Positions 1 to 64,000 of a stretch of DNA of 64,000 nt are shown here, piece by piece (the stretch's first letter is position 1; each line of letters starts with the position of its first letter). The stretch lies in contig NZ_JADOBQ010000002.1 in the NCBI RefSeq assembly GCF_015644665.1, positions 62,001-126,000 on the forward strand, given 5' to 3'. The position numbers were made by a program, and so were the translations under genes. The notes under the pieces are model-generated. The model did not search any database. It saw only the letters and a list, made by a program, of their open reading frames with translations, and was not told where the DNA came from. Source of the stretch: Roseobacter sp. MH60115 (lineage in GTDB: Bacteria; Pseudomonadota; Alphaproteobacteria; Rhodobacterales; Rhodobacteraceae).

Positions 1-2709
1 GTCATACGACGACCATTCATCGGATGCCTGAGCGTTTCCGTTTTGATCCTGCTGGTTTTCGACATCACCAACGTCGATGGAAAATGTATCGCTCCCGGTC
101 ATCGTCTGACCGTTGAAAGCAGTATCCGTCGTTGTGATTTCACCCGTGATCACCCCCTCGAAGTTCGGTGGGGGTGCCAGTTCGAGCAGGGACAGGTCCC
201 ACCCGGACAGATCGATCTCCCCACCGTCTGCAACTGCGACGTTGTCATCGCTGATGAGGATCGTATCCGCCGGCAGGCCCGATATCTTAACCGTCGCGGC
301 ATCGGACAAGGAGTCGTCGTCAATGCCGAGAGCAAGCATGCCATTTTGAGGCACCGCCATTTCATCGTTTGCGGTTACAAGTTCCCGACCGTCGGTGCCC
401 GGGCCTTCCCACTCCAGTTTAAGACCGGCATGGCCGTAGTTTTCGAAGTATCGCACTTCAATCTCATGAGTGCCGGGCTCCAACTCTATTTCGCCCGTGC
501 GTGTCCGGTAGCCGTGCAGACCATCGTTGTCGATGACTTCCTCACCATTGATGAGTAGAATGGCGCCATCATCGCCGCCCAGAAAGAAGTCGAACGACCC
601 ACTTTCCGTCACTTCAATGCTGCCGGTGATTTGCACGCCGAATGTGTCCTTTGACCCATCTTCCCAGAAGGACTCGCGGCTATTGGTATAGTTGATCTCG
701 CCCACGACCTCCTCATGCGTGGCCTCGCTGGACCAATCGATCTGGTCGAGCTTCGACAGGCTGTGATCCACGTCGAAATAGCTGGCCCTGAAACCGGTTT
801 CCAACTGCGCAGAGGGCGGGGTGATATCGGCCTGATTGACCGCGAAATTCAGATCGTTGATCACGGATACCGCGCCCTCATCGCCGATCTGCGTCGTTGT
901 CACCACCTGTGCGGATACTTGCCCGATGAATTCAATCGGTGTCGCCACGGTTAGCAACGACAAATCCATGCCCGAGATATCGGCAGTACCATCTGCGTCC
1001 GCCTCGACGTTCACGTCACCGGCTGTCAATATCGTGCCGGGCGGAAGGCCCTCAATATGATGAGACACCTGGTCCGCCGTCGCAGTTTCCGGCACCGCCA
1101 CGTCGATTTCCAGGGCAATCGGCATGCCGTTCACGGTTTGCAGGTCCTCTGTCCCCGGCGCGGTCACCAACTCGCGCCCGTCCGTTCCGGGGCCTTCCCA
1201 TTCCAGTTTCAGGCCCGCATGCCCGTAGTTCTCAAAGTAGCGCACCTCAATGCTGTGGGTGCCCGGCTCCAACTCGATCTCGCCACTTCGCGTACGGAAA
1301 CCATGCAGCCCGTCGTTGTCGATGACCTCTTCGCCATTGATTAACAGGACCACGCCATCATCACCGCCGATGAAGAAGTCGAAAATGCCACCTTCTTCCA
1401 CTTCGATGTTGCCGGTAATCTTTGCGCCGAACGTGTCCTTTGACCCGCCTTCCCAGAAGGAGTCGCGGCTGTTGGTGTAGTTGATCTCACCCACGACTTC
1501 TTCGTGCGTGGCTTCGCCGGACCAGTCGATTTGATCCAGTTTGGACAGGCGATGATCCACGTCGTAGTAGCTGGCATGAAAGCCGGAGGTCATTGTCGCG
1601 CTGGCTGGCTCCACCACGCTGAACTCAAGTGTCTGAGTGATTGTTTCGCCACCCTGATCGGTGACGGTCACGTCAATGGCGAGCGCTCCGGCGTCGTCGG
1701 GGTCCAGGGAAATGCCATCCCGCAGCTTCAACTGGCCCTGCGATACCTCAAACCTGTCGTCAGAAACGGCGAATTCGTAGCTTCCCTCTTCATCGGGATC
1801 GATCACGTTCACCTGCCCGACGACGGCACCAGGCTGGTTTGCGGCAATCAGGCTCTGATCGATGGAGGCGCTTGTCGGCGCTTCGTTCACATCACCGACG
1901 ACGACCTCAAATGTTTCGGTCAGGCTTGCGCCATCGGCATCGGTGGCCGTCACGTCAAAGCGCAGCGAAGACTGTTCCTCGTGGTCCAGGGAAACGCCGG
2001 GTTTCAGCCTGATCTGCCCATCAGAGATTTCAAACCGGTCGTCCGATATAGAAAACGTATGTTGATCACTCGCGTTCGGATCCACAACGGAGAGCTGACC
2101 CACAACGGCGCCTTCATCGTTTTCGACAAGCTCCGCCCTGCTCAGGGCAATTTGCGTCGGCGCCTCGTTTGGGGCCGGTGCGTCGTCTTCAACCGCCGGG
2201 GCATCGTCCTTTTCGGAGGTCGTGGCAGTCGCTGCCCGCGACTGCGGTGCGCCGGTTTCAGGGCTTGTAGTTTCAGTTTCTTCAGTGGGTACGGAGGTGA
2301 AAGCGCCTGCGCCTGCATTGTCCTGCGGCGTTTGGAACGCGGAGACTTCAGGCTGCGCCACCTCGGCCTCCGGGCCGTTCAGTGATCTGTCCGTGGCCGG
2401 GTCAGCGGGTTGCTGCGTGTCGCCTGTGGCATTATCAGATGTTGCCGTAGTCGGTGCAGTGGGTGCGGAGGTTTCATCCCCGGCCAAAGGCGCAGGCTCG
2501 ACGCCATCAGATATGATGGCAGAGGATTTTTCCGACCCCTCAGCCTCTGCGCCATCATCCTCGCCATAGTGCAGGTTACTGCGTGACGCATCTTCCTGTG
2601 TCACATCCCCGCGCAGCGATTGAACAGCCACCTTTTCCTTGGTCGAACTTGTGTCCTCGCCCTCGGCAATAAACGCTTCGCTAACGTCAACCTCGTTGTT
2701 CTCGGCCAT
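1..2709 (-). CDS. Large secreted adhesin-like protein with cadherin-like and tandem PA14 domains (N-terminal 903 codons, runs off left edge)
   Basis: The reading frame stays open from an ATG at 2709 to the left edge, so the C-terminus is missing. AGGAG lies six bases before the start. Residues 1-180 are acidic, low-complexity and lack a Sec signal, as expected for a type I secretion substrate whose signal would be C-terminal. About residues 180-365 hold two cadherin-like repeats (the spacing EVVVGDVNEAP is typical). Residues about 373-510 and 636-773 are two nearly identical PA14-type domains, with FFIGGDDG and VRYFENYGHAGLKLEWEGPG motifs; PA14 domains usually bind carbohydrate. The gene is divergent from a three-gene type I secretion unit, its probable exporter. 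A surface adhesin or matrix protein is the likeliest role; RTX repeats, if any, would be off the window. Confidence 0.85.
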   Translation of the reverse strand, partial: MAENNEVDVSEAFIAEGEDTSSTKEKVAVQSLRGDVTQEDASRSNLHYGEDDGAEAEGSEKSSAIISDGVEPAPLAGDETSAPTAPTTATSDNATGDTQQPADPATDRSLNGPEAEVAQPEVSAFQTPQDNAGAGAFTSVPTEETETTSPETGAPQSRAATATTSEKDDAPAVEDDAPAPNEAPTQIALSRAELVENDEGAVVGQLSVVDPNASDQHTFSISDDRFEISDGQIRLKPGVSLDHEEQSSLRFDVTATDADGASLTETFEVVVGDVNEAPTSASIDQSLIAANQPGAVVGQVNVIDPDEEGSYEFAVSDDRFEVSQGQLKLRDGISLDPDDAGALAIDVTVTDQGGETITQTLEFSVVEPASATMTSGFHASYYDVDHRLSKLDQIDWSGEATHEEVVGEINYTNSRDSFWEGGSKDTFGAKITGNIEVEEGGIFDFFIGGDDGVVLLINGEEVIDNDGLHGFRTRSGEIELEPGTHSIEVRYFENYGHAGLKLEWEGPGTDGRELVTAPGTEDLQTVNGMPIALEIDVAVPETATADQVSHHIEGLPPGTILTAGDVNVEADADGTADISGMDLSLLTVATPIEFIGQVSAQVVTTTQIGDEGAVSVINDLNFAVNQADITPPSAQLETGFRASYFDVDHSLSKLDQIDWSSEATHEEVVGEINYTNSRESFWEDGSKDTFGVQITGSIEVTESGSFDFFLGGDDGAILLINGEEVIDNDGLHGYRTRTGEIELEPGTHEIEVRYFENYGHAGLKLEWEGPGTDGRELVTANDEMAVPQNGMLALGIDDDSLSDAATVKISGLPADTILISDDNVAVADGGEIDLSGWDLSLLELAPPPNFEGVITGEITTTDTAFNGQTMTGSDTFSIDVGDVENQQDQNGNAQASDEWSSYD

Positions 2710-2889
2710 CTTCAACTCCTAACCACGCACATGCATCAGCGTGCATTTACATTAAGGTGCGCTTTATGAGTGAGGATTTAAGCGGCTGATTTTATTACAA
2801 TTGGTTTCATCTGGGGACACGAATGAACGTTTTCATAACCAAATGGGGTCAAGTGTTCAGCACACCGGTTGAGGGGAGTGTGTTCCGCC
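2710..2889. promoter_or_regulatory. Divergent promoter region between adhesin and its secretion genes
   Basis: This 180-bp AT-richer stretch separates the start of the minus-strand adhesin gene from the plus-strand secretion genes and must hold both promoters. I did not find an unambiguous -35/-10 pair or a clear operator. Confidence 0.4.
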
Positions 2890-4602
2890 GTGCGGCCAAA
2901 AACCACAGGATTAAGCGACAAGATCAAGCCGCCGCGCATGGGGACATCGGTCATCGTCTCATCGCTGGCGATCAACATGCTTGGCCTGGCGTTGCCTTTG
3001 GTTGTCCTGCAGGTTTTCGACCGGGTCATTCCGTTTGAGTCGCACGCGACGTTGACACTCCTCTTCATCGGTCTTTGCGTGACGACCGCGCTGGATTTCT
3101 TTCTGAAATGGGCACGAATTGTCGTCATGGGACATCAGGGGGAGCAGTTTGAGCTCTCGCTGGGCGACCACTTTATGGATCGTTCGCTGAATGCAGAACC
3201 GAGCGCTTATGACGCGTCATCAACCGGTGTCCATCTGGAAAGGTTGAACGCTTTTGCCCAATTGCGGGACTACTACAGCGGCCAGGGCCGCCTGTTTTCG
3301 ATTGATGTGCCGTTCACCGCGATTTTTATTGTGATGATCGGCCTGATCGGCGGCTGGCTGGTGCTCGTGCCGCTGGCCAGTCTGGTCTTGTTGTACCTCT
3401 TCAAAACAATCCTTCAGCGGGCGCAGGGACCGATTTTTGAAAAGCGCAAAGTATTGGACGGAAGACGCTATTCCTTCCTGATCGAGTGTCTGTCGCAAAT
3501 CCTGACGGTCAAGGCGGATACGATGGAACCGCAACTGCTGCGCCGCTACGAACTTTTGCAGAAACAGTCGGTCGATATCAGTCAGAGCCTGATCCACGTA
3601 TCCGGGTTTTCACAGTCGTTCGGGGCGCTCTTTTCGCAAGCTGCCGTTGCTGCGATGGGTCTTCTGGGTGGGTACCTCGTCATCATCGGGCAAATCGGCA
3701 TCGCAGAACTGGCAGCCTGTATGTTGCTCAACGGGCGCACCGTGCAACCCTTGCTGAAGATGCTGGGGCATTGGGCGCAGACAGAAAGCATTGATGCAGC
3801 CCAGGCAAAAGTCGATGAGATCTCGGCATTGCAGCAGCGCAACGCATCCGCTGAATTCATTCATGCGCTTGAAGGGCGCTTAAGGTTCGATGGTGTTTCG
3901 GCGGGCCGCGATGACCAGGAAAACCTGATCTTTTCTGACGTTAACCTGGACGTGAAACCAGGTGAGGCACTGAGTGTTGTCGGAGAGGCGGGCTCCGGAC
4001 AGGCGACATTCATGCGCCTTATTCTGGGCGAGCAGCAACCAAGGTCAGGTCAAATCTACATAGATGAAAGGCCTGTCGCAGAGTTTTCCGCCACCCGCGG
4101 TCATCGTGGCATTGTCTATGTGGACGAGACGCCAGCGATTTTTTCGGGGTCGATCTTGGAAAACATTTCCTGCTTTGGAGAAGGCGAAGCCATCGCGCGC
4201 AGTCTCTCCATCTCAGCTGAGCTGGGGTTGGAGAAGAAGGTGCATCATATGCCGATGGGGTATAGCACTCCAATGGGGCAGGTGGGGCAGGTTGCCTCCA
4301 GTCTTGCTCTGTTGCAGACCATCGCGTTGGTCCGAGCGCTTGCGCTGGAACCCCGTATTTTGTTGATCAACGACGCAACCTCCGCGATGGATGAGCGTGC
4401 CGTCGCGCGATTGGCGCAGTTTCTGCAGGTAGTCAAAGGCAAGACCACACTTGTGATGGCGACGCCGAGACAGCAACTTCTTTCCCTTGCGGATCAGTCC
4501 ATCATGCTGGTCGACAGCACCGCAGACAGCCTGCTGCTCTGGGATCATGACGCCGAAGATGATGCCGCAACCGCTGCAGCTCTGGCGACAAGGAGCGCGT
4601 GA
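2890..4602 (+). CDS. Type I secretion ABC protein with degenerate nucleotide-binding domain
   Basis: The protein has an ABC exporter membrane domain (about residues 20-310) with the T1SS hallmark PLVVLQVFDRVIP and a C-terminal nucleotide-binding domain. The ATPase motifs are degraded. Walker A at about residue 365 reads GEAGSGQAT, with Gln for the essential Lys. The signature region has no LSGGQ. Walker B ends in ND at residues 494-495, so the catalytic Glu is Asp. It is therefore probably a non-hydrolysing half that pairs with the next gene product. The start is uncertain: an in-frame stop at 2836 limits it, TTG 2869 has no good ribosome site, and GTG 2890 follows AGGGGAG, so I chose 2890. 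It overlaps the next gene by one base and should export the divergently encoded adhesin. Confidence 0.85.
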   Translation: MRPKTTGLSDKIKPPRMGTSVIVSSLAINMLGLALPLVVLQVFDRVIPFESHATLTLLFIGLCVTTALDFFLKWARIVVMGHQGEQFELSLGDHFMDRSLNAEPSAYDASSTGVHLERLNAFAQLRDYYSGQGRLFSIDVPFTAIFIVMIGLIGGWLVLVPLASLVLLYLFKTILQRAQGPIFEKRKVLDGRRYSFLIECLSQILTVKADTMEPQLLRRYELLQKQSVDISQSLIHVSGFSQSFGALFSQAAVAAMGLLGGYLVIIGQIGIAELAACMLLNGRTVQPLLKMLGHWAQTESIDAAQAKVDEISALQQRNASAEFIHALEGRLRFDGVSAGRDDQENLIFSDVNLDVKPGEALSVVGEAGSGQATFMRLILGEQQPRSGQIYIDERPVAEFSATRGHRGIVYVDETPAIFSGSILENISCFGEGEAIARSLSISAELGLEKKVHHMPMGYSTPMGQVGQVASSLALLQTIALVRALALEPRILLINDATSAMDERAVARLAQFLQVVKGKTTLVMATPRQQLLSLADQSIMLVDSTADSLLLWDHDAEDDAATAAALATRSA

Positions 4603-6692
4603 TGGATACGGTTATTCATCCCGGTCTGGGGCTCTTGCAAAAGCTGATGATGACTGCCGGGTGGCACAGCAGTCACCGGAACCTGACGGAAGCTGCCCCG
4701 CATCTGGCAGATCAGATGTCAGCGGATGACCTTATACTCACCCTCGAAAACCTGGATATCCCGGTATCCGTCGCGCAGGCAGACCAGAAAGAGATTGCCG
4801 AAACGGATTGTCCGGCGCTTTTTGTCGACAGTTCGGGGCAAGTGACCGCCATCCTGTCTGCGGAAAATGGCAAGCTGCTGATCAGCGGTGCAAAATCGGA
4901 TGAGCCTGTCTGGCAGATTCCCTCACAAGACCGTGGTACCATCGTCAAGATCGAACGCTTCGCGCCTTCCGATGAACCACAGACTTTCGAGGATTTTCGC
5001 AAGATCACGGCAGGTTTCCGGGGGCTCCTGCCTTGGCTGGTTGTAGCCTCTTTCATGACGAACCTGATGGGGCTCGCGACGCCGCTGTTGATCATGATGA
5101 TTTACGACCGCGTGATCCCGTCTGGCGCGACGGATCTGGTGGTATCACTCGCTTTGGGCGCCGCATTGATACTTGCGGCAGATGCCGGGTTCAGGTTCGC
5201 GCGCTCCTCGGCAGTTGCTTACATGGGCCGCATTGTCGAGCACCGGTTAGGGCTGGCTCTCTTCCGCAAGCTCATGTCCCTACCACCCGATCAGATCCAG
5301 AAATCGGATGTGGAGCAACAAATCGCCAGGTTCAAACAGTTCGAAGGCATGAGAGACATCTTCTCCGGGCAGGTACTCACAACGGTTTTGGATTTACCCT
5401 TCATCCTTGTCTTTCTGGGGCTCATCTTTGCGCTTGCGCCTCAGGTCGGATTCCTCGTGCTGGGATTGATTGCAGTCTTCATGCTGGCGATCTGGGTGAC
5501 TTTGCCGGTGCAGCAAGTATTGAATGCGCAGGCCGCGTCGATCAAGGCAAGACAGCAAAAGTACCTGTTTGAGACGGTTGGGCAGCAAAGAAATATCTAT
5601 CGGCTTGGTCTTGCAGGGTTCTGGAACGAAAGATACGCCGCCGTTGCCCAGGAATCTGCTGATGCTTCGCGTAAGGCGCGCAAGTTTCAGCATCTCTGCC
5701 AAGCCTTTGGGCAGAGTCTGATGATGATTTCCGGTGTTGGGGCCATTGTCTTGGGTACCCTCGCGGCGATGGGCGGAAACATGTCCTTTGGCGCGCTTAT
5801 TGCCGTCATGGCACTGGTCTGGAAAGTCCTCACGCCTCTGCAGTCGCTTTACTCAAACGCACCGCAAATACTTGGTTTCTTCAAAAGCAGACAGCAGGTC
5901 GACCGCGTCCTTTCCATGCCGCAGGAATTGGTTCGAGGTGCCGCCTCATCCCACCAGAAGGAATTCGAAGGGCGCATCACCCTGAACGGCGTCACACATC
6001 GTTTTGCCGACACAACCACGCCTGCGCTGTCACAGGTGTCATTGGACATTGCTGCGGGCGAGTTTGTTTTGATCGCCGGCAACAATGGCAGTGGTAAAAC
6101 CACATTGCTCGAGGTCATGATGGGACTGCACCAACCGGTCGTAGGTTCCGTTCAGCTTGATGGCATTGACGTCCGCCAGATCCCTGTTGATGATTTGCGA
6201 CAGTCCTTCAGCTATGCGCAGAAAAAGCCTGAGGTTTTTCACGGCACACTGCTTCAGAATTTCCGCCTTGCGGCACCGACGGCACATATCGAAGACATCG
6301 AAGCGATGATTGCCGCGCTTGGGCTCGAGCAGGAAGTCACAGGTTTTTCGGAAGGCTTAAACACGCGCTTGACCGAGAGCTACCGCAAGTCGCTTTCGTC
6401 CGCGACGTCGCGTGGCCTCGCGCTTGCCCGCTGTTTCATCCGGCCCGCAGCTGTCTATCTTTTGAACGAACCGAATGCTGGTCTCGACTACATCCGTAAG
6501 GCTGCGCTGACACGTGTTCTCGAAGGGCTGAAGGGCACCCGCACCATTGTCGTGGTCTCTGATGATCCGGAGTATATTCGACTTGCCGACAGATGTGTCT
6601 TCATGACCGACGGGCGCATCGTGGCCAATGATACCGGCACCGATGGGCAGCGCAAAATCAATGCGCTGATCGCCGCAAACAAGGAATACTGA
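4602..6692 (+). CDS. Type I secretion ABC protein with extra N-terminal domain
   Basis: The protein has 696 residues. An N-terminal region of about 130 residues has the position and size of a degenerate C39-peptidase-like domain but shows no Cys/His catalytic pair. The membrane domain follows (about 140-430), with PLLIMMIYDRVIPSGA typical of T1SS ATPases, and then the nucleotide-binding domain. Walker A is intact (GNNGSGKTT, about residue 493) and the catalytic Glu is present (LLNEP, Glu623), but the signature LSGGQ is replaced by LSSAT and the Walker B Asp by Asn. Paired with the previous protein this suggests a heterodimeric exporter. ATG 4602 was preferred to GTG 4599 because AGGAG lies six bases upstream and it overlaps the upstream stop. 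Confidence 0.88.
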   Translation: MDTVIHPGLGLLQKLMMTAGWHSSHRNLTEAAPHLADQMSADDLILTLENLDIPVSVAQADQKEIAETDCPALFVDSSGQVTAILSAENGKLLISGAKSDEPVWQIPSQDRGTIVKIERFAPSDEPQTFEDFRKITAGFRGLLPWLVVASFMTNLMGLATPLLIMMIYDRVIPSGATDLVVSLALGAALILAADAGFRFARSSAVAYMGRIVEHRLGLALFRKLMSLPPDQIQKSDVEQQIARFKQFEGMRDIFSGQVLTTVLDLPFILVFLGLIFALAPQVGFLVLGLIAVFMLAIWVTLPVQQVLNAQAASIKARQQKYLFETVGQQRNIYRLGLAGFWNERYAAVAQESADASRKARKFQHLCQAFGQSLMMISGVGAIVLGTLAAMGGNMSFGALIAVMALVWKVLTPLQSLYSNAPQILGFFKSRQQVDRVLSMPQELVRGAASSHQKEFEGRITLNGVTHRFADTTTPALSQVSLDIAAGEFVLIAGNNGSGKTTLLEVMMGLHQPVVGSVQLDGIDVRQIPVDDLRQSFSYAQKKPEVFHGTLLQNFRLAAPTAHIEDIEAMIAALGLEQEVTGFSEGLNTRLTESYRKSLSSATSRGLALARCFIRPAAVYLLNEPNAGLDYIRKAALTRVLEGLKGTRTIVVVSDDPEYIRLADRCVFMTDGRIVANDTGTDGQRKINALIAANKEY

Positions 6693-6693
6693 C

Positions 6694-8019
6694 ATGGCCA
6701 TTTTCACGCGCCGAAAAGATCAGATGGGCGTTTTCGACCGCAAAACCGCCCGCAAGAAGAACCGCGAACCGCGTATATCGGCCATGGTTGTTTTCACGCT
6801 TGCAGCGTTTCTTGCGGGCGCAGTCACACTTGCCACACGGACAACCATTCCGGAACTTGCGCGCGCCACGGGGGAGATCACGACGCTTGGGCGCGCCTAT
6901 CAAGTCGAGACCATCAACAGCGGGGTCGTCAATTCGGTACTGGTAAAAGAAGGCCAGCAAGTCAGCGAAGGTCAGATATTGGCGACTCTCACATCGCCCA
7001 GTCTGGAGCGCAATATTCGAAGCGTGCAGCAGCAATACAACGCGGTTCTCTCCAGGACGGAAACGCTTTCGTCCATTCTCGAGCATCTTGATCGTCCCGA
7101 CAAGGATCGGTCAGCGTTGAGCCGCTCCTCCGAACAAGGGGAGGATTACGTGAGCTCGCGTCTCTATCTGCACGAGTTGCAAAAGGAGATTTCGCGCGGC
7201 AGGGCGGAAAGCCTCAGGGTCATTATCGAAAGATTGGAGAATGCTGAGGCGCTGATGCAAAGCCGTGTTGCGGAGAAGGAAGCGTCGGTTGATCGACTTT
7301 TGAAGCTTTTTGAATCCGGCAGCATTACCCGTGTCAGGCTCGACGCGGAGCAGCAATCTTTGGATGAGCTTAGAGGGCGGCTGATCGACGCCCGCATCGA
7401 ACTGGCTACAACCAGCGCGAATTACACCGAAGTCCGCGATAAACCGCTTGAAAGCGATTTGGCATTGCGAGAGCAAACCCTGACACAGCTTTTTGACTTG
7501 CTGCAGGAAAGAGACGCGCTGGCCACTCAGCTTGCTGCGCTGGAAGACCAACGTGAAGAGCTGTTGGTACGTGCGCCCAGCGGTGGCGTCATTCAGTCGG
7601 TCGATTTTCCGAGGATAGGCGAAATCGTTGAGGCGGGTGCCACGATCTTTGAACTCATCAACACAAACGATCAACTGGTGGCAGAAATCAAGGTGGGTGA
7701 GGCGGACATTGGTCACATTCGTCGCGGCGACAAGGTCTCCTTGAAACTCACCACGTTCGATTCGCGCCGCTATGGTGAAGTAACTGGGACGATCTCAAGC
7801 CTGTCGCCAACGGTGGTTGTCGATCCACAGGATGGTCAGGTTTACTTCCGCGGTGTTGTGGAACTCCACAGTCTCACGATCGGCGCCGGCGAGTTCGAAA
7901 AACCTTTGCGAGTCGGTATGACGGGCAGCGCCGAGATTGTGACGGACGAGCGCAGCATGTTGGCGTATCTCGCAAAGCCGGTGTATCGCTCTTTGGAGCG
8001 GGCCTTTGGGGAACGTTGA
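6694..8019 (+). CDS. HlyD-family periplasmic adaptor of type I secretion
   Basis: The 441-residue protein has a cytoplasmic N-terminus, one membrane segment at about residues 28-46, a split lipoyl/biotinyl-like domain (YQVETINSGVVNSVLVKEGQ) and a long coiled-coil hairpin (about 105-285). The second lipoyl half (RAPSGGVIQSVDFPRIGEIV) and a beta-barrel domain follow. This is the standard membrane fusion protein that links the inner-membrane ABC pair to an outer-membrane TolC-like channel. It starts one base after the stop of the second ABC gene, so the three genes form one operon. No TolC-like gene is in the window. The last 150 bases before the next gene hold nothing I recognise. Confidence 0.93.
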   Translation: MAIFTRRKDQMGVFDRKTARKKNREPRISAMVVFTLAAFLAGAVTLATRTTIPELARATGEITTLGRAYQVETINSGVVNSVLVKEGQQVSEGQILATLTSPSLERNIRSVQQQYNAVLSRTETLSSILEHLDRPDKDRSALSRSSEQGEDYVSSRLYLHELQKEISRGRAESLRVIIERLENAEALMQSRVAEKEASVDRLLKLFESGSITRVRLDAEQQSLDELRGRLIDARIELATTSANYTEVRDKPLESDLALREQTLTQLFDLLQERDALATQLAALEDQREELLVRAPSGGVIQSVDFPRIGEIVEAGATIFELINTNDQLVAEIKVGEADIGHIRRGDKVSLKLTTFDSRRYGEVTGTISSLSPTVVVDPQDGQVYFRGVVELHSLTIGAGEFEKPLRVGMTGSAEIVTDERSMLAYLAKPVYRSLERAFGER

Positions 8020-8167
8020 TCCCACGGACTGTGACGATGCCATCTGCGATGAGGACTATGTTGATCTCTTCACGAAGGTCGGTGTTTCTCTTTCGAAAGC
8101 AGTAGTAATCCTTCTGTCGACAGTAAAGGGCTCGGTCACCATCCGGCGTTGACGCGGTGCCGGGGGT

Positions 8168-8926
8168 CTACGCCCAGATCGCCAGGCTGCTATCCCAAAG
8201 CAGCTTGACACCCGCCAAGAAAAGAAACCCATATACGAAACGCGTGAACACGGACTGCGCGATGAACTTGTGTAGCACTGTGCCCAGCGTAATTCCGATC
8301 AGCAACATCGGCACAAGAAGCAAGCTGACCGTCATGCTGTCGCGCGTAAAATGGCCCATACTGCTGTAAGCCACGGTCTTCGTTGCGTTCATGGCAAAGA
8401 AAAACATGGTATTTGTTCCGACAAAGACCGTTTTTTCCATGCCTTGCCGCAGCAGGATGCCCTTGACCGGTGGGCCACCAGCATGTGCCACGAAGCTGGC
8501 GAAACCGGATAACGCTCCAAGTGTGAGAACGGTCGCCTTGCCAGATGGTCGTTTAGAGTGTTTGCTGCGTTCCCCCCAGATGAACTGGGCAACGAAAAAG
8601 AGCGCCAGCATTCCCACGGCACAGCGGATCACATCCGCGCTCATCCATTGAAAGGACATGGCGCCCAGGGCCAATCCAACCGCTGCGCCGGGCAGCAGCA
8701 TCGCGACGATTGCGCGGTTCCAGTGATGTCGATAAGACCACACGATGATCAGGTCCATGGCCAGAAGAACGGGCATCAGGATCGCGACAGCGAGCTGGGG
8801 TGTGATGTAAAGGCTCATCAAGGGCACTGACATCACCCCGAGCCCGCCGCCAAAACCACTCTTTGAAATGCCGGTGATCACTACGGCGCAGGCGGTAACG
8901 AGGTAAAATGACGTGGACAACTCCAT
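8168..8926 (-). CDS. TauE/SafE-family (DUF81) sulfite/anion permease
   Basis: The 252-residue, strongly hydrophobic protein has about eight membrane segments. The N-terminal ISKSGFGGGLGVMSVPL and central FVAHAGGPPVKGILL are the two repeated Gly/Pro-rich motifs of the TauE/SafE family, whose members export sulfite, sulfonates or other organic anions. The start was placed at ATG 8926 because GGAAG lies just upstream; a longer frame would lack a membrane-type N-terminus. It is divergent from a LysR-type regulator, a common arrangement in which the regulator controls the permease. The substrate cannot be told from sequence. Confidence 0.9.
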   Translation of the reverse strand: MELSTSFYLVTACAVVITGISKSGFGGGLGVMSVPLMSLYITPQLAVAILMPVLLAMDLIIVWSYRHHWNRAIVAMLLPGAAVGLALGAMSFQWMSADVIRCAVGMLALFFVAQFIWGERSKHSKRPSGKATVLTLGALSGFASFVAHAGGPPVKGILLRQGMEKTVFVGTNTMFFFAMNATKTVAYSSMGHFTRDSMTVSLLLVPMLLIGITLGTVLHKFIAQSVFTRFVYGFLFLAGVKLLWDSSLAIWA

Positions 8927-8989
8927 GGTGGCTTCCTTCACTACTCCCGTATCCGAATAGACCTGTCGTAAAAATCTGAAAAACGGTTT

Positions 8990-9014
8990 ATTTTCGTTTT
9001 TGAAATCGGAAAAT
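8990..9014. promoter_or_regulatory. Candidate LysR operator (inverted repeat)
   Basis: ATTTTC at 8990-8995 and GAAAAT at 9009-9014 form a perfect 6-bp inverted repeat with a 13-base spacer. They lie between the divergent permease and LysR genes, just upstream of the lysR start. The T-rich/A-rich arms fit the loose T-N11-A LysR-site pattern. The assignment is by position and symmetry only. Confidence 0.35.
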
Positions 9015-9023
9015 GAGATACTA

Positions 9024-9878
9024 ATGCGAGATCTGAACGCTCTTGAAAGTTTTGTTGTCGCCGCCGAGACGCTGAATTTTTCCGTCGCGGCCGAGCTGCG
9101 CAATACCGTGCAATCCGCGATCAGCGCGCATGTGAAAAAACTCGAAGACGAGTTGGGATGCGTTCTCTTGACGCGCGGACGTGGCCTGCCCATGTCCCTC
9201 ACGCCCGAAGGCGAAGCGTTTGTGGTCTATGCGCGGCGTATTCTCGGGCTTTCGGATGAGGCGGTAAAGGCGGTGCGGGGCGCACGGTCCTCGCGGCGGA
9301 TCCGGCTCGGAACGACGGTCACGCTCGCCATGTCCGTTGTCACGCAGGCGTTGCGCCAGTTTGCGCAGGCTGAACCCGGGGTGCAGATACATGTTCAATG
9401 CGAGCGCAGCGATGCTTTGCTGGCCCTGCTGGATGCCGGAGAGATCGACATCGCCTTTATGATGGATCAGGGGCGGCGTCCCGGGCGTGACTTTGTCGAA
9501 AGCACGGCGCTTGTCTGGGCCGGGGTTGCGGAGTTTGCCATGACCTCGGCGCAAGATGTTCCGTTGGTCTTTTTGACCGATGGGCGTGACCTGCGAGGGT
9601 ATGCATTTGAAGCCCTGGATCGCGCTGGACGGACTGGGTTTCTGGCGCACCTCAGCCCGCATCCCATCGGGGTGCGAGCCTTTGTGCTTGCGGGGTTGGC
9701 AATCACTGTGATGCCTCAAACGGCCGTCGTGCCGCCTCTGGTGGATCTAGGGTCCAAGCTTGCGCTGCCCCGCCTGAGAGATGTGGCGCTGTCCCTGTAC
9801 TATGACCCAAAGAGAGCCGGGCAGGACATTACGCTATTCTCGACGGCTATTCACGACCAGCTTGCAAAGGAAGTGTAA
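9024..9878 (+). CDS. LysR-family transcriptional regulator
   Basis: The 284-residue protein has the N-terminal winged helix of the family (MRDLNALESFVVAAETLNFS, then a helix around residues 30-50 with AISAHVKKLEDELGCVLLTR). A periplasmic-binding-protein-like effector domain starts at about residue 88 (RIRLGTTVTLAMSVV). It is divergent from the TauE/SafE permease and probably controls it and itself. ATG 9024 was chosen over an upstream TTG because it gives the canonical family start. Confidence 0.92.
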   Translation: MRDLNALESFVVAAETLNFSVAAELRNTVQSAISAHVKKLEDELGCVLLTRGRGLPMSLTPEGEAFVVYARRILGLSDEAVKAVRGARSSRRIRLGTTVTLAMSVVTQALRQFAQAEPGVQIHVQCERSDALLALLDAGEIDIAFMMDQGRRPGRDFVESTALVWAGVAEFAMTSAQDVPLVFLTDGRDLRGYAFEALDRAGRTGFLAHLSPHPIGVRAFVLAGLAITVMPQTAVVPPLVDLGSKLALPRLRDVALSLYYDPKRAGQDITLFSTAIHDQLAKEV

Positions 9879-10106
9879 CGCCGGGCCGCTGAGATACTCG
9901 GCATCCCGCGTGGTTCAAACTGACTGTAGAGGTTCGGGCAATTTGTCCCAAGCCGCCGGGGTCGCTGGCTCATGTTTCGTCTTAAGTGGTCTCCGAACGT
10001 GCGGATAAACCCTGCACGGTCGCGTTGTAAAAATCCGGGCCTGACCCGGATGGAAGCAATCCAACCCGCCAAGCTCAGCTCGGCCTCCTCGAACGCCCGA
10101 CGGGTG

Positions 10107-10143
10107 AAATCGCTCCAAGCAACTCAGTTGTCTGGAGCGATTT
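10107..10143. terminator. Probable bidirectional terminator between convergent genes
   Basis: An 18-bp stem with one mismatch (AAATCGCTCCA at 10107-10117, its complement at 10133-10143, inner arms CAACT and AGTTG) has a one-base loop. It is flanked by short T or A runs and lies between the lysR stop and the convergent BCCT gene stop. The 9879-10201 gap holds no gene I can support. Confidence 0.55.
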
Positions 10144-10201
10144 TGGGAGAGATGTCTGCTTTGGCCGCGCGCGTGGCCTTGCGTCAATTCTCCCGGTCAC
10201 C

Positions 10202-11803
10202 TTATCGGTTCAGGAACTCCAACTCGTATTTGTCCACATACTCCGGAGCCGGATTGTCCTCATGCAAAGCTTTCACGATCCCGTAGATCATGAAGAGCAG
10301 GATCACCGCGATTGGAAGGCCTGCGACGATCGAGGCGGTCTGCAACGCGCTGAGACCTCCGGCCAGCATCAAGACAGCGGCCACCGCCCCCGAGGTCAGG
10401 CCCCAGAAGATGCGGAATTTGACCGGCGGATGCTCGTCCCCCATCGAGAGCATGGTACACATCACCAGTGTGCCGGAGTCCGATGAGGTGACGAACCACG
10501 AGATCAGCAGGACCGTGATCAGTACCGTGATCGGGTAGGTCAACCAGTTGAAGCCAAAGCCCGCGACCGTGGCAAACACACCCGCTGCATAGTCGTCGTT
10601 CACCGCATCCACAACGCCCGCGTTGTTGAACAGATCGACCCCTGTGGCAGCGCCCCCAAAGACACCCATCCACAAGACAACGACCGAGGTCGGAATGAGC
10701 AGCACGCAGAAGCAGAACTGCTTGATGGTTCTGCCCTTGGACACCCGCGCGATGAAAAGACCGACAAACGGACACCATGCGATCCACCAGCCCCAGTAGA
10801 AGATGGTCCACCAGCCCTGCCATTGCACTTCGGGATCACCGTTGATCCAGAAGCCCATGGGGATGACATTCCAGAGGTAGTCGCCGAAGCCTGAGATCGT
10901 GATCCCAAGCAGGAAGGCCGTGGGTCCAAGGATGATGAAAAGGATGAGCAGCCCGACCGACGCCAAGACGTTGCACTCCGACAGAATGCGCACGCCTTTG
11001 CCCACGCCAGAGGCTGCGGAGGCGGTGCCCAGGCAGGTGATGATCGCCACCAGGATGAGCTGATTGGTTTGCGTGTTTTCCATCCAGCCCAGATTTTCAA
11101 GGCCCGCGGCAATCGGTGTGACGCCGAGACCCAGCGAGGTTGCGAGACCGAAAATGGTGCCGAAGACGCCGATCAGATCCACCATGTGACCCCATGGCCC
11201 GTAAATCCGTTCCTTCAGAACCGGGTACAGGGCTGTGCGCAGGGTAAGAGGCAGATCGCGCCGATAAGAGAAGTAGGCCAGGCAGAGCCCGACAAGCACA
11301 TAGAGGCCCCAGCCATGAAACCCCCAGTGGAAGTTCGTGACGGTCACGGCCTTCACGGCGGCATCCACGCTCCCGGCTTCATATCCGGCCCGCTCCATGA
11401 AGGGGCTTCCCTGGATGTGAAACATCGGTTCTGCAACGCCCCAGTAGATCAACCCAGAGCCCAGACCGGCGGAGAACAGCATGCAGATCCAGGAAAAGGT
11501 CGAGAAATCCGGGGTGTCATCGTCCTTGCCGAGTTTCACGTCGCCAAATCGGCTGATCATTAGCCAGATCACGAAGAAAAGTGCTGCGTTCACAACGATG
11601 ACGTAGAACCAGTCCATCGTGTTGATGATGAAATCCTTACCGGCCGAGAAGACCTCGGAGGAGCGCTCGACGTCCGTGATCGTATAGCCGACAAAACCGA
11701 TGATCATGATCATCGACAATAGCCCCATCAGCGGGTTCATCCCGGCAAATACACCGGATTTTGCAACAAGATTGTCAGGCTTATGCGTTGATTGCGTACT
11801 CAT
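10202..11803 (-). CDS. BCCT-family betaine/carnitine/choline-type transporter
   Basis: The 533-residue protein has about twelve membrane segments. It shows the BCCT hallmarks SAGLGSGLIYWGVAEP in the third segment region and FYWGWWIAWCPFVGLFIARV in the eighth, which carries the aromatic box that holds quaternary ammonium groups. Likely substrates are glycine betaine, choline, carnitine, ectoine or dimethylsulfoniopropionate; the sequence alone does not choose between them. ATG 11803 follows GAGG. The gene starts 32 bases after the stop of a periplasmic solute-binding protein gene on the same strand. That is an unusual partner for a secondary carrier, because BCCT proteins normally work without a binding protein. 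Confidence 0.93.
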   Translation of the reverse strand: MSTQSTHKPDNLVAKSGVFAGMNPLMGLLSMIMIIGFVGYTITDVERSSEVFSAGKDFIINTMDWFYVIVVNAALFFVIWLMISRFGDVKLGKDDDTPDFSTFSWICMLFSAGLGSGLIYWGVAEPMFHIQGSPFMERAGYEAGSVDAAVKAVTVTNFHWGFHGWGLYVLVGLCLAYFSYRRDLPLTLRTALYPVLKERIYGPWGHMVDLIGVFGTIFGLATSLGLGVTPIAAGLENLGWMENTQTNQLILVAIITCLGTASAASGVGKGVRILSECNVLASVGLLILFIILGPTAFLLGITISGFGDYLWNVIPMGFWINGDPEVQWQGWWTIFYWGWWIAWCPFVGLFIARVSKGRTIKQFCFCVLLIPTSVVVLWMGVFGGAATGVDLFNNAGVVDAVNDDYAAGVFATVAGFGFNWLTYPITVLITVLLISWFVTSSDSGTLVMCTMLSMGDEHPPVKFRIFWGLTSGAVAAVLMLAGGLSALQTASIVAGLPIAVILLFMIYGIVKALHEDNPAPEYVDKYELEFLNR

Positions 11804-11835
11804 GTCTTTAACCTCTTTGTCCTGTTGGTCCGGGC

Positions 11836-12999
11836 TTACCGGGTCGTTCCGGCTGCACCCTGACGGGCGCCTGCGGATATCCAGAGCTGGAACCGTTCTT
11901 CCAACCGGGCGTGATGGGCGGCCCACCATTCGGCGTCGGAACGGATGAAGGCCTGATCCTCATAGGCAGGGCCGTTTGGAATCTGCTGCAGCGTTTCGTC
12001 GCTCAGAAGGGTCAGAGATGAATTTCGCGTTGGCCCGTTGGGTAAATACCCAACCATATCCGCAAGCGCCTTTGTGCCACTGGCGTATCGGATAAAATCC
12101 TTGGCCGCGTCCGCGTTTCGGCTGCCCTTCGGGATGCCGAAAAGGTCAAGCTCGATTACACGACCATCCATGTTGACCGAAAAATCCGCCCCGTCTTCCT
12201 CAGATGCCGTTGCCCCGGTTGTGGCCCAGATCATCGACATCGCCACGTCGCCTGCGTTGAGCATGCGCACGGGCTCGCGCCCCGCGCTCCAGAGTTGCAG
12301 GCCCGACCGGATACTGTCCATCTTGTCGAAGGCCCTGTCGACACCCTCTTCGGTTTCCAGCAGCGGATAGACATCGTCGCGCGCGACACCATCGGCCATC
12401 AGGGCCCATTCCATGATGACCGAGGGGTCGTTTCGTATGGCACGCGCGCCCGGGTAGGCCTGCACGTCGAAAAAGTCCTCGATGGTGCTGGGCGGATCTT
12501 CGGCGAAATCGGAATTGCTGTAGGCATAGGCCGTGGCCCAGACAATGACGCCCACGCCGCAATCGTTCAGCGCACCGGGCACGAAGTCGTCGCTTGCCGG
12601 TGTTCCGTCGGCCCCGTCTGGGAGATCGATAGCGGACAGGTCCTCCAGCAGCCCCTCTTCGCAGGCCCGCAAGCTGTCGGCCTGTGTCAGGTCAACGACG
12701 TCCCAGATGACATTGGCGCTTTCGACCTGGTCGCGGATCTCGTTGATACCGCCGTTATAATGGGCCACATGAACCCGCCTGCCGGTTTCCTCTTCGTAGG
12801 GTCGGACAAATCCCAGCATCTGGCTGCGCATGTAGGGTCCGGTCCAGGAGGTGAATGTAATTTCCGGCGCGGGGTTCTCGGATGCTGATGGCGTGGCTTG
12901 CGCGTCTTGAGCACCGGAGTGCCCAGGATGCACGGCAATGAGCATTGCCGCGCACGCAACCAGTTGCCGCCGAGAAACATAACGTCGACAGTTGGGCAT
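11836..12999 (-). CDS. Periplasmic solute-binding protein (PotD-like, family 1)
   Basis: The 387-residue protein begins with a signal peptide (SRRQLVACAAMLIAVHPGHS, cleaved near SGA-QD). It continues with an extracellular solute-binding fold resembling spermidine/putrescine binding proteins (EITFTSWTGPYMRSQMLGF; WDVVDLTQADSL; AYAYSNSDF). ATG 12999 was chosen because AGGAGG lies six bases before it. No ABC permease or ATPase gene follows; a BCCT carrier gene does, 32 bases downstream on the same strand. The protein may serve an ABC transporter encoded elsewhere, or cooperate with the carrier, which would be new. Confidence 0.9.
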   Translation of the reverse strand: MPNCRRYVSRRQLVACAAMLIAVHPGHSGAQDAQATPSASENPAPEITFTSWTGPYMRSQMLGFVRPYEEETGRRVHVAHYNGGINEIRDQVESANVIWDVVDLTQADSLRACEEGLLEDLSAIDLPDGADGTPASDDFVPGALNDCGVGVIVWATAYAYSNSDFAEDPPSTIEDFFDVQAYPGARAIRNDPSVIMEWALMADGVARDDVYPLLETEEGVDRAFDKMDSIRSGLQLWSAGREPVRMLNAGDVAMSMIWATTGATASEEDGADFSVNMDGRVIELDLFGIPKGSRNADAAKDFIRYASGTKALADMVGYLPNGPTRNSSLTLLSDETLQQIPNGPAYEDQAFIRSDAEWWAAHHARLEERFQLWISAGARQGAAGTTR

Positions 13000-13710
13000 G
13001 GATGACCTCCTCTTTGGGCAAACGATATTGCTTTCAAGGTCATGATAGCTTGCATTCAGCAACGCCTGTCGCATCGCAAAATGGATAACCGCAGGCTGTA
13101 CCAGCGGATGAACGGCGCACTGGCTGGATATGCGGTCGGCCAAACAATCACGGCCCTCCGGCCACCTTCGGCCAACAATGCACTCACGCGCAACAATTTT
13201 TTCTGCCGGAAAATTCGGGCAGGCAGTTGGCGGCGACATCTGCGGTAGCCAAACAGTCCTTGTTTACGGTGCTGCTGCGCCGGGAAAAGCCGGGGTCGGA
13301 AGGAGGGGACATTCGAACGGTTCACATGGGCATGCCCGCCGTTCGTGGCGTGGAGTCAAACGGCGCGACGGTCCCGATATTGGTGAATTATGTAGGCCTT
13401 TCATGGTGCGTGATCAGCCCCTTTTGTCCGTTGTGTGACGTACATTCGAAACCTATGCAGCGGTCGCATTTTGCGGATACCTGTTACGTGTTTTCCGGCT
13501 CTCATACTAAACGCAGTTCATGGCTCCGCGCGCCGTACAGGCGTGTGCAGCGTCAGGTGAGCTTCTTTTTCCCTCTGCATGCAAGGCAGAGGCCCCACAT
13601 CACCTGCTTTAACAGATCCAAATTTAGATAAGGAGACGTATCCCCCAACGGCCCTAAATCGGATCTTGGACACACCGATCCGCTTAACGGGCACTACATA
13701 GCACCGGCAG
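13000..13710. other. Gene-poor 0.7-kb intergenic region with nested inverted repeats
   Basis: I find no convincing gene here. The longest open frames lack ribosome sites and have no protein-like composition. The only structure I see is a nested pair of perfect 7-bp inverted repeats at 13554-13606, listed separately. The promoter of the binding-protein/BCCT operon must lie at the left end. Confidence 0.5.
13554..13606. repeat. Nested inverted repeat, possible structured RNA
   Basis: CAGGTGA (13554-13560) pairs with TCACCTG (13600-13606), and inside it CCTCTGC (13572-13578) pairs with GCAGAGG (13586-13592). Both arms are perfect. The element sits in a gene-free stretch and has no T-run, so it is not a standard terminator. 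It may be a transcript element or a site for two proteins. Confidence 0.4.
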
Positions 13711-14160
13711 TCATTCGGCGGCGTGCTGGTTGAACATGTCAGCCACAATAGCCCAGCCATCGCCGTCACGCTGCATCACGAAAAGATACGTGCCTTGTGC
13801 CGCGACACCGGCGGCCTCGATGTCCGCGTCATAGCCGCCGATCATCACCGCCATGCTGCCGTCATCGGAGACAAAAAAGTGATCGAAGCTGTGCGAGAAC
13901 TCGCCTTTATTCTCGGCTATGAAGCCAAAGGCGCCTGCAGGGACCTTTAAACCGGCCACCGGCGGGCTTTCCGGTGCGATCCACAGGGGCGCATCATTGT
14001 AAAGCGCAAGGAAGGCTTCGAGGTCGTAGGCGGCCGCAATTTCGTCGTAGCGATCATTGTAGGCTGTGAGATCCTGTTGAATCCCGGCGTCTTGGGCTGC
14101 GGATGGGACCGCGGTCAGGATGGCCAGGGCAAAGCCCGAGAGGGAGGCGCGCAAGCACAT
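13711..14160 (-). CDS. Exported NTF2-like (SnoaL/DUF4440-type) protein
   Basis: The 149-residue protein has an N-terminal signal peptide (LSGFALAILTAVPSAAQ) followed by a cone-shaped NTF2-like domain. An alpha-helical start (LTAYNDRYDEIAAAYDLEAF, then LYNDAPLWIAPE) is followed by beta strands ending DGWAIVADMFNQ. The fold serves enzymes and ligand-binding proteins; no catalytic residues can be assigned. It is followed in the same direction, upstream, by a second NTF2-like gene and a peroxiredoxin gene, suggesting a small TetR-controlled stress or detoxification operon. Confidence 0.75.
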   Translation of the reverse strand: MCLRASLSGFALAILTAVPSAAQDAGIQQDLTAYNDRYDEIAAAYDLEAFLALYNDAPLWIAPESPPVAGLKVPAGAFGFIAENKGEFSHSFDHFFVSDDGSMAVMIGGYDADIEAAGVAAQGTYLFVMQRDGDGWAIVADMFNQHAAE

Positions 14161-14211
14161 TGTCTTGTCCTTTCAGAGAGGTAATAGCAATTTCGGAGTG
14201 TTAGACGGCAG

Positions 14212-14610
14212 TCAGACGCCTTCGGGCCGCAAGAAGATCACTTCGCGTGTCACCTGCCAGCGGTCATCTTCAAAGATCAGATCGATGCTGAGTGTCAGAT
14301 CCATGTTCACCCCGCTCAGGTCGTTTTTACGAGACAGCAGCACATGGGCGGTGTCGCCGTCCACCTTGATGTTGTGGAATTTGGCCCAGGTGTTCATCGG
14401 CGGATCGCCCGCGGCGCGCTTTGAGGCAAAGAGTGCCTTGAAGGCGTCTTTGTCCGCGGTGTTCAGTGTGTGGTTTTGGTCGATCATCATGACATACAAA
14501 CTATCATGATAAATTCGGTCCAACGCGGCCACGTCATAGGTCGTGGCTGTCTGGATCAGATCGTCTATCGTCTGGCGGACCTGCGCGTCGCGCGGGGTAT
14601 CGAGTGGCAT
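14212..14610 (-). CDS. Cytoplasmic NTF2-like (DUF4440-type) protein
   Basis: The 132-residue protein shows the DUF4440 pattern: a helical start (VRQTIDDLIQTATTYDVAAL), the strand motif RIYHDSLYVMMIDQN, and a C-terminal DDRWQVTREVIFLRPEG that matches the usual end of SnoaL/NTF2-like domains. There is no signal peptide, unlike the following neighbour. It lies between the exported NTF2-like gene and the peroxiredoxin gene with short gaps (51 and 26 bases), so co-transcription is likely. The substrate is unknown. Confidence 0.8.
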   Translation of the reverse strand: MPLDTPRDAQVRQTIDDLIQTATTYDVAALDRIYHDSLYVMMIDQNHTLNTADKDAFKALFASKRAAGDPPMNTWAKFHNIKVDGDTAHVLLSRKNDLSGVNMDLTLSIDLIFEDDRWQVTREVIFLRPEGV

Positions 14611-14636
14611 TGGGTCTTCCTTTCAGATGGGGGAGA

Positions 14637-15173
14637 TCACGCGCGCAATGTGCCGCGGATCGGGTAGTTGTTTTCCGGATTGCGAATAAAGCGCAGGCCG
14701 CCCAGCAGCGTTTTGAGGTCGGGGCGGACAAATGGCGCGTTTGAAATGTCGGTGACCTGCAGCTTCCCGTCTGCATTGATCACGAAGATGCCTGGTTCTG
14801 CGAAAGGTCGGTCGGTTTCCTGCGCGGACCTCGGGTGCGAGACATACAAGCCCAACCGGTGCATTTGCTCGACCGTCATATCGTAGCCAACGCGAAAGTT
14901 GGGGCGTACCAAAGCCATCTGATCTGCTGCCTTTTCGGCGGTGTCAGCGGAAACAGCCACGACGTCGATTCCAAGCCCGTTGAACTCACTCAGTAATGTG
15001 TTCAGTTCTTTGAGGTAGCTTGTGCACATCGGGCAGTGCTTGCCGCGATAGACCACGACCATTTGCCAGTCATGGCCGTCCGCAGGGGTCCCGAGGACGC
15101 AGGTTCCACCGCCGAGCTGCGGTACGGTAAGCGCAGGGTATTCGGATCCAGCGGACAGTTTCTGCGATGTCAT
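14637..15173 (-). CDS. Peroxiredoxin-like (AhpC/TSA family) protein
   Basis: The 178-residue protein has a thioredoxin fold. VVYRGKHCPMCTSYLKELN carries a CPMC motif at the position of the peroxidatic Cys. SADTAEKAADQMAL and DGKLQVTDISNAPFVRPDL follow. CxxC in place of the usual TxxC suggests a thiol oxidoreductase of the redoxin/AhpC-like type. ATG 15173 follows GGAGC. It is the first gene of a minus-strand operon with two NTF2-like genes and is divergent from a TetR regulator, with an operator half-way into its leader (15190-15211). Its likely role is defence against peroxides or electrophiles. Confidence 0.9.
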   Translation of the reverse strand: MTSQKLSAGSEYPALTVPQLGGGTCVLGTPADGHDWQMVVVYRGKHCPMCTSYLKELNTLLSEFNGLGIDVVAVSADTAEKAADQMALVRPNFRVGYDMTVEQMHRLGLYVSHPRSAQETDRPFAEPGIFVINADGKLQVTDISNAPFVRPDLKTLLGGLRFIRNPENNYPIRGTLRA

Positions 15174-15189
15174 AGTGAGCTCCTTGATG

Positions 15190-15211
15190 TTTTGTATTGA
15201 TCGATATAAAA
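15190..15211. promoter_or_regulatory. Candidate TetR operator, peroxiredoxin side
   Basis: TTTTGTA (15190-15196), eight bases, then TATAAAA (15205-15211): a 6-of-7 inverted repeat with exactly the geometry of the second site at 15236-15257. It lies 17 bases before the peroxiredoxin start, where binding would block transcription or translation. Confidence 0.6.
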
Positions 15212-15235
15212 TACGTGAAAGCGAGACGTCAAGGA

Positions 15236-15257
15236 TTTTGTAATGAATAATACAAAA
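15236..15257. promoter_or_regulatory. Candidate TetR operator overlapping the tetR start codon
   Basis: TTTTGTA (15236-15242), eight bases, then TACAAAA (15251-15257): a perfect 7-bp inverted repeat that spans the ATG of the TetR gene at 15243. The matched spacing with the other site suggests negative autoregulation. Confidence 0.6.
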
Positions 15258-15866
15258 AAGGCTGGCCGGCCCAAGAAATTCGACCGTGACGAGGCTTTGC
15301 TGAAGGCAGTCGAGGTCTTTTGGAAACAGGGCTATGAGGGCGCGTCGATGAAGCTTCTGACCGATTCCATGGGCATCAACAGCCCCAGCCTCTACGCGGA
15401 ATTCGGCGATAAACACCGCCTCTATCTCGAGGCCATCGACCGCTATGCCAATGACGACGGCTGTGCGCCGCTTGTGGCATTGGAGACGGAGCCCGATATC
15501 GAAATGGCCGTCCGGGCCTTCTTTGAGGCGGCGATTGATTATTCGACACATCACGCAAGTGGTGCGCGTGGTTGTTTTCTGGCGTCTTGTGTTGCCACCA
15601 GTGCGGGTCATGTCGACGGCACGGCGGAGATGTTGCGTGAAGCGATCGAGGCGACGGATACGCGCATCACCGCGCGCTTTGATGTCGAAAAGGCACGGGG
15701 TGCGTTGCCGCCGGACTTTCCTTCATCTGATCAGGCCAAATTGCTGTTTGACCTGAGACAAGGTCTGGTCTTTCGCGCGCGTGCCGGCTTTTCAAGGGGG
15801 CAACTGTTGGCCGATATCGACAAGGGTGTTGCGGCGGTGATGAACCCCGCCGTGAAGAGCGACTGA
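15243..15866 (+). CDS. TetR-family regulator of the peroxiredoxin operon
   Basis: The 207-residue protein has the TetR DNA-binding domain at residues 8-60 (RDEALLKAVEVFWKQGYEGA, then SLYAEFGDKHRLYLEAIDRY). A ligand/dimer domain contains GARGCFLASC, which resembles redox- or electrophile-sensing TetR proteins; the closely spaced Cys residues could be reactive, which is an inference. It is divergent from the peroxiredoxin operon, and two matched operators flank the promoter region. AAGGA lies seven bases upstream of the ATG. Confidence 0.93.
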   Translation: MNNTKKAGRPKKFDRDEALLKAVEVFWKQGYEGASMKLLTDSMGINSPSLYAEFGDKHRLYLEAIDRYANDDGCAPLVALETEPDIEMAVRAFFEAAIDYSTHHASGARGCFLASCVATSAGHVDGTAEMLREAIEATDTRITARFDVEKARGALPPDFPSSDQAKLLFDLRQGLVFRARAGFSRGQLLADIDKGVAAVMNPAVKSD

Positions 15867-16112
15867 ATTTCGCCGTGGCCTCGGTTCAGGATGTTTCAGA
15901 AGCAGGGTATCCGACCGCCGGGCCTATGTTCTCGCCGTCGTTCCAAGGCAGCCCGCAACGCGCGATCACGTTTGGTTTGCGACGGGACCGCCATTCAACT
16001 CTGCCTTGCAATTGGCCGTATCCGGCGACATCGGGCCTGGATTTCCGGTCACACACCCACGCGACCTGCCGATTTTTGAACTTCTTTTTGGCGCCGGGAC
16101 TGATAATCTGCG

Positions 16113-16805
16113 TTGCGTAAAGGGCTTTTGCTCTCGGGACAGGCATGCAGAAACGGAAAAAGTGATTTGGAAAAGACTGCTGGCTCACCAGAAAAAAAGC
16201 TTCAGATACTGCAGGCGGCAACCAACCTGATCAAGACCAAGGGTCTGCAGGCTTTGTCTTTTGAAGCGGTCTCTACGGAGGCCGGGCTGTCACGGCAATT
16301 AGTGCGATACTACTATTCCGATCTGGATATGCTGATTGTCGCACTCTGTGATCATCTGGGAAATGGCTACCGTGAAATTCTGGTCGCGGGCATCGTCGAG
16401 GTCAGTCAGGTTCAACGCCTTGGCTTTTTCCTCGATTTTTTCTTCGATCTGGCGGACGACCATCCGATGCCGGACAATCTGGAGGTCTACGATTCACTGC
16501 TGGCTTATGCCGTGGGATCGGACACGCTCAAAAATCGCCTGTGCGACCAGTATAAGACACTCGGTCAGGTCATCGTGCACGAGCTGGCCATCGCCCATCC
16601 GGAACTCGACGGGCACGCATGCGAGGAACTGTCTTACCTCTTTGTCTCCATGATGCACGCGCATTGGAGCTATGTGGCCAGCCTCGGATACGCGCGCGCG
16701 CACAGCCGTCTGACACGAAACGCGATTGACCGGCTCATTGCATCCTACGTCAATGATGCATCACGGGTTCCGGTGATCGAACGCCCGTGGTCGCGCGACG
16801 CCTGA
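16113..16805 (+). CDS. TetR-family regulator (start uncertain)
   Basis: The protein has a TetR N-terminal helix-turn-helix (KLQILQAATNLIKTKGLQAL, then VSTEAGLSRQLVRYYYSDLD) and a helical ligand domain with a hydrophobic FFLDFFFDLADDHPMPD segment. An in-frame stop at 16104 and the lack of ATG or GTG leave TTG 16113 or TTG 16167 as starts; the latter follows GGAAAAAG. It stands alone, with no neighbour that suggests a target. Confidence 0.85.
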   Translation: MRKGLLLSGQACRNGKSDLEKTAGSPEKKLQILQAATNLIKTKGLQALSFEAVSTEAGLSRQLVRYYYSDLDMLIVALCDHLGNGYREILVAGIVEVSQVQRLGFFLDFFFDLADDHPMPDNLEVYDSLLAYAVGSDTLKNRLCDQYKTLGQVIVHELAIAHPELDGHACEELSYLFVSMMHAHWSYVASLGYARAHSRLTRNAIDRLIASYVNDASRVPVIERPWSRDA

Positions 16806-17161
16806 CATCGTGCGATGACGGGGCATCCCCATTTGCCCGACACCCTTTCGATCCCGTGCGGGGGCCTCCAAAGGCGAATCAAATCCTCATCAAACGGTGC
16901 GGTCCGCCGTGCCTGCGACTTCTGCCCTGGGTGCCGGATTTTCAAAACGAAAAAATGCATTTCACCCCATACTAGAAACCAAATAAAATGCAGCTGGAAA
17001 ACGGGCCGCGCAATTTCGCCTGATATCAGCGCTCCCCCATTTAACTGTTTTCAAAACGAAAATCCGACCCTCTCCACCGTTGACTGGCGCAAACCGGTTT
17101 GTTTTTTCGAAGCTGGAAAACAACAGGTAAACGAGTGTTTTCGTCAATTTTGGAGAGGAAT
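16806..17161. promoter_or_regulatory. Leader/promoter region of the VPLPA-CTERM gene with duplicated palindromic sites
   Basis: This AT-rich gene-free stretch holds two perfect copies of TTTTCAAAACGAAAA (16939-16953 and 17048-17062), itself an inverted repeat TTTTC-N5-GAAAA, and two copies of AGCTGGAAAAC (16992-17002 and 17111-17121). These look like regulator sites for the exported protein gene downstream. Confidence 0.5.
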
Positions 17162-17815
17162 ATGTACAATAAAATTTGCGCGCCCGCCTTGGCGCTCACG
17201 CTATTTGCCGGTGCGGCGCAGGCTGCGACGGTCGGACCATTTACATTCAACGACAACGCCTTTGCGGACAATGCGTCGATCGCGACCACCCTTGCAGGCA
17301 CGCGGGGCCCGGCGGTCAATCCTGCCGGCGCAGCGGATGGTAATCTGTCGACCGCGTCCAATCTCAACGACTCTTTTGTCGAGATCTTTTTCACGGACAA
17401 CGTATTGGTCAACGGGCCCGGGTTCGACATCGTCATCTTTGTGAACAGCAACAACAACGTCATCCGGCTGTCCACCGGACCCGATACGAATTCACCGACG
17501 CGGGATACCGGTGTGTCCTTCGACTTCATTAGTGTTTCGGCAGAAGGGAACACGAGCGGCTTCGGTATCGTCGGCGGCAGAATTGACCTCAGCGATCTTG
17601 GTTTCGCCGATGGGGCGGAAGTGACCGACGGTCTCTTTCTGAGCCGCGGTGGCGTGTTCACCACAGTCTGGGACGTGGCCGCCCTGAACAGCCGCGATGT
17701 CGTCATCGATCCTGATCCAGACCCCGACCCAAATGTGGTGCCCCTGCCCGCAGGTCTGTCACTCCTCCTTGGCGCATTGGGGGTGTTGGGAGTGTTGCGC
17801 CGACGTAGTGAGTAG
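17162..17815 (+). CDS. Exported protein with VPLPA-CTERM sorting signal
   Basis: The 217-residue protein starts with a signal peptide (ICAPALALTLFAGAAQAA). It ends with VPLPAGLSLLLGALGVLGVL plus RRRSE, the tripartite motif-hydrophobic-basic VPLPA-CTERM signal of Rhodobacteraceae. Such proteins are processed by exosortase/rhombosortase-like systems and reach the cell surface or extracellular matrix. The body is a beta-rich domain of unknown function rich in Asn and Asp; an Asp-Pro repeat (PDPDPDPN) precedes the sorting signal as linker. ATG 17162 follows GAGAGGA. A strong terminator follows at 17848. The polysaccharide deacetylase gene downstream fits a role in exopolysaccharide or matrix. Confidence 0.9.
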   Translation: MYNKICAPALALTLFAGAAQAATVGPFTFNDNAFADNASIATTLAGTRGPAVNPAGAADGNLSTASNLNDSFVEIFFTDNVLVNGPGFDIVIFVNSNNNVIRLSTGPDTNSPTRDTGVSFDFISVSAEGNTSGFGIVGGRIDLSDLGFADGAEVTDGLFLSRGGVFTTVWDVAALNSRDVVIDPDPDPDPNVVPLPAGLSLLLGALGVLGVLRRRSE

Positions 17816-17847
17816 ACTGTTTCGCAATGGCTGAACCAGCCCATGGC

Positions 17848-17876
17848 AAAAGCGGTGTCACGGCACCGCTTTTGTT
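17848..17876 (+). terminator. Rho-independent terminator after the VPLPA-CTERM gene
   Basis: A perfect 10-bp stem, AAAAGCGGTG (17848-17857) and CACCGCTTTT (17864-17873), with a six-base loop and a U-rich 3' side lies 33 bases after the stop codon. Confidence 0.85.
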
Positions 17877-18343
17877 ACTGACTTGCGTTCCCGAACAGGT
17901 CCAAACCGGCTTACCTTTACCCAAAAGTGATGCAAATCGATTGGCGCTGAGATTAAGCGCATTCCGGCGCTTTCCGGAAGCCTTCCGGCAAGGTATCGGA
18001 CCGGCTTCGCACACTCCCACACCATACCGACCCGGCACTATGCCGTTCCGCATGTGACATCGGCTCGGTGCGCCACGCACCCGTTGCTGCGTCGTGCGTC
18101 TGATTGTTCTTGCCCATTTCCCCATTCCGTCACCGCCAGCCAAAGACACGTGTTGCGTGGGTTGCCTAAGGTACGATCCTGACGGATCGGAACAACACCC
18201 TGGCGACCTTTCACGACATAGCGTGACACTTCACGTTGCCAGCATTCTCCCTGCACCCGTTTTGCGGGAAACTTGGACACGGTACAGTGTGCACCCCCGC
18301 GGATAGCGCTGTTGATCCGACTATCAGAAATGGAGAGATGCAG
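17877..18343. other. Intergenic region, no gene recognised
   Basis: No open frame here has a ribosome site or protein-like composition. The stretch presumably holds the promoter of the downstream polysaccharide deacetylase gene; I see no clear motif or repeat. Confidence 0.4.
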
Positions 18344-19342
18344 ATGATCCGTCGTGTTTGTCAGTCGTGCAGGAAAACGCCGCTTGCCATGGTGATTGCA
18401 ACCCTCGCGATCACTGCGGGCGGGGTCCTGTGCGCCCAACAGACGCCGCCCGGCGATGTGGAGATGTCCGAACCGTTGCGTCGTGAAATCGCTTTGAGCT
18501 TCGACGATGCGCCGCGACCTGACGGTACGCTGCTCAGCGGTGCCGCGAGAACAGCGCGACTGATCGAGGCGCTGGATCGCGCAAAGGTAAAAGGTGCGGG
18601 CTTTTTTGTTTTGACGGGCAACATTCCGAAAACCGGCGATGGGGCAGAACGCCTCAAGGCCTATCAGAAAGCCGGTCACGTATTGGCCAATCACACGCAC
18701 ACCCATCCGTCGCTAAACAAGACGGATATCGATTTCTTCCTGTCGGACGTGGACAAGGCTGCCGAAGTGCTGTCAGGTTTTGACGATAAATCAAACCTGT
18801 TCAGGTTTCCCTATCTGCGGGAAGGGGACACGGGGGCCAAGTATGGGGCCGCCCAAGAGGGACTGGCAGACAGGGGTCTTCGAAATGCCTATGTGACCGT
18901 CGATAACTATGACTGGTATCTGCAGGCCTTGGTGGACGAAGCGGTGGCAGCCGGTCACGTGCCGGATCGCAGTGTGCTTGCCCAGACCTACGTCGAGCTA
19001 TTGGTCGATGCCGTCGAGTTTTACGATGCGCTGGCTCAGCGGACCCTCGGGAGATCCCCGCGCCATGTTCTGCTTTTGCACGAGAACGATCTGGCAGCCC
19101 TCTTTGTGGACGATCTTGTCGTGCGATTGCGGGACTTAGGATGGACCATCATCCCGATCACCGAAGCCTATGAGGATGAAATTGCCGATAGCGCCCCGGA
19201 CACGCTGTTCAACAATCAGGGCCGCGTTGCCGCCTTGGCACATGCCGCAGGTGTCGAGGCTCGGAGCCTCGTTCACGCTGCGGAAGATGAAGACTATCTC
19301 CGCCAGCTTTTCCAGGATCGGGGTCTGTTGCCAAGCGAGTAG
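18344..19342 (+). CDS. Exported polysaccharide deacetylase (NodB homology, CE4)
   Basis: The 332-residue protein has an N-terminal signal segment (PLAMVIATLAITAGGVLCAQ). It then has the CE4 motifs: motif 1 SFDDAP with the catalytic base and metal Asp at residues 54-55, motif 2 NHTHTHPSL with metal-binding His at about 117 and 121, and motif 3 FRFPYLREGD. These enzymes remove N- or O-acetyl groups from cell-wall or extracellular polysaccharides using a divalent metal. ATG 18344 was preferred to ATG 18338 because GGAG is eight bases upstream. No biosynthetic partner is adjacent. Confidence 0.92.
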   Translation: MIRRVCQSCRKTPLAMVIATLAITAGGVLCAQQTPPGDVEMSEPLRREIALSFDDAPRPDGTLLSGAARTARLIEALDRAKVKGAGFFVLTGNIPKTGDGAERLKAYQKAGHVLANHTHTHPSLNKTDIDFFLSDVDKAAEVLSGFDDKSNLFRFPYLREGDTGAKYGAAQEGLADRGLRNAYVTVDNYDWYLQALVDEAVAAGHVPDRSVLAQTYVELLVDAVEFYDALAQRTLGRSPRHVLLLHENDLAALFVDDLVVRLRDLGWTIIPITEAYEDEIADSAPDTLFNNQGRVAALAHAAGVEARSLVHAAEDEDYLRQLFQDRGLLPSE

Positions 19343-19459
19343 TTCGGGAAGCCCTGGCAAAGGGGCGCGTTCGAGGTTCATATTGCCCGACGCGCCGATC
19401 CTGTAACGGTCAGCGAATTCGATGCCTGCAATCCGGTGGCAGATTTCGCTGCAAAGCCT

Positions 19460-19654
19460 TTACGGGTCTCGGTCTTTGGCGTTCTTTTCCTTGGCAGCAC
19501 CAACGCGGTTGCCAAGGACCACACCAACCGCCAGACCGAGGGCGATACCGGTGCTTTTATCGCCAAGGGCGGCCCCCAGAACGGTTCCGAAACACAGACC
19601 GAGTGCAACGCCCAGGTCAGTATATCCGGCAATCGGGTTTTTGGGTGCGTTCAT
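19460..19654 (-). CDS. Small glycine-zipper membrane protein
   Basis: The 64-residue protein has a hydrophobic, glycine-spaced core (LGVALGLCFGTVLGAALG, then GIALGLAVGVVLGNRVGA) and a charged tail (AKEKNAKDRDP). This is typical of glycine-zipper membrane proteins that form helical hairpins. No strong ribosome site is visible upstream, and no function can be given. Composition and regular glycine spacing make it unlikely to be a chance frame. Confidence 0.55.
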   Translation of the reverse strand: MNAPKNPIAGYTDLGVALGLCFGTVLGAALGDKSTGIALGLAVGVVLGNRVGAAKEKNAKDRDP

Positions 19655-20202
19655 TGGCTTGATCTCATCTTATCTTAGGTGCGGGTCATCGTTTGATTTC
19701 TCATTGCGCTTAGCGCGGATCCAGGATGGCGGTGGGAACAATCCGCCAGCTTTCATCCTGCAGGTCTTTCGCCAGATGAATGCGCGGCTGGCGCGGTTCT
19801 TCCTCTTCCTGATGTCATGAAACGCCACGGGCGCCATCGATGTATAGATGCAAAACTGCTTCCGCATCGTCTAGACGGCGAATGGATAAGGGGCGCGGGT
19901 TTGCAATTTTTGTCTGCGGAAAGATCGGTTCGCAGAAACGCCATGAGCGGTGCCTGATCCTGCATTGATCCATATCTCCGGAACGCGGGAACATCACGTC
20001 TGTCTTGCGCGCCGGATTGGCGGAACACATAAATACAGGTGGCACATATTGATGCTGCCCTGGCGATCCTTACATTCATACTGATGCACCCTCCTGCTTG
20101 ATGCTGAACATCAGTTCGCCTGGTCGATTGCCGCCGTGGAGATAATCGCGATGAACCCAGATAATACGCGCAAATCGACGGTGAAAACCGCTGGGGCGTG
20201 GA
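19655..20202. other. Intergenic region with a possible decayed small gene
   Basis: On the minus strand one frame from about 20045 reads protein-like near its end (LDDAEAVLHLYIDGARGVS), stops at TGA 19815-19817, and stays open for about 24 more protein-like codons (IHLAKDLQDESWRIVPTAIL) to a TAA near 19738. This could be a broken small gene or chance. The right end should hold the promoter of the LytTR gene. Confidence 0.3.
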
Positions 20203-21021
20203 ATGTCATCTGATGTCGCGAACAGTCCGTTTGAGAAGGGCGCTCGCACACTACAGGGAGCGCCCGGGGGGCGGACGTTTGTTGGGCTTTGCGTCGCGGC
20301 AACAGTCTGCCTGGCGATTGTTTTCTCGTCAGCCGGTGCCTATGAAACGGAAGATCTGGACCCGCTCCACCGCCTCGCTCTTTGGATGATTGTCATGAGT
20401 CTGGTGATCGGCCAGACAATTGCGCTCCAGATCGGCTTTTCGCGGCTTTTCGGACGGGGCCGTCTTTCTCAGGTTCTGGCGGGATGCTGCACGGTGCTGG
20501 TGGCAAATACCATCGTGGCGCTGCAGCTGCATGGGTTGAAATACACGTGGGTACTGCCGAAAAATCCTGATCCGATTCCCGAGTTCGTTCTGTTTGTGGC
20601 CCCCGCCGTCATGCCGGTTGCTGGACTTGTCGTGCTCTTGTCCCTGACAGCGCAGCGATTGTTGCGCGCAGCTGAGCAGACAGAGACGTCAGGTGCATCA
20701 GAGGCCCAGGATGGTCCGCCGGCAGGCTTGGACTGGGCCAATACGACGATCCAAACGGTGAGAGCTTTCGATCACTACCTCGAGATCACATCGACAAATG
20801 GCCGCCACTTCGTCCGAGGGCGGATGAAAGATGTGGAAGAAATGCTCGACAAGGCCGCTGGCTTGCGTGTGCACCGTTCCTGGTGGGTGAACCGCGATGC
20901 AATCAGGAGCATCGAAACCAAGGGACGTGACAAAGTCGTTTGCCTTCAGGATGGCAGGCGGGTGCCCATCGCGCGGTCCCGTATCGCGGCGCTGCGGGAA
21001 ATGGGATGGGTCTCCAAGTAA
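20203..21021 (+). CDS. Membrane-bound LytTR-type transcriptional regulator
   Basis: The 272-residue protein has four predicted membrane segments in the first 155 residues. A C-terminal LytTR DNA-binding domain follows (about 170-270: IQTVRAFDHYLEITSTNGRH, GLRVHRSWWVN, GRRVPIARSRIAALREMGW). Proteins of this design sit in the inner membrane and bind direct-repeat sites. No partner kinase is encoded nearby and no target is obvious. A second membrane LytTR protein, CoxC, is encoded at 27000 but has an MHYT sensor instead. Confidence 0.88.
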   Translation: MSSDVANSPFEKGARTLQGAPGGRTFVGLCVAATVCLAIVFSSAGAYETEDLDPLHRLALWMIVMSLVIGQTIALQIGFSRLFGRGRLSQVLAGCCTVLVANTIVALQLHGLKYTWVLPKNPDPIPEFVLFVAPAVMPVAGLVVLLSLTAQRLLRAAEQTETSGASEAQDGPPAGLDWANTTIQTVRAFDHYLEITSTNGRHFVRGRMKDVEEMLDKAAGLRVHRSWWVNRDAIRSIETKGRDKVVCLQDGRRVPIARSRIAALREMGWVSK

Positions 21022-21182
21022 CCGGGTTTCTCAACAGTCTTGGGACGGCGGTCGTGAACATTTGGACACGTCTGACCGCGAGCTCTCTGCGCCTTGATGG
21101 CACACTGCGCATCGGCTCTCTGGTCTATTTTGATCAACTGACAAACCGGGCATGAGAGACGGATCTCTGCCGCCCCAAGGGC

Positions 21183-22187
21183 TTACTGCGCCGGTGGTGC
21201 CGTTTCGGAATGATACGGGCAGGCGACGTGATGATCGTTCCCGATATGCGTGACAGGCGGTATCGCCTCGGCACAGCTGGCCCGTGCGATGGGGCAACGG
21301 GTGCGAAAGACACAGCCGGAGGGCGGCGCCATCGGTGAGGGCAGTTCGCCCTCCAGAACCGGGCGGTGGCGTGCGCGCTCTGCCTCGGGTGAGGGGATCG
21401 GGACGGAGGCGATCAGCGCCTTGGTGTAAGGATGGCGCGGATTGGTGATCAGCTCCTGCGCCGCCGCGGTTTCCACGATCCGGCCCAGATACATCACCGC
21501 GATCCGGTGCGAGATATGGCGTACGACGCTCAGGTCATGGGCAATGAACAGCAGGGCCAGCCCCATCTCGCGCTGCAATTCCTGCAAGAGGTTCACGACC
21601 TGCGCCTGAACGGAGACGTCCAGCGCGCTCACGGGTTCATCGCAGACCACCAGCTCAGGCTCGGTGATCAGCGCGCGGGCGATGCCGATACGCTGGCACT
21701 GACCTCCCGAAAACTCATGCGGGTAGCGATTGATCAACGCGGGCAGCAGACCCACGCGTTCCATCATGGCGCCGACTTTTCTGCGGATCTGTTCCCGGGA
21801 GAGGTCGGGAAAGTGGGTGCGCAGCGGTTCTGCCACGATCTGACCAACCGTCATGCGCGGGTTGAGCGCGTCCAGCGGGTCCTGAAAGACCATCTGGACG
21901 TGCCGCCCATGCGCGCGCTGGCGGGCGGCGTTCATGCCGATGACATCCGTACCACGCCAAAGCACCTGGCCGTCGCTGACCGGGACGGTGCCGACAATCG
22001 CACGGGCCAGCGAGGATTTTCCCGAGCCACTTTCCCCGACCAGTCCGAGGGTTCGGCCCGGCTCCAGCCTCAGCGAGGCCTGCTTGACGGCGTGCAATTC
22101 GCGCGGCGGGCTCCAGGGCCATCCCCCTTGCTGGGCGACCTTGAAGGTGACGCTCAGGTCGCGGGTTTCCAGCAGCGGGGCGCTCAT
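21183..22187 (-). CDS. oppF: Oligopeptide ABC transporter ATPase OppF
   Basis: The 334-residue ATPase has intact Walker A (GESGSGKSS), signature (FSGGQCQRIGIARAL) and Walker B (LVVCDEPVSALD). Its C-terminal oligopeptide/dipeptide extension has the Cys cluster GCVFRTRCPIARASC, which in this family can hold an iron-sulfur cluster. ATG 22187 overlaps the oppD stop by four bases (ATGA). It is the last gene of the operon oppABCDF transcribed right to left. Confidence 0.96.
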   Translation of the reverse strand: MSAPLLETRDLSVTFKVAQQGGWPWSPPRELHAVKQASLRLEPGRTLGLVGESGSGKSSLARAIVGTVPVSDGQVLWRGTDVIGMNAARQRAHGRHVQMVFQDPLDALNPRMTVGQIVAEPLRTHFPDLSREQIRRKVGAMMERVGLLPALINRYPHEFSGGQCQRIGIARALITEPELVVCDEPVSALDVSVQAQVVNLLQELQREMGLALLFIAHDLSVVRHISHRIAVMYLGRIVETAAAQELITNPRHPYTKALIASVPIPSPEAERARHRPVLEGELPSPMAPPSGCVFRTRCPIARASCAEAIPPVTHIGNDHHVACPYHSETAPPAQ

Positions 22188-23152
22188 GCCACTGCCTCCC
22201 GCGCCGCGTGGCAGGCGCGCAGACGCCCGGCTCCAAACGCTTCCTGCACCGGCATGGTCGCCGCACAAGGCGCATGACTGGCCGGGCAGCGGGGGCTGAA
22301 GGGGCACCCCGCAGGCAGCGCCGTGAGATCGGGCGGATCGCCGGGTATGGTCTCAAGCTTGTCCTGCGGGACATCGAGACGTGGGACCGCGTTCAGCAGA
22401 CCGCGCGTGTAGGGGTGCGATGGGTCGGCGAAGACATCATCGGTGGCGCCCACCTCCATCACCCGCCCGCCGTACATCACCAGCGTCTTGACGCAGGAGC
22501 CCGCGACAATGGCCAGATCGTGGGTGATCAGGATCAGGGCTGTGCCGAAATCACGCTGGATATCGGCCATCAGTTCCATGATCTGGTTCTGGACGGTCAC
22601 ATCCAGCGCGGTGGTCGGCTCATCCGCGATCAGCAGTTTCGGACGGCAGAGCAGCGCCATGGCGGCCATGATCCGCTGCCGCATGCCGCCCGAGAATTCG
22701 TGCGGATACATCCTGAGCCGGGCACGGGCGTCCGGAATGCGTACGGCGTCGAGCATCCTGGCACTTTCCGCGAAGGCGTCGCGCTTGGACGCCCCTTTGT
22801 GCAGCATCAGCACCTCGGCCATCTGGTCACCGACGCGCAGATAGGGGTTCAGTGAGGTCATCGGATCCTGAAAGATCATCGCGATCTCATTGGCGCGGAT
22901 GTGGTTCAGTTTGGCCTCCGGCAGGTTCAGGATTTCCTGACCGTCAAAGCGGATGGACCCGCCGGCGGTGCCGTTCTTGGCGAGAAGGCCGAGAATGGAG
23001 AAGGCCAGCTGGGTCTTGCCCGACCCGCTTTCACCGACGATGGCGAGGCTTTCGCCGGGATCGAGCGAGAGGGTCATGCCGTTCACGGCTTTCACGGTTC
23101 CGTCGGGGGTGTCGAAGCTGACGGTGAGGTCGGTGACGTCGAGAAGTGCCAT
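22184..23152 (-). CDS. oppD: Oligopeptide ABC transporter ATPase OppD
   Basis: The 322-residue ATPase has Walker A GESGSGKTQ, signature FSGGMRQRIMAAMAL, Walker B LLIADEPTTALD, and the C-terminal extension GCPFSPRCPASHAPC typical of OppD/DppD. It energises uptake of peptides together with OppF. Three bases separate it from the oppC stop. Confidence 0.96.
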   Translation of the reverse strand: MALLDVTDLTVSFDTPDGTVKAVNGMTLSLDPGESLAIVGESGSGKTQLAFSILGLLAKNGTAGGSIRFDGQEILNLPEAKLNHIRANEIAMIFQDPMTSLNPYLRVGDQMAEVLMLHKGASKRDAFAESARMLDAVRIPDARARLRMYPHEFSGGMRQRIMAAMALLCRPKLLIADEPTTALDVTVQNQIMELMADIQRDFGTALILITHDLAIVAGSCVKTLVMYGGRVMEVGATDDVFADPSHPYTRGLLNAVPRLDVPQDKLETIPGDPPDLTALPAGCPFSPRCPASHAPCAATMPVQEAFGAGRLRACHAAREAVA

Positions 23153-23155
23153 GGA

Positions 23156-24073
23156 TTACCGATCCTTCGGGTCGAGTGCATCGCGCAGCCCGTCGCCGAC
23201 AAAGAAGAAGCCGAAGAGCGTGATGACGAAGAAAAAGAGGGGCCAGGTCAGCATCCAGAGCGTGCCGTTGTTCATCTCGGAGGCGCCATCGTTGATGAGC
23301 GCGCCCCAGCTTGTGAGCGGTTCCTGCACGCCAAGGCCCAGAAAGCTGATGAAGCTCTCATAGATGATCATCGAGGGCACCAGCAGCGTCGCATAGACGA
23401 TCACCACGCCCAGCAGGTTCGGGATGATGTGGCGCAGGATGATGGTGAAGGGCCGGACCCCGGTGGCGATGGCGGCTTCGATATAGGCCTTGCCCTTGAG
23501 GGTCAGCGTCTGCCCGCGGGCGATACGCGCCATGTCGAGCCAGCTGATCAGCCCGATGCCGATGAAGAGCATCAGCAGCGAGCGGCCAAAGACCACCAGC
23601 AGCAGGATCAGTACAAACATGTAAGGAATCGACATCAGTACATCGACGATCCGCATCATCACGTTGTCGATGCGCCCACCGAAATATCCCGCAATCGCCC
23701 CGTAGAGCGTGCCCACAACCACAGAGATCAGCGCGCCGACGATGCCCACCAACAAGGAAATCTGGGTGCCTTGCACGGTGCGGGCAAAGAGGTCGCGGCC
23801 AACGGGATCGGTCCCGAACCAGTGACCGCTTTCGAGCGAAGGTCGACCGGCCTCAATGATGTTGCCGAGCACGTTCCAGTCGATGTCCTCGTTGTTCCAG
23901 GGCGCGATAAACGGACCGATCAGCGCGAAGGCCGTGACCAGCATCAGTACGATCAGCCCGGCCACCGCCGCCCGGTTGCGAAAGAAGCGTGCCCGCGCAT
24001 CGGCCCAGAGCGACCGGCCCTTGATCGGGGCTGCGCCCGCCAGATCGTCGGCGACGGATTTGGTTGCGAACAT
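23156..24073 (-). CDS. oppC: Oligopeptide ABC transporter permease OppC
   Basis: The 305-residue protein has an N-terminal OppC domain with one membrane segment (GLIVLMLVTAFALIGPFIAP) and five more in the BPD permease domain. It has the family motif GTDPVGRDLFAR and the coupling helix EAAIATGVRPFTIILRHIIP. ATG 24073 lies four bases after the oppB stop, so translation is probably coupled. Confidence 0.96.
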   Translation of the reverse strand: MFATKSVADDLAGAAPIKGRSLWADARARFFRNRAAVAGLIVLMLVTAFALIGPFIAPWNNEDIDWNVLGNIIEAGRPSLESGHWFGTDPVGRDLFARTVQGTQISLLVGIVGALISVVVGTLYGAIAGYFGGRIDNVMMRIVDVLMSIPYMFVLILLLVVFGRSLLMLFIGIGLISWLDMARIARGQTLTLKGKAYIEAAIATGVRPFTIILRHIIPNLLGVVIVYATLLVPSMIIYESFISFLGLGVQEPLTSWGALINDGASEMNNGTLWMLTWPLFFFVITLFGFFFVGDGLRDALDPKDR

Positions 24074-24077
24074 GCGG

Positions 24078-25001
24078 CTAATACCTGATTTTCGGGTCGA
24101 TCCAGGCGTAGAGCACATCGACCAGAAGGTTGAAGAAGATCGTCAGCGCGCCGAGCAGGATGGTGATGCCCATCATCACGCCGTAGTCGCGGTTGAGCGC
24201 CGAGGCCACGAAGAACTGCCCGATGCCACCGGTGGAGAAATAGATGTCGATCACCACGGACCCGGTGATCATGCCGACGAAGGCGGGCCCGAGGTAGGAG
24301 ATCACCGGCAGCAGGGCAGGCTTGAGCGCGTGGCGGAAGATCACCCGGCGCATCGGCAGGCCCTTGGCGCGCGCGGTGCGGATGTAGTTCGAGGTCAGCA
24401 CTTCGAGCATGGAGGCGCGGGAGATGCGCGCAATCGAGGCCATGAAACTCGTGGAGAGCGCGATGACGGGCAGGATCACGAATTGCCATTGGCCGCCCTG
24501 CCAGCCACCACCGGGCAGCCAGCCGAGCCAGAGCGTGAAGGTCAGCACGAGGATTGGCGCCAGCACGAAGTTCGGCAGCACCTGCGCCCCGATGGAGATT
24601 CCCACCGCCAGGTAGTCCAGCCATGTATTGTGGCGCACGGCGGCGAGGATACCCAGGCTGCCGCCGACCAATACGGCGACCAGAAAGCTCCAGAATCCGT
24701 AGGTCAGCGTGACCGGAAAGCCCTGGCCGATCAGGGCGTTCACATCCTGATCGCGATAGATGAAGGAGGGGCCGAAGTCGAATTCGGTGACTACGCCGAC
24801 CACATACCGCCAGATCTGGATGTGAAACGGCTGATCGAGCCCGTATTGCGCCTGCAGGTTGGCCAGCACCGCGGGCGGGATGCCGCGTTCCGTCGCAAAG
24901 GGGCTGCCGGGGGCTGCATACATCAGGATGAACGTGCTGACGATCAGGATCAGCAGAACCGGGATCGCGACGAGCAGGCGCTTGATTATGTAAACTATCA
25001 T
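24078..25001 (-). CDS. oppB: Oligopeptide ABC transporter permease OppB
   Basis: The 307-residue permease begins with the standard OppB/DppB N-terminal helix (MIVYIIKRLLVAIPVLLILI). It has the coupling motif YIRTARAKGLPMRRVIFRHA and C-terminal segments ending in YAWIDPKIRY. It forms the channel with OppC. The gene follows oppA after 49 bases. Confidence 0.96.
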   Translation of the reverse strand: MIVYIIKRLLVAIPVLLILIVSTFILMYAAPGSPFATERGIPPAVLANLQAQYGLDQPFHIQIWRYVVGVVTEFDFGPSFIYRDQDVNALIGQGFPVTLTYGFWSFLVAVLVGGSLGILAAVRHNTWLDYLAVGISIGAQVLPNFVLAPILVLTFTLWLGWLPGGGWQGGQWQFVILPVIALSTSFMASIARISRASMLEVLTSNYIRTARAKGLPMRRVIFRHALKPALLPVISYLGPAFVGMITGSVVIDIYFSTGGIGQFFVASALNRDYGVMMGITILLGALTIFFNLLVDVLYAWIDPKIRY

Positions 25002-25050
25002 CTTTGGGATGTAGCGCCGGAGCGGATGAAGTCACCCGCTCCACTGCGCC

Positions 25051-26676
25051 TTACTCGGATGCAACGCGGTAGATGTCTTTCACGTACCAGTTGTTTTCCA
25101 CGTTCTCTGTCGGCCAGTTCTTGATGGTCGGATCCAGCACGAAGGTTTGTGTGTAGTGGTAGATCGGAAGGATCGCCATATCCTCTGCGAGGATCTGCTC
25201 AACCTGCGTATAGACCGGTTGCGGGTCGGACATGGTGACGCTCTCGGCCATCAGCCGGTCGACCTCTTCATTAATGTATTTGCCGTCATTGTTGGCGTTG
25301 TTCGAGGTCAGAAGGTCAAGGAAGGTTGAGGCCTCGTTGTAGTCCCCACACCAGGCCGAGCGGGCGATGTCGAAGTTCTGATTGCCACGAATTTCAAGAT
25401 AGGATTGCCATTCGAAGTTGTTCAGCACCGTCGTGACGCCCAGGGGTCGCCACATCTGGCTGACCACGGTCGCGATCTGCTTGTGGTTTTCGGAGGTGTT
25501 GTAGATCAGGTTGACCTCGATGGGGTTGTCCGGGCCATAGCCCGCCTCTTCCATCAGCGCCACGGCCTTTTCCATGCGCTCTTGCTGGCTCCACAGCGAA
25601 TAGTCGATCGCGGGGAGTTCAAAATCAGCCGTGGCCCAATGGGTGAAGCTGAAGGCGGGGGCCTGACCGGCTTTCAGCACCTGATCAGTGATCACCTCGC
25701 GGTTGATCATATAGCTGAGGGCGGTGCGCACGCGCGGGTCCTGCAACGCCTCATGGCCGCTTTCGGACTGATTGACGGTATAGTAGTACGAGCATAGCCG
25801 GGGCACAGAATGCGCCACATCCGGCATCTCCGCTTCAAGGCGCGGATAGCTACCCGCGGGCAGATCATCCATCATGTCGAACTCGCCCGCGTGAAATCGG
25901 GTCAGCGCCTGATTGGCGTCATTTATCACAAATCCGGTGATCTCGGTGATGATCACATCCTCGGCGCCCCAGTATTCGGGGTTCTGAACCAGCCGCACGA
26001 ATTCATTCGTGGCCATATCGTCCAGCGTATAGGCGCCGTTCGAGACGATATTGGCCGGGTTGGTCCAGGCCGCGCCATGGGCCTCGACCGTCGGCTGGTG
26101 GGTCGGCATGAAAGTATAGTGCACCGTCATCTGCGGAAAGTAGGGCAGGGGCTGGGTCAGCGTGACCTCAAGCGTCCGGTCGTCGATGGCGCGCACGCCC
26201 AGCTCTTCGGTGCTGGCTTCACCGGCAATCGCCGCCGCCGCATTGGTGATCTGGCTCAGCTCCACATACCACGCGTATTCAGAGGCCGTGGCCGGGTCCG
26301 CCGCACGGCGCCAGGCAAAGACGAAATCCTGTGCCGTCACCGGATCGCCATTGGACCAGCGCGCGTCCTCGCGCAGCTTGAAGGTCCAGGTCTGGTTGTC
26401 CTCGGAGGACCATTCCTCGGCCACGCCGGGGCGCAGGGTGCCATCGGCGTTCTGCGTCAAAAGCCCCTCGAACAGTTGGCGCGCCAGATGGCCGCCAACG
26501 GTTTCCTCGATCAGTTGCGGATCGATGGAGGGAAACTGGTCCAGCAAGCGATACTGAAAGGTCTGATCTGCGGCCAGCGGTTCTCCTGTGACCGGATGGG
26601 TGTCCGCCGCCCAGAGAGGCTGACAAAGAGCCAGTGAAACAAGTGTCGATGTAGCCAAAATTCGATGTTTGGTCAT
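25051..26676 (-). CDS. oppA: Periplasmic oligopeptide-binding protein OppA
   Basis: The 541-residue protein has a signal peptide (ATSTLVSLALCQPLWAA) and a family 5 solute-binding fold. LLDQFPSIDPQLIEETVGGH near the N-terminus and WTFKLREDARWSNGDPVTAQ are family hallmarks. It captures peptides in the periplasm for OppBCDF. It is the first gene of the operon; its promoter must lie in the region shared with coxC. Confidence 0.96.
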   Translation of the reverse strand: MTKHRILATSTLVSLALCQPLWAADTHPVTGEPLAADQTFQYRLLDQFPSIDPQLIEETVGGHLARQLFEGLLTQNADGTLRPGVAEEWSSEDNQTWTFKLREDARWSNGDPVTAQDFVFAWRRAADPATASEYAWYVELSQITNAAAAIAGEASTEELGVRAIDDRTLEVTLTQPLPYFPQMTVHYTFMPTHQPTVEAHGAAWTNPANIVSNGAYTLDDMATNEFVRLVQNPEYWGAEDVIITEITGFVINDANQALTRFHAGEFDMMDDLPAGSYPRLEAEMPDVAHSVPRLCSYYYTVNQSESGHEALQDPRVRTALSYMINREVITDQVLKAGQAPAFSFTHWATADFELPAIDYSLWSQQERMEKAVALMEEAGYGPDNPIEVNLIYNTSENHKQIATVVSQMWRPLGVTTVLNNFEWQSYLEIRGNQNFDIARSAWCGDYNEASTFLDLLTSNNANNDGKYINEEVDRLMAESVTMSDPQPVYTQVEQILAEDMAILPIYHYTQTFVLDPTIKNWPTENVENNWYVKDIYRVASE

Positions 26677-26999
26677 TTTTTATCTCCCTTATGTTTTTTG
26701 ATGTGGCATCTGACAGGCGCAACCTGTTTCGCCATATGGTTGCAAGAATTGGCGGAATAGCAGAGATTGTACACCAACAACTTTGGGTTTGGTCGAAAGA
26801 TCGGCGACAAAGTTCCGATTGAGAGCACATGAGGTGATTTGAGCGGCACTCCGGACGCTGAAATCGGCCACCATCCTGTTCGCTGATCATCTATCGTACT
26901 GACACTGGCAATGCCCGTTCAATCGGTATCAATAGCGTTGCTATTCAATCCCCTACGCCTGACTTGCGGCGCAATTGTGCAATGGGCTAGGGATACCCT
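26677..26999. promoter_or_regulatory. Divergent promoter region between oppA and coxC
   Basis: This gene-free region holds a palindrome AATAGC-gtt-GCTATT at 26931-26945. At 26969-26981 it holds GCGCAATTGTGCA, which resembles the 14-bp repeat found between coxC and coxM (28124-28157). The second may be an autoregulatory site for CoxC. No firm -35/-10 assignment was possible. Confidence 0.4.
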
Positions 27000-28118
27000 A
27001 TGGAGCCGTTGGATTTCTCTCACAGCCCGATGCTGGTCATTGCATCCTTGTTCGTGGCGCTGATGTCTGGATTCACCGGTTTGTCGCTGACCCAAGGCCT
27101 GTCTCAGCGGAGTATCGAGCAGCGCAAAATTCTTATCGTGTTGGCCGCCATCGCGCTGGGCGGTGGCATCTGGTCGATGCATTTCGTCGCAATGCTCGGC
27201 TTGCAACTCCCCATCCTCTTTTATTATGATGCGGCGATCACGCTGGCGTCGGCTCTTGTCGCGATATTGGTTGTGGGCCTCGCGCTGTTGATCCTGCATT
27301 TCTGGAAGCGCACCAGGACCACGCTTGTGCTGGCAGGCACGATTGTCGGGCTCGGCGTTTTGGCCATGCACTATCTGGGCATGTCAGCGATGGAACTGTG
27401 CCAGGCGCTCTATACGCCTCTCGGTATTGGCCTTTCGGTGATTTCTTCCTGCGTGTTGAACATCGCGGCTTTTGCCATCGCTTACGGCAACAGGTCGCAG
27501 CGTGGCATCGTTGTCGGCACGCTTTTCTTTGGCTTCGCGGTTTTCGCCGTGCATTTCATCGCCATCAGCGGCACCAGCTTTGTGGAGGTCGACGTGCTGA
27601 CCGAGGTCGGCCCGCTGATCAGCAACGAGGTGTTGGCCATCGGCGTCGTGTTGAGCAGTTTCGTCTTATGCGGTGCCTTCCTGCTGACTGGCGTTACGGT
27701 GCTTGCCCCGCCTGCAGGAAATCGCCAGGTGTCGGCGCGACCAGAGCCGGCCCCCGAGCCGGAGAAATCGACCTCTGCAGGAACCGTCCCCCCGCAGATC
27801 CCGTACGAGCAGGAGGGCCGCACCCTCTTTGTGAGCACCGATGCGGTTGCAGCCATCCGGGCAGAGGGTCACTACACCCATCTCTACACGGCCACGGACA
27901 AGCTCTTTTGCGTCTGGTCGATCACCGAAGCCACCAAGCGGCTGGCGCAGGGGCCGCTCATCAAGGTGCATCGCAGCTATCTGGTCAATCCGGCCTTTGT
28001 CACCGGCTTCGAGCGGCTCAAGGACAACGGCGTGTGTCATTTCGATGTGACGCATCTGAAAAAGGTTCCGGTCAGCCGGTCTCGACTGCGGGATGTGCGG
28101 GACGCCCTGGGCGTCTAG
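27000..28118 (+). CDS. coxC: CoxC-like MHYT-LytTR membrane sensor/regulator
   Basis: The 372-residue protein has seven membrane segments with the repeated MHYT motif: WSMHFVAMLG near residue 59, MHYLGMSAMEL near 123, and VHFIAISG near 183. MHYT domains are thought to sense CO, oxygen or NO through bound copper or another metal. A Pro-rich linker leads to a C-terminal LytTR DNA-binding domain (YTHLYTATDKLFCVWSITEA, then VHRSYLVNPAFVTGFERL). The same domain order is known for CoxC and CoxH of carboxydotrophs. Position directly upstream of coxM supports the name and a role in CO-dependent control of the cluster. Confidence 0.9.
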   Translation: MEPLDFSHSPMLVIASLFVALMSGFTGLSLTQGLSQRSIEQRKILIVLAAIALGGGIWSMHFVAMLGLQLPILFYYDAAITLASALVAILVVGLALLILHFWKRTRTTLVLAGTIVGLGVLAMHYLGMSAMELCQALYTPLGIGLSVISSCVLNIAAFAIAYGNRSQRGIVVGTLFFGFAVFAVHFIAISGTSFVEVDVLTEVGPLISNEVLAIGVVLSSFVLCGAFLLTGVTVLAPPAGNRQVSARPEPAPEPEKSTSAGTVPPQIPYEQEGRTLFVSTDAVAAIRAEGHYTHLYTATDKLFCVWSITEATKRLAQGPLIKVHRSYLVNPAFVTGFERLKDNGVCHFDVTHLKKVPVSRSRLRDVRDALGV

Positions 28119-28123
28119 GCCCG

Positions 28124-28157
28124 CGCATTTCGTGCATCCCATGGCGCATTTCGTGCA
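28124..28157. promoter_or_regulatory. 14-bp direct repeat, candidate LytTR (CoxC) binding site upstream of coxM
   Basis: GCGCATTTCGTGCA occurs perfectly at 28124-28137 and 28144-28157, a 20-base period, i.e. about two helical turns. LytTR proteins bind such paired direct repeats. The site is six bases after the coxC stop and about 100 bases before the coxM start. Confidence 0.6.
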
Positions 28158-28254
28158 GAAAACCTCTCGATCGACTTAAATCCGGATGCCGCCCGCAGGG
28201 TCACGGTCGCATGCTCTCAGCCAGCTACTCATGGTCATGGCAGGGAGGACATTC

Positions 28255-29109
28255 ATGATACCGGCAGCGTTTGATTACTATCGTCCGACGAAGATGGATG
28301 ATGTGATCGCCCTACTCAAAGAGCATGGCGATGACGCGCGCGTCATGGCGGGCGGGCACAGCCTGATCCCGATGATGAAACTGCGCATGGCGGAGATCCC
28401 GCATCTGATTGATCTTCAGGCTATTGATGGCCTGAACGAGATTTTCATCGAGGACGGGCAGATGACCATCGGGGCCATGGTCACGCAACACGATCTGATC
28501 AACCACGCCGGTCTTGAAGCGGCAGCCCCGATCCTGCGCGAGGCCGCACTGCAGATCGCAGATCCGCAGGTGCGGTATATGGGGACCGTGGGCGGCAATG
28601 TGGCCAATGGCGATCCCGGCAACGACATGCCGGGTCTGATGCAATGTCTTGATGCGACGTTCTTGCTAGTCGGTCCGGATGGGGAACGCAGCGTTGCGGC
28701 GCGCGACTTCTACGAGGCGGCCTATATGACCGCGCGCGAGGATGAAGAGGTGCTGACCTCGGTGTCGATCCCCGCGCCGCAGGGCGGATACGCCTATGAA
28801 AAGCAAAAGCGCAAAATCGGGGATTATGCCACGGCGGCGGCCGCCGTTCAGATCATCAAGGAGGACGGCAAATGCACGGCAGCCTCCATCGCCATGACCA
28901 ACCTGAGCGATACGCCGATCTACTCCGTCGATGCCGGTGCGGCACTTGTCGGCACAGCCGTTGACGCGGCAGCACTCAATGCGGCCAAGGCGGCCATGCT
29001 CGGCGATATTGATCCCACGGAAGACAACCGGGGTCCGGTCGCTTTCAAGAAACACGTTGCCGGCGTCATCCTGGCCCGCGCGATTGAGCGTGCCTGGTCG
29101 CGCGCCTGA
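28255..29109 (+). CDS. coxM: Carbon monoxide dehydrogenase medium (FAD) subunit
   Basis: The 284-residue FAD subunit passes electrons from the iron-sulfur subunit to the respiratory chain. It has the two FAD pyrophosphate-binding motifs of the family: [13 protein letters not shown] near residue 32 and [16 protein letters not shown] near residue 110. ATG 28255 follows GGGAGGAC. A 44-base gap separates it from coxS. Confidence 0.97.
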
Positions 29110-29153
29110 GGTTCGTCCTCACGGAGCGAAGAGACAGGGCAGAGAGGAAAATC

Positions 29154-29648
29154 ATGTCAAAGAAGATGCACATCAAGTTGAACGTCAACGGCAAGGATGA
29201 GGAGTTTCTGGCCGAACCGCGAGAGTTGCTGATCTACACGCTGCGCGAGCGGCTGAACATCACCGGGCCGCATATCGGCTGTGAAACCTCGCATTGCGGC
29301 GCTTGCACGGTGACCATCGACGGGAAGTCGGTCAAATCCTGCACCATGTTTGCGGCGCAAGCGGACGGTAAGGAGATTACCACCATCGAGGGCATCGGCA
29401 CGCCCGACAGCCTGCACCCCCTGCAGGAGGCGTTCAAGGAACATCACGGGCTGCAGTGTGGCTATTGCACCCCGGGGATGATCACGCGGGCCACCAAGCT
29501 GCTGGAAGAGAACCCCAACCCGAGTGAAGAGGACATACGCTTTGGTATGGCGGGCAACCTCTGCCGCTGCACCGGATATCAGAACATCGTCAAATCCATC
29601 CTCGCCGCTGCGGCCGAGATGAATGCTGCAAAGGAGGCCGCGGAATGA
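29154..29648 (+). CDS. coxS: Carbon monoxide dehydrogenase small ([2Fe-2S]) subunit
   Basis: The 164-residue subunit carries two [2Fe-2S] clusters: Cys43, Cys48, Cys51 and Cys63 in the plant-ferredoxin-type site, and Cys102, Cys105, Cys137 and Cys139 in the C-terminal helical site (CGYCTPGM and LCRCTGYQ). It relays electrons from the molybdenum site of CoxL to the FAD of CoxM. Its stop overlaps the coxL start (ATGA). Confidence 0.98.
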
Positions 29649-32074
29649 AGGACGAAGTGGAAAGCCGCGACGATCGCGTCGCCAACCTCAAAGGCATGGG
29701 CTGTTCGCGCAAGCGGGTCGAAGACGCCCGGTTCACGCAAGGCAAGGGCAATTATGTCGATGACATCAAGCTCGATGGCATGCTCTTTGGCGACTTTGTG
29801 CGCTCGCCCTATGCGCATGCGCGGATCACCAGTATCAACGCCGAAGAGGCGCTGAAGGTCCCCGGCGTGCTGGCCGTTCTGACGGCGGCTGATCTGGAGC
29901 CGCTGGGTCTGCACTGGATGCCGACGCTGGCGGGGGACAAGCAGATGGTGCTGGCCGACGGCAAGGTGCTGTTTCAGGGCCAGGAAGTGGCCTTTGTGGT
30001 GGCCGAAGACCGGTTTGCGGCGGCGGACGGCATCGAGGCCGTCGAGGTGGAGTACGAAGAACTGCCCGTGATCGTCGATCCATTCGAAGCGATGAAAACA
30101 GATGTGGTTCTGCGCGAGGATCTCGTGGCGGACGACGGTTCAATCCCTGATGGCGCCCATGGTCCGCGCACGCACCCCAACCACATCTTCACCTGGGAGG
30201 CGGGCGAGAAGGAAGCCACCCAGCAGGTGCTCGACAATGCGGAGGTGCTTGTCGAGGAGAGCATGTATTATCACCGGACGCACCCCTGCCCGCTGGAAAC
30301 CTGCGGTTGCGTGGCGTCGATGGATAAGGTCAACGGCAAGCTGACGCTTTGGGGGACCTTTCAGGCGCCGCATGCGATCCGCACTGTGGTGTCGCTGATC
30401 TCCGGCATCGAAGAGCACAATATCCGTGTCGTCTCGCCTGATATTGGCGGTGGTTTTGGCAACAAAGTCGGGGCCTATCCGGGGTATGTCTGCTCCGTCG
30501 TCGCCTCCATTGTGACGGGCAAGCCGGTCAAATGGATCGAAGACCGGATGGACAATCTGATGACCACGGCCTTCGCGCGCGATTACCACATGACGGGCAA
30601 GATCTCCGCCACCAAAGAGGGCAAAATCACTGGGCTGCATTGTCACGTGACCGCCGACCATGGCGGCTTTGACGCCTGCGCTGACCCCACGAAATTCCCC
30701 GCAGGGTTCATGAACATCTGCACCGGCTCCTACGACATTCCAACCGCCTTTCTGGAGGTGGACGGCGTCTATACCAACAAGGCACCGGGCGGGGTCAGCT
30801 ATCGCTGCTCCTTCCGCGTGACGGAAGCGGTGTATTTCATCGAACGGATGGTGGAGGTTCTGGCGATTGAGCTGGGCATGGATGCAGCAGAGCTGCGGCG
30901 GATCAACTTCATCAAGAAAGAGCAGTTCCCCTACAAGGCCGCGCTTGGTTGGGAATACGACTCCGGGGATTATCACACTGCCTGGGACAAGGCGCTGACA
31001 AGCGTCGATTATGATGGGCTGCGCGCGGAGCAGGCGCAGCGGGTCGAGGACTTCAAGGCCGGGAAGACCCGCAAGCTCATGGGCGTGGGATTGAGTTTCT
31101 TCACCGAAATCGTGGGGGCCGGACCGGTCAAGAACTGCGATATCCTGGGTCTTGGCATGTTCGACAGCTGTGAAATCCGCATCCACCCCACAGGGTCCGC
31201 AATCGCGCGGTTGGGCACGATTTCGCAGGGTCAGGGCCACGCCACGACATTCGCGCAAATCCTTGCCTCGGAGATCGGCCTGCCCGCCGACAGCATTACC
31301 ATCGAAGAGGGTGATACAGATACGGCACCGTATGGTTTGGGCACCTACGGCTCTCGCTCAACACCCGTGGCAGGTGCGGCGACCGCGATGGCGGGCCGCA
31401 AAATCCGCGCCAAGGCGCAGATGATCGCGGCCTATCTGCTGGAGGTGCACGACAACGACGTGGAATTCGACGTGGATCGTTTTGTGGTCAAGGGCGCGCC
31501 CGAGAAGTTCAAGACGATGAAGGAAATCGCCTTTGCCGCGTATAATCAGGCAATCCCGGGGATCGAGCCGGGGCTGGAGGCGGTCAGCTACTATGATCCG
31601 CCCAATATGACCTACCCGTTCGGTGCTTACGTTTGCGTCATGGACATCGACGTGGATACGGGCGTGCCCGAAATCCGCCGCTTCTATGCGCTGGACGATT
31701 GCGGCACGCGGATCAACCCGATGATCATCGAAGGGCAGGTGCATGGCGGTCTGACCGAAGCGCTCGCCGTCGCGCTGGGGCAGGAGATTGCCTATGATGA
31801 CATGGGCAACGTGAAGACCGGAACGCTGATGGACTTCTTTCTGCCGACGGCTTGGGAGGTGCCGAACTACGAGACCGACCACACTGTGACCCCGTCGCCG
31901 CACCATCCCATCGGGGCGAAGGGCGTGGGCGAGAGCCCGCATGTGGGCGGCGTGCCCTGTTTTTCCAATGCGGTACATGACGCTTTCCGCGCGTTTGGCC
32001 TGCGTCAGACGAACATGCCCCATGATCATTGGCGGATTTGGAAGACTGCCAATGAACTTGGGTTGCACGACTGA
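29645..32074 (+). CDS. coxL: Carbon monoxide dehydrogenase large (Mo-Cu) subunit, form I
   Basis: The 809-residue catalytic subunit oxidises CO to CO2 at a Mo-S-Cu centre bound to molybdopterin cytosine dinucleotide. The active-site loop reads SYRCSFR, with Cys at residue 388, the same number as the copper-binding Cys of Oligotropha carboxidovorans CoxL. Glu763 in KGVGESPH matches the catalytic Glu. Form I enzymes normally carry AYxCSFR, so the first residue is Ser instead of Ala, while form II would have AYRGAGR. The assignment to form I (true CO dehydrogenase) is therefore strong. Confidence 0.98.
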
Positions 32075-32121
32075 AACCGCTGGTGGGGGGCCTGTGCGCC
32101 CTAATTGGATCGGAAGTTGAG

Positions 32122-32997
32122 ATGGATTGGACAACGCTTCAAACCGCGATGGCGGAACAGGGCTACGTCGCGGGCGATGATCTGGCGATGGCGGTGCACC
32201 TGTCGCTGGCGCTGGGTCGGCCGCTGTTGCTGGAAGGGGCCGCCGGGGTAGGGAAGACAGACATCGCCCGGGTGCTGGCCGCCGTGCAGGACACGCAGTT
32301 GATCCGGCTGCAGTGCTATGAGGGGCTCGACGCGCAACAGGCGATCTATGAATGGAACTACCAGCGGCAGCTGCTATCGATCCGCGCCGCCGCGGAAGAC
32401 GGTGAGACCGGGCGCAGCGTCGAGGAACGCATTTTCTCCGAAGAATTCCTGCTGGAGCGGCCATTGCTCAAGGCCATCCGCCAGCCTGAGCCCCCCGTCC
32501 TGTTGATTGATGAGATCGACCGGGCGGATGAGGAGTTCGAGGCCTATCTGCTGGAGGTTCTGTCGGAGTTTCAGATCACCGTGCCGGAGTTGGGCACGCT
32601 GGTGGCCACCTCTCGTCCGATTGTTATCCTGACGGCCAATGGGACGCGCGACCTCAGCGATGCGTTGCGCCGCCGCTGTCTTTACGCCCATGTGGCTTAT
32701 CCCGATCGTCAGACGGAACTGGCGATCCTGAAAGCGCGCTGTGCCGGGATCGAGACGGAACTGGCGGGCCAGATTGTCGGGTTCGTGCAGTCTCTGCGCA
32801 AGGAAGAGCTTGAAAAACAGCCGGGCATTGCAGAGATGCTCGACTTTGCATCGGCCTTAATGGGGCTTGGAATTGCCGATCTGACGCGGGACCCAGTGGT
32901 CCTGCAGGCCACGCTGGCCACCCTTTTGAAAACGCAGACGGATCGCGACAACATCACCGCCGAGGTTGCGCAACGCCTGGCGGGCAAAGCCGCGTGA
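32122..32997 (+). CDS. coxD: CoxD-like AAA+ (MoxR) ATPase for Mo-Cu centre maturation
   Basis: The 291-residue MoxR-type AAA+ ATPase has Walker A GAAGVGKTDIA (about residues 38-48), Walker B VLLIDEIDRADEEFEAYLLE and a sensor-1 Asn in ILTANGTRD. In carboxydotrophs CoxD acts as a chaperone that, with CoxE and CoxF, installs sulfur and copper into CoxL. ATG 32122 follows GGAAG; the stop overlaps the GTG of coxE. Confidence 0.95.
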   Translation: MDWTTLQTAMAEQGYVAGDDLAMAVHLSLALGRPLLLEGAAGVGKTDIARVLAAVQDTQLIRLQCYEGLDAQQAIYEWNYQRQLLSIRAAAEDGETGRSVEERIFSEEFLLERPLLKAIRQPEPPVLLIDEIDRADEEFEAYLLEVLSEFQITVPELGTLVATSRPIVILTANGTRDLSDALRRRCLYAHVAYPDRQTELAILKARCAGIETELAGQIVGFVQSLRKEELEKQPGIAEMLDFASALMGLGIADLTRDPVVLQATLATLLKTQTDRDNITAEVAQRLAGKAA

Positions 32998-34175
32998 GCC
33001 GGGTAACAAGATTTGCCGCGCGCGATCCCGGCCCCGCCGCGCGCATGGGGGGGTTTATCGCGCATCTGCGAGACAACGGACTGCGCCTGGGGGTGGGCGA
33101 GGCGGAACTGGCCCTGACAGCGCTGACCCACGTTGCCCCCTGCGCGCCTACAGAGGTGCGTCATGCCCTGAGGACGGTGTGCTGTGGCTCCGCCGAAGAC
33201 ACCGCGCGGTTTGATGATCTGTTCGATGCGTTCTGGATGAACGGCGGACGCGTGGCTCCGAAAACGACACCGGTGACGGCGCCAGTCTCCGACCACGTGC
33301 ATTCATCGCGCAACGCGCAAGGTCAGGAGGCGGAGGGGACCGCCGGGGCCCCAACGACACCTGATGCAGGCGATGATCCGGCGGACGCGGACGGCGAAGG
33401 CAGGCTTCTGGCCACCTTGAACGAGGCGCGCATGAAGAAAGACCTGCGCGATCTGGTGCAGCCGGAAGATATTGCCGAGGCGCAGCAAGTCGCGGAACGG
33501 TTGGGTGCCGCCCTGCGGGACAGGCGGTCGCGCCGCCGCAGGCAGGCCCGCAAAGGCGACCAGATCCATTTCCGCAAGTTGATCCGCCAAAGCCTGTCGA
33601 CCGGTGGTGAGCCGATACGGCTGCCGCGCAAGCATCGCCCGGACCGCCCGTTGAAGATCGTGACGCTCTGCGACGTATCAGGCTCCATGACGACGTATGC
33701 GCAGGTTTTTCTGGCCTTCATCGCCGGGATGATGCGGGCCGATGAGACGACCGATGCCTATCTCTTTCACACGCGGCTGGTGCGCATCGCCGATGCCTTG
33801 CGGGACCGGGATGCCATGCGGGCATTGGCGCGACTGTCGCTGCTGGCGGATGGGTTTGGCGGTGGGTCCAGGATTGGCACGTCGCTGATGCAATTTGCGC
33901 GTGGCTATGCGCGGCGGTTCGTCGATGGGCGCACGGTCGTGCTGATCTTGTCGGATGGATATGACACGGAAAGTGCCGATCAGATCGGCGGCGCCTTGGC
34001 GGCTCTGAAAAAGCGCGGCTGCAAGATCATCTGGTTGAATCCCCTCAAGGGGTGGGATGGCTATGAACCTGTCGCGCAGGGCATGGCAGCCGCGATGCCG
34101 CATCTGGACCTTTTCTGCCCTGCCAACACGCTGGCCGATCTGGCCGCGCTCGACCGGGAGCTGGTGCGCCTATGA
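32994..34175 (+). CDS. coxE: CoxE-like von Willebrand factor A domain protein
   Basis: The 393-residue protein has a C-terminal VWA domain with a MIDAS motif DVSGSMTTYAQ (DxSxS) near residue 225 and VVLILSDGYDT near residue 320. A basic linker rich in Arg (RRSRRRRQARKG) precedes it. MoxR-VWA pairs act together; CoxE partners CoxD in assembling the Mo-Cu site. GTG 32994 overlaps the coxD stop, and the stop overlaps coxF. Confidence 0.95.
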   Translation: MSRVTRFAARDPGPAARMGGFIAHLRDNGLRLGVGEAELALTALTHVAPCAPTEVRHALRTVCCGSAEDTARFDDLFDAFWMNGGRVAPKTTPVTAPVSDHVHSSRNAQGQEAEGTAGAPTTPDAGDDPADADGEGRLLATLNEARMKKDLRDLVQPEDIAEAQQVAERLGAALRDRRSRRRRQARKGDQIHFRKLIRQSLSTGGEPIRLPRKHRPDRPLKIVTLCDVSGSMTTYAQVFLAFIAGMMRADETTDAYLFHTRLVRIADALRDRDAMRALARLSLLADGFGGGSRIGTSLMQFARGYARRFVDGRTVVLILSDGYDTESADQIGGALAALKKRGCKIIWLNPLKGWDGYEPVAQGMAAAMPHLDLFCPANTLADLAALDRELVRL

Positions 34176-34972
34176 CCCCGGCAGAGCTGACCGATGCTGA
34201 CATTGCCGAACTGGCCGAAGACATGCGCGGGCGGGGTGAGCCCTTTGCAATTGCCACCGTCATTCGCACGCTGGGAGCCACCGCTGCCAAGCCGGGCGCC
34301 AAGGCGCTGGTGACCGCAGATGGTACGATCCTGCAGGGCTGGATCGGGGGTGGTTGTGTGCGCGGTGCCATTGCTCAGGCCACGCGCCGCGCGATGTCCG
34401 AAGGGACGCCGCAGCTCATTTCGCTGCACCCGCAGGATCTGCTGGATGAAAAGGGGATCGCGCCGGGCGACGATGTCGAAGGTGTCAAATTCGCACGCAA
34501 CGGCTGCCCCTCCAAAGGCTCGATGGACATCTTTGTGGAGCTCATCCTGCCCTTGCCGCAGCTGATCATCTATGGTGAAGCGCCCGTCGCGCAATCGCTC
34601 GCACGGTTGGCTGCGCAGTTTCAGTGGTCGGTCGTGACCGGTGCCGTGGATCGGGAGATGGCTCCGGTTTCCGCGGGCGAAACCCGGATGATCGTGGTCG
34701 CGACACAAGGCAAGAATGATCTGGCTTGTCTGCAGGCCGCTTTGAACGCGACGGCTGATTTCACCGCCTTCGTCGGCAGCCGCAAGAAGTTTGCTGCCTT
34801 GTCGCAAAAGCTGATCGCGGCGGGCGTGCCGGCAGAGGCAGTTGCAGCCGTCCAAGCGCCCGCAGGCTTGGCAATCGGCGCGGTAACGCCTGACGAAATT
34901 GCCCTCTCCATCCTTGCGCAACTGACCGAAGTACGCCGCCGCCATCAAAGGACCGAGGGTGACCATGGCTGA
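34172..34972 (+). CDS. coxF: CoxF-like XdhC/CoxI-family maturation factor
   Basis: The 266-residue protein belongs to the XdhC/CoxI family. The N-terminal domain has FAIATVIRTLGATAAKPGAK and WIGGGCVRGAI with the conserved Cys; the C-terminal half is Rossmann-like (LPQLIIYGEAPVAQSLARLA). Such proteins carry molybdenum cofactor and help sulfurate it before insertion. ATG 34172 overlaps the coxE stop. Confidence 0.93.
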   Translation: MTPAELTDADIAELAEDMRGRGEPFAIATVIRTLGATAAKPGAKALVTADGTILQGWIGGGCVRGAIAQATRRAMSEGTPQLISLHPQDLLDEKGIAPGDDVEGVKFARNGCPSKGSMDIFVELILPLPQLIIYGEAPVAQSLARLAAQFQWSVVTGAVDREMAPVSAGETRMIVVATQGKNDLACLQAALNATADFTAFVGSRKKFAALSQKLIAAGVPAEAVAAVQAPAGLAIGAVTPDEIALSILAQLTEVRRRHQRTEGDHG

Positions 34973-35570
34973 CTGCGGTGCAATCATTCTGGCCGCCGGG
35001 CTTTCACGCCGGATGGGCGCGCGCAACAAGCTGCTGATCGAGATCGAAGGCATCCCGATGATCCGCAGGGTGGTGCGGGTGGCGACTGGAATCTGCGATG
35101 GATCCGTGATGGTTGTGACTGGTCATCAGCGTGAGGACATTGAAGCGGCGCTTGCAGGTCTTCCGGTCACATTCGTCCACAACCCGGCTTTTGAGTGCGG
35201 GCAGAAATCATCCGTCGCCTGCGGACTTGAAGCCGCTGCCGAGGCAGAGGCCACGCTGATGATGCTCGGTGACCAGCCCTTGCTGTCGCCTAAACATCTG
35301 ATCTGGTTGCTTTCTCAACATCGCGCGCAGGCCCCGCGCAGGATCACCGTGCCGGTGAACAGTGCGGTGCGCGGCAATCCCTTGGTGATCCCCAGAGCAC
35401 TTAAGCCGCTTCTTTTGGCGAACCCGCGCGATCCAGGGTGCCGGTCTTTCACCCGGGCCCATCCCGAGCATGTGCACTGCGCCGAGACAGCGGACCCGGC
35501 CTTCTTTCGCGACATCGATACGGCGGAAGATCTTGCCGGTTTCCAGCGTCAGCAGGAGCTGAGTGAATGA
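34965..35570 (+). CDS. MobA/MocA-like nucleotidyltransferase (molybdopterin cytidylyltransferase type)
   Basis: The 201-residue protein has the GT-A-type signature GAIILAAGLSRRMGARNKLL and the metal-site motif MMLGDQPLLSPKHL, as in MocA-like enzymes that make molybdopterin cytosine dinucleotide, the cofactor form of CO dehydrogenase. ATG 34965 follows GAGGG and lies inside the end of coxF. The stop overlaps the ATG of a 33-codon ORF. Confidence 0.92.
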   Translation: MADCGAIILAAGLSRRMGARNKLLIEIEGIPMIRRVVRVATGICDGSVMVVTGHQREDIEAALAGLPVTFVHNPAFECGQKSSVACGLEAAAEAEATLMMLGDQPLLSPKHLIWLLSQHRAQAPRRITVPVNSAVRGNPLVIPRALKPLLLANPRDPGCRSFTRAHPEHVHCAETADPAFFRDIDTAEDLAGFQRQQELSE

Positions 35571-35668
35571 AACGCCTGCTCAGCCTTTTGCTGTGCCGCT
35601 GCGCGCGCACCGCGCCAACCAAAGAACAGGCCGACCTGCTGGCTACCATCAAATTCCCATGTTGTTAA
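35567..35668 (+). CDS. 33-residue micro-ORF coupled to the cox cluster
   Basis: An ATG at 35567 overlaps the stop of the nucleotidyltransferase gene in the same ATGA arrangement seen elsewhere in the cluster. The frame runs 33 codons to TAA 35666-35668. The peptide starts MKRLLSLLLC with an RC motif after it and ends LLATIKFPCC, with five Cys in total including a terminal CC pair and a Cys-x-Cys. AAGGAGG of coxG overlaps its stop, so its translation could control that of coxG. It may be a real metal- or sulfur-handling microprotein, or a leader peptide. I know of no named family for it. Confidence 0.6.
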   Translation: MKRLLSLLLCRCARTAPTKEQADLLATIKFPCC

Positions 35669-35681
35669 GGAGGACAACCCT

Positions 35682-36131
35682 TTGGAACTCAGCGATCAGA
35701 TTACAATCAACGCCCCCAAGGCCCGCGTTTACGAAGCCCTGAACGATCCGGAAATCCTGCAGCAATGCATCCCCGGATGTGAAGAGCTGATCAAACACTC
35801 CGACACTGAGTTGGAGGCGAAAGTCGTGCTCAAGGTCGGACCGGTCAAGGCAAAGTTCAAAGGGGATGTCGTGCTGGACACCGCCGGCGCGCCGGACGCG
35901 TTTTCATTGTCCGGGCAGGGCAACGGCGGTGCGGCGGGTCATGCCAAGGGCGGCGCAGACGTGACCCTGGAGGAAGAGGCCGGGGTGACGATCCTGACCT
36001 ACACCGCCAAGGCGGATGTCAGCGGAAAGCTGGCGCAATTGGGGTCCCGCTTGATCCAGGGCACGGCCAAAAAACTCGCCGCCAAGTTCTTTGCCAAATT
36101 CGCGGAAATAGTTGATACGGTTGAAGCTTAG
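35682..36131 (+). CDS. coxG: CoxG-like SRPBCC-fold membrane-recruitment protein
   Basis: The 149-residue CoxG/SRPBCC protein has QITINAPKARVYEALNDPE at the start and IQGTAKKLAAKFFAKFAE at the end. The family recruits CO dehydrogenase to the membrane and may carry quinone. It lacks the long C-terminal membrane anchor seen in some homologues. The TTG start is supported by AAGGAGG eight bases upstream; no ATG or GTG would give the conserved N-terminus. It is the last cox gene. Confidence 0.93.
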   Translation: MELSDQITINAPKARVYEALNDPEILQQCIPGCEELIKHSDTELEAKVVLKVGPVKAKFKGDVVLDTAGAPDAFSLSGQGNGGAAGHAKGGADVTLEEEAGVTILTYTAKADVSGKLAQLGSRLIQGTAKKLAAKFFAKFAEIVDTVEA

Positions 36132-36197
36132 CGCGTTTGGCCAGTACAGGCCCCCAAAAAATCGGCCCGACGACCGAGGGCTGACTTTGTCCGCAAA

Positions 36198-36351
36198 ACC
36201 CGCCTGACGTGACCGTGTAGAGATACGCAGCGCACCCGGTAGAGGTGCAGAAATGCCCCCTGCCGGTTGCGATTTTTCGCCGAAGCCTTTCGACGTTTTC
36301 GCGGTAATACACCTATGGATTGGTTCGCCGTCACATCACCCGCCTGACGTG
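36198..36351. repeat. 14-bp direct repeats upstream of luxR
   Basis: ACCCGCCTGACGTG occurs perfectly at 36198-36211 and 36338-36351, exactly 140 bp apart, in the leader between coxG and luxR. The copies may be sites for a regulator of luxR; no known consensus was matched. Confidence 0.5.
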
Positions 36352-36404
36352 TGCTAGCTTTCTGCGCATCCTTGGAAATCGAATGTGCTGAAAGGGTGAG
36401 AAAG

Positions 36405-37178
36405 ATGCTGACGGGTGGTCTGTCTGAATACTTCGTGGACAATCGGGAAAGTCTAGGGGCCAGGAACGGATGCGGCCTCTTGTCCAGGATTGCGGAGAAG
36501 TTCGGGTTCTCGAACATCACCTATTTCTTTGTCAGCGGCAGGGCCGTTCCCGATAGCGACGGCACTTTGATGACCACCTATGCCAAGGAATGGCAGCACC
36601 ACTATTTTTCCAGAAACTATGAAGAGATCGATCCCATTGTCCTGACGGGCATGAACAAGTTCCTGCCCATCGACTGGTCCAAGATACCGAAGGTCAAGAA
36701 AAACACCCGCCGTTTTTTTGGCGAGGCGAAGGAGTTTGGTATCTCCGATCAGGGGGTGACAATTCCCGTGAGAGGGGCGAGCGGCGAGACCGCGCTGGTG
36801 TCGCTCAACGCTGATCTGGCCCCGATGGACTGGTCGCGGTATCTGCGGCACGGCGTCTCGGATTTCACCTATTTCGCCTATCTGTTGCACCGTGAAGCCC
36901 TGCGGAAAATGGCGCAGCCCGCGCGGCGCACCCGAACGCATCTGACCAGACGCGAGAAAGAGGTGCTGCAATGGGCTGCCCTGGGAAAGACGTCCTGGGA
37001 AACCTCGCGCATCCTGAGCTTGTCCGAGCGTACGGTGGAGTTCTACCTGAGCAATGCGCTGGCCAAGCTCGGAGCGGCCACCAAGGCACAGGCCGTGTCG
37101 AAAGCCATTCACCAAGGGCACATTATCGCCGATGCCTTCGTGCAGTCGGCGATTATCCCCCCGGCTTCCCCCCGCTGA
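36405..37178 (+). CDS. luxR: LuxR-family quorum-sensing regulator
   Basis: The 257-residue protein has an autoinducer-binding domain with the conserved Trp, Tyr and Asp-Pro in the canonical spacing (EWQHHYFSRNYEEIDPIV; W+4=Y, +9=D, P). A LuxR helix-turn-helix follows (HLTRREKEVLQWAALGKTSW, then LSLSERTVEFYLSNALAKLG). It should bind an acyl-homoserine lactone made by the adjacent LuxI and control the operon that begins with luxI. ATG 36405 is preferred because it gives the family N-terminus. Confidence 0.94.
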   Translation: MLTGGLSEYFVDNRESLGARNGCGLLSRIAEKFGFSNITYFFVSGRAVPDSDGTLMTTYAKEWQHHYFSRNYEEIDPIVLTGMNKFLPIDWSKIPKVKKNTRRFFGEAKEFGISDQGVTIPVRGASGETALVSLNADLAPMDWSRYLRHGVSDFTYFAYLLHREALRKMAQPARRTRTHLTRREKEVLQWAALGKTSWETSRILSLSERTVEFYLSNALAKLGAATKAQAVSKAIHQGHIIADAFVQSAIIPPASPR

Positions 37179-37180
37179 TA

Positions 37181-37202
37181 CGGTAATTCTACTGTAGTGC
37201 CG
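37181..37202. promoter_or_regulatory. Candidate lux-box upstream of luxI
   Basis: A 22-bp imperfect inverted repeat starts CGGTAATTC and ends GTGCCG, between the luxR stop and the luxI start. Six of eleven positions per arm match their complement. Position and symmetry fit a LuxR site. Confidence 0.4.
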
Positions 37203-37259
37203 AATGCGTCTCCGCGAACCTACGATGACGGTGTGACTTTCCAAGCGTAGGAGGCCGTC

Positions 37260-37859
37260 GTGATTTTGACAGCTTATGAAGCGGAACGTGAAACTCATGC
37301 CGATATCTTCGAGCAGATGTACCGGTTGCGCGCCCGGCAATTCGGAGAACGTCGTGGATGGCGGGTCGATGTCAGGGATGGCCTCGAGAAGGACAGGTTC
37401 GACGATCTGAACCCGCTTTACGTGTGTGTCCTCTCCGAAAACCGGAAACTCATGGCGTCGCTGAGACTGCTGCCCACAACCGGGCCACATATGTTGTCAG
37501 ATGTTTTCTCCGAGGTGATGGGCACGGCAGGGGTCATACGCCACCCTCTCATTCTGGAGAGCTCGCGTTTCTGCGTTGATACGGAAGCCTCAAGGGAAGT
37601 TGGTCCCGAGGGGATCAATCTCGTCACCCGTGAACTGCTTTTCGGCCTGTTCTCCACCGCGCAGATGGCCGGGATCGAGAACATCATCTCTGTCTATGAC
37701 GTGTTCGTGGAGCGGATATTGCGGCGCGCCGGATGTCGGTTCGAGCGGTTGGGCCCGGTTGTGAAATACGATGATCTCAGAACCGTCGGCGGGCTTTTCG
37801 AGGTCAGCGACCATGTGATCGATGACGTCAGCAGCGCGCGACCGCGTGCGGCTGCGTGA
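37260..37859 (+). CDS. luxI: LuxI-family acyl-homoserine-lactone synthase
   Basis: The 199-residue protein carries the invariant residues of LuxI enzymes: Arg, Phe and Trp in YRLRARQFGERRGW, the acidic pair in EKDRFDD, and ESSRFCVD around residue 100. It makes an acyl-homoserine lactone from S-adenosylmethionine and an acyl carrier. The GTG start is supported by AGGAGG five bases upstream. It is the first gene of the long biosynthetic operon, which links product formation to population density. Confidence 0.95.
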   Translation: MILTAYEAERETHADIFEQMYRLRARQFGERRGWRVDVRDGLEKDRFDDLNPLYVCVLSENRKLMASLRLLPTTGPHMLSDVFSEVMGTAGVIRHPLILESSRFCVDTEASREVGPEGINLVTRELLFGLFSTAQMAGIENIISVYDVFVERILRRAGCRFERLGPVVKYDDLRTVGGLFEVSDHVIDDVSSARPRAAA

Positions 37860-37906
37860 GGACAGCCCCGGGGTTGACGCCCCGCCCCGTTAAAGGGGGC
37901 GCGGCA

Positions 37907-39010
37907 GTGCCCAAACCCGCCATCCCCGACCCCCAATCGAGCAGAGCAGGAGATCTCTCAAACATGCCCCGTAGGCCCGCGCCCAACAAGCTTTGGATCT
38001 GTGTCACGAACCGCTGCAATCTGACCTGTCCCCATTGTCTGCCGGACTCGCGCCAGGCGATGGACAACGAAATGGACCGTGATGAGATCCTGAGCCTCAT
38101 TCACCAAGCACATGCATTGGGTGTGCAGCGGATCACATTCACCGGGGGTGAACCGACCCTTTGCCGTGATCTTCTGGAATACGTGCGCGTCGCATCGAAA
38201 GGAGGGGCCGTGCGCACCTACGTCGAGACCAACGCCATGACGATCCGCGCGCCGCAATTGCTGAAATTGCGCGCCGCAGGACTGTCGATCCTGAACCTCA
38301 GCCTCGATGGGGCGACGGCGTTGACGCATGATGGGTTTCGGGGCGCTCCGGGTGGTTTCGAAAAGGTGCTCGACACCGCGCGCGCCGCAGGTGCGATTGG
38401 TCTCGATGTACGCATTTACTGCACGGTGACCCAGCACGACATCGAAGAAGCGCATCTGATACCGCAGTTGCTCGACGATCTGGGCATCCGGGTGAATGTT
38501 TTGACGTATGCCTATTTCACGGAGATCGGGCGGGGCAGTCGCAATTCGAACCTGTCACTACCGCCCGCCCGGTGGAAGAAGTTCTGCGACGATCTCGAGG
38601 CAAGCCGCGCCCACTGGGAACCCCGGATCGGAAAAGTCCGGTACGAGCCAGCCTTTCTGCGTCCCGACGAGGTAACGCACTACCGGGATAACACCTCGTT
38701 CAACGTGCACTGCATCGCGCGGGAACGCGACTATGTTTTTGTGAACCCCGAAGGAGAGATCTTTGGCTGCTCGGTCGCATCGCCGACCGAGAATTCCCTG
38801 GGCAACCTTCGGTCCCAGTCCCTTGAAAGCATCTGGTACGACGCGCCCGGTTGGGCATTTTTCGAGAAAAGGAAGGGATGTACCGGGTGCCCCGTGCTGG
38901 CCTTTGAAAGCGATGACGGTCGCGATCCGCGGTTGGACAGGGCGGACGGTCTGATCCCGATTTGTCCGATGACCCAGTTTCCCCAGGTCGAAAACTGGGT
39001 CTACAAATGA
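37907..39010 (+). CDS. Radical SAM enzyme with SPASM/twitch-like C-terminus
   Basis: The protein has the radical SAM cluster motif CNLTCPHC (Cys37, 41, 44) and the SAM-binding FTGGEPTLC. The C-terminal region has further Cys residues (GEIFGC, GCTGCP, ICPM) arranged like a SPASM or twitch auxiliary-cluster domain; GNLRSQSLESIWY is typical of SPASM proteins. Substrates of such enzymes are often peptides or carrier-bound amino acids, but no precursor peptide is seen here. GTG 37907 with GGGGG seven bases upstream is the likeliest start; GTG 37856 (overlapping the luxI stop) and ATG 37964 are possible. The stop overlaps the next gene. Confidence 0.9.
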   Translation: MPKPAIPDPQSSRAGDLSNMPRRPAPNKLWICVTNRCNLTCPHCLPDSRQAMDNEMDRDEILSLIHQAHALGVQRITFTGGEPTLCRDLLEYVRVASKGGAVRTYVETNAMTIRAPQLLKLRAAGLSILNLSLDGATALTHDGFRGAPGGFEKVLDTARAAGAIGLDVRIYCTVTQHDIEEAHLIPQLLDDLGIRVNVLTYAYFTEIGRGSRNSNLSLPPARWKKFCDDLEASRAHWEPRIGKVRYEPAFLRPDEVTHYRDNTSFNVHCIARERDYVFVNPEGEIFGCSVASPTENSLGNLRSQSLESIWYDAPGWAFFEKRKGCTGCPVLAFESDDGRDPRLDRADGLIPICPMTQFPQVENWVYK

Positions 39011-39966
39011 GCGCTACCGCCACAAATCCCCGGCACGCGGTCGTTGACGATCCTGGTTTGCATGCGGTGATCCAGGCTGTTTGCAATGGGTTGGCGGTGC
39101 CGCGTGCGTCTGTGGTGCCTTGGTACGATGGCACTCGCGCGCGCAGTTTTGTGGTCGCAGATCAATTCGTGTTGCGTATGGCCTGCCGCGCAGATGCGGC
39201 CACTGCCTATGCCAACGAACGTGCGGCCATGGCCTTGCTGGCGGATATCGCCACCATTCCAAAGCTGATGGCTCATGGTGTGGAGGGGGGCTTCCATTGG
39301 CAGCTGACCACGCTATGCCCCGGCGTGCCGGTCACCTCCGTCTGGCCAAAGCTGTCGCAAGCGGACCGGCGCAGCCTCGCACGATCCGCCGCGCGTCACC
39401 TGTCACGGCTTCACCGGATCGAGATCCCGGCCCACGGCCTCATGGATTGGCGCCTTGGCCCTGTGATCGCGCGTTGCCGAACCCAAGCGCGAGACCGCAC
39501 CCGCCTGACGACCGCAGAGTTTGAGCGGGCAGAGGCATGCATTGCACTGTTGGACACGCGCGACAGGACGGAAGATCGGCTTGTGCACGGGGATTGGCAT
39601 TTCGGGAACCTGCTGTGCGACGGGTCGCGTGTCTCCGGCATCGTCGATCTTGAATGGACCGGCAGGGGAAGCTTTGCCCGGGACCTGTGCATTGGCGACT
39701 ACTTCGAGGCGCAAGCGTCCGGGTCTTGGTCCGTCTTCCTTTCGGCATTCATCCAGGAAAGCAGGTTTGGTGAGGCCGATCTGACAGAGATCGCCAAATG
39801 GACCCTTCTTTGGAAGCTGTATCAGGTGAGCACGCGCGAAAACGCGGCAAGCGCTAACGCCAATAAGCAGGTGCTGATGCGCGCCTGCGAATACATCGAG
39901 CAGGTCGACTTTAAACCCCCGGGAACGGCGGATGATCTTCTGGATTTTCTGGCGGCGGCAACGTGA
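39007..39966 (+). CDS. Aminoglycoside-phosphotransferase-type (APH) kinase
   Basis: The 319-residue kinase has the catalytic Brenner motif HGDWHFGNLL (His194, Asp196) and the metal-binding IVDLEWTGRG that follows, as in APH, choline and homoserine kinase-like proteins. It probably phosphorylates a hydroxyl group of a pathway intermediate or of the finished product; self-protection by phosphorylation is another possibility. ATG 39007 overlaps the previous stop (ATGA) and the GTGA at its end overlaps the next frame. Confidence 0.85.
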   Translation: MSATATNPRHAVVDDPGLHAVIQAVCNGLAVPRASVVPWYDGTRARSFVVADQFVLRMACRADAATAYANERAAMALLADIATIPKLMAHGVEGGFHWQLTTLCPGVPVTSVWPKLSQADRRSLARSAARHLSRLHRIEIPAHGLMDWRLGPVIARCRTQARDRTRLTTAEFERAEACIALLDTRDRTEDRLVHGDWHFGNLLCDGSRVSGIVDLEWTGRGSFARDLCIGDYFEAQASGSWSVFLSAFIQESRFGEADLTEIAKWTLLWKLYQVSTRENAASANANKQVLMRACEYIEQVDFKPPGTADDLLDFLAAAT

Positions 39967-40001
39967 TCTCCCTGCCCCTTCACCACGCAAAGACGAGGAA
40001 T

Positions 40002-41138
40002 ATGGCCATTTCAGTCCCCCTTGATATCCCCTCCACTGACCCGACCGTCGAGGCTCTGGCCTGTGTTCGCGACCATGCCTGTGCAGTTGATGCAGAGGCG
40101 CGGTTCCCGGTCGAGGGGATAGCGGCCTTGCGGGGTGCAGGATGGCTGCAGCCGCCCGAGGGGCAGGAGGATGAGGCGCTCTCGACACTTGTTTCGCTCT
40201 GCCGGGCGGTCGGGGAAGCCTGCAGTTCCACCGGTCTGATCTTTGCGATGCATCATATCATGCTGGCTTGTCTGCAGCGGCATGGCGGCGAGGCTCTGCA
40301 ACAGGTGCCCGAGGCTTTGACCGGCCAGTGGCTGCTGGCGTCCAGTACCACGGAGCAGGCGACCGGCGGAGACATCTCGCGGTCCCTATGTGCGGTTCGT
40401 GACGACGGCAAGGGCAATGGCTTTCTGGAAAAGGACGCCTCTGTGCTGTCCTACGCCGAACAATCTGATCTGATCCTTGTCACCGCACGGCGCGATGCTC
40501 AGGCGGAGGAGAGCGACCAGGTTCTTGTCGCCATTCCGACGCGGGACGTGCGGCTGCGGCGCGTGCGGGACTGGTCCGGCCTGGGGATGCGCGGGACGGA
40601 ATCGCACGGCTACAGGCTCCTGGCGCGCTTCCCCCGGGCGTGTGTAATGGATGTGCCCTATACCGAAATCCTGCGCCAGACGATGCAACCCTACAGCCAC
40701 CTGTGCTGGAGTGCGGTGTGGTACGGGATCGCCCGCCGGGCGGTCTGCAAGGCAACAACTGCCTTACGACGTTCCGGCGGGCTTTCCTCTGCCGGTCCGG
40801 CGCTGGCGGCGATCAACCACAGGATGGATCGCTGGTGGGCCATGCAGACACAGGCGATGGCACTGTTGACCGGGCCTCTCGATGACGGGCTGGTGGCCCG
40901 GACGCGGCGCACGTCGGTGTTCAATGGACTCAAGATCGAGGCATCGGAGACGGCGCGGCAGGTGGTGATGGATTGCCTCGATCTCGCCGGGTTCCCTGCT
41001 TACGGCGACACAGGGTCCTGCGCGCTGGGGCCGGAGATACGCGACATCCTGTCCGCACCGTTGATGGTTTCCAATAGCCGGTTGCGCACGGCCATGGCGG
41101 CATCAGCAGCGCTCAGCATGCGGGAGCGGGCGGTATGA
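40002..41138 (+). CDS. Acyl-CoA-dehydrogenase-like flavoenzyme
   Basis: The 378-residue protein has the acyl-CoA dehydrogenase architecture: helical N-terminal domain (FPVEGIAALRGAGWLQPPEG, STGLIFAMHHIMLACLQRHG), a middle beta domain (SGLGMRGTESHG) and a C-terminal helical bundle. In biosynthetic clusters such flavoenzymes desaturate aminoacyl or acyl groups on carrier proteins. The next two genes encode a carrier-protein ligase and a carrier protein, so a carrier-bound substrate is likely. ATG 40002 follows GAGG; GTG 39963 would overlap the previous stop and is an alternative. Confidence 0.88.
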   Translation: MAISVPLDIPSTDPTVEALACVRDHACAVDAEARFPVEGIAALRGAGWLQPPEGQEDEALSTLVSLCRAVGEACSSTGLIFAMHHIMLACLQRHGGEALQQVPEALTGQWLLASSTTEQATGGDISRSLCAVRDDGKGNGFLEKDASVLSYAEQSDLILVTARRDAQAEESDQVLVAIPTRDVRLRRVRDWSGLGMRGTESHGYRLLARFPRACVMDVPYTEILRQTMQPYSHLCWSAVWYGIARRAVCKATTALRRSGGLSSAGPALAAINHRMDRWWAMQTQAMALLTGPLDDGLVARTRRTSVFNGLKIEASETARQVVMDCLDLAGFPAYGDTGSCALGPEIRDILSAPLMVSNSRLRTAMAASAALSMRERAV

Positions 41139-42007
41139 AGGCCACGGGAGCAACGCTCGCAATGCTCCTGGACCGGGGGGAGCTTCATCCCTCGGGGTCG
41201 CCAGGGATCTATGTGCAGGGCGCGCGGTTCATGCAGCTTGTCGCAGCGATTGACGCGGTCATCATGGAGGCGGAACCGCCCGGTGCGTTCGAAGACTTCG
41301 CCACGCCACCGCAGATGCCGGGGGCCACCGCCACGGCGCATAAGTACGATATGCACTTTCCCGAATTGCTGGCGGGCGTCGCACCGCAGACTGCCTGTGG
41401 CTGTGGGGGCAAAGGTCATGCCGACCCCGGCGAGGCCATGGTGCTTGTTCCGGCCGTTTGCCACCTGCTGTACCCGCTGTTGGGACGTCGCGCGGCAAAG
41501 GGCCGTGGCGTTGTCGGGCTCTATGCCATGAAGGGCTCCGTCTTCAGGGCCGAGCCGTCGCAACAGTCGAAACGCTGGCAGAGCTTCAGCGTCCGCGAAT
41601 GGGTCTGTGTTGGTCACGAGGAAAGGGTCGAGACCTTTGCGGAGGCATGGCGCAGCCGATGGACGGGCCTGTGTGATCGCTTTGGGCTGGATGGTCAGAT
41701 CGACGCGGCCAGCGACCCTTTCACCGGACCGACAGCCCGGATCATGCGCAGCAGGCAGCGCCAGACGGGTGAAAAGCTGGAATTGAACTGCCCGCTCGAC
41801 GGTCTGGATTGCGCCATTTCAAGCATCAACCGGCACGGCCCCCATTTCTCGGACGTCTGGGACCTTCGGGCCCCGGATGGACGTCGCGCCATGTCCGCTT
41901 GTGTTGCTTTCGGCTTGGAGCGCACCGCGCTGGCGATGATCGATCGACACGGGCTGGAGAGCGCTTTGACCCTTGCCGAAAGAGACTTGGAGGGCGCGGC
42001 AAGATGA
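41135..42007 (+). CDS. Class II aminoacyl-tRNA-synthetase-like amino acid:[carrier protein] ligase
   Basis: The 290-residue protein resembles the catalytic core of atypical seryl-tRNA synthetases but lacks a tRNA-binding domain. RWQSFSVREWVCVGHEERVE matches motif 2 and SACVAFGLERTALAMID holds motif 3 (GLER, residues 260-263). Cys-rich CGCGGKG and ELNCPL may bind zinc. Known proteins of this type activate Gly, Ala or similar amino acids and load them on a carrier protein rather than on tRNA. The carrier protein is the next gene (ATGA overlap), which strongly supports this role. The amino acid is unknown. Confidence 0.85.
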   Translation: MKATGATLAMLLDRGELHPSGSPGIYVQGARFMQLVAAIDAVIMEAEPPGAFEDFATPPQMPGATATAHKYDMHFPELLAGVAPQTACGCGGKGHADPGEAMVLVPAVCHLLYPLLGRRAAKGRGVVGLYAMKGSVFRAEPSQQSKRWQSFSVREWVCVGHEERVETFAEAWRSRWTGLCDRFGLDGQIDAASDPFTGPTARIMRSRQRQTGEKLELNCPLDGLDCAISSINRHGPHFSDVWDLRAPDGRRAMSACVAFGLERTALAMIDRHGLESALTLAERDLEGAAR

Positions 42008-42318
42008 ACCATGCGCACCCCGCAGAGCTGTCGTCTGACCACTTGGTCGATACCGCGGTCGCGCGCGTCTGTGCTTCGGTCGGGTTGGCGCCGGTAAAAA
42101 ACGACAGCACATCCCTGACCGATCATGGATTGCCGTCGCTGCAGATGGCGCACCTGGTGCTGACGCTTGAGGAACTGATCGGAGCGGAATTCACAGAAGA
42201 CGAGTTGGCGCTGGCGCATTGGCGCTCTCCGGCTCGGATAAAGGCCATGCTGGCGCAGCGCATGCCACCGGCAGCGCTGTCTGACCCGCATGAAGAAAAC
42301 GACCCCAAAGGATTCTGA
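42004..42318 (+). CDS. Acyl/aminoacyl carrier protein
   Basis: The 104-residue protein has the carrier-protein four-helix pattern. The phosphopantetheine site is GLPSLQMAHLVLTLEELIG, with Ser45 as attachment residue; DSL is replaced by PSL. The acidic helix after it is typical. ATG 42004 overlaps the stop of the ligase gene. It probably carries an aminoacyl group loaded by the previous protein. No phosphopantetheinyl transferase gene is in the window, so the housekeeping enzyme must serve. Confidence 0.9.
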   Translation: MNHAHPAELSSDHLVDTAVARVCASVGLAPVKNDSTSLTDHGLPSLQMAHLVLTLEELIGAEFTEDELALAHWRSPARIKAMLAQRMPPAALSDPHEENDPKGF

Positions 42319-42335
42319 CAAACGGAGGCTCACAG

Positions 42336-43547
42336 ATGATCAAAGTGTTCAACAATCTCAAAGCGCCGGACTTTAAACAGTTCGAGATCGTGGAGGTCAA
42401 AGGCAAAGGCCATCCGGATTCGGTCGTCGATGCGATCGCTGACGAGATATCGCGGCGCTACAGTCAGTATTGCCTCGAGCACTTTGGTCACATCTGCAAT
42501 CACTGGGTCGATAAATGCGTTCTCATCGGGGGCGAGTCGGAGTTCGAATTCGGCCGCAGCCGGATGGTGAACCCGATGCGTCTTCTGGTGATCGGCAAGG
42601 CCACCACCCATGTGGGAGATCACGAAATCCCGATGCAGCGGATTGCCCGTGCGGCGGCTGATGCCGTGTTGTCGGATATCGTGGACATCTATGATCCGCA
42701 GCGGGACCTCGTCGTGGACATCATGACGAATTGCTATCAGGGGGCGGGCCGCAAGGACGCGTGGTATCGCCCCACCGGCGGCGATATTCCATCACAGGTC
42801 AACATGATCGAGGCAAATGACGCGGTGATCTGCTCGGGTCACGCGCCGTTCAGCCTCGTGGAAGACATCACGCGTGACCTGGGCGACCACTTCTACAGCG
42901 AAGCATTCCGCGCGGACCATCCCTTTATCGGCACCGACATCAAGGTGATCTGCCAACGCGTCTCGGACGACATACAGGTCACAGCCTGTATTCCGTTCAA
43001 GGCCAGTCTTTGCCCGGACCGTGCCTTCTACGATCGGGAGTTGGAGAATATTCGTACCCTGATCGCGGACCGTGTTCAGCGCAGGTTGAACGCACAGGGG
43101 GGTGAGCGCGGGATCACCTTTGGGATCGACCTCAACACCCGTGACACTGACGACGTTGTCTACATGAGCCACTACGGGTCCTGTCTCGACACCGGCGACG
43201 TCGGGGCCGTCGGCAGGGGCAATCGAACCTCCGGTCTGATCACGCCCGCGCGCCCGATGTCGATTGAGGCACCGGCGGGCAAGAATCCCCGGTATCACTC
43301 CGGCAAGATCCTCGATCTCGCGGCCCGGTGGATCGCTACCGACGTGCATGACAGCCTCGGGCTGAAATGCGAGGTCACAATCTCCACCCAGACCGGTCGT
43401 CCTCTGAATGACCCGCTTTGCACAATCATTCAGATCGATGGCGCCGCAGACGTCGCGGCGGCCCGTGCCTGTGAAGAGCTGGCGCGCGGTGTGCTGCATA
43501 ATGTGCGCGACATCACCGATGACTTTGTGCGGGGGGCAGTCGCATGA
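42336..43547 (+). CDS. Archaeal-type S-adenosylmethionine synthetase
   Basis: The 403-residue protein fits the archaeal methionine adenosyltransferase family (PF01941 type), not the bacterial MetK family. It has VKGKGHPDSVVDAIADEISR near the N-terminus and THVGDHEIPMQRIARAA, and FGIDLNTRDTDDVVYMSHYG in the centre. It makes S-adenosylmethionine, needed by LuxI and the two radical SAM enzymes of this operon, or may accept a methionine analogue. GGAGG precedes ATG 42336 after an 18-base gap, the only clear junction gap in this part of the operon. Bacteria normally rely on MetK, so a cluster-dedicated copy is notable. Confidence 0.87.
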   Translation: MIKVFNNLKAPDFKQFEIVEVKGKGHPDSVVDAIADEISRRYSQYCLEHFGHICNHWVDKCVLIGGESEFEFGRSRMVNPMRLLVIGKATTHVGDHEIPMQRIARAAADAVLSDIVDIYDPQRDLVVDIMTNCYQGAGRKDAWYRPTGGDIPSQVNMIEANDAVICSGHAPFSLVEDITRDLGDHFYSEAFRADHPFIGTDIKVICQRVSDDIQVTACIPFKASLCPDRAFYDRELENIRTLIADRVQRRLNAQGGERGITFGIDLNTRDTDDVVYMSHYGSCLDTGDVGAVGRGNRTSGLITPARPMSIEAPAGKNPRYHSGKILDLAARWIATDVHDSLGLKCEVTISTQTGRPLNDPLCTIIQIDGAADVAAARACEELARGVLHNVRDITDDFVRGAVA

Positions 43548-44065
43548 CCACCCCGGCGATTTTTGTCTCGGGGCTGCCGGGGGTCGGCAAGACCACGCTC
43601 TGCCGCGCGGTGGCGCGCCGCCTGGGGATCAGGTTTCTCAGGTTCGATGACCTGGTCACCAACGCGCCGCCGCAGCCGTTCGACTTTGCCAAGCTGATAG
43701 AGGCTGCAAAGCCGCTTTTTACCCGCCATTTGACACTGTGCGATTCCTTTCCAAAGGGCGCGGCACAGGCGGAAGTGCTGGACCCTGTGGCGCGACCGGT
43801 GCTGATGCTGTGCGTCGAGGATGATCCTGTGGTTGCGGCAGAACGCGCGCAACGCCGTTCACCGCGCAGGTTCACCCCGGAGCGGATCAGGGAGAAATTT
43901 GCAAAGCGCGCGGAGCAGACAGCAGAGCTGCGCCGCTACTGCACGTCACGCGGTACGCCCATCGCCGAGCTGCGCAATGGGCCGGAGCGCTCGGCCTTTC
44001 TGGAGGCCGGGATTCACATCATCGCCAAAACAGTAAGAACGGAAAATCTGCATGCTACAGAATAA
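43544..44065 (+). CDS. P-loop (adenylate-kinase/shikimate-kinase-like) small kinase
   Basis: The 173-residue protein has Walker A GLPGVGKTTLCRAVARRL at residues 9-26 and a following RFDDLV typical of small metabolite kinases. The substrate is unknown. ATG 43544 overlaps the preceding stop, and the end overlaps the inositol-phosphate-synthase-like gene by 14 bases. It could phosphorylate a cyclitol or nucleoside intermediate of the cluster. Confidence 0.8.
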   Translation: MTTPAIFVSGLPGVGKTTLCRAVARRLGIRFLRFDDLVTNAPPQPFDFAKLIEAAKPLFTRHLTLCDSFPKGAAQAEVLDPVARPVLMLCVEDDPVVAAERAQRRSPRRFTPERIREKFAKRAEQTAELRRYCTSRGTPIAELRNGPERSAFLEAGIHIIAKTVRTENLHATE

Positions 44066-45101
44066 CGCTATCCGGGTCGCCGTTGTCGGGATGGGCAACT
44101 GCGGTTCCTCGCTGACGCAACTCATCCACGGTGCGCTGAGCACCTCTGCCAACGACCGGTACGGCGGGGTGTTCTGGGCCAACGGGCGTCCGCATTCAAA
44201 CGAGGATTTTCGTATCGTCGCGGCCTTTGACGTTGATCGTGAGAAGGTCGGGCAGGATCTGGGGGACGCGGTCGAGGCGTCAACGAATTGCACGCCCGTC
44301 GTCTGGCGTGTTCCGCATACGGGGGTGACCGTGCAGAAAGGGCCGCGTCTTGACGGGATTGATGGCCCGCTGGCCGAAAGCGTGATCGAGGCAGACGTGC
44401 CGGACGCGGATGTCCACCAGGTGTTGGCCGATACCTCCGCGGACATCGTCGTGAACATGCTGCCCACCGGCGCCAGGGAGGCTACGGAGTTTTACGCGGA
44501 CGCCGCGCTGCAGGTCGGGTGTGGCTTCGTGAACTGCATTCCGATCCCGCTGGCAACCAATGCCGGTTGGGCGGCACGGTTTCAGGAAGCTGGCGTTCCG
44601 CTCTTTGGTGACGATGTCAAAAGCCAGATGGGCACCACGACCGTACATCAGACGCTGGTCGATCTGATCCAGCGCAAGGGCGGCCAGATCACGCGCACCT
44701 ACCAGATGAACATTGGCGGCAATGCCGATTTCCGAAACATGACCGATGCGGCGCGCAGGGCCTACAAAAACGTCACCAAGACCTCGGCGGTGCAGAGCCA
44801 TGTCGAGGGCCTGGACATCCCGGACATCGGGCCGAACGGATTTGTCGAACCGCTGGGGGACAACAAGCGGGCGCATGTCATGATTGGCGCAGAGCTGGCG
44901 TTGGGCATGCAGGTGGAGATCAATCTGAACCTGACGGTCACGGACAGCCCCAACGCGGCAGGGGTTATTCTGCCGGCGGTGCTGGAGTGTGCCCGGGCGC
45001 GGCGACGCGGTGATGCCGGCGTGTTGCCGGAGGTATCGGATAACTTCTTCAAGATGCCGGTGGCGCCGGTACAAAAGCCTCACCCGCTCCATGCCGAATA
45101 G
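44052..45101 (+). CDS. myo-Inositol-1-phosphate-synthase-like protein
   Basis: The 349-residue protein has an NAD-binding fold (VAVVGMGNCGSSLTQLIHGA), the MIPS-specific lysine-rich catalytic region GDDVKSQMGTTTVHQTLVDL, and GGNADFRNMTDAARRAYKN. It matches the short bacterial/archaeal type of myo-inositol-phosphate synthase. It converts a sugar phosphate such as glucose 6-phosphate into a cyclitol phosphate. Its presence in the operon suggests the product contains a cyclitol or a related unit. The next gene begins inside its end (11 bases). Confidence 0.88.
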   Translation: MLQNNAIRVAVVGMGNCGSSLTQLIHGALSTSANDRYGGVFWANGRPHSNEDFRIVAAFDVDREKVGQDLGDAVEASTNCTPVVWRVPHTGVTVQKGPRLDGIDGPLAESVIEADVPDADVHQVLADTSADIVVNMLPTGAREATEFYADAALQVGCGFVNCIPIPLATNAGWAARFQEAGVPLFGDDVKSQMGTTTVHQTLVDLIQRKGGQITRTYQMNIGGNADFRNMTDAARRAYKNVTKTSAVQSHVEGLDIPDIGPNGFVEPLGDNKRAHVMIGAELALGMQVEINLNLTVTDSPNAAGVILPAVLECARARRRGDAGVLPEVSDNFFKMPVAPVQKPHPLHAE

Positions 45102-45891
45102 CCCGGACGCCATTCCCGTGCCCCCGTGGCTCTGCGATCTGGTCCGTCGCCGGTTCCGGGGCGTGGCTGCTGGGCACAGACTGTCGGCAGGCGGCCCGTT
45201 CCTGGTGGTCGAGGGGATCGACGGGGCGGGCAAGACGACCTTGGTCGATAACCTGCTTGCAAAACAGTCGTCCGTGGATGAGCCCACCCCGATCCTGATC
45301 CGTCTTGGGCAACGCGAGGCGATCCCGGAGGCGATCAGGCCTGTCTATCAGGCACATATCCTGACCGTGGTTGCGGCTGCTAAAGGGTTCCCCGAAGCCT
45401 GCGCGCATCTGCAGCGGATCGCCGAAGTGGATGCCCTGCTCTACAAGTTCAGGCTGGATGCGGCGCGCAGCCAATCACCCGATATGCCAATGATCTCCGA
45501 CAGCTGGGCGCACAAGCGGTTGTGCAAGTTCCTGGCACTGGCCATGGCGTCCGGGCAGGCGGATGTGCCGGGCCTCGCCTCGGGGATCATCGACGCCTAC
45601 GCGCCGGTGACCGGAACGCCAAGCGGCGTGCTGGTCGATGTGCCGCCAGAGACCGCGCTTGAACGAAAGGGTGGCAGGTTTTCCCCATGGGAAACGGTCG
45701 CCCCTCCCGGTTTGGCGCACCTGGCCCCCGCAGACCGCTTCCTGCAGCTTGCGCGGGCCACGGCCACGCTGTTGTCGGTGATGGCGGAAAGCATGGGATG
45801 GGCCCGCATCAACACCGCTCCGAACCGGGTCGCGGATGACACCGGTCACCTCACCACACTGCAGCGGGAGATGAGCGCATGTCATTGCTGA
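45091..45891 (+). CDS. Thymidylate-kinase-like P-loop kinase
   Basis: The 266-residue protein has FLVVEGIDGAGKTTLVDNLL (P-loop, residues about 30-48) and a thymidylate-kinase-like fold, with SDSWAHKRLCKFLALAMA and a C-terminal extension longer than in housekeeping Tmk (about 210 residues). It may phosphorylate a nucleotide or sugar-phosphate intermediate. It overlaps both neighbours (11 and 13 bases). Confidence 0.8.
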   Translation: MPNSPDAIPVPPWLCDLVRRRFRGVAAGHRLSAGGPFLVVEGIDGAGKTTLVDNLLAKQSSVDEPTPILIRLGQREAIPEAIRPVYQAHILTVVAAAKGFPEACAHLQRIAEVDALLYKFRLDAARSQSPDMPMISDSWAHKRLCKFLALAMASGQADVPGLASGIIDAYAPVTGTPSGVLVDVPPETALERKGGRFSPWETVAPPGLAHLAPADRFLQLARATATLLSVMAESMGWARINTAPNRVADDTGHLTTLQREMSACHC

Positions 45892-46901
45892 TCACAGGCG
45901 CGTCCGGGGGCATCGGCGGCTATATTCTTGCACGGTGTCGCGCGACGGGGTGGCGGGTCCACGCGGTTGATATCATGGTTGGACAAGGGATTGATGCGCT
46001 TGACGTTTCCGACCGCGCCGCCTTTGCCGACTACATCGCCGACCACCGGATCAATCGGGTCATCCACTGCGCCGGTCGAATGGATGTGGCAGGCGTCTGC
46101 GACCCGCTGGAGCTTGTGTCCTCGAACGTGCTGGGATTGACCAATCTCTGTTCCATCCTGAAAGACAACCCCACCGCGCAGGTGATTTTCATGAGCAGCC
46201 GCGGCGTCTACCCGTGGCTGCACGCTGACAAGGTTCCCCCAGCTTTGACGGAGGATCACCCCACGCAGGTGGATGTCGAGCGATCCGTCTACGACATGAC
46301 CAAACTTAGCATCGAGATGATCGCCGAGCGCTATGCGATCCAATACGGTTTGACGGTGACCGGTCTGAGGCTTGCATCGACATTTGGCCTCGGGAAAACC
46401 GCGGAAAAACACGGGCATCAGACAATCCTTGTCGACTTGCTGCACGCCGCCCGCGCTGGAGAATCGCGGCGTGTTCCCGGCGCCGACCAATGCACCGATT
46501 TCCTCTACTATGGTGACATCTGGCAGGCGTGTCTGCGGGTCCTTGCGGCGCCCCGCAGGGATGTGCCGATGCGCATGAACGTCAGTGGCGGGGTGCGGCC
46601 CCTTCGCGAGTATGTCAGTGCACTCCCCAGGCACTTCCCGCAGGCCAACGTTACCGCGGGTGACGGATTGGACTATCTTGGCACCGGCGGGTTCGGCTAT
46701 GTCAATCTCGATCCGGTTCTGGCGCGGCAAACGGTCGGGTATGAGGCAGCTTACACCCCCGAGGACGCCTTTGCCGAGATGGATCGATTGTTGCGCGGTG
46801 CGCCACACCCCTTTGTCCACGATTTTGCGGATCTCGTCGCATCGGCTCGGCTCGAAACTGTAGACCGCGCGCGCCAGAGCAGGTCTGCCGCAACATGCTG
46901 A
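45879..46901 (+). CDS. NAD-dependent epimerase/dehydratase (extended SDR)
   Basis: The 340-residue protein has the Rossmann motif ITGASGGIGGYIL and the catalytic pair YDMTK (Tyr138, Lys142). VFMSSRGVYPW-like strand order and FGLGKTAEKHGHQ also fit nucleotide-sugar epimerases and dehydratases. With the kinases, the cyclitol synthase-like protein and the nucleotidyltransferase it forms a sugar or cyclitol tailoring set. The substrate is unknown. Confidence 0.9.
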   Translation: MSLLITGASGGIGGYILARCRATGWRVHAVDIMVGQGIDALDVSDRAAFADYIADHRINRVIHCAGRMDVAGVCDPLELVSSNVLGLTNLCSILKDNPTAQVIFMSSRGVYPWLHADKVPPALTEDHPTQVDVERSVYDMTKLSIEMIAERYAIQYGLTVTGLRLASTFGLGKTAEKHGHQTILVDLLHAARAGESRRVPGADQCTDFLYYGDIWQACLRVLAAPRRDVPMRMNVSGGVRPLREYVSALPRHFPQANVTAGDGLDYLGTGGFGYVNLDPVLARQTVGYEAAYTPEDAFAEMDRLLRGAPHPFVHDFADLVASARLETVDRARQSRSAATC

Positions 46902-48766
46902 TCGGACGCATATACGATATGGCGGAGCGGGCCTTTGATCCGTTCCAGCTTTTGCCGGAACCCAACCCGCTCATTCCTCCGACCACGTCCCGTCGCGTGA
47001 TCTTCAAGATACTGGCAAAGGTGCGCTGGCCGTTGGCCGGGCTGGCGCTGACGGCGGCGTTGATCACCCTGATCGATACGCTGATCCTGTGGCACTTGGG
47101 CGGGTTGGTCGATCTTCTTGCCAACGCCGAGGGGGCGGGGCTGCAGGGGTTTTACATCTTCGCTGCGCTCGTTGTGGCGAAACCGGTCGTGGGGTTTGTC
47201 TATCTCGTGGTGAAGAACCAGAGCTTCAACCCGACCCTGGGCACCGTGGCGCGGCGGGTCTTTCACCGTCACGTGAACGTTCAGGATCCTGCGTTCTTTC
47301 GGGATGCGGCCCCGGGACGTGTTGCCGCGAAGGTCAGCCAGACCGGCAGCGCCTTCCGGCAGGGGATGCGCATTGCGGCAGATCACATCTGGAGCGGTGC
47401 CGTCAGCCTGGTGCTCACCATCGGCCTTTTGATCACGATGGATCTCAGGCTGGCGATTCTGGTGCTGGTTTGGCTGGTGTGCTACGTGTTTCTGCTCAAG
47501 ACGTGGATACCGCGCAATCAGACCGCTGCGGATCAAAGCGCCGAGGCGCTCTCTGAGCTGAACGGCACTCTGGTGGACGTCTACGGCAACTTCGCTCTGG
47601 CGCGGCTCTTTGCGTGGCGCAGGGCGGACCCGGTCGAAGACGACCTGCGCGAGGTACTGCAGGTGATCCGCCGACAGACACGCATTTCGACCTCGATGGT
47701 TGCCTCTGTCTGGTCGCTGAATGCGGGGCTGTTGTTGTCGGTCGCCGGGCTGTCGGTCTGGCTGTGGTCCCGGGGCATGGTCAGCGTCGGCGCCGTGGCC
47801 GGGGCGGTTGCGATCCTGACGCGGCTCCAAGCGATCTCGCTTGATATCATGTTCAGTCTCAATGCGCTGTCCGATGCTTTGGGTACGCTCAACAACTCGA
47901 CCCGCACCATCGCGCGCAGGCCTGCGATGACCGACGAGACAGATCTGCAGGCCGTACCCGATGAGATTGAGACCCTGACCTTCCGCGATGTCAGCGCCAC
48001 CCATGCCGGGGCGGGCAGGGTCCTGCATGGCATCAATCTGACCTGCACACGTGGCGAGACGCTCTTTCTTCTGGGGCCGTCCGGTCACGGAAAATCGACG
48101 ATGCTTGCGCTTGTCGCGCGGTTTCTCAAACAGGAGTCCGGTGAAGTGGCCCTGAACGGCGTACCCGTCGGGAAGATGCCGCAGGACGATCTGCGCGCAC
48201 GGTTGGCCGTGGCCCGGCAAGAGCCGCAATTCTTCAACATCCCCATTCGGGACAACCTCATGCTCGCCCGTGACGGCCTCACGGAGGAAGACCTGTGGCA
48301 TGCCTTGGAGGCTGTGGAGATGCGCGCCTGCATTGCCTCTTTGATGGATGGTTCCTCCCGCCGTGGGCTTTCGGCCTCTCTGGGTGGTGGTGCAGCAACG
48401 CTGTCGCAGGGGCAGCTGCAGCGTCTGGCGTTGGCGCGCATCCTGTTGAGCGATGCGCCGGTTGTTCTGCTGGACGAGCCCACGTCTGCACTGGATCCCG
48501 AAACAGAAGCGCGCATCTGGCCTGCCATTCTCGCGCATCTGGCTTCGCGGGTTGCCATCGTCGTGACCCACCGGTTCGGTCTGCTGCCACCCGACGCCCG
48601 GATTGCGATGATCGAACACGGGCGTGTGGTTCTGGATACGCGTCTGGATGCCGCGGCGGGGGACGCTGCGGAGAGGTTGCGCGCCTTCCTTTCCACGGAA
48701 CCCGATACGACAGGCAAGGCCGCACCCGTTGATTTGGAGGAGAGGAGACCTGCAAGATGGAATTAA
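46895..48766 (+). CDS. ABC exporter (fused membrane and ATPase domains)
   Basis: The 623-residue half-exporter has six membrane segments (about 40-340) and a complete nucleotide-binding domain: Walker A GPSGHGKSTML, signature LSQGQLQRLALARIL, Walker B VVLLDEPTSALD. All ATPase motifs are intact, so it can act as a homodimer. In a biosynthetic operon it probably exports the product, or a lipid-linked precursor. ATG 46895 overlaps the previous stop, and the next gene starts ten bases before its stop. Confidence 0.93.
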   Translation: MLIGRIYDMAERAFDPFQLLPEPNPLIPPTTSRRVIFKILAKVRWPLAGLALTAALITLIDTLILWHLGGLVDLLANAEGAGLQGFYIFAALVVAKPVVGFVYLVVKNQSFNPTLGTVARRVFHRHVNVQDPAFFRDAAPGRVAAKVSQTGSAFRQGMRIAADHIWSGAVSLVLTIGLLITMDLRLAILVLVWLVCYVFLLKTWIPRNQTAADQSAEALSELNGTLVDVYGNFALARLFAWRRADPVEDDLREVLQVIRRQTRISTSMVASVWSLNAGLLLSVAGLSVWLWSRGMVSVGAVAGAVAILTRLQAISLDIMFSLNALSDALGTLNNSTRTIARRPAMTDETDLQAVPDEIETLTFRDVSATHAGAGRVLHGINLTCTRGETLFLLGPSGHGKSTMLALVARFLKQESGEVALNGVPVGKMPQDDLRARLAVARQEPQFFNIPIRDNLMLARDGLTEEDLWHALEAVEMRACIASLMDGSSRRGLSASLGGGAATLSQGQLQRLALARILLSDAPVVLLDEPTSALDPETEARIWPAILAHLASRVAIVVTHRFGLLPPDARIAMIEHGRVVLDTRLDAAAGDAAERLRAFLSTEPDTTGKAAPVDLEERRPARWN

Positions 48767-49869
48767 CTCCAGAGCAGGCCTTTATGCTGGCCTCCGCCCG
48801 TGCCAGGGCTGTCGGAGCAGACTGGCCCGAGGTGCCCGAGGCGCTCGATCATATGGCGCTTCTGTTGCTGGCGCAGCGCCACAGAATGGCGACCTTCGTT
48901 GCGACGAGCCTGCTGTCACAGGACATACCACGCCCGGTACGCGAGCGGCGCATTGACAAATTCTTCGTAGACGCCCGGATGCTGGGCGCGGTGCGCAATG
49001 CAAAAAAGCGCGCGGTTGCGCTCGCACTGCAAGCGGCGTTCTTGGATGCCGGTATCCCCTCAATTCTCCGCAAGGGGTGCCATTTGGACACCGCGCTCTA
49101 TGGCGGTACCGGCCTGCGGGAGTTCAATGACATCGATGTCTTCATCCCGCCCGATGCACGCCGCGCTGCACTGCGGGTCGCACAGGCGCAAGGCTTCGCC
49201 GCAGGATGGTTCGATGCGGTGACCGGCCGGTTTCAACCCACATCACGCAGGGAGAAAATCTACTACGACATGACGCCGGATCATCTGCCGCCGATGCAGT
49301 TGGTGCGGGCGGAGGATCCGGTTTTACCTGCGATAAAGCTTGATCTGTGTTTCGACCTGGCCTGGGCACAGCACTCGCAGAGAGATCAGTTCGAGCCGAT
49401 CCTTCTAGACGCGCTGGCGGTGGTCGAGGGCCAGTCTGAACCGGTGGGGCAGAGCGATCTCGCCTTCCACTTGCTGGACGTCTCCATGCACATTTATCGC
49501 GAAGCGCGGCATCAGCAGACCTTGGGTGTCAACGATCTGGCCGGAGTTCGCTTGCCAAAGTTCCTTGATGTTTCTGTCCTGTGCCATGCGCTGACCGGCG
49601 CGCAGCGCGCCCGTTTTCGGACGTGGTGCAAGAGGTCTCCGGCCATCGCAGCGGCGGCTTCATGGGTGCTGCACCACACGGATACGGTTATGGGGTCAAG
49701 CCATCTCAACAGCTTGGGGCTGCGTGCCGACCCGTTTCACCTGCAACAATGGGTCACGCAGACCGCCGCGATCCGAACCTGGCGCGGCACGATGATCGAC
49801 AGGTTATTCGCCGCCGATCCAAAGAGCCTGTTTGCCCCCGACCTCTCGGCGCATGCGTCGGGGCAGTGA
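48757..49869 (+). CDS. Nucleotidyltransferase-family protein (NTP_transf_5-like)
   Basis: The 370-residue protein contains ILRKGCHLDTALYGGTGLRE followed by FNDIDVFI, the GxxL-YxxxxxREFxDID pattern of the uncharacterised nucleotidyltransferase family PF14907. Members occur in lasso peptide, sugar and polysaccharide clusters; the reaction is not established. The Asp pair in DID is the expected metal site. AGGAG and a 10-base overlap with the exporter gene support coupled translation. Confidence 0.78.
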   Translation: MELTPEQAFMLASARARAVGADWPEVPEALDHMALLLLAQRHRMATFVATSLLSQDIPRPVRERRIDKFFVDARMLGAVRNAKKRAVALALQAAFLDAGIPSILRKGCHLDTALYGGTGLREFNDIDVFIPPDARRAALRVAQAQGFAAGWFDAVTGRFQPTSRREKIYYDMTPDHLPPMQLVRAEDPVLPAIKLDLCFDLAWAQHSQRDQFEPILLDALAVVEGQSEPVGQSDLAFHLLDVSMHIYREARHQQTLGVNDLAGVRLPKFLDVSVLCHALTGAQRARFRTWCKRSPAIAAAASWVLHHTDTVMGSSHLNSLGLRADPFHLQQWVTQTAAIRTWRGTMIDRLFAADPKSLFAPDLSAHASGQ

Positions 49870-49885
49870 GAGGAGGCCGGTGCGG

Positions 49886-51142
49886 ATGGATTGGCCAGTG
49901 ACACGCATTCAGAAACACCTTCTGCACCGATTGCGCAGCGGTCTGTCACAGCCGCGCAGCAACACGCTCTACGTCATTCTGCAGGCAGATGCGCGGTTTG
50001 ATCTCGCCGCACTTGAGGCAGCGGTGCTGTACCTCGCGACCCGTCATGCGGCTTTCCGGGTAACGTTCACCCGGCACGACCCGCCCAGGCAGCATGTCGG
50101 TCCGATCCCCAGCCCGCTTCCGCTGAGCAGGCTCGCGCCAGATCCGGATTGGCGGTCGGCAGCCCAAACCTTCGTGCGCGCGCCATTTGATCCGGACGGC
50201 GCACCGCTTTGGCGGGCAGGGGTGATGCCGGTCGAAGACGGAACGCTTGTCGTCGTGGCCTGGCACTATGTGCTGGCCGACACCGGTAGCCGAGGGGCCG
50301 TCCAGCGGAGCCTGTGCACCTGGCTGGCCGGACAGGCGGAGGAGAGCACGGATGCGGCATTTCTGAAGTATTCCCAGTCCCTTGAGGACGCGCGTTCCTC
50401 CAAAAATGGGGATTTGAAACGCCGATGGGAAAGCATGATGGCAGGCGCGACACCGGTGTTTGACCCCGTCGCCGCTTCTGCGGCCTCCGCGTATCACGAA
50501 AGCCGTGCGTGCCTGTCCGAGGCCGAAAGCGCGGCACTCCGTGCACGATCGCACCGCGAGGGCGCCAGCCTGCCCCTGATTGCCCTTGCCGCTTTGACGC
50601 ATGTCCTGGCGCCGCGCCTTGATCGGGATGATTTTCTGATCCGGACGCCGTATTCCGCACGCGGTGACTTGGCGATGCCGGACGCCGTTGGCCATTTTGG
50701 CGACACGCTCGCATACCGCGTGCCGCTGGGCCATGATTTTGCCAAAACGCTTGCGCAGGCGCGACTGGCATTTTTGCGCAGCCTGCGCATTCGGCAAGGT
50801 TTCGTGTCGTGGGACAACGACCCTGCATCGCCACCGACAACGCCGGTCATGTTGGTTGTGACACCGCCACCCGACCGACCGCAGCCAATGCCGGAGGGTG
50901 TGAAACGGCTTTATCTGGACGAGCCTAAGGGCGTCACCGAGGCTGGCCGTTGCTTTGTCGTCAAGCTGCGCTGGGGCCGCTCCGGTCTGAGGACACATGT
51001 CTATCACCGCCCCGACCTGTTGCCGTCCCAGCCGGACCTTGCCCAGGATCTGTTGAAGACTCTTGCGCAATGGGGCGGCACGCCACCAACGGATCGCCAG
51101 CCGTCATCGCACCCCAGAAAACAGGAGGTCATGAACCCGTGA
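49886..51142 (+). CDS. Free-standing NRPS condensation-domain-like acyltransferase with altered active site
   Basis: The 418-residue protein has the two-lobed CoA/peptidyl acyltransferase fold of NRPS condensation domains, with VTRIQKHLLHRLRSGLSQPR at the start. The catalytic motif HHxxxDG is altered to HYVLADT: His127 and Asp132 are kept but the catalytic second His is Tyr128. FLIRTPYSARGD and VGHFGDTLAYRV fit the later condensation-domain motifs. It may join the carrier-bound aminoacyl group to an amine or hydroxyl, or be a pseudo-enzyme. ATG 49886 with AGGAGG nine bases upstream was chosen. Confidence 0.82.
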   Translation: MDWPVTRIQKHLLHRLRSGLSQPRSNTLYVILQADARFDLAALEAAVLYLATRHAAFRVTFTRHDPPRQHVGPIPSPLPLSRLAPDPDWRSAAQTFVRAPFDPDGAPLWRAGVMPVEDGTLVVVAWHYVLADTGSRGAVQRSLCTWLAGQAEESTDAAFLKYSQSLEDARSSKNGDLKRRWESMMAGATPVFDPVAASAASAYHESRACLSEAESAALRARSHREGASLPLIALAALTHVLAPRLDRDDFLIRTPYSARGDLAMPDAVGHFGDTLAYRVPLGHDFAKTLAQARLAFLRSLRIRQGFVSWDNDPASPPTTPVMLVVTPPPDRPQPMPEGVKRLYLDEPKGVTEAGRCFVVKLRWGRSGLRTHVYHRPDLLPSQPDLAQDLLKTLAQWGGTPPTDRQPSSHPRKQEVMNP

Positions 51143-52425
51143 ACATCGAGATGATTATTCCCGCAGAATTGAGCCGCAGACTTTTTCGTCAGGTCCCGAT
51201 GGGGTTGCTCTATGCCGCGACACGGCTGCGCGAGCAGGGACACGAGGTCGTCATCAATGACCTGCGCATCAGGCGTCTTGAAGCGCCTTTCGGGCCGGCC
51301 GCCGCAGATCTGCACATTGTTGCAACCTCCGAATACGACACCGCGCAGTGCTTTCCGGAGGACATCGGATTTGTGCGCGACGCCGTGGCCGACATCCGGT
51401 GCCAGTCGGAGGCACCCGTGGCGATTGTCGGCTCCCACCCCACTGTGAACGGCCAGGCCACCTGCGATTTTACCGGTGCGGATCATGCCCTGCGGGGCGA
51501 GCATGAGGTTGTCATCCCCGACTTCGTTCAGGCATGGCCGGAGGTGCCGCAAGTATTCCCCAACGATGAGCCACGCTATGCCGACCGCGAGGAAATCGCC
51601 GACCTGACCGCACCGCGGTTCGATTTCGTCGAGATGCAGCACTACTACAACGAAGGCGTCTTTGCCGATCAAACCGCGCGTCAGGTCCAGGGCGGCCTTG
51701 TGCTCGCCAATCGAGGCTGTCCCTATGCCTGCAGCTTTTGCCATTTGTTCTTTGGCACCAAGCTCAGGAAACGATCTATTAACCACGTGCTTGACGAGAT
51801 CGAAATTCAGATCATCCGCTTTGGCACGCGCAACTTCTTCTTTCTCGACTATACGTTCACCATCGACGAGCGCTGGGTGATGGCGCTCTGCGACCGCATC
51901 CGGGAACGGGATTTGCGGTTCGAATGGGTGTGCCAAACCAGGACCGACCGGATCTCGCGCGAGATGCTGGTCGCCATGCGCGCGGCGGGGTGCGTGGCGA
52001 TGTGGTTCGGGATCGAAACCCCCGATGCAGCGCTGCGCGACGGTCTCCGCAAGCCGCTGGTGGATGACGAGGTGACGAAATCCATACTGCTTGCGCGGGA
52101 CTGCGGGATCATCCCACTGGCGTTTTTGATGGTCGGGTTTCGCAATGAATCCGAGAACAGTCTGCGGGCGCTGAACGACTGGATTTCCCGGACAGGTGTC
52201 TACTACGGACTGGCGCCGCTTTCCGTGCGCCCGGGCACGCCGCTCTTCGACGAAGTCTACGGCGCGGATTATATTGAACGGCATGGGTGGAATTTCGACG
52301 ATCCTTACGCCGGTCGGTTGGGGATCAGCGCGCTGGAGATGAGCGAACTGGATTGGTTTTTTGACCACCATCGGCAGAACCCTCTGCGGCTCAGCAATGC
52401 AGTCCAGCTTGCGCGGATGAATTAA
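51139..52425 (+). CDS. B12-binding-type radical SAM enzyme
   Basis: The 428-residue protein has an N-terminal B12-binding-like domain (about 1-150: PMGLLYAATRLREQGHEVVI, SHPTVNGQATCDF). The radical SAM core carries CPYACSFC (Cys194, 198, 201), with FLDYTFTIDE and AMWFGIETPD after it. The His that ligates cobalamin in classical members is not obvious. B12 radical SAM enzymes methylate unactivated carbons, contract rings or catalyse oxidations. The GTG start overlaps the previous stop and follows AGGAGG. It is the last gene of the operon. Confidence 0.9.
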   Translation: MNIEMIIPAELSRRLFRQVPMGLLYAATRLREQGHEVVINDLRIRRLEAPFGPAAADLHIVATSEYDTAQCFPEDIGFVRDAVADIRCQSEAPVAIVGSHPTVNGQATCDFTGADHALRGEHEVVIPDFVQAWPEVPQVFPNDEPRYADREEIADLTAPRFDFVEMQHYYNEGVFADQTARQVQGGLVLANRGCPYACSFCHLFFGTKLRKRSINHVLDEIEIQIIRFGTRNFFFLDYTFTIDERWVMALCDRIRERDLRFEWVCQTRTDRISREMLVAMRAAGCVAMWFGIETPDAALRDGLRKPLVDDEVTKSILLARDCGIIPLAFLMVGFRNESENSLRALNDWISRTGVYYGLAPLSVRPGTPLFDEVYGADYIERHGWNFDDPYAGRLGISALEMSELDWFFDHHRQNPLRLSNAVQLARMN

Positions 52426-52795
52426 CGCCCGCTCGCGTCCGCAAACGCGCAGGCGAGATCGCATAAGCGTGACATCCAATTGCGATAAATCCGATATATA
52501 AGCGTCGGCAGGCGGGTCCTGCCGATGACAATGCCATTGAGGTCACGCAAACCCTTCTGCGCACGCGCGTCGGGATCGGTCAAACTCGTCCTTGACAGGC
52601 CAGAGTCATTACTATCAAGTTGTACATACAAATTCCTGATGGAGGAAGTTGGGTCACGCGCTTTGGAGGGAGCCTGTGGCGGATGGCGGGAGGCACCGCT
52701 CGCCTCAGCATCTGAAAACCATCCAGGACCTTTTGTCTAAAATACACCGGGAACGGCAGATCAGGAAAATGCCGAATGGGTGAGTGGGAGAAAGA
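52426..52795. other. Intergenic region after the biosynthetic operon with a stem-loop
   Basis: No gene is visible. An 8-bp hairpin TCGGCAGG (52505-52512)/CCTGCCGA (52518-52525) lacks a T-run, so it is not a classical terminator. The right half must contain the promoter of the ABC importer operon; no clear consensus was found. Confidence 0.45.
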
Positions 52796-54028
52796 ATGAA
52801 ACAGAAAATCAAAGCGGCACTTCTGGCGTCCAGCCTGTTGCTTATGCCTGTGGCTGGCCTCGCGGATACGGCGGATGGCGACGCGCTGAACAATATGTCC
52901 TGGGAGGAAGTTGTTGATCTTGCCAAGGGAGGCGAGGTGAACTGGTTCCTCTGGGGCGGGTCTGACAACATCAATCAATACGTCTCGGAGTACATCGGCG
53001 GTCGCCTGAAGGATGAATACGGGATCACGCTGAACCGTGTGGGCTTGAGCGACACCGTCGAGGCGGTGAACATCGTTCTGGGCGAAAAGGAATCCGGTGT
53101 CATGGATGCCGGGTCCGTCGACATGATCTGGATCAACGGCGAGAACTTCCGCACGATGAAACAGGGCGGGCTGGCCTATTGCGGCTACACCGACATCCTG
53201 CCCAACAACGCCTTTGTGGATTGGAACAACCCGGCGATTGCCAATGACTTTGGCGTTCCCGTGGAGGGCTGCGAAGTACCATGGTCCAAGGCGCAATTCG
53301 CTTTTGCCTATGACACGGCCCGCTTTGACGACCCGCCGCGATCCATCGGTGAACTGATCGACTGGGTGCAGGAAAATCCCGGTCGCTTCACCTATCCCGC
53401 ACCGCCGGACTTCAACGGGTCCGTCTTTGTGCGCCATGTGTTTTATCACGCGGCCGGGGGCGTGGACTCTCTGCTTGGCGATTTCGATCAGGCCAAGTTC
53501 GACGAGGTCGCGGCCAAGACATGGGACATCCTGAACGACATGGAACCCTACCTCTGGCGCGAAGGAAAAACCTATCCCGCGTCGATTTCCGCCATGGAAC
53601 AGCTTTACGCAAACTCCGAGGTGGATCTGACGTTCAACTATGAACCCTCGGGCGTAGGGCTGAACATTGAAAACGGGGTCTTCCCGCCGACCACACAAGG
53701 CTATGGCCTGACGGACGGCACCATCGGCAACACCAACTACACGATCATCCCCTTCAATTCACCCAACAAGGCTGCGGCCCTTGTGCTACAAAACCTGCTG
53801 CTCTCCGGTGAGGCGCAATATCAAAAGGCGCGCCCGGATGTCTGGGGCGCAGCGCCTGCCATCGAGGTGTCGCGCACCAGCGAGGCGGTGCAGGCGGATT
53901 TCGGTACCATCGTGGCCCATCCCAATGTGGTTCCCGCCGATGAGTTGGCCAAGGCAGCCCTGCCCGAACTGCAGGCGTCCTGGATTTCCGCCATCGAAAA
54001 GGGATGGCTGGAAAACGTCGGTCAGTAG
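52796..54028 (+). CDS. YnjB-like periplasmic substrate-binding protein
   Basis: The 410-residue protein has a signal peptide (KAALLASSLLLMPVAGLAD) and a family 1-type fold close to E. coli YnjB: WGGSDNINQYVSEYIGGRLK and SVDMIWINGENFRTMKQGGL are diagnostic. The YnjBCD transporter substrate is not known with certainty. The enzyme genes downstream (nucleoside phosphorylase, sugar isomerase, kinase) suggest a nucleoside-like or sugar-containing ligand. ATG 52796 was chosen over GTG 52784 because it starts at the Lys-rich signal-peptide n-region. Confidence 0.9.
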   Translation: MKQKIKAALLASSLLLMPVAGLADTADGDALNNMSWEEVVDLAKGGEVNWFLWGGSDNINQYVSEYIGGRLKDEYGITLNRVGLSDTVEAVNIVLGEKESGVMDAGSVDMIWINGENFRTMKQGGLAYCGYTDILPNNAFVDWNNPAIANDFGVPVEGCEVPWSKAQFAFAYDTARFDDPPRSIGELIDWVQENPGRFTYPAPPDFNGSVFVRHVFYHAAGGVDSLLGDFDQAKFDEVAAKTWDILNDMEPYLWREGKTYPASISAMEQLYANSEVDLTFNYEPSGVGLNIENGVFPPTTQGYGLTDGTIGNTNYTIIPFNSPNKAAALVLQNLLLSGEAQYQKARPDVWGAAPAIEVSRTSEAVQADFGTIVAHPNVVPADELAKAALPELQASWISAIEKGWLENVGQ

Positions 54029-54043
54029 TCTCCCGCTGACCCT

Positions 54044-54070
54044 TCCCACGACGCAGCCTGCGTCGTGGGA
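54044..54070 (+). promoter_or_regulatory. Intercistronic hairpin between binding-protein and permease genes
   Basis: A perfect 12-bp stem, TCCCACGACGCA (54044-54055) and its complement (54059-54070), has a 3-base loop and no T-run. Such elements stabilise the upstream mRNA and give higher levels of binding protein than permease. Confidence 0.7.
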
Positions 54071-54093
54071 CCCTCGCCACCGCAACAATCCAA

Positions 54094-54966
54094 ATGGAAG
54101 TCGGGCATTTGTCAGACCGAACGAAAATCTTTTTGCTGCTGCTGCCCGCCATGGTCATCATCGTCGTGCTGTTCTTTGGTGGGCTGATGATCGGGCTGAT
54201 GCGCAGTTTCAACTACATGCCGGTGATCGGTCTGACCGAGCCGGACCTGAGCGCTTATATCTCCGTCTTCACGGACCGCGAATTCTACCTCTCCTTTCTG
54301 CTGACCTTCCACATCGCCTTTACCTCCACGGTGATCTCCTCGGTCCTCGCCATCGGTGCCGCTCTGCTCCTGCGCCGCAGCTTCGTGGGTCGCAGCATCG
54401 TGAACTTCCTGTTCCAGCTCAACCTGACGGTGCCGCATCTGGTGGGTGCCATCGGGATGCTCTACCTCTTTTCGCAATCCGGCAGCTTTGCGCGTCTGGC
54501 GCATGAGTTCGGCATGATCGCCCGGCCCAGCGACTTTCCCGCCCTTGTTTTCGACCCCTATGCCATTGGGATCATTCTGCAATATGTCTGGAAGGAAATC
54601 CCCTTCATTGGCGTCATCGTTCTGGCAAATATGCAATCCATCGGTGAGGACTACGAAAGCGTTGCCCGCTCGCTGGGCGCCAGCAAATGGCAGACCTTTC
54701 GCTACGTGCTGCTGCCGCTGATTTTCCCCGGCGTTCTGTCCGCAAGCGTGATGGTCTTTGCCTTCACCTTCGGCGCCTATGAAATCCCGGCCATTCTGGG
54801 CGCGAATTTCCCCGCCGCACTGCCGGTGCTGGCCTATCGCAAGTACACCGATGTCGATCTCGCCGCGCGCCCCGAAGCCATGGCGATGGCCATTGTCATC
54901 GCGCTGCTCTCTGCGGTGATGATCTATTTCTACGTGCGCTATTCGCGCCGCCGGATCAGGGGATAA
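54094..54966 (+). CDS. ABC importer permease 1
   Basis: The 290-residue BPD-type permease has about six membrane segments. The coupling-loop motif EDYESVARSLGASKWQTFRY is followed by VLLPLIFPGVL. It is the first of two permeases and is encoded four bases before the second. An N-terminal segment FLLLLPAMVIIVVLFFGGLM acts as signal anchor. Confidence 0.93.
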   Translation: MEVGHLSDRTKIFLLLLPAMVIIVVLFFGGLMIGLMRSFNYMPVIGLTEPDLSAYISVFTDREFYLSFLLTFHIAFTSTVISSVLAIGAALLLRRSFVGRSIVNFLFQLNLTVPHLVGAIGMLYLFSQSGSFARLAHEFGMIARPSDFPALVFDPYAIGIILQYVWKEIPFIGVIVLANMQSIGEDYESVARSLGASKWQTFRYVLLPLIFPGVLSASVMVFAFTFGAYEIPAILGANFPAALPVLAYRKYTDVDLAARPEAMAMAIVIALLSAVMIYFYVRYSRRRIRG

Positions 54967-54969
54967 CGC

Positions 54970-55794
54970 ATGAGCACCGCAGAGAGCATCCCAATGCGCA
55001 GCTTCCGGGTCCTGACCGGGGTTGTCCTGATCACATGGCTTGTCCTGCCGCTGATCCCGCTGGCCATCTGGTCCTTCGCGCGCGGTTGGTTTTACCCCGA
55101 TCTTTTGCCCAAGACCTGGACGCTGCGGGCCTGGGAATACGCCATGTCCGACACCGCCGGGGTGCTTGACAGCCTGTGGCTGACCATCGGCATCTCGCTG
55201 GCCGCGACGGTTCTGTCCATTCTGGTCGGTGTGCCCGCCGGACGCGCGCTGGGGATGTATAAATTCCGGGGCAAGGAGATTGTCGAACTGATGATCCTCG
55301 CCCCCACGATTGTCCCCGGTATCGCTGTCGTTCTGGGCATCCACTCGGTCTTTATCTCGATGGGTCTGAACAACACCGTCTGGGGCGTGATCCTCGTGCA
55401 TCTGATCCCGACGCTGCCCTACATGGTGCTGGTCATGTCGGGCATCTTCGCCAATTACGATCCGGCGTTCGAGGCGCAGGCGCGCAGCCTCGGGGCCTCG
55501 CCGCTCAAGACCTTCTGGTACGTCACCCTGCCCGCGATCCGCCCCGGCATCATTGTCGGTGGGCTCTTTGCCTTTCTGGTGTCGTGGAGCCAGTACATCC
55601 TGACCCTGCTGATCGGCGGCGGGCGGGTCGAAACCCTGCCGCTCCTGCTCTTCAACTTCGCGACCGCCGGCCGCAATGACATCACCGGTGCCATCGGCAT
55701 GATCTACATCCTGCCCGGCATCATCATCCTGTTGCTCACCGCCAAGCACCTCTCGGGTCGCAGCGGCGCTGTCGGAGGCTTCGGACAGATTTGA
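54970..55794 (+). CDS. ABC importer permease 2
   Basis: The 274-residue permease has six membrane segments. The coupling motif is FEAQARSLGASPLKTFWYVT followed by LPAIRPGIIVGGLFAFLVSW. It forms a heterodimer with permease 1. Its stop overlaps the ATPase start (TTGA). Confidence 0.94.
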   Translation: MSTAESIPMRSFRVLTGVVLITWLVLPLIPLAIWSFARGWFYPDLLPKTWTLRAWEYAMSDTAGVLDSLWLTIGISLAATVLSILVGVPAGRALGMYKFRGKEIVELMILAPTIVPGIAVVLGIHSVFISMGLNNTVWGVILVHLIPTLPYMVLVMSGIFANYDPAFEAQARSLGASPLKTFWYVTLPAIRPGIIVGGLFAFLVSWSQYILTLLIGGGRVETLPLLLFNFATAGRNDITGAIGMIYILPGIIILLLTAKHLSGRSGAVGGFGQI

Positions 55795-56828
55795 CTCATG
55801 TTTCGATCAAAGAGCTGACAAAGGTCTATCCCGGCGCGACCACCCCGTCGCTGGACCGGTTGTCGCTGGAAATCCCGACCGGCGAGTTGACCGCCCTTCT
55901 GGGCCCGTCCGGCTGCGGCAAGACCACGACGATGAAGATGATCGCCGGGCTGCTGGAGCCGACATCCGGCGATGTCACCTTTGATGGCCGTTCTGTCCTG
56001 CGCGACAAGCCCGAAGATCGGGGCGTGGTCATGGTGTTTCAGAACTACCTGCTGTTCCCCTACATGAGCGTCGCGGACAACGTCGGGTTTGGCCTCAAGA
56101 TGCGCAAAAAAGACCCTGCAGAGATCAAACGCCGCGTGGGCGAAATGCTGGAGCTGGTCAAACTGCCGGATTTGGGAGATCGCAAACCAAGTGCTCTCTC
56201 CGGCGGGCAGCAGCAACGTGTCGCTTTGGCGCGCGCGTTGATCGTGCAACCCAATGTGCTCTTGCTGGATGAACCGCTGTCGAACCTTGATGCGCATCTG
56301 CGGTTTGAAATGCGCGATCTGATCCGGTCGCTACAGCAGGAAATGGGCATCACCACGATCTTCGTGACCCATGATCAGGAAGAGGCAGTGGTTCTCGCGG
56401 ATCGCGTGGCGCTGATCCTCGACGGGCAGATGAAACAATATGACCGGGCCGATGTCTTCTACAAACGCCCCATCGACGAGGCGACGGCACGGTTCTTTGG
56501 GGGGCATAACTTCATTCCCGGCACATCGGACGGCCATGTTTTTGATTGTGCGCTTGGCAAGCTGTCGCTGCCGGAAGGGGCTACAACCGGCGCTGGCAGG
56601 CTTACCTTTCGGCCCGAAAACGTGCGGATCGGCACGGCGGCGGACGGGCAGAACTCCCTGACCTCGATCATCGCCGATGTCATCTACCTGGGCACGCAAA
56701 CCCGACTGAAACTGCGGGTCGGCGACACCGACCTGGACGCCGTGGTGAACCCCAATGAAATCGAAAGCTACGCGGTTGGGGATACCCTGCCGATCCACCT
56801 GCCACGCGCAACACTATGGGTGATATGA
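55791..56828 (+). CDS. ABC importer ATPase
   Basis: The 345-residue ATPase has Walker A GPSGCGKTT, signature LSGGQQQRVALARAL, Walker B VLLLDEPLSNLD, and a C-terminal TOBE-type regulatory domain (RLTFRPENVRIG). The start TTG 55791 overlaps the permease stop; no ATG or GTG gives the family N-terminus, and GGAGG lies 12 bases upstream. Confidence 0.94.
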   Translation: MTHVSIKELTKVYPGATTPSLDRLSLEIPTGELTALLGPSGCGKTTTMKMIAGLLEPTSGDVTFDGRSVLRDKPEDRGVVMVFQNYLLFPYMSVADNVGFGLKMRKKDPAEIKRRVGEMLELVKLPDLGDRKPSALSGGQQQRVALARALIVQPNVLLLDEPLSNLDAHLRFEMRDLIRSLQQEMGITTIFVTHDQEEAVVLADRVALILDGQMKQYDRADVFYKRPIDEATARFFGGHNFIPGTSDGHVFDCALGKLSLPEGATTGAGRLTFRPENVRIGTAADGQNSLTSIIADVIYLGTQTRLKLRVGDTDLDAVVNPNEIESYAVGDTLPIHLPRATLWVI

Positions 56829-57589
56829 TGGCGGTGACCTTCAGATCGATCTTCGAGGTGACGCGCGCGGAATGGCTGGGCGGGCTTGGTATCCCTGAAG
56901 AGGATGTTCCGGATGTCGTGATCCTTGAGGGATCATGGTGGCGGGCCGAGCGGCAAAAGGCGCGCTTGCAGCATCTGACCGATGTGCGAGAGCTCGGGTT
57001 TCCCGACATCTTCTGGGGCAGGCATGGCGACAAGAAAGTCGTGTTCTGCATGGCTTACGGGGCGCCGCGTGCCGTGGAGGTCAGCCAGATTTTTGCGCAA
57101 CTGGGGTGCAAGCTGGTCATCCAGATCGGCACTTGCGGCGGGTTGCAATCCCATCTGGCGCCGGGTGACATCATTGTTCCCGATGTCATACGCTGTGAGG
57201 ACGGTGTGGCCGAACACTACGTCGCCGGCGCCACGATCAACGCCGCGCCCCATTGGGTTGCACGGGCTCAAAGCGCGCTGCAAACGCGGGGTCGCACGGT
57301 CCATATCGGCCCGCATGTGACCTTCTCATCGCTTTTCGCGGAAAGCGTCGAGATGTATGAGGCCTGGCACAAGGACGGGCTGCTCAGCGTTGAGATGGAG
57401 ACCGCAACGACGCTTGCTGCTGCCGCCAAATACGGCGTGCCCGGTGTCTCGATGGTCGTGGTTTGGGATGAGCTGACCGCGGGGCGGAGGTTCATGGACC
57501 CGATGACGCCAGAGGCGCTGGCCGAGCTGGAGATCAGCAATGAAGCGGTGTTTGCCGCGGCTCTTACGCTGACGGAGGAGGTGACATGA
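56825..57589 (+). CDS. Nucleoside phosphorylase (PNP/UDP family)
   Basis: The 254-residue protein has the PNP/uridine phosphorylase fold, with VIQIGTCGGLQSHLAPGDII as phosphate-binding loop region and LLSVEMETATTLAAAAKYG with the conserved Met-Glu pair of the ribose site. It cleaves a nucleoside with phosphate to base and sugar 1-phosphate. ATG 56825 overlaps the ATPase stop. Being coupled to an importer, it points to a nucleoside or nucleoside-like substrate. Confidence 0.92.
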   Translation: MMAVTFRSIFEVTRAEWLGGLGIPEEDVPDVVILEGSWWRAERQKARLQHLTDVRELGFPDIFWGRHGDKKVVFCMAYGAPRAVEVSQIFAQLGCKLVIQIGTCGGLQSHLAPGDIIVPDVIRCEDGVAEHYVAGATINAAPHWVARAQSALQTRGRTVHIGPHVTFSSLFAESVEMYEAWHKDGLLSVEMETATTLAAAAKYGVPGVSMVVVWDELTAGRRFMDPMTPEALAELEISNEAVFAAALTLTEEVT

Positions 57590-58422
57590 AATACGGTATT
57601 CACGCCGGTCTCTGGCAGGCCAGATGGACGGATGAGATTACGCCGATCCTGAAAATCGTGGCTGATCTTGGGTTTGACGGCATCGAGGTGTCGCTTCTGG
57701 GGATGAGCGATGAAAAGGCTACAGCGCTTGGCAAGGCGGTACGGGATCACGGGTTGCAGGTCACCTGTTCAGACGGGTTGGCGCCCGACAAGGATATCAC
57801 CTCTGATGATGCCGATGTCCGCGCGGCGGGCGTCACCTATTTGAAATGGGCCATTGAAACCACGGCACGGATCGGATCGCGCGGATTGGCAGGCGTGGTG
57901 TTTGCGCCCTGGGGGCAGTTCGACCCGCTGAACAAACCCGTGCGCGCAGCCCGCTCCGCCGAGGCGCTGGGGTCATTGCACGAGACGTTGGCGGCCCACG
58001 ATGTCACGCTTGGGATCGAAATGCTCAATCGGTTCGAGACGGATCTCGTGAACACGGCGGATGAAGCTGTCAGCATCGCCAAGGCGTCCGGGTCCGACCG
58101 GATTGGCGTTCTGCTGGATACGTTCCACCTTAACATCGAGGAAAAGGATATTCGCGCGGCCATCGCCAGTGCCAAGGGAAAGCTGGTGCATTTCCATGTG
58201 TCCGACAACGACCGTGGCGTGCCGGGATCGGGACATGTCCCCTGGGACCAGGTCAAAGCGGGTCTGGAGGACGCGGGCTATGATGGCTGGATCGTCGCGG
58301 AGATGTTCGTGGTCGCGGGCAACCCCGCCAGTGCGGATTTGAACATCTGGCGACATATTGAGCCCGATGCAACCGACGCAGCCCGCCGTGCGCTGGCCTT
58401 CATGAAAAGCACCTTCGGATGA
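57586..58422 (+). CDS. Sugar epimerase (tagatose/psicose 3-epimerase-like TIM barrel)
   Basis: The 278-residue protein has the xylose-isomerase-like TIM-barrel fold. LGIEMLNRFETDLVNTADEA carries the metal-site Glu, and FHLNIEEKDI, HVSDNDRGVPGSGHVPW and EMFVVAG give the other metal ligands. These fit ketose 3-epimerases or related sugar isomerases that use a divalent metal. It overlaps the upstream stop (ATGA). Confidence 0.9.
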   Translation: MKYGIHAGLWQARWTDEITPILKIVADLGFDGIEVSLLGMSDEKATALGKAVRDHGLQVTCSDGLAPDKDITSDDADVRAAGVTYLKWAIETTARIGSRGLAGVVFAPWGQFDPLNKPVRAARSAEALGSLHETLAAHDVTLGIEMLNRFETDLVNTADEAVSIAKASGSDRIGVLLDTFHLNIEEKDIRAAIASAKGKLVHFHVSDNDRGVPGSGHVPWDQVKAGLEDAGYDGWIVAEMFVVAGNPASADLNIWRHIEPDATDAARRALAFMKSTFG

Positions 58423-58940
58423 AGGATTTCCTCGCCCTCTGTGTCACCCGCTTCGAAGCGCTCGAACAAGAGCTGAACCAGCTCGATGCAGCAACGGGCG
58501 ATGGCGATCATGGGGCAACGATCCTGAAGGGCCTGCGCGCCGCGGCAGCATTCGATGATGCCCCAGAGAAGGCGTTTCGCAAGGCGGCGGGCGGTGCGTC
58601 CGGTTCGCTTTTTGCCCAGATCATTGCAGCATTGGACAGGGCTGCGGATGGCGCGCCTTTGGGCGCGGCGCTGTCACAGGCCGCGGACCGGATTGCGATG
58701 CTGGGGCAGGCAAAACCGGGTGACAAAACGATGCTGGACGCGCTGATCCCCGCTGCGGCGGCGACAACGCTAGACGCAGCCGCGCAGGCAGCGGCCAAAG
58801 GCCGGGATGCGACACGGGATATGCCCGCCAAACGGGGGCGTGCCAAATATGTGGAAGGCGCGGGCGTCGGCCACATTGATGCCGGTGCCACCTCTGTTGC
58901 GGCCCTACTGGCCATCTTTGCCGAATGGAGGCGCATGTGA
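58419..58940 (+). CDS. dhaL: Dihydroxyacetone-kinase-type ADP/ATP-binding subunit DhaL
   Basis: The 173-residue protein has the DhaL motif LDAATGDGDHGATILKGLRA with Asp residues that hold Mg-nucleotide, and the later GDKTMLDALIPA motif. It phosphorylates ketoses bound to DhaK, using ATP in single-operon systems or PEP-fed ADP in the PTS type. No DhaM is present, so an ATP-dependent enzyme is likelier. DhaK-family kinases can act on tetruloses and pentuloses besides dihydroxyacetone. Confidence 0.95.
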   Translation: MKDFLALCVTRFEALEQELNQLDAATGDGDHGATILKGLRAAAAFDDAPEKAFRKAAGGASGSLFAQIIAALDRAADGAPLGAALSQAADRIAMLGQAKPGDKTMLDALIPAAAATTLDAAAQAAAKGRDATRDMPAKRGRAKYVEGAGVGHIDAGATSVAALLAIFAEWRRM

Positions 58941-59953
58941 AAAAGCTTTTCAACACCAAGGAACGGATGCCGGACGATATGATCGACGGTTTCGTCGCCG
59001 CCTATCCGGACATTGTCTGTCGCGGGGCTGATCCACGGGTGGTACGCCGCAAAACGCTCCGTACAAAAGAGGGTAAGGTCGCGCTGCTGATCGGCAATGG
59101 CAGTGGCCATGAACCGATTGCCATGGGGTTCGTCGGCGAAGGATTGCTGGACGCCAATGTCGTGGGCGATGTCTTCGCAGCCCCCTCGCCGGATGCGATC
59201 CTTGAGGGGATTGAAGAGGTCTGCGGCGATGCGGGCGCCGTCCTGCTGATCTCGCGTCACGAAGGCGATGTGATCAACGGAAATGCCGCTGCGCTGATGG
59301 CGCAGGATGATGGGCTGAACGTGCGGCCCTTGCTGATGTATGATGACATCTCCTCCGCCCCCAAAGGGCAGGAGGAGGAGCGTCGCGGCGCTGCTGGCAC
59401 CATGTTCATCTACAAAATCCTTGGGGCTGCGGCGGAAGAGGGGATGCAGATCGATGATCTGATGACCCTTGGCGCCGAGGTTCGCGCCGCCACGCGGACA
59501 TTGGGGGCGGCTGTCTCGCCCGGTGTATCGCCGCTGACCGGCGAGTTGATGTTCACCCTGCCCGAGGATGAGGTTTTCATCGGCATGGGGGTGCACGGCG
59601 AGCCAGGCGTCGGTCGCCGGAAGGTTGGGCCAGTGCAGGACCTTGTGGCCTATATGCTGGGTGAACTGCTGGAGGATCGTGCGATCAAGCCCGGCACGCC
59701 CACGGTTGTTCTGGTCAACGGCGCGGGCGGTACCACGATGATGGAACTGCTGACGATCTATGGCGAGGTGCACAGGCAGTTGGGCGAGAAGGGGATCGAA
59801 CCTGTCTCGCCCATGATCGGGTCCTATTCCACCACGCAGGAAATGGGCGGGTTCTCCATCTCGCTCTTTACGCCGACACCGCAGATGCTGGCGCTCTGGC
59901 GTGCCCCGCATAAGACGCCGCACTTTCCGCACATCACCGCGCAGGGGGGCTGA
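58937..59953 (+). CDS. dhaK: Dihydroxyacetone-kinase-type substrate-binding subunit DhaK
   Basis: The 338-residue protein has the DhaK N-terminal motif LIGNGSGHEPIAMGFVGEG and the covalent substrate His in GMGVHGEPG (His220). It binds the carbonyl of a ketose through this His. GTG 58937 with GGAGG five bases before it overlaps the dhaL stop (GTGA), so it is preferred to ATG 58925. Confidence 0.95.
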   Translation: MKKLFNTKERMPDDMIDGFVAAYPDIVCRGADPRVVRRKTLRTKEGKVALLIGNGSGHEPIAMGFVGEGLLDANVVGDVFAAPSPDAILEGIEEVCGDAGAVLLISRHEGDVINGNAAALMAQDDGLNVRPLLMYDDISSAPKGQEEERRGAAGTMFIYKILGAAAEEGMQIDDLMTLGAEVRAATRTLGAAVSPGVSPLTGELMFTLPEDEVFIGMGVHGEPGVGRRKVGPVQDLVAYMLGELLEDRAIKPGTPTVVLVNGAGGTTMMELLTIYGEVHRQLGEKGIEPVSPMIGSYSTTQEMGGFSISLFTPTPQMLALWRAPHKTPHFPHITAQGG

Positions 59954-59956
59954 ACC

Positions 59957-60859
59957 ATGGCGGACAGGATTCACGGTGTGGCGGTCGATGCCGGTAGCGG
60001 ATTGGAGGCCAGCATTCGCGCGGCGCGGGGTCCCCGTGCCAAACCTGACGATCTGCTGACCTTTAAACGCGCGGTTCTGGAAACCCTTGGGCCGGATGCA
60101 ACTACGGTTCTGGTCGACGCCACCTGCGGCCCTGATTTGCTGCACAACTATCCCGAAGGCTGCGCCCGGATGCTGGCGTTCGAAGCTGACGTCTATCATA
60201 TCTCGGACGCGGACCGGATCACGGTACTACCTCGCAACTTCACCGTTGATGACTATCCGGCGATGGGCGTGGAGCAGCTGAAATTCTTCATGTATTACGC
60301 CCCGGATGATGATCCGGACCTGAACGCCCGCAAGCAGGATCTTGTCGCCGATATCGGGCGCCGATGTCGCGCGGCGGGCATCCGATATCTGATGGAACCG
60401 TTGGTGTATCACCCGGACCTTGCGGCGGGTACTGCGGAATATGCCGCGCAAAAACCCGATCTGGTGCGGCGTGCGACAGACGTTTTTGCGGACGCTCGAT
60501 TTCAAGTGGACGTTCTGAAAGTCGAAATTCCTGTGGATCTGTCTTTTGTGCAGGGCTTCGGCACGGCGCAGATGACACGCGCACAGGCGTTGGAGGGGTT
60601 CCGCAATGCCGCTGCGGCGGCAAACGGGATTGATCTTGTATACCTCAGCGCGGGCGTGTCCTTTGACTGGTTTGAAGCGTCCTTGAAACTGGCGGTGGAG
60701 GCGGGTGTCGACTTTTCCGGGTTCATGTGCGGGCGTGCGATCTGGTCGGATGGCGTCGCGATTTTTGGCGCCGAGGGCGAGGGCGCATTGCGGGCGTGGT
60801 TGCAGGACACCGGCAGGATGCGTCTGCGCCGTCTGATCGCGGCTGTGGAGGAGGGATAG
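59957..60859 (+). CDS. LacD/YihT-like class I aldolase
   Basis: The 300-residue TIM-barrel protein resembles tagatose-1,6-bisphosphate aldolase LacD and sulfofructose-phosphate aldolase. DVLKVEIPVD holds the Schiff-base Lys188, and TVLVDATCGPDLLHNYPEGC lies near the N-terminus. It would split a phosphorylated ketose to DHAP-like and aldehyde fragments. It is coupled to dhaK (three-base gap) and the next SDR gene. Confidence 0.88.
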   Translation: MADRIHGVAVDAGSGLEASIRAARGPRAKPDDLLTFKRAVLETLGPDATTVLVDATCGPDLLHNYPEGCARMLAFEADVYHISDADRITVLPRNFTVDDYPAMGVEQLKFFMYYAPDDDPDLNARKQDLVADIGRRCRAAGIRYLMEPLVYHPDLAAGTAEYAAQKPDLVRRATDVFADARFQVDVLKVEIPVDLSFVQGFGTAQMTRAQALEGFRNAAAAANGIDLVYLSAGVSFDWFEASLKLAVEAGVDFSGFMCGRAIWSDGVAIFGAEGEGALRAWLQDTGRMRLRRLIAAVEEG

Positions 60860-61624
60860 ATGCTTTTGGACGGTAAGATTGCAATCGTTACCGGCGGCTC
60901 CAGCGGCAATGGCCGCGCCATCGCCGACGGCTTCGCCCGGCAAGGGGCCAGGGTGATCGTCGCGGACCTGGATGAAGTCGGCCGGGAGGGTGGCACACCC
61001 ACCGCAGAGGCCATCAATGCACAATTCCCGGCCATGGCAAAGTTCGTCGCCTGCGATGTCAGCAAGGTCGATCAGCTGGAAGCTCTGGTGGCGGAGGCCG
61101 AAGCCTGGGGCGGCTTGGATGTCATGGTGAACAACGCCGGTATCCTGCAGAAAGAGCCCATTCTGGAGGCGACCGAAAACGTCTTTCACCGCATGCAGGA
61201 CGTCAATGTCAAAAGCGTTTTTTTCGGATCGCAGATGGCCGCGCGAGCTATGGTGAAGCGCAAAAGTGGGGTGATCATCAACATGTGTTCGATTGCCGGG
61301 ATGCGGGGCACTGGCGGGTTTTCGCACTACAACATGTGCAAGGGGGCGGTACGTCTGTTGACCTATTCGCTGGCCGATGAGCTTGGGCCGATGGGGATCC
61401 GGGTGAACAACGTGAATCCCGGCATCATGCGCACGCAGATGAACATCGAAGATGACCCGGTGATCGGGACGGAAACCGGCGAAGGGTATCTGCACATGAT
61501 CCCGGCCCGGCGCTGGGGCGAGCCCGAAGAGGTTGCCGATGCCTGCATTTACCTCGCCTCCGATCTGGCCAAATATGTGATGGGCACGTCATTGGTTGTG
61601 GATGGCGGGTACCTGAGAATCTGA
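60860..61624 (+). CDS. Short-chain dehydrogenase/reductase
   Basis: The 254-residue classical SDR has NAD(P) motif GGSSGNGRAIADGFARQGAR, NNAG, and the catalytic Tyr157 and Lys161 in YNMCK. It probably oxidises or reduces a sugar or the aldehyde released by the aldolase. It starts directly after the aldolase stop. Confidence 0.95.
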   Translation: MLLDGKIAIVTGGSSGNGRAIADGFARQGARVIVADLDEVGREGGTPTAEAINAQFPAMAKFVACDVSKVDQLEALVAEAEAWGGLDVMVNNAGILQKEPILEATENVFHRMQDVNVKSVFFGSQMAARAMVKRKSGVIINMCSIAGMRGTGGFSHYNMCKGAVRLLTYSLADELGPMGIRVNNVNPGIMRTQMNIEDDPVIGTETGEGYLHMIPARRWGEPEEVADACIYLASDLAKYVMGTSLVVDGGYLRI

Positions 61625-61634
61625 GGGAAAAACC

Positions 61635-63056
61635 ATGAAACTTGGTCTGATCCGCGCGTCCCTGCCGAGCTATTTTCCCGAAAAACACGGGGTGTGGGCC
61701 GCTGCTGAAACCGTCCTGACAACCCTATGTGCCGATGAGGGTGTCGCGTTTTACATGTATGCCGGTGTCCCGATGGATGCGCGGGAGACGGAAGATGCGC
61801 TTGCGGTCTGCAGGGCGCAGGGTGTTGATTTTGTTCTGCTCCTGCATGGCGGTTTCACGATGGGCGATGTCGCCCGCACCGTGGCGGCGTCTGAATTCCG
61901 CTGTGGCTTCTGGTCGGTGCCAGAACCGGTGCGCACCGGGGATGTGCAGCTCAACAACTTTGTTTCGCTCAACATGTCGATGTCGATCACGCGACAGGTG
62001 CGCGACCTCTCCGCCCGGCCTGCGCAATGGTACCACGGCGCGCCGGAAAGTGCCGCCTTGCAAGATCGCCTGCGCTGCACAGTGCGGGCGCTCAAGGCGG
62101 CGCAGGCTCTGAACGGCGCACGGATTGGCGTGATCGGCGGGTTGGCCATGACGTTCTACAATATGGAGGTGTCGACATCGGAACTGCGCGCGCGGCTTGG
62201 CGTCGATGTTGCCCATCACGATATGCATGAACTGACCGGGCGGATGGCCGCGTTGGACCCAGATCTTGTCGCCGCTGAGGTGGCAGAGATGGCCCGCGCC
62301 GCCGAGATTTCCGGCGTATCGGAGGATCAGATGGCGCTGACCGCCCGCGCGGCCCTGGCGCTTGCAGAGATGGCCGAGGCGGGGGGATATGCGGCGCTAG
62401 CGGTCAGCGACTGGCCCGCGTTGCAGGATGACCCGGGCATGCACCCCGGGGCTGCATTCACATGGTTGGAGGAACGTCACAACCTGCCCGTCGCGTCGGA
62501 AGGTGACGTGCTGGGCGCGGTGACACAGCTTGTCGCCCGATCGGTGACCGGGCGGGTTGGCTACCTGTTGGACATGACGGAGCCTGATCTGGAGAGCGGA
62601 CAGCTTTTGATGTGGCATGGCGGTGGCGGCCCCTTGTATCTGGCTGATGACGCGGGTGCGAAGTGGATCAATCACCCGATGATCGGGCGCGGCACGGAGG
62701 CGGGACCGGTCTATGGCGCGATCAGCGATCTGGTCTTCCGCGACGGGCCCGTCACGGTGTTTCGGGTGGCGCGGCACGCAAGCGCCTTCTTTGGCATGAC
62801 CGCGCAGGTCTCCGGCCAGGACCCGAGTGGCTTCACAGGCTGTCGCGGGTGGCTGAACAGCTTCGAGATCGACGGGCAACAGGCGGGTCTGGAAGATGTC
62901 GTGGCCAGCGTGATGGCGCATGGGTTGGAGCATCACTTCGTACTGGTGCCCGGCAATGTCGTGGGCATCCTGACGGAATTCGCGTCCTGGACGGGCATGG
63001 ACATATTGGGACAGGTCCCGATGCGCGGGCATCTGGACAGGCGCGACTTTACGTAG
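61635..63056 (+). CDS. Fucose/arabinose-isomerase-like protein
   Basis: The 473-residue protein has an L-fucose isomerase-type layout: N-terminal Rossmann-like region (VDFVLLLHGGFTMGDVARTV) and C-terminal region (QLLMWHGGGGPLYLADDAGA, HHFVLVPGNVVGILTEFASW). It is expected to interconvert an aldose and a ketose with a metal ion. This fits the isomerase step before the DhaKL kinase. The eight-base overlap with the convergent hydrolase gene is tail to tail. Confidence 0.85.
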   Translation: MKLGLIRASLPSYFPEKHGVWAAAETVLTTLCADEGVAFYMYAGVPMDARETEDALAVCRAQGVDFVLLLHGGFTMGDVARTVAASEFRCGFWSVPEPVRTGDVQLNNFVSLNMSMSITRQVRDLSARPAQWYHGAPESAALQDRLRCTVRALKAAQALNGARIGVIGGLAMTFYNMEVSTSELRARLGVDVAHHDMHELTGRMAALDPDLVAAEVAEMARAAEISGVSEDQMALTARAALALAEMAEAGGYAALAVSDWPALQDDPGMHPGAAFTWLEERHNLPVASEGDVLGAVTQLVARSVTGRVGYLLDMTEPDLESGQLLMWHGGGGPLYLADDAGAKWINHPMIGRGTEAGPVYGAISDLVFRDGPVTVFRVARHASAFFGMTAQVSGQDPSGFTGCRGWLNSFEIDGQQAGLEDVVASVMAHGLEHHFVLVPGNVVGILTEFASWTGMDILGQVPMRGHLDRRDFT

Positions 63057-64000
63057 CTGCGGCGGCAAGCTTGTCGTAGAAATCGAGGAAAATCTCATCG
63101 CGTTGCACATCATGCGCCTCGCGCATTGGGTGGCGGTTTGCATCCCGTTGCCAGTACAATTCCGCATCCAGAATAGGCGACTGCGTTAAGTGCGTCGGCA
63201 CCCAGTCCGGATTGATCAGCCAGGCAATGTTGATGATGTCCCAGATGACCCAAGTGCGCCGTTCCCTGTCCGAGATCGCGAACATGTCGTGCAGCGGGTT
63301 GTGGGTGTAGAGGTGATACAGGTAATCGCCGATGGCCCCACGCCCTTTGACAAACTGCGCCATCTCTGGCCGCGAAATCTTGAGCTGTGCGCCGACGTGA
63401 TAGCCGGGCAGATAGACATGCGGCACGCCGCTGTCGAAGATGATGCGCGAGGCGTGCACGTCCTGCACCAGGTTCAGCGACGGGCGGTTGCAATGCGGAG
63501 CCGACGAGGGATAGGCCGATGTCCAGATCACGACAATACGCTCCCGTATCTCCGGCGCTTTCAGCAGAGCGCTGGCGATGTTCGTCACACAGCCCATCGC
63601 CGCGATGTAGAGCGGGGCATCGCCGGTTTTGGCAAGGCGGATGATGGTGTCGACGGCATCGGAGTCCACCACGTCCTCTGGATGTCGCATGTAGCGTTGC
63701 GCACCCTTGAAGACCTTGCCCTCTGCGGGCATTCCAAGCTTTTCGTAGATGGTGCAAATCTCCGCATGGCTGAGATCCATGCCTTCTGCAGGCCCGACAA
63801 ATGTCAGATCCGCGGCGCGCCGACCTTGCCCGTGCAACCGGTCGAGCCAGCCCTGAAACCCGCCCACCAGATGCTCGTCGCGGGCCGCGCCTTCTTCCAG
63901 GGCCCGCTCCGCCGCCAGAAGCTCCGGCTGATGATGGGCAAAGGAAAACGGCACGGCTGTCACCGCTTCAACCGTCATGTGGTCCGGCGACAGCAGCGCC
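63049..64000 (-). CDS. Nucleoside hydrolase (inosine-uridine preferring type), N-terminus beyond window
   Basis: The frame is open to the right edge; ALLSPDHMTVEAVTAV at the edge matches the family interior just after the N-terminal metal motif, so the start lies outside. IYIAAMGCVTNIASALLKAP-like strand (PLYIAAMGCVTNIASAL) and DVHASRIIFDSGVPHVYLPG carry the family pattern of calcium-bound nucleoside hydrolases. It would cleave a nucleoside to base and free sugar with water. It is convergent with the operon and probably part of the same catabolic system. Confidence 0.85.
   Translation of the reverse strand, partial: ALLSPDHMTVEAVTAVPFSFAHHQPELLAAERALEEGAARDEHLVGGFQGWLDRLHGQGRRAADLTFVGPAEGMDLSHAEICTIYEKLGMPAEGKVFKGAQRYMRHPEDVVDSDAVDTIIRLAKTGDAPLYIAAMGCVTNIASALLKAPEIRERIVVIWTSAYPSSAPHCNRPSLNLVQDVHASRIIFDSGVPHVYLPGYHVGAQLKISRPEMAQFVKGRGAIGDYLYHLYTHNPLHDMFAISDRERRTWVIWDIINIAWLINPDWVPTHLTQSPILDAELYWQRDANRHPMREAHDVQRDEIFLDFYDKLAAAAT

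Follow-up and report, generated by a model that had tools for sequence, protein, structure and literature searches.

A horizontally acquired luxR-luxI operon in the window (the whole stretch of DNA analysed, 64,000 nucleotides) would, with a probability of roughly 0.5, make and export a hybrid small molecule that links a carrier-bound amino acid to a phosphorylated cyclitol, probably at high cell density, by a route in which an enzyme resembling methionine adenosyltransferase (MAT) acts on a nucleophile other than methionine. SAM synthetase is usually viewed as a one-reaction enzyme. A cluster-borne MAT clade that combines a changed methionine site with cyclitol synthesis and kinases points to new chemistry, and an orphan family of biosynthetic clusters is indicated in Bacillus, Streptomyces, Photorhabdus and others.

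Layout and origin of the luxR-luxI operon

Fifteen genes on the + strand form an unbroken row that starts at 37260 with luxI and ends at 52425 with the gene of a putative B12-type radical SAM enzyme, and luxR lies on the same strand 81 bases upstream of luxI. The parts, with myo-inositol-phosphate synthase abbreviated as MIPS hereafter, are:

36136..52456, no strand: acquired island; the window flanks are 0.4-0.6 kb apart in two congeners
36351..37178, +: LuxR-type regulator (Autoind_bind and GerE; Pfam 100.5 and 64.8 bits)
37260..37859, +: LuxI-type acyl-homoserine-lactone (AHL) synthase, different from the common LuxI of the genus
37856..39010, +: radical SAM/SPASM enzyme (CNLTCPHC)
39007..39966, +: APH-type small-molecule kinase (HGDWHFGN)
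39963..41138, +: acyl-CoA-dehydrogenase-like flavoenzyme, related to those paired with amino acid:[carrier protein] ligases
41135..42007, +: predicted amino acid:[carrier protein] ligase (class-II SerRS-like)
42004..42318, +: carrier protein (GLPSL, likely phosphopantetheine serine; PP-binding 19.7 bits, just below the cut-off of 20.8)
42336..43547, +: MAT-like enzyme of the Trp-type clade (Trp57, Asn55, Lys88, Thr353)
43544..44065, +: P-loop kinase 1, weakly akin to the P-loop family of other MIPS and MAT loci
44052..45101, +: MIPS-like enzyme, canonical type (DDVKSQ)
45091..45891, +: P-loop kinase 2, weakly thymidylate-kinase-like
45879..46901, +: NAD-dependent epimerase/dehydratase (extended SDR)
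46895..48766, +: ABC exporter half-transporter
48757..49869, +: NTP_transf_5 nucleotidyltransferase
49886..51142, +: stand-alone condensation-domain homologue (HYVLAD replaces HHxxxDG)
51139..52425, +: radical SAM enzyme, putative B12-binding type (CPYACSFC)

The families named in the sequence-only reading are thus all present, although two of them, the condensation homologue and the MAT, are altered at their active sites. Its claim that fifteen same-strand genes form one unit was confirmed: with the preferred starts (ATG 39007 for the APH-type kinase, giving 319 aa; ATG 45091 for P-loop kinase 2; ATG 49886 for the condensation homologue; GTG 51139 for the B12-type radical SAM gene), 12 of the 14 junctions overlap by 4-14 bases, the full order from luxI being -4, -4, -4, -4, -4, +17, -4, -14, -11, -13, -7, -10, +16 and -4 bases. 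The quorum-sensing genes are, as claimed, physically within the unit, luxI as the first operon gene and luxR inside the same inserted block. Co-transcription and LuxR control are predicted from this gene spacing. Intrinsic terminators between 36000 and 53000 numbered 15, against 13.8 (sd 3.9) in shuffled sequence, and a lux-box search of 37150-37300 (seed 6, arms of at least 7) returned no inverted repeat. The condensation gene has an alternative start, TTG 49832, upstream of the ATG, with which the overlap would be 38 bases.

The luxR-luxI-enzyme block is a single insertion and was acquired horizontally. Two congeners (G405 and G403) carry the window flanks side by side without the ~16-kb block: position 36135 and position 52457 (G405) or 52582 (G403) are 0.4-0.6 kb apart there, and identity is 88-92% in the flanks, which are window 21208-36135 on one side and, on the other, the sequence that follows from 52457 or 52582. 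Identity between the operon luxI and the luxI genes detected in all 19 genus genomes (its own included) does not exceed 40%, and its own genome has a second luxI, on C15. A check for the same genes in other Rhodobacteraceae, as had been proposed from the sequence alone, brought up no second copy by MAT search. With the window MAT as the only query and its own genome counted, matches were found in 1 of 19 genomes of the genus, 2 of 394 of the family, 8 of 385 of the class and 2 of 398 of the phylum; none of the 18 congeners matched, and the one further MAT in the family is an ordinary one. Close relatives of the amino acid:[carrier protein] ligase were absent from 24 pattern-matched stretches of genome contigs, and no relative of NTP_transf_5 was found on plasmids. 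For the two radical SAM proteins there are 98 and 476 plasmid records with relatives, all distant (<60% identity), and the neighbourhood of one of these (L140) is a different cluster.

A MAT-like enzyme with a changed methionine site

The window MAT is homologous over its whole length to the archaeal-type enzymes of T. kodakarensis (4l4q) and M. jannaschii (7p82), scores 280 bits to PF01941, and keeps the catalytic His (His33), the ribose Asp residues and the adenine-stacking Tyr. Roles of residues in the methionine and ATP sites were taken from the T. kodakarensis MAT (TkMAT) paper, in which His62, Asn64 and Asn161 contact the methionine carboxylate and the reaction proceeds by triphosphate displacement (PMC3853416). 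Unlike the two archaeal enzymes, the window protein has Trp57 for TkMAT Asn64, Lys88 for Arg and Thr353 for a pocket Ile, as well as a changed loop and cyclitol genes alongside; it also has Asn55 for His62. The carboxylate trio therefore reads Asn/Trp/Asn, which departs from the SAM-synthetase pattern. Placement of Asp144/Leu145 in the flexible loop is uncertain because of an insertion there, and a loss of adenine-site Asp144 was dropped as a candidate change since the alignment is unsure at that spot.

Changes at these sites extend across the clade. Twenty-three MATs from three phyla, the window's included, were picked by neighbour alone (a MIPS-like gene within 10 kb), and in all 23 Trp replaces TkMAT Asn64 and window position 88 is Lys, in a sample in which MATs of this kind are over-represented because the scan started from four MIPS-linked MATs and used two patterns, one of them with HHW. 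The pocket Ile is replaced by Lys in 22 and by Thr in the window. The catalytic His, Asn161, both ribose Asp, the adenine-stacking Tyr and four checked Arg/Lys are kept in every one. Because methionine-touching Asn161 and Asp283 are kept in 23/23 and His62 in 22/23 (Asn in the window), the site may still accept methionine or an analogue. The pattern suggests that the enzyme probably acts on a non-standard substrate in a rebuilt methionine pocket. The earlier label of archaeal-type SAM synthetase accordingly holds for the family, but the enzyme is probably not a plain SAM synthetase, given the methionine-site changes and a normal MetK encoded elsewhere in the genome.

MATs with Trp at window position 57 were termed Trp-type, so that this residue by definition adds nothing new about them; they make up 31 of a set of 101 that omits matches aligned over 250 residues or fewer, plus L001, L010 and L031. 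A MIPS-like neighbour within 10 kb accompanies 23 of the 31 versus none of the 70 others (Fisher p 2.5e-16, on non-independent loci, several Streptomyces loci being near-copies and many of the 70 others shorter stretches). Eight Trp-type MATs have no MIPS match within 10 kb, and six-frame profiling places a MIPS-like gene in the locus of one of the 70 others. In a tree of 57, all 31 fall into one clade (support 100/98), where the window MAT sits on a long branch (38% identity or less to the other rows) and where one member carries the annotation 'methionine adenosyltransferase'. The substitutions serve as markers by which members of the family can readily be detected.

An ordinary accessory SAM synthetase, supplying LuxI and the two radical SAM enzymes of the same operon while the remainder forms an amino-acid/cyclitol pathway, would fit the whole-length homology and the conserved catalytic and ATP-site residues. 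I consider this possible but rather unlikely: the genome already has its MetK, the linked MATs uniformly carry the Trp together with Lys or Thr at the pocket Ile, and the clade's loci hold cyclitol synthases and kinases, whereas tblastn (1e-4) detected no homologues of the window LuxI and radical SAM proteins in L003, L004, L021 and L032-L062.

Recurring clusters of cyclitol synthase and MAT

Clusters in Bacillus, Oceanobacillus, Tissierellales, Hominifimenecus, Paenibacillus, Streptomyces and Photorhabdus share with the window a MIPS-like gene and a Trp-type MAT and, depending on the locus, APH, amino acid:[carrier protein] ligase, carrier protein, NTP_transf_5 and ABC genes. They differ from it in that most hold an NDP-kinase-like (NDK-like) gene, a PHP phosphatase and SDRs, all from families missing in the window, and in the absence of LuxI and radical SAM matches just described. 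Presence was counted by six-frame profiles because ORF calls are unreliable in the GC-rich Streptomyces loci. The unnamed NDK-like family occurs at 28 of 30 Trp-type loci versus 0 of 70 other MAT loci, with ~8 of the 28 belonging to the profile training set, and other family profiles were likewise trained on some of the same loci; NDP kinases account for 16 of the 19 PDB sequence matches listed and for all 50 fold matches listed. PHP, SDR, P-loop and APH families are also enriched at Trp-type loci, and a CYTH family occurs at two. Six-frame profiles found no NDK-like gene in the window, as in L037 and L057; of the module of MIPS-like, Trp-type MAT and NDK-like genes, the window has the first two.

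The window MIPS resembles the actinobacterial enzyme 1gr0 over its whole length (241.8 bits), with the motif DDVKSQ and with K190, K239, K243 and K272, which I take to be the catalytic lysines. In 17 of the 23 linked synthases, R and H (DDxRSH) take the place of the canonical K and Q. The five-membered-cyclitol-phosphate synthase 6k96, presumably Ari2 of aristeromycin, is also homologous to the window protein over its whole length and has A and H (DDLASH); neither variant motif is present in the window, and a carbocyclic pathway of the 6k96 type was rejected for it because its MIPS is canonical.

These kinases and synthases bear on the idea that an unusual cyclitol or nucleoside triphosphate is built and taken by the MAT-like enzyme instead of ATP, with a SAM-like sulfonium or another conjugate as the product. 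A dedicated NDK-like gene in most Trp-type loci, the P-loop and APH kinases, CYTH in two loci, the R/H synthases with their partial likeness to 6k96, and triphosphate displacement as described in the TkMAT paper would all suit it. The conserved adenosine contacts and partly changed methionine contacts are the reverse of what it predicts, the window has a canonical MIPS and lacks the NDK-like gene, and the R/H synthase of L050 is nearer 1gr0 (292 bits) than 6k96 (231 bits), which together make it unlikely. The most far-reaching reading of the clade, put forward tentatively and at somewhat less than even chances, is that these would be new ATP-dependent transferases moving 5'-deoxyadenosyl, or a kinase-built analogue, to a cyclitol-derived nucleophile other than methionine. 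They would define an undescribed natural-product family in at least three bacterial phyla, of which the window operon may be a quorum-sensing-controlled, amino-acid-conjugating version.

Amino-acid branch and proposed pathway

The protein at 41135..42007 (290 aa) is predicted to be an amino acid:[carrier protein] ligase from its SerRS-like core, homologous to Bradyrhizobium bll0957 (3mey); it scores 189 bits to PRK07080, below the cut-off of 357, and E 7e-36 to the variant 4h2w, and a carrier protein adjoins it. The same three families (ligase, flavoenzyme and carrier protein) stand side by side in Rhizobium and others, where DUF1839 and a glycoside hydrolase follow and the cyclitol cassette is absent, while the window trio sits inside a cyclitol/MAT operon. 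The trio's separate existence would agree with a block of two or more unrelated functions (quorum sensing, the Rhizobium-type trio and a cyclitol cassette) that are merely co-located. I regard this as quite improbable in view of the overlapping junctions and the single insertion, and of Bacillota clusters that likewise have the MIPS/MAT module together with a ligase or carrier protein: the ligase in L034, L036, L037 and L057, carrier proteins in L037, L053 and L057, and NTP_transf_5 in L034, L036, L037, L053, L057 and L060. The earlier proposal of an amino-acid and cyclitol logic with an exporter is supported, and these clusters strengthen it.

In the hybrid-product pathway, whose substrates and order of steps I infer from enzyme families, the ligase would charge the carrier protein with a small amino acid, which the flavoenzyme would then oxidise, perhaps aided by the SPASM radical SAM enzyme. 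MIPS would supply a cyclitol phosphate for tailoring by the epimerase, and the APH and two P-loop kinases would add phosphate. The MAT-like enzyme, having kept the ATP half of its site and part of the methionine half, may then link a non-methionine nucleophile, probably cyclitol-derived, to adenosyl or to a triphosphate analogue made by the kinases. The final steps would fall to the condensation homologue, NTP_transf_5 and the B12-type radical SAM enzyme, and the ABC protein would export the product, presumably under AHL control.

That no described pathway has this gene set was borne out among the open-access papers that literature searches brought up: titles and abstracts gave no MAT with an inositol-phosphate synthase or cyclitol cluster, and searches on luxI/luxR-linked clusters, the amino acid:[carrier protein] ligase and the M. 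jannaschii MAT gave no match to the operon. The luxR homolog-linked biosynthetic clusters of Proteobacteria (PMC5872303) share the regulator-linked operon, and a term search of the main text of that article gave no hits for Rhodobacter, Roseobacter, inositol, aminoacyl or radical SAM.

The condensation homologue, named as condensation-like before, reads HYVLADT at the HHxxxDG site and lacks the canonical second histidine, so that it may have no activity or be an unusual member of its family. The putative B12-type radical SAM protein has the CPYACSFC motif, and its match to the B12-binding domain, at 22.6 bits, is under the cut-off of 32.1. LuxI matches Autoind_synth at 143 bits over residues 12-179 of 199, with luxR adjacent. 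A role in anti-phage defence was unsupported, PADLOC giving no strong match on 10 of 16 proteins. Viperin models gave 61 bits on the first radical SAM protein, through a 150-residue match to the domain they have in common. Low scores came from PDC-M51A for the B12-type radical SAM protein (29.5 bits) and from PDC-M51B for P-loop kinase 2 (17.5 bits), two models that by their names belong to one candidate system; other matches were weaker.

Operon layout and the acquired island

The 15 genes from luxI (37260) to the B12-type radical SAM gene ending at 52425 all lie on the + strand, with luxR shortly upstream of luxI, and they overlap by 4-14 bases at 12 of the 14 junctions, the other two being gaps of 16-17 bases, figures which depend on the chosen gene starts. 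This confirmed the 15-gene same-strand unit proposed in the sequence-only reading, which had also named the gene families correctly. The operon holds up and is of more interest than that reading stated: it is an acquired, quorum-sensing-linked member of a dispersed, apparently undescribed cluster class, the marker of which is a SAM-synthetase-like enzyme with a changed methionine site.

about 36136-52456, island comprising luxR and the 15-gene block
37260-52425, + strand, operon from luxI to the B12-type radical SAM gene
42336-43547, + strand, archaeal-type SAM-synthetase-like enzyme (MAT)
44052-45101, + strand, myo-inositol-phosphate-synthase-like enzyme (MIPS-like)

Together with luxR, the block is an island. 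In two congeners, G403 and G405, the sequence matching window 21208-36135 (left part 92% identical in both) adjoins the right flank, which resumes at 52582 (G403, 92%) or 52457 (G405, 88%), some 16.3 kb of the window being replaced by about 0.56 kb and 0.43 kb of other sequence, respectively. Three of the 18 congeners (G403, G405 and G409) carry the right-hand neighbour gene, with 88-94% identity, and one more gave a 55-base match only; G409 shared just the right flank within the stretch compared. All 19 genus genomes, own included, carry a luxI, and the island copy is at most 40% identical to every other one; since the flanks adjoin in congeners as well, luxR and luxI most likely arrived together with the island genes. 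The second luxI of the own genome (G000:C15:436265-436765) lies on another contig and is 37% identical to the island copy. The island MAT gene was present in 1 of 19 genus genomes, its own; among 394 family genomes two gave a MAT match, namely the own genome and one with an ordinary MAT.

Immediately left of the island (34172-36131) lie XdhC, MobA-like and CoxG genes, grouped as in molybdenum hydroxylase maturation clusters. To its right (52784-56828) lies an uptake ABC system, of which the binding protein was identified by family and the two permeases and ATPase were judged from ORF translations only; the binding-protein gene is present in 3 of 18 congeners. PADLOC returned low-scoring matches to PDC-M51B (45091-45891, 17.5 bits) and PDC-M51A (51139-52425, 29.5 bits), which their names mark as components of a single candidate defence system.

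Recurrence and active sites of the cyclitol/MAT core

The cyclitol/MAT core recurs elsewhere. A MAT with a MIPS-like neighbour was first found in Parageobacillus, by tblastn on plasmids, and further pairs in Paraburkholderia and an alphaproteobacterium. A genome_contigs scan was then queried with four MIPS-linked MATs, and the best 80 loci of 286 relatives were analysed, giving a comparison set of 101 MATs. A MIPS-like gene lay within 10 kb in 23 of the 101, and all 23 carried Trp at the position of Asn64 in the Thermococcus kodakarensis enzyme (window position 57), although such Trp-type MATs were favoured by the choice of queries and by one pattern containing HHW. Eight more MATs had the Trp, with no MIPS-like neighbour found within 10 kb. 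Such a neighbour thus accompanies 23 of 31 Trp-type MATs versus 0 of 70 non-Trp MATs (Fisher p 2.5e-16, loci not independent), many of the non-Trp loci being shorter stretches; a six-frame profile search placed a MIPS-like gene somewhere in the locus for 1 of these 70. In a tree of 57 MATs the Trp type formed one clade (support 100/98), with the window MAT drawn as its first branch.

According to PMC3853416, the catalytic acid of the T. kodakarensis MAT is His33, and Tyr271 stacks on the adenine; the ribose is bound by Asp201 and Asp283, the latter of which also binds the amino group of methionine, and the carboxylate of methionine is bound by His62, Asn64 and Asn161. These residues were transferred onto the window MAT by alignment and motif. 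The catalytic His, both Asp, Tyr, Asn161 and four checked Arg/Lys were kept in all 23 MIPS-linked MATs, and His62 in 22, the exception being the window MAT with Asn; the Asn64 position is Trp throughout. Window position 88 is Lys in 23/23 of them versus Arg in 69 of 78 others. The position of M. jannaschii Ile351, which together with Leu147 lines the S-substituent pocket, is Lys in 22/23 and Thr in the window MAT; two PDB chains of the M. jannaschii type differ at both positions in the aligned stretch. The site-covering loop, with conserved Arg residues, differs too, an insertion making residue-to-residue matching unsafe. These residues suggest that the ATP half-site of the MIPS-linked MATs is functional and that its partner would not be methionine in the usual pose. 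The own genome also encodes a bacterial MetK.

In the window synthase DDVKSQ is retained along with three more lysines, as in the actinobacterial myo-inositol-phosphate synthase 1gr0. Among MIPS-like genes linked to Trp-type MATs (including loci L003 and L032-L060), the DDxKSQ site had R and H in 17/23 (DDxRSH), K and H in 1/23, and K and Q in 5/23; 6k96, a five-membered-cyclitol-phosphate synthase, has A and H there (DDLASH). R/H types fell on the 6k96 side of the synthase tree with weak support (85/87), and the sole R/H type tested, from L050, scored higher against 1gr0 than 6k96. Because the linked synthases differ at this site, different clusters may make different rings.

The aminoacyl branch and other partners of Trp-type MATs

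The window's amino acid:[carrier protein] ligase is a homologue of Bradyrhizobium bll0957. The pairing of an aminoacyl-carrier system with the cyclitol/MAT core, as in the window, is paralleled in Bacillota, since Trp-type loci also held such ligases (L034, L036, L037, L057), carrier proteins (L037, L053, L057) and NTP_transf_5 (L034, L036, L037, L044, L053, L057, L060); L060 has a flavoenzyme of the window's kind. LuxRI and the two radical SAM enzymes are local features of the window operon. The loci examined from Rhizobium, Phyllobacterium, Mycetohabitans and Azospirillum likewise group ligase, flavoenzyme and carrier protein as a trio, and aminoacyl-thioester oxidation is therefore the likely chemistry of these three. 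The stand-alone condensation homologue reads HYVLADT where HHxxxDG is expected, and may be atypical or inactive. At the end of the MIPS, MAT and ligase cluster of L037 (Tissierellales bacterium) sit two related genes (18466-21145), of which Pfam identifies the first as a TldD/PmbA-type protease.

A nucleoside diphosphate kinase (NDK)-like family of about 340 residues occurred in 28 of 30 Trp-type loci versus 0 of 70 others, for example:

L036:11155-12210, NDK-like gene
L050:11202-12233, NDK-like gene
L046:16355-17365, NDK-like gene

Members scanned gave no significant Pfam match. Its profile matched nucleoside diphosphate kinases in 16 of 19 listed PDB chains (best E 8e-5), the 50 best fold matches for one member, modelled at mean pLDDT 88, were all NDP-kinase structures (best E 6.8e-4), and the family fully conserves the His in the region of the NDP-kinase active site. 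No NDK-like gene was found in the window, L037 or L057.

Other families enriched in the 30 Trp-type loci versus the 70 others were SDR (27 versus 3), PHP (21 versus 0), APH (20 versus 2), P-loop (17 versus 0) and HprK-like (16 versus 2). The window has kinases of the APH and P-loop types: its P-loop 1 is weakly related to the recurrent P-loop family (profile-comparison probability 95%, 66 columns), and P-loop 2 reached 13%. A second set of archaeal-type MATs, on Streptomyces (L005, L006, L029) and Candidatus Megaera (L024) plasmids, fell outside the ordinary and Trp-type clades alike; they adjoin sugar-phosphate-isomerase and Gfo/Idh oxidoreductase genes, some of these loci also having P-loop kinase and NUDIX genes.
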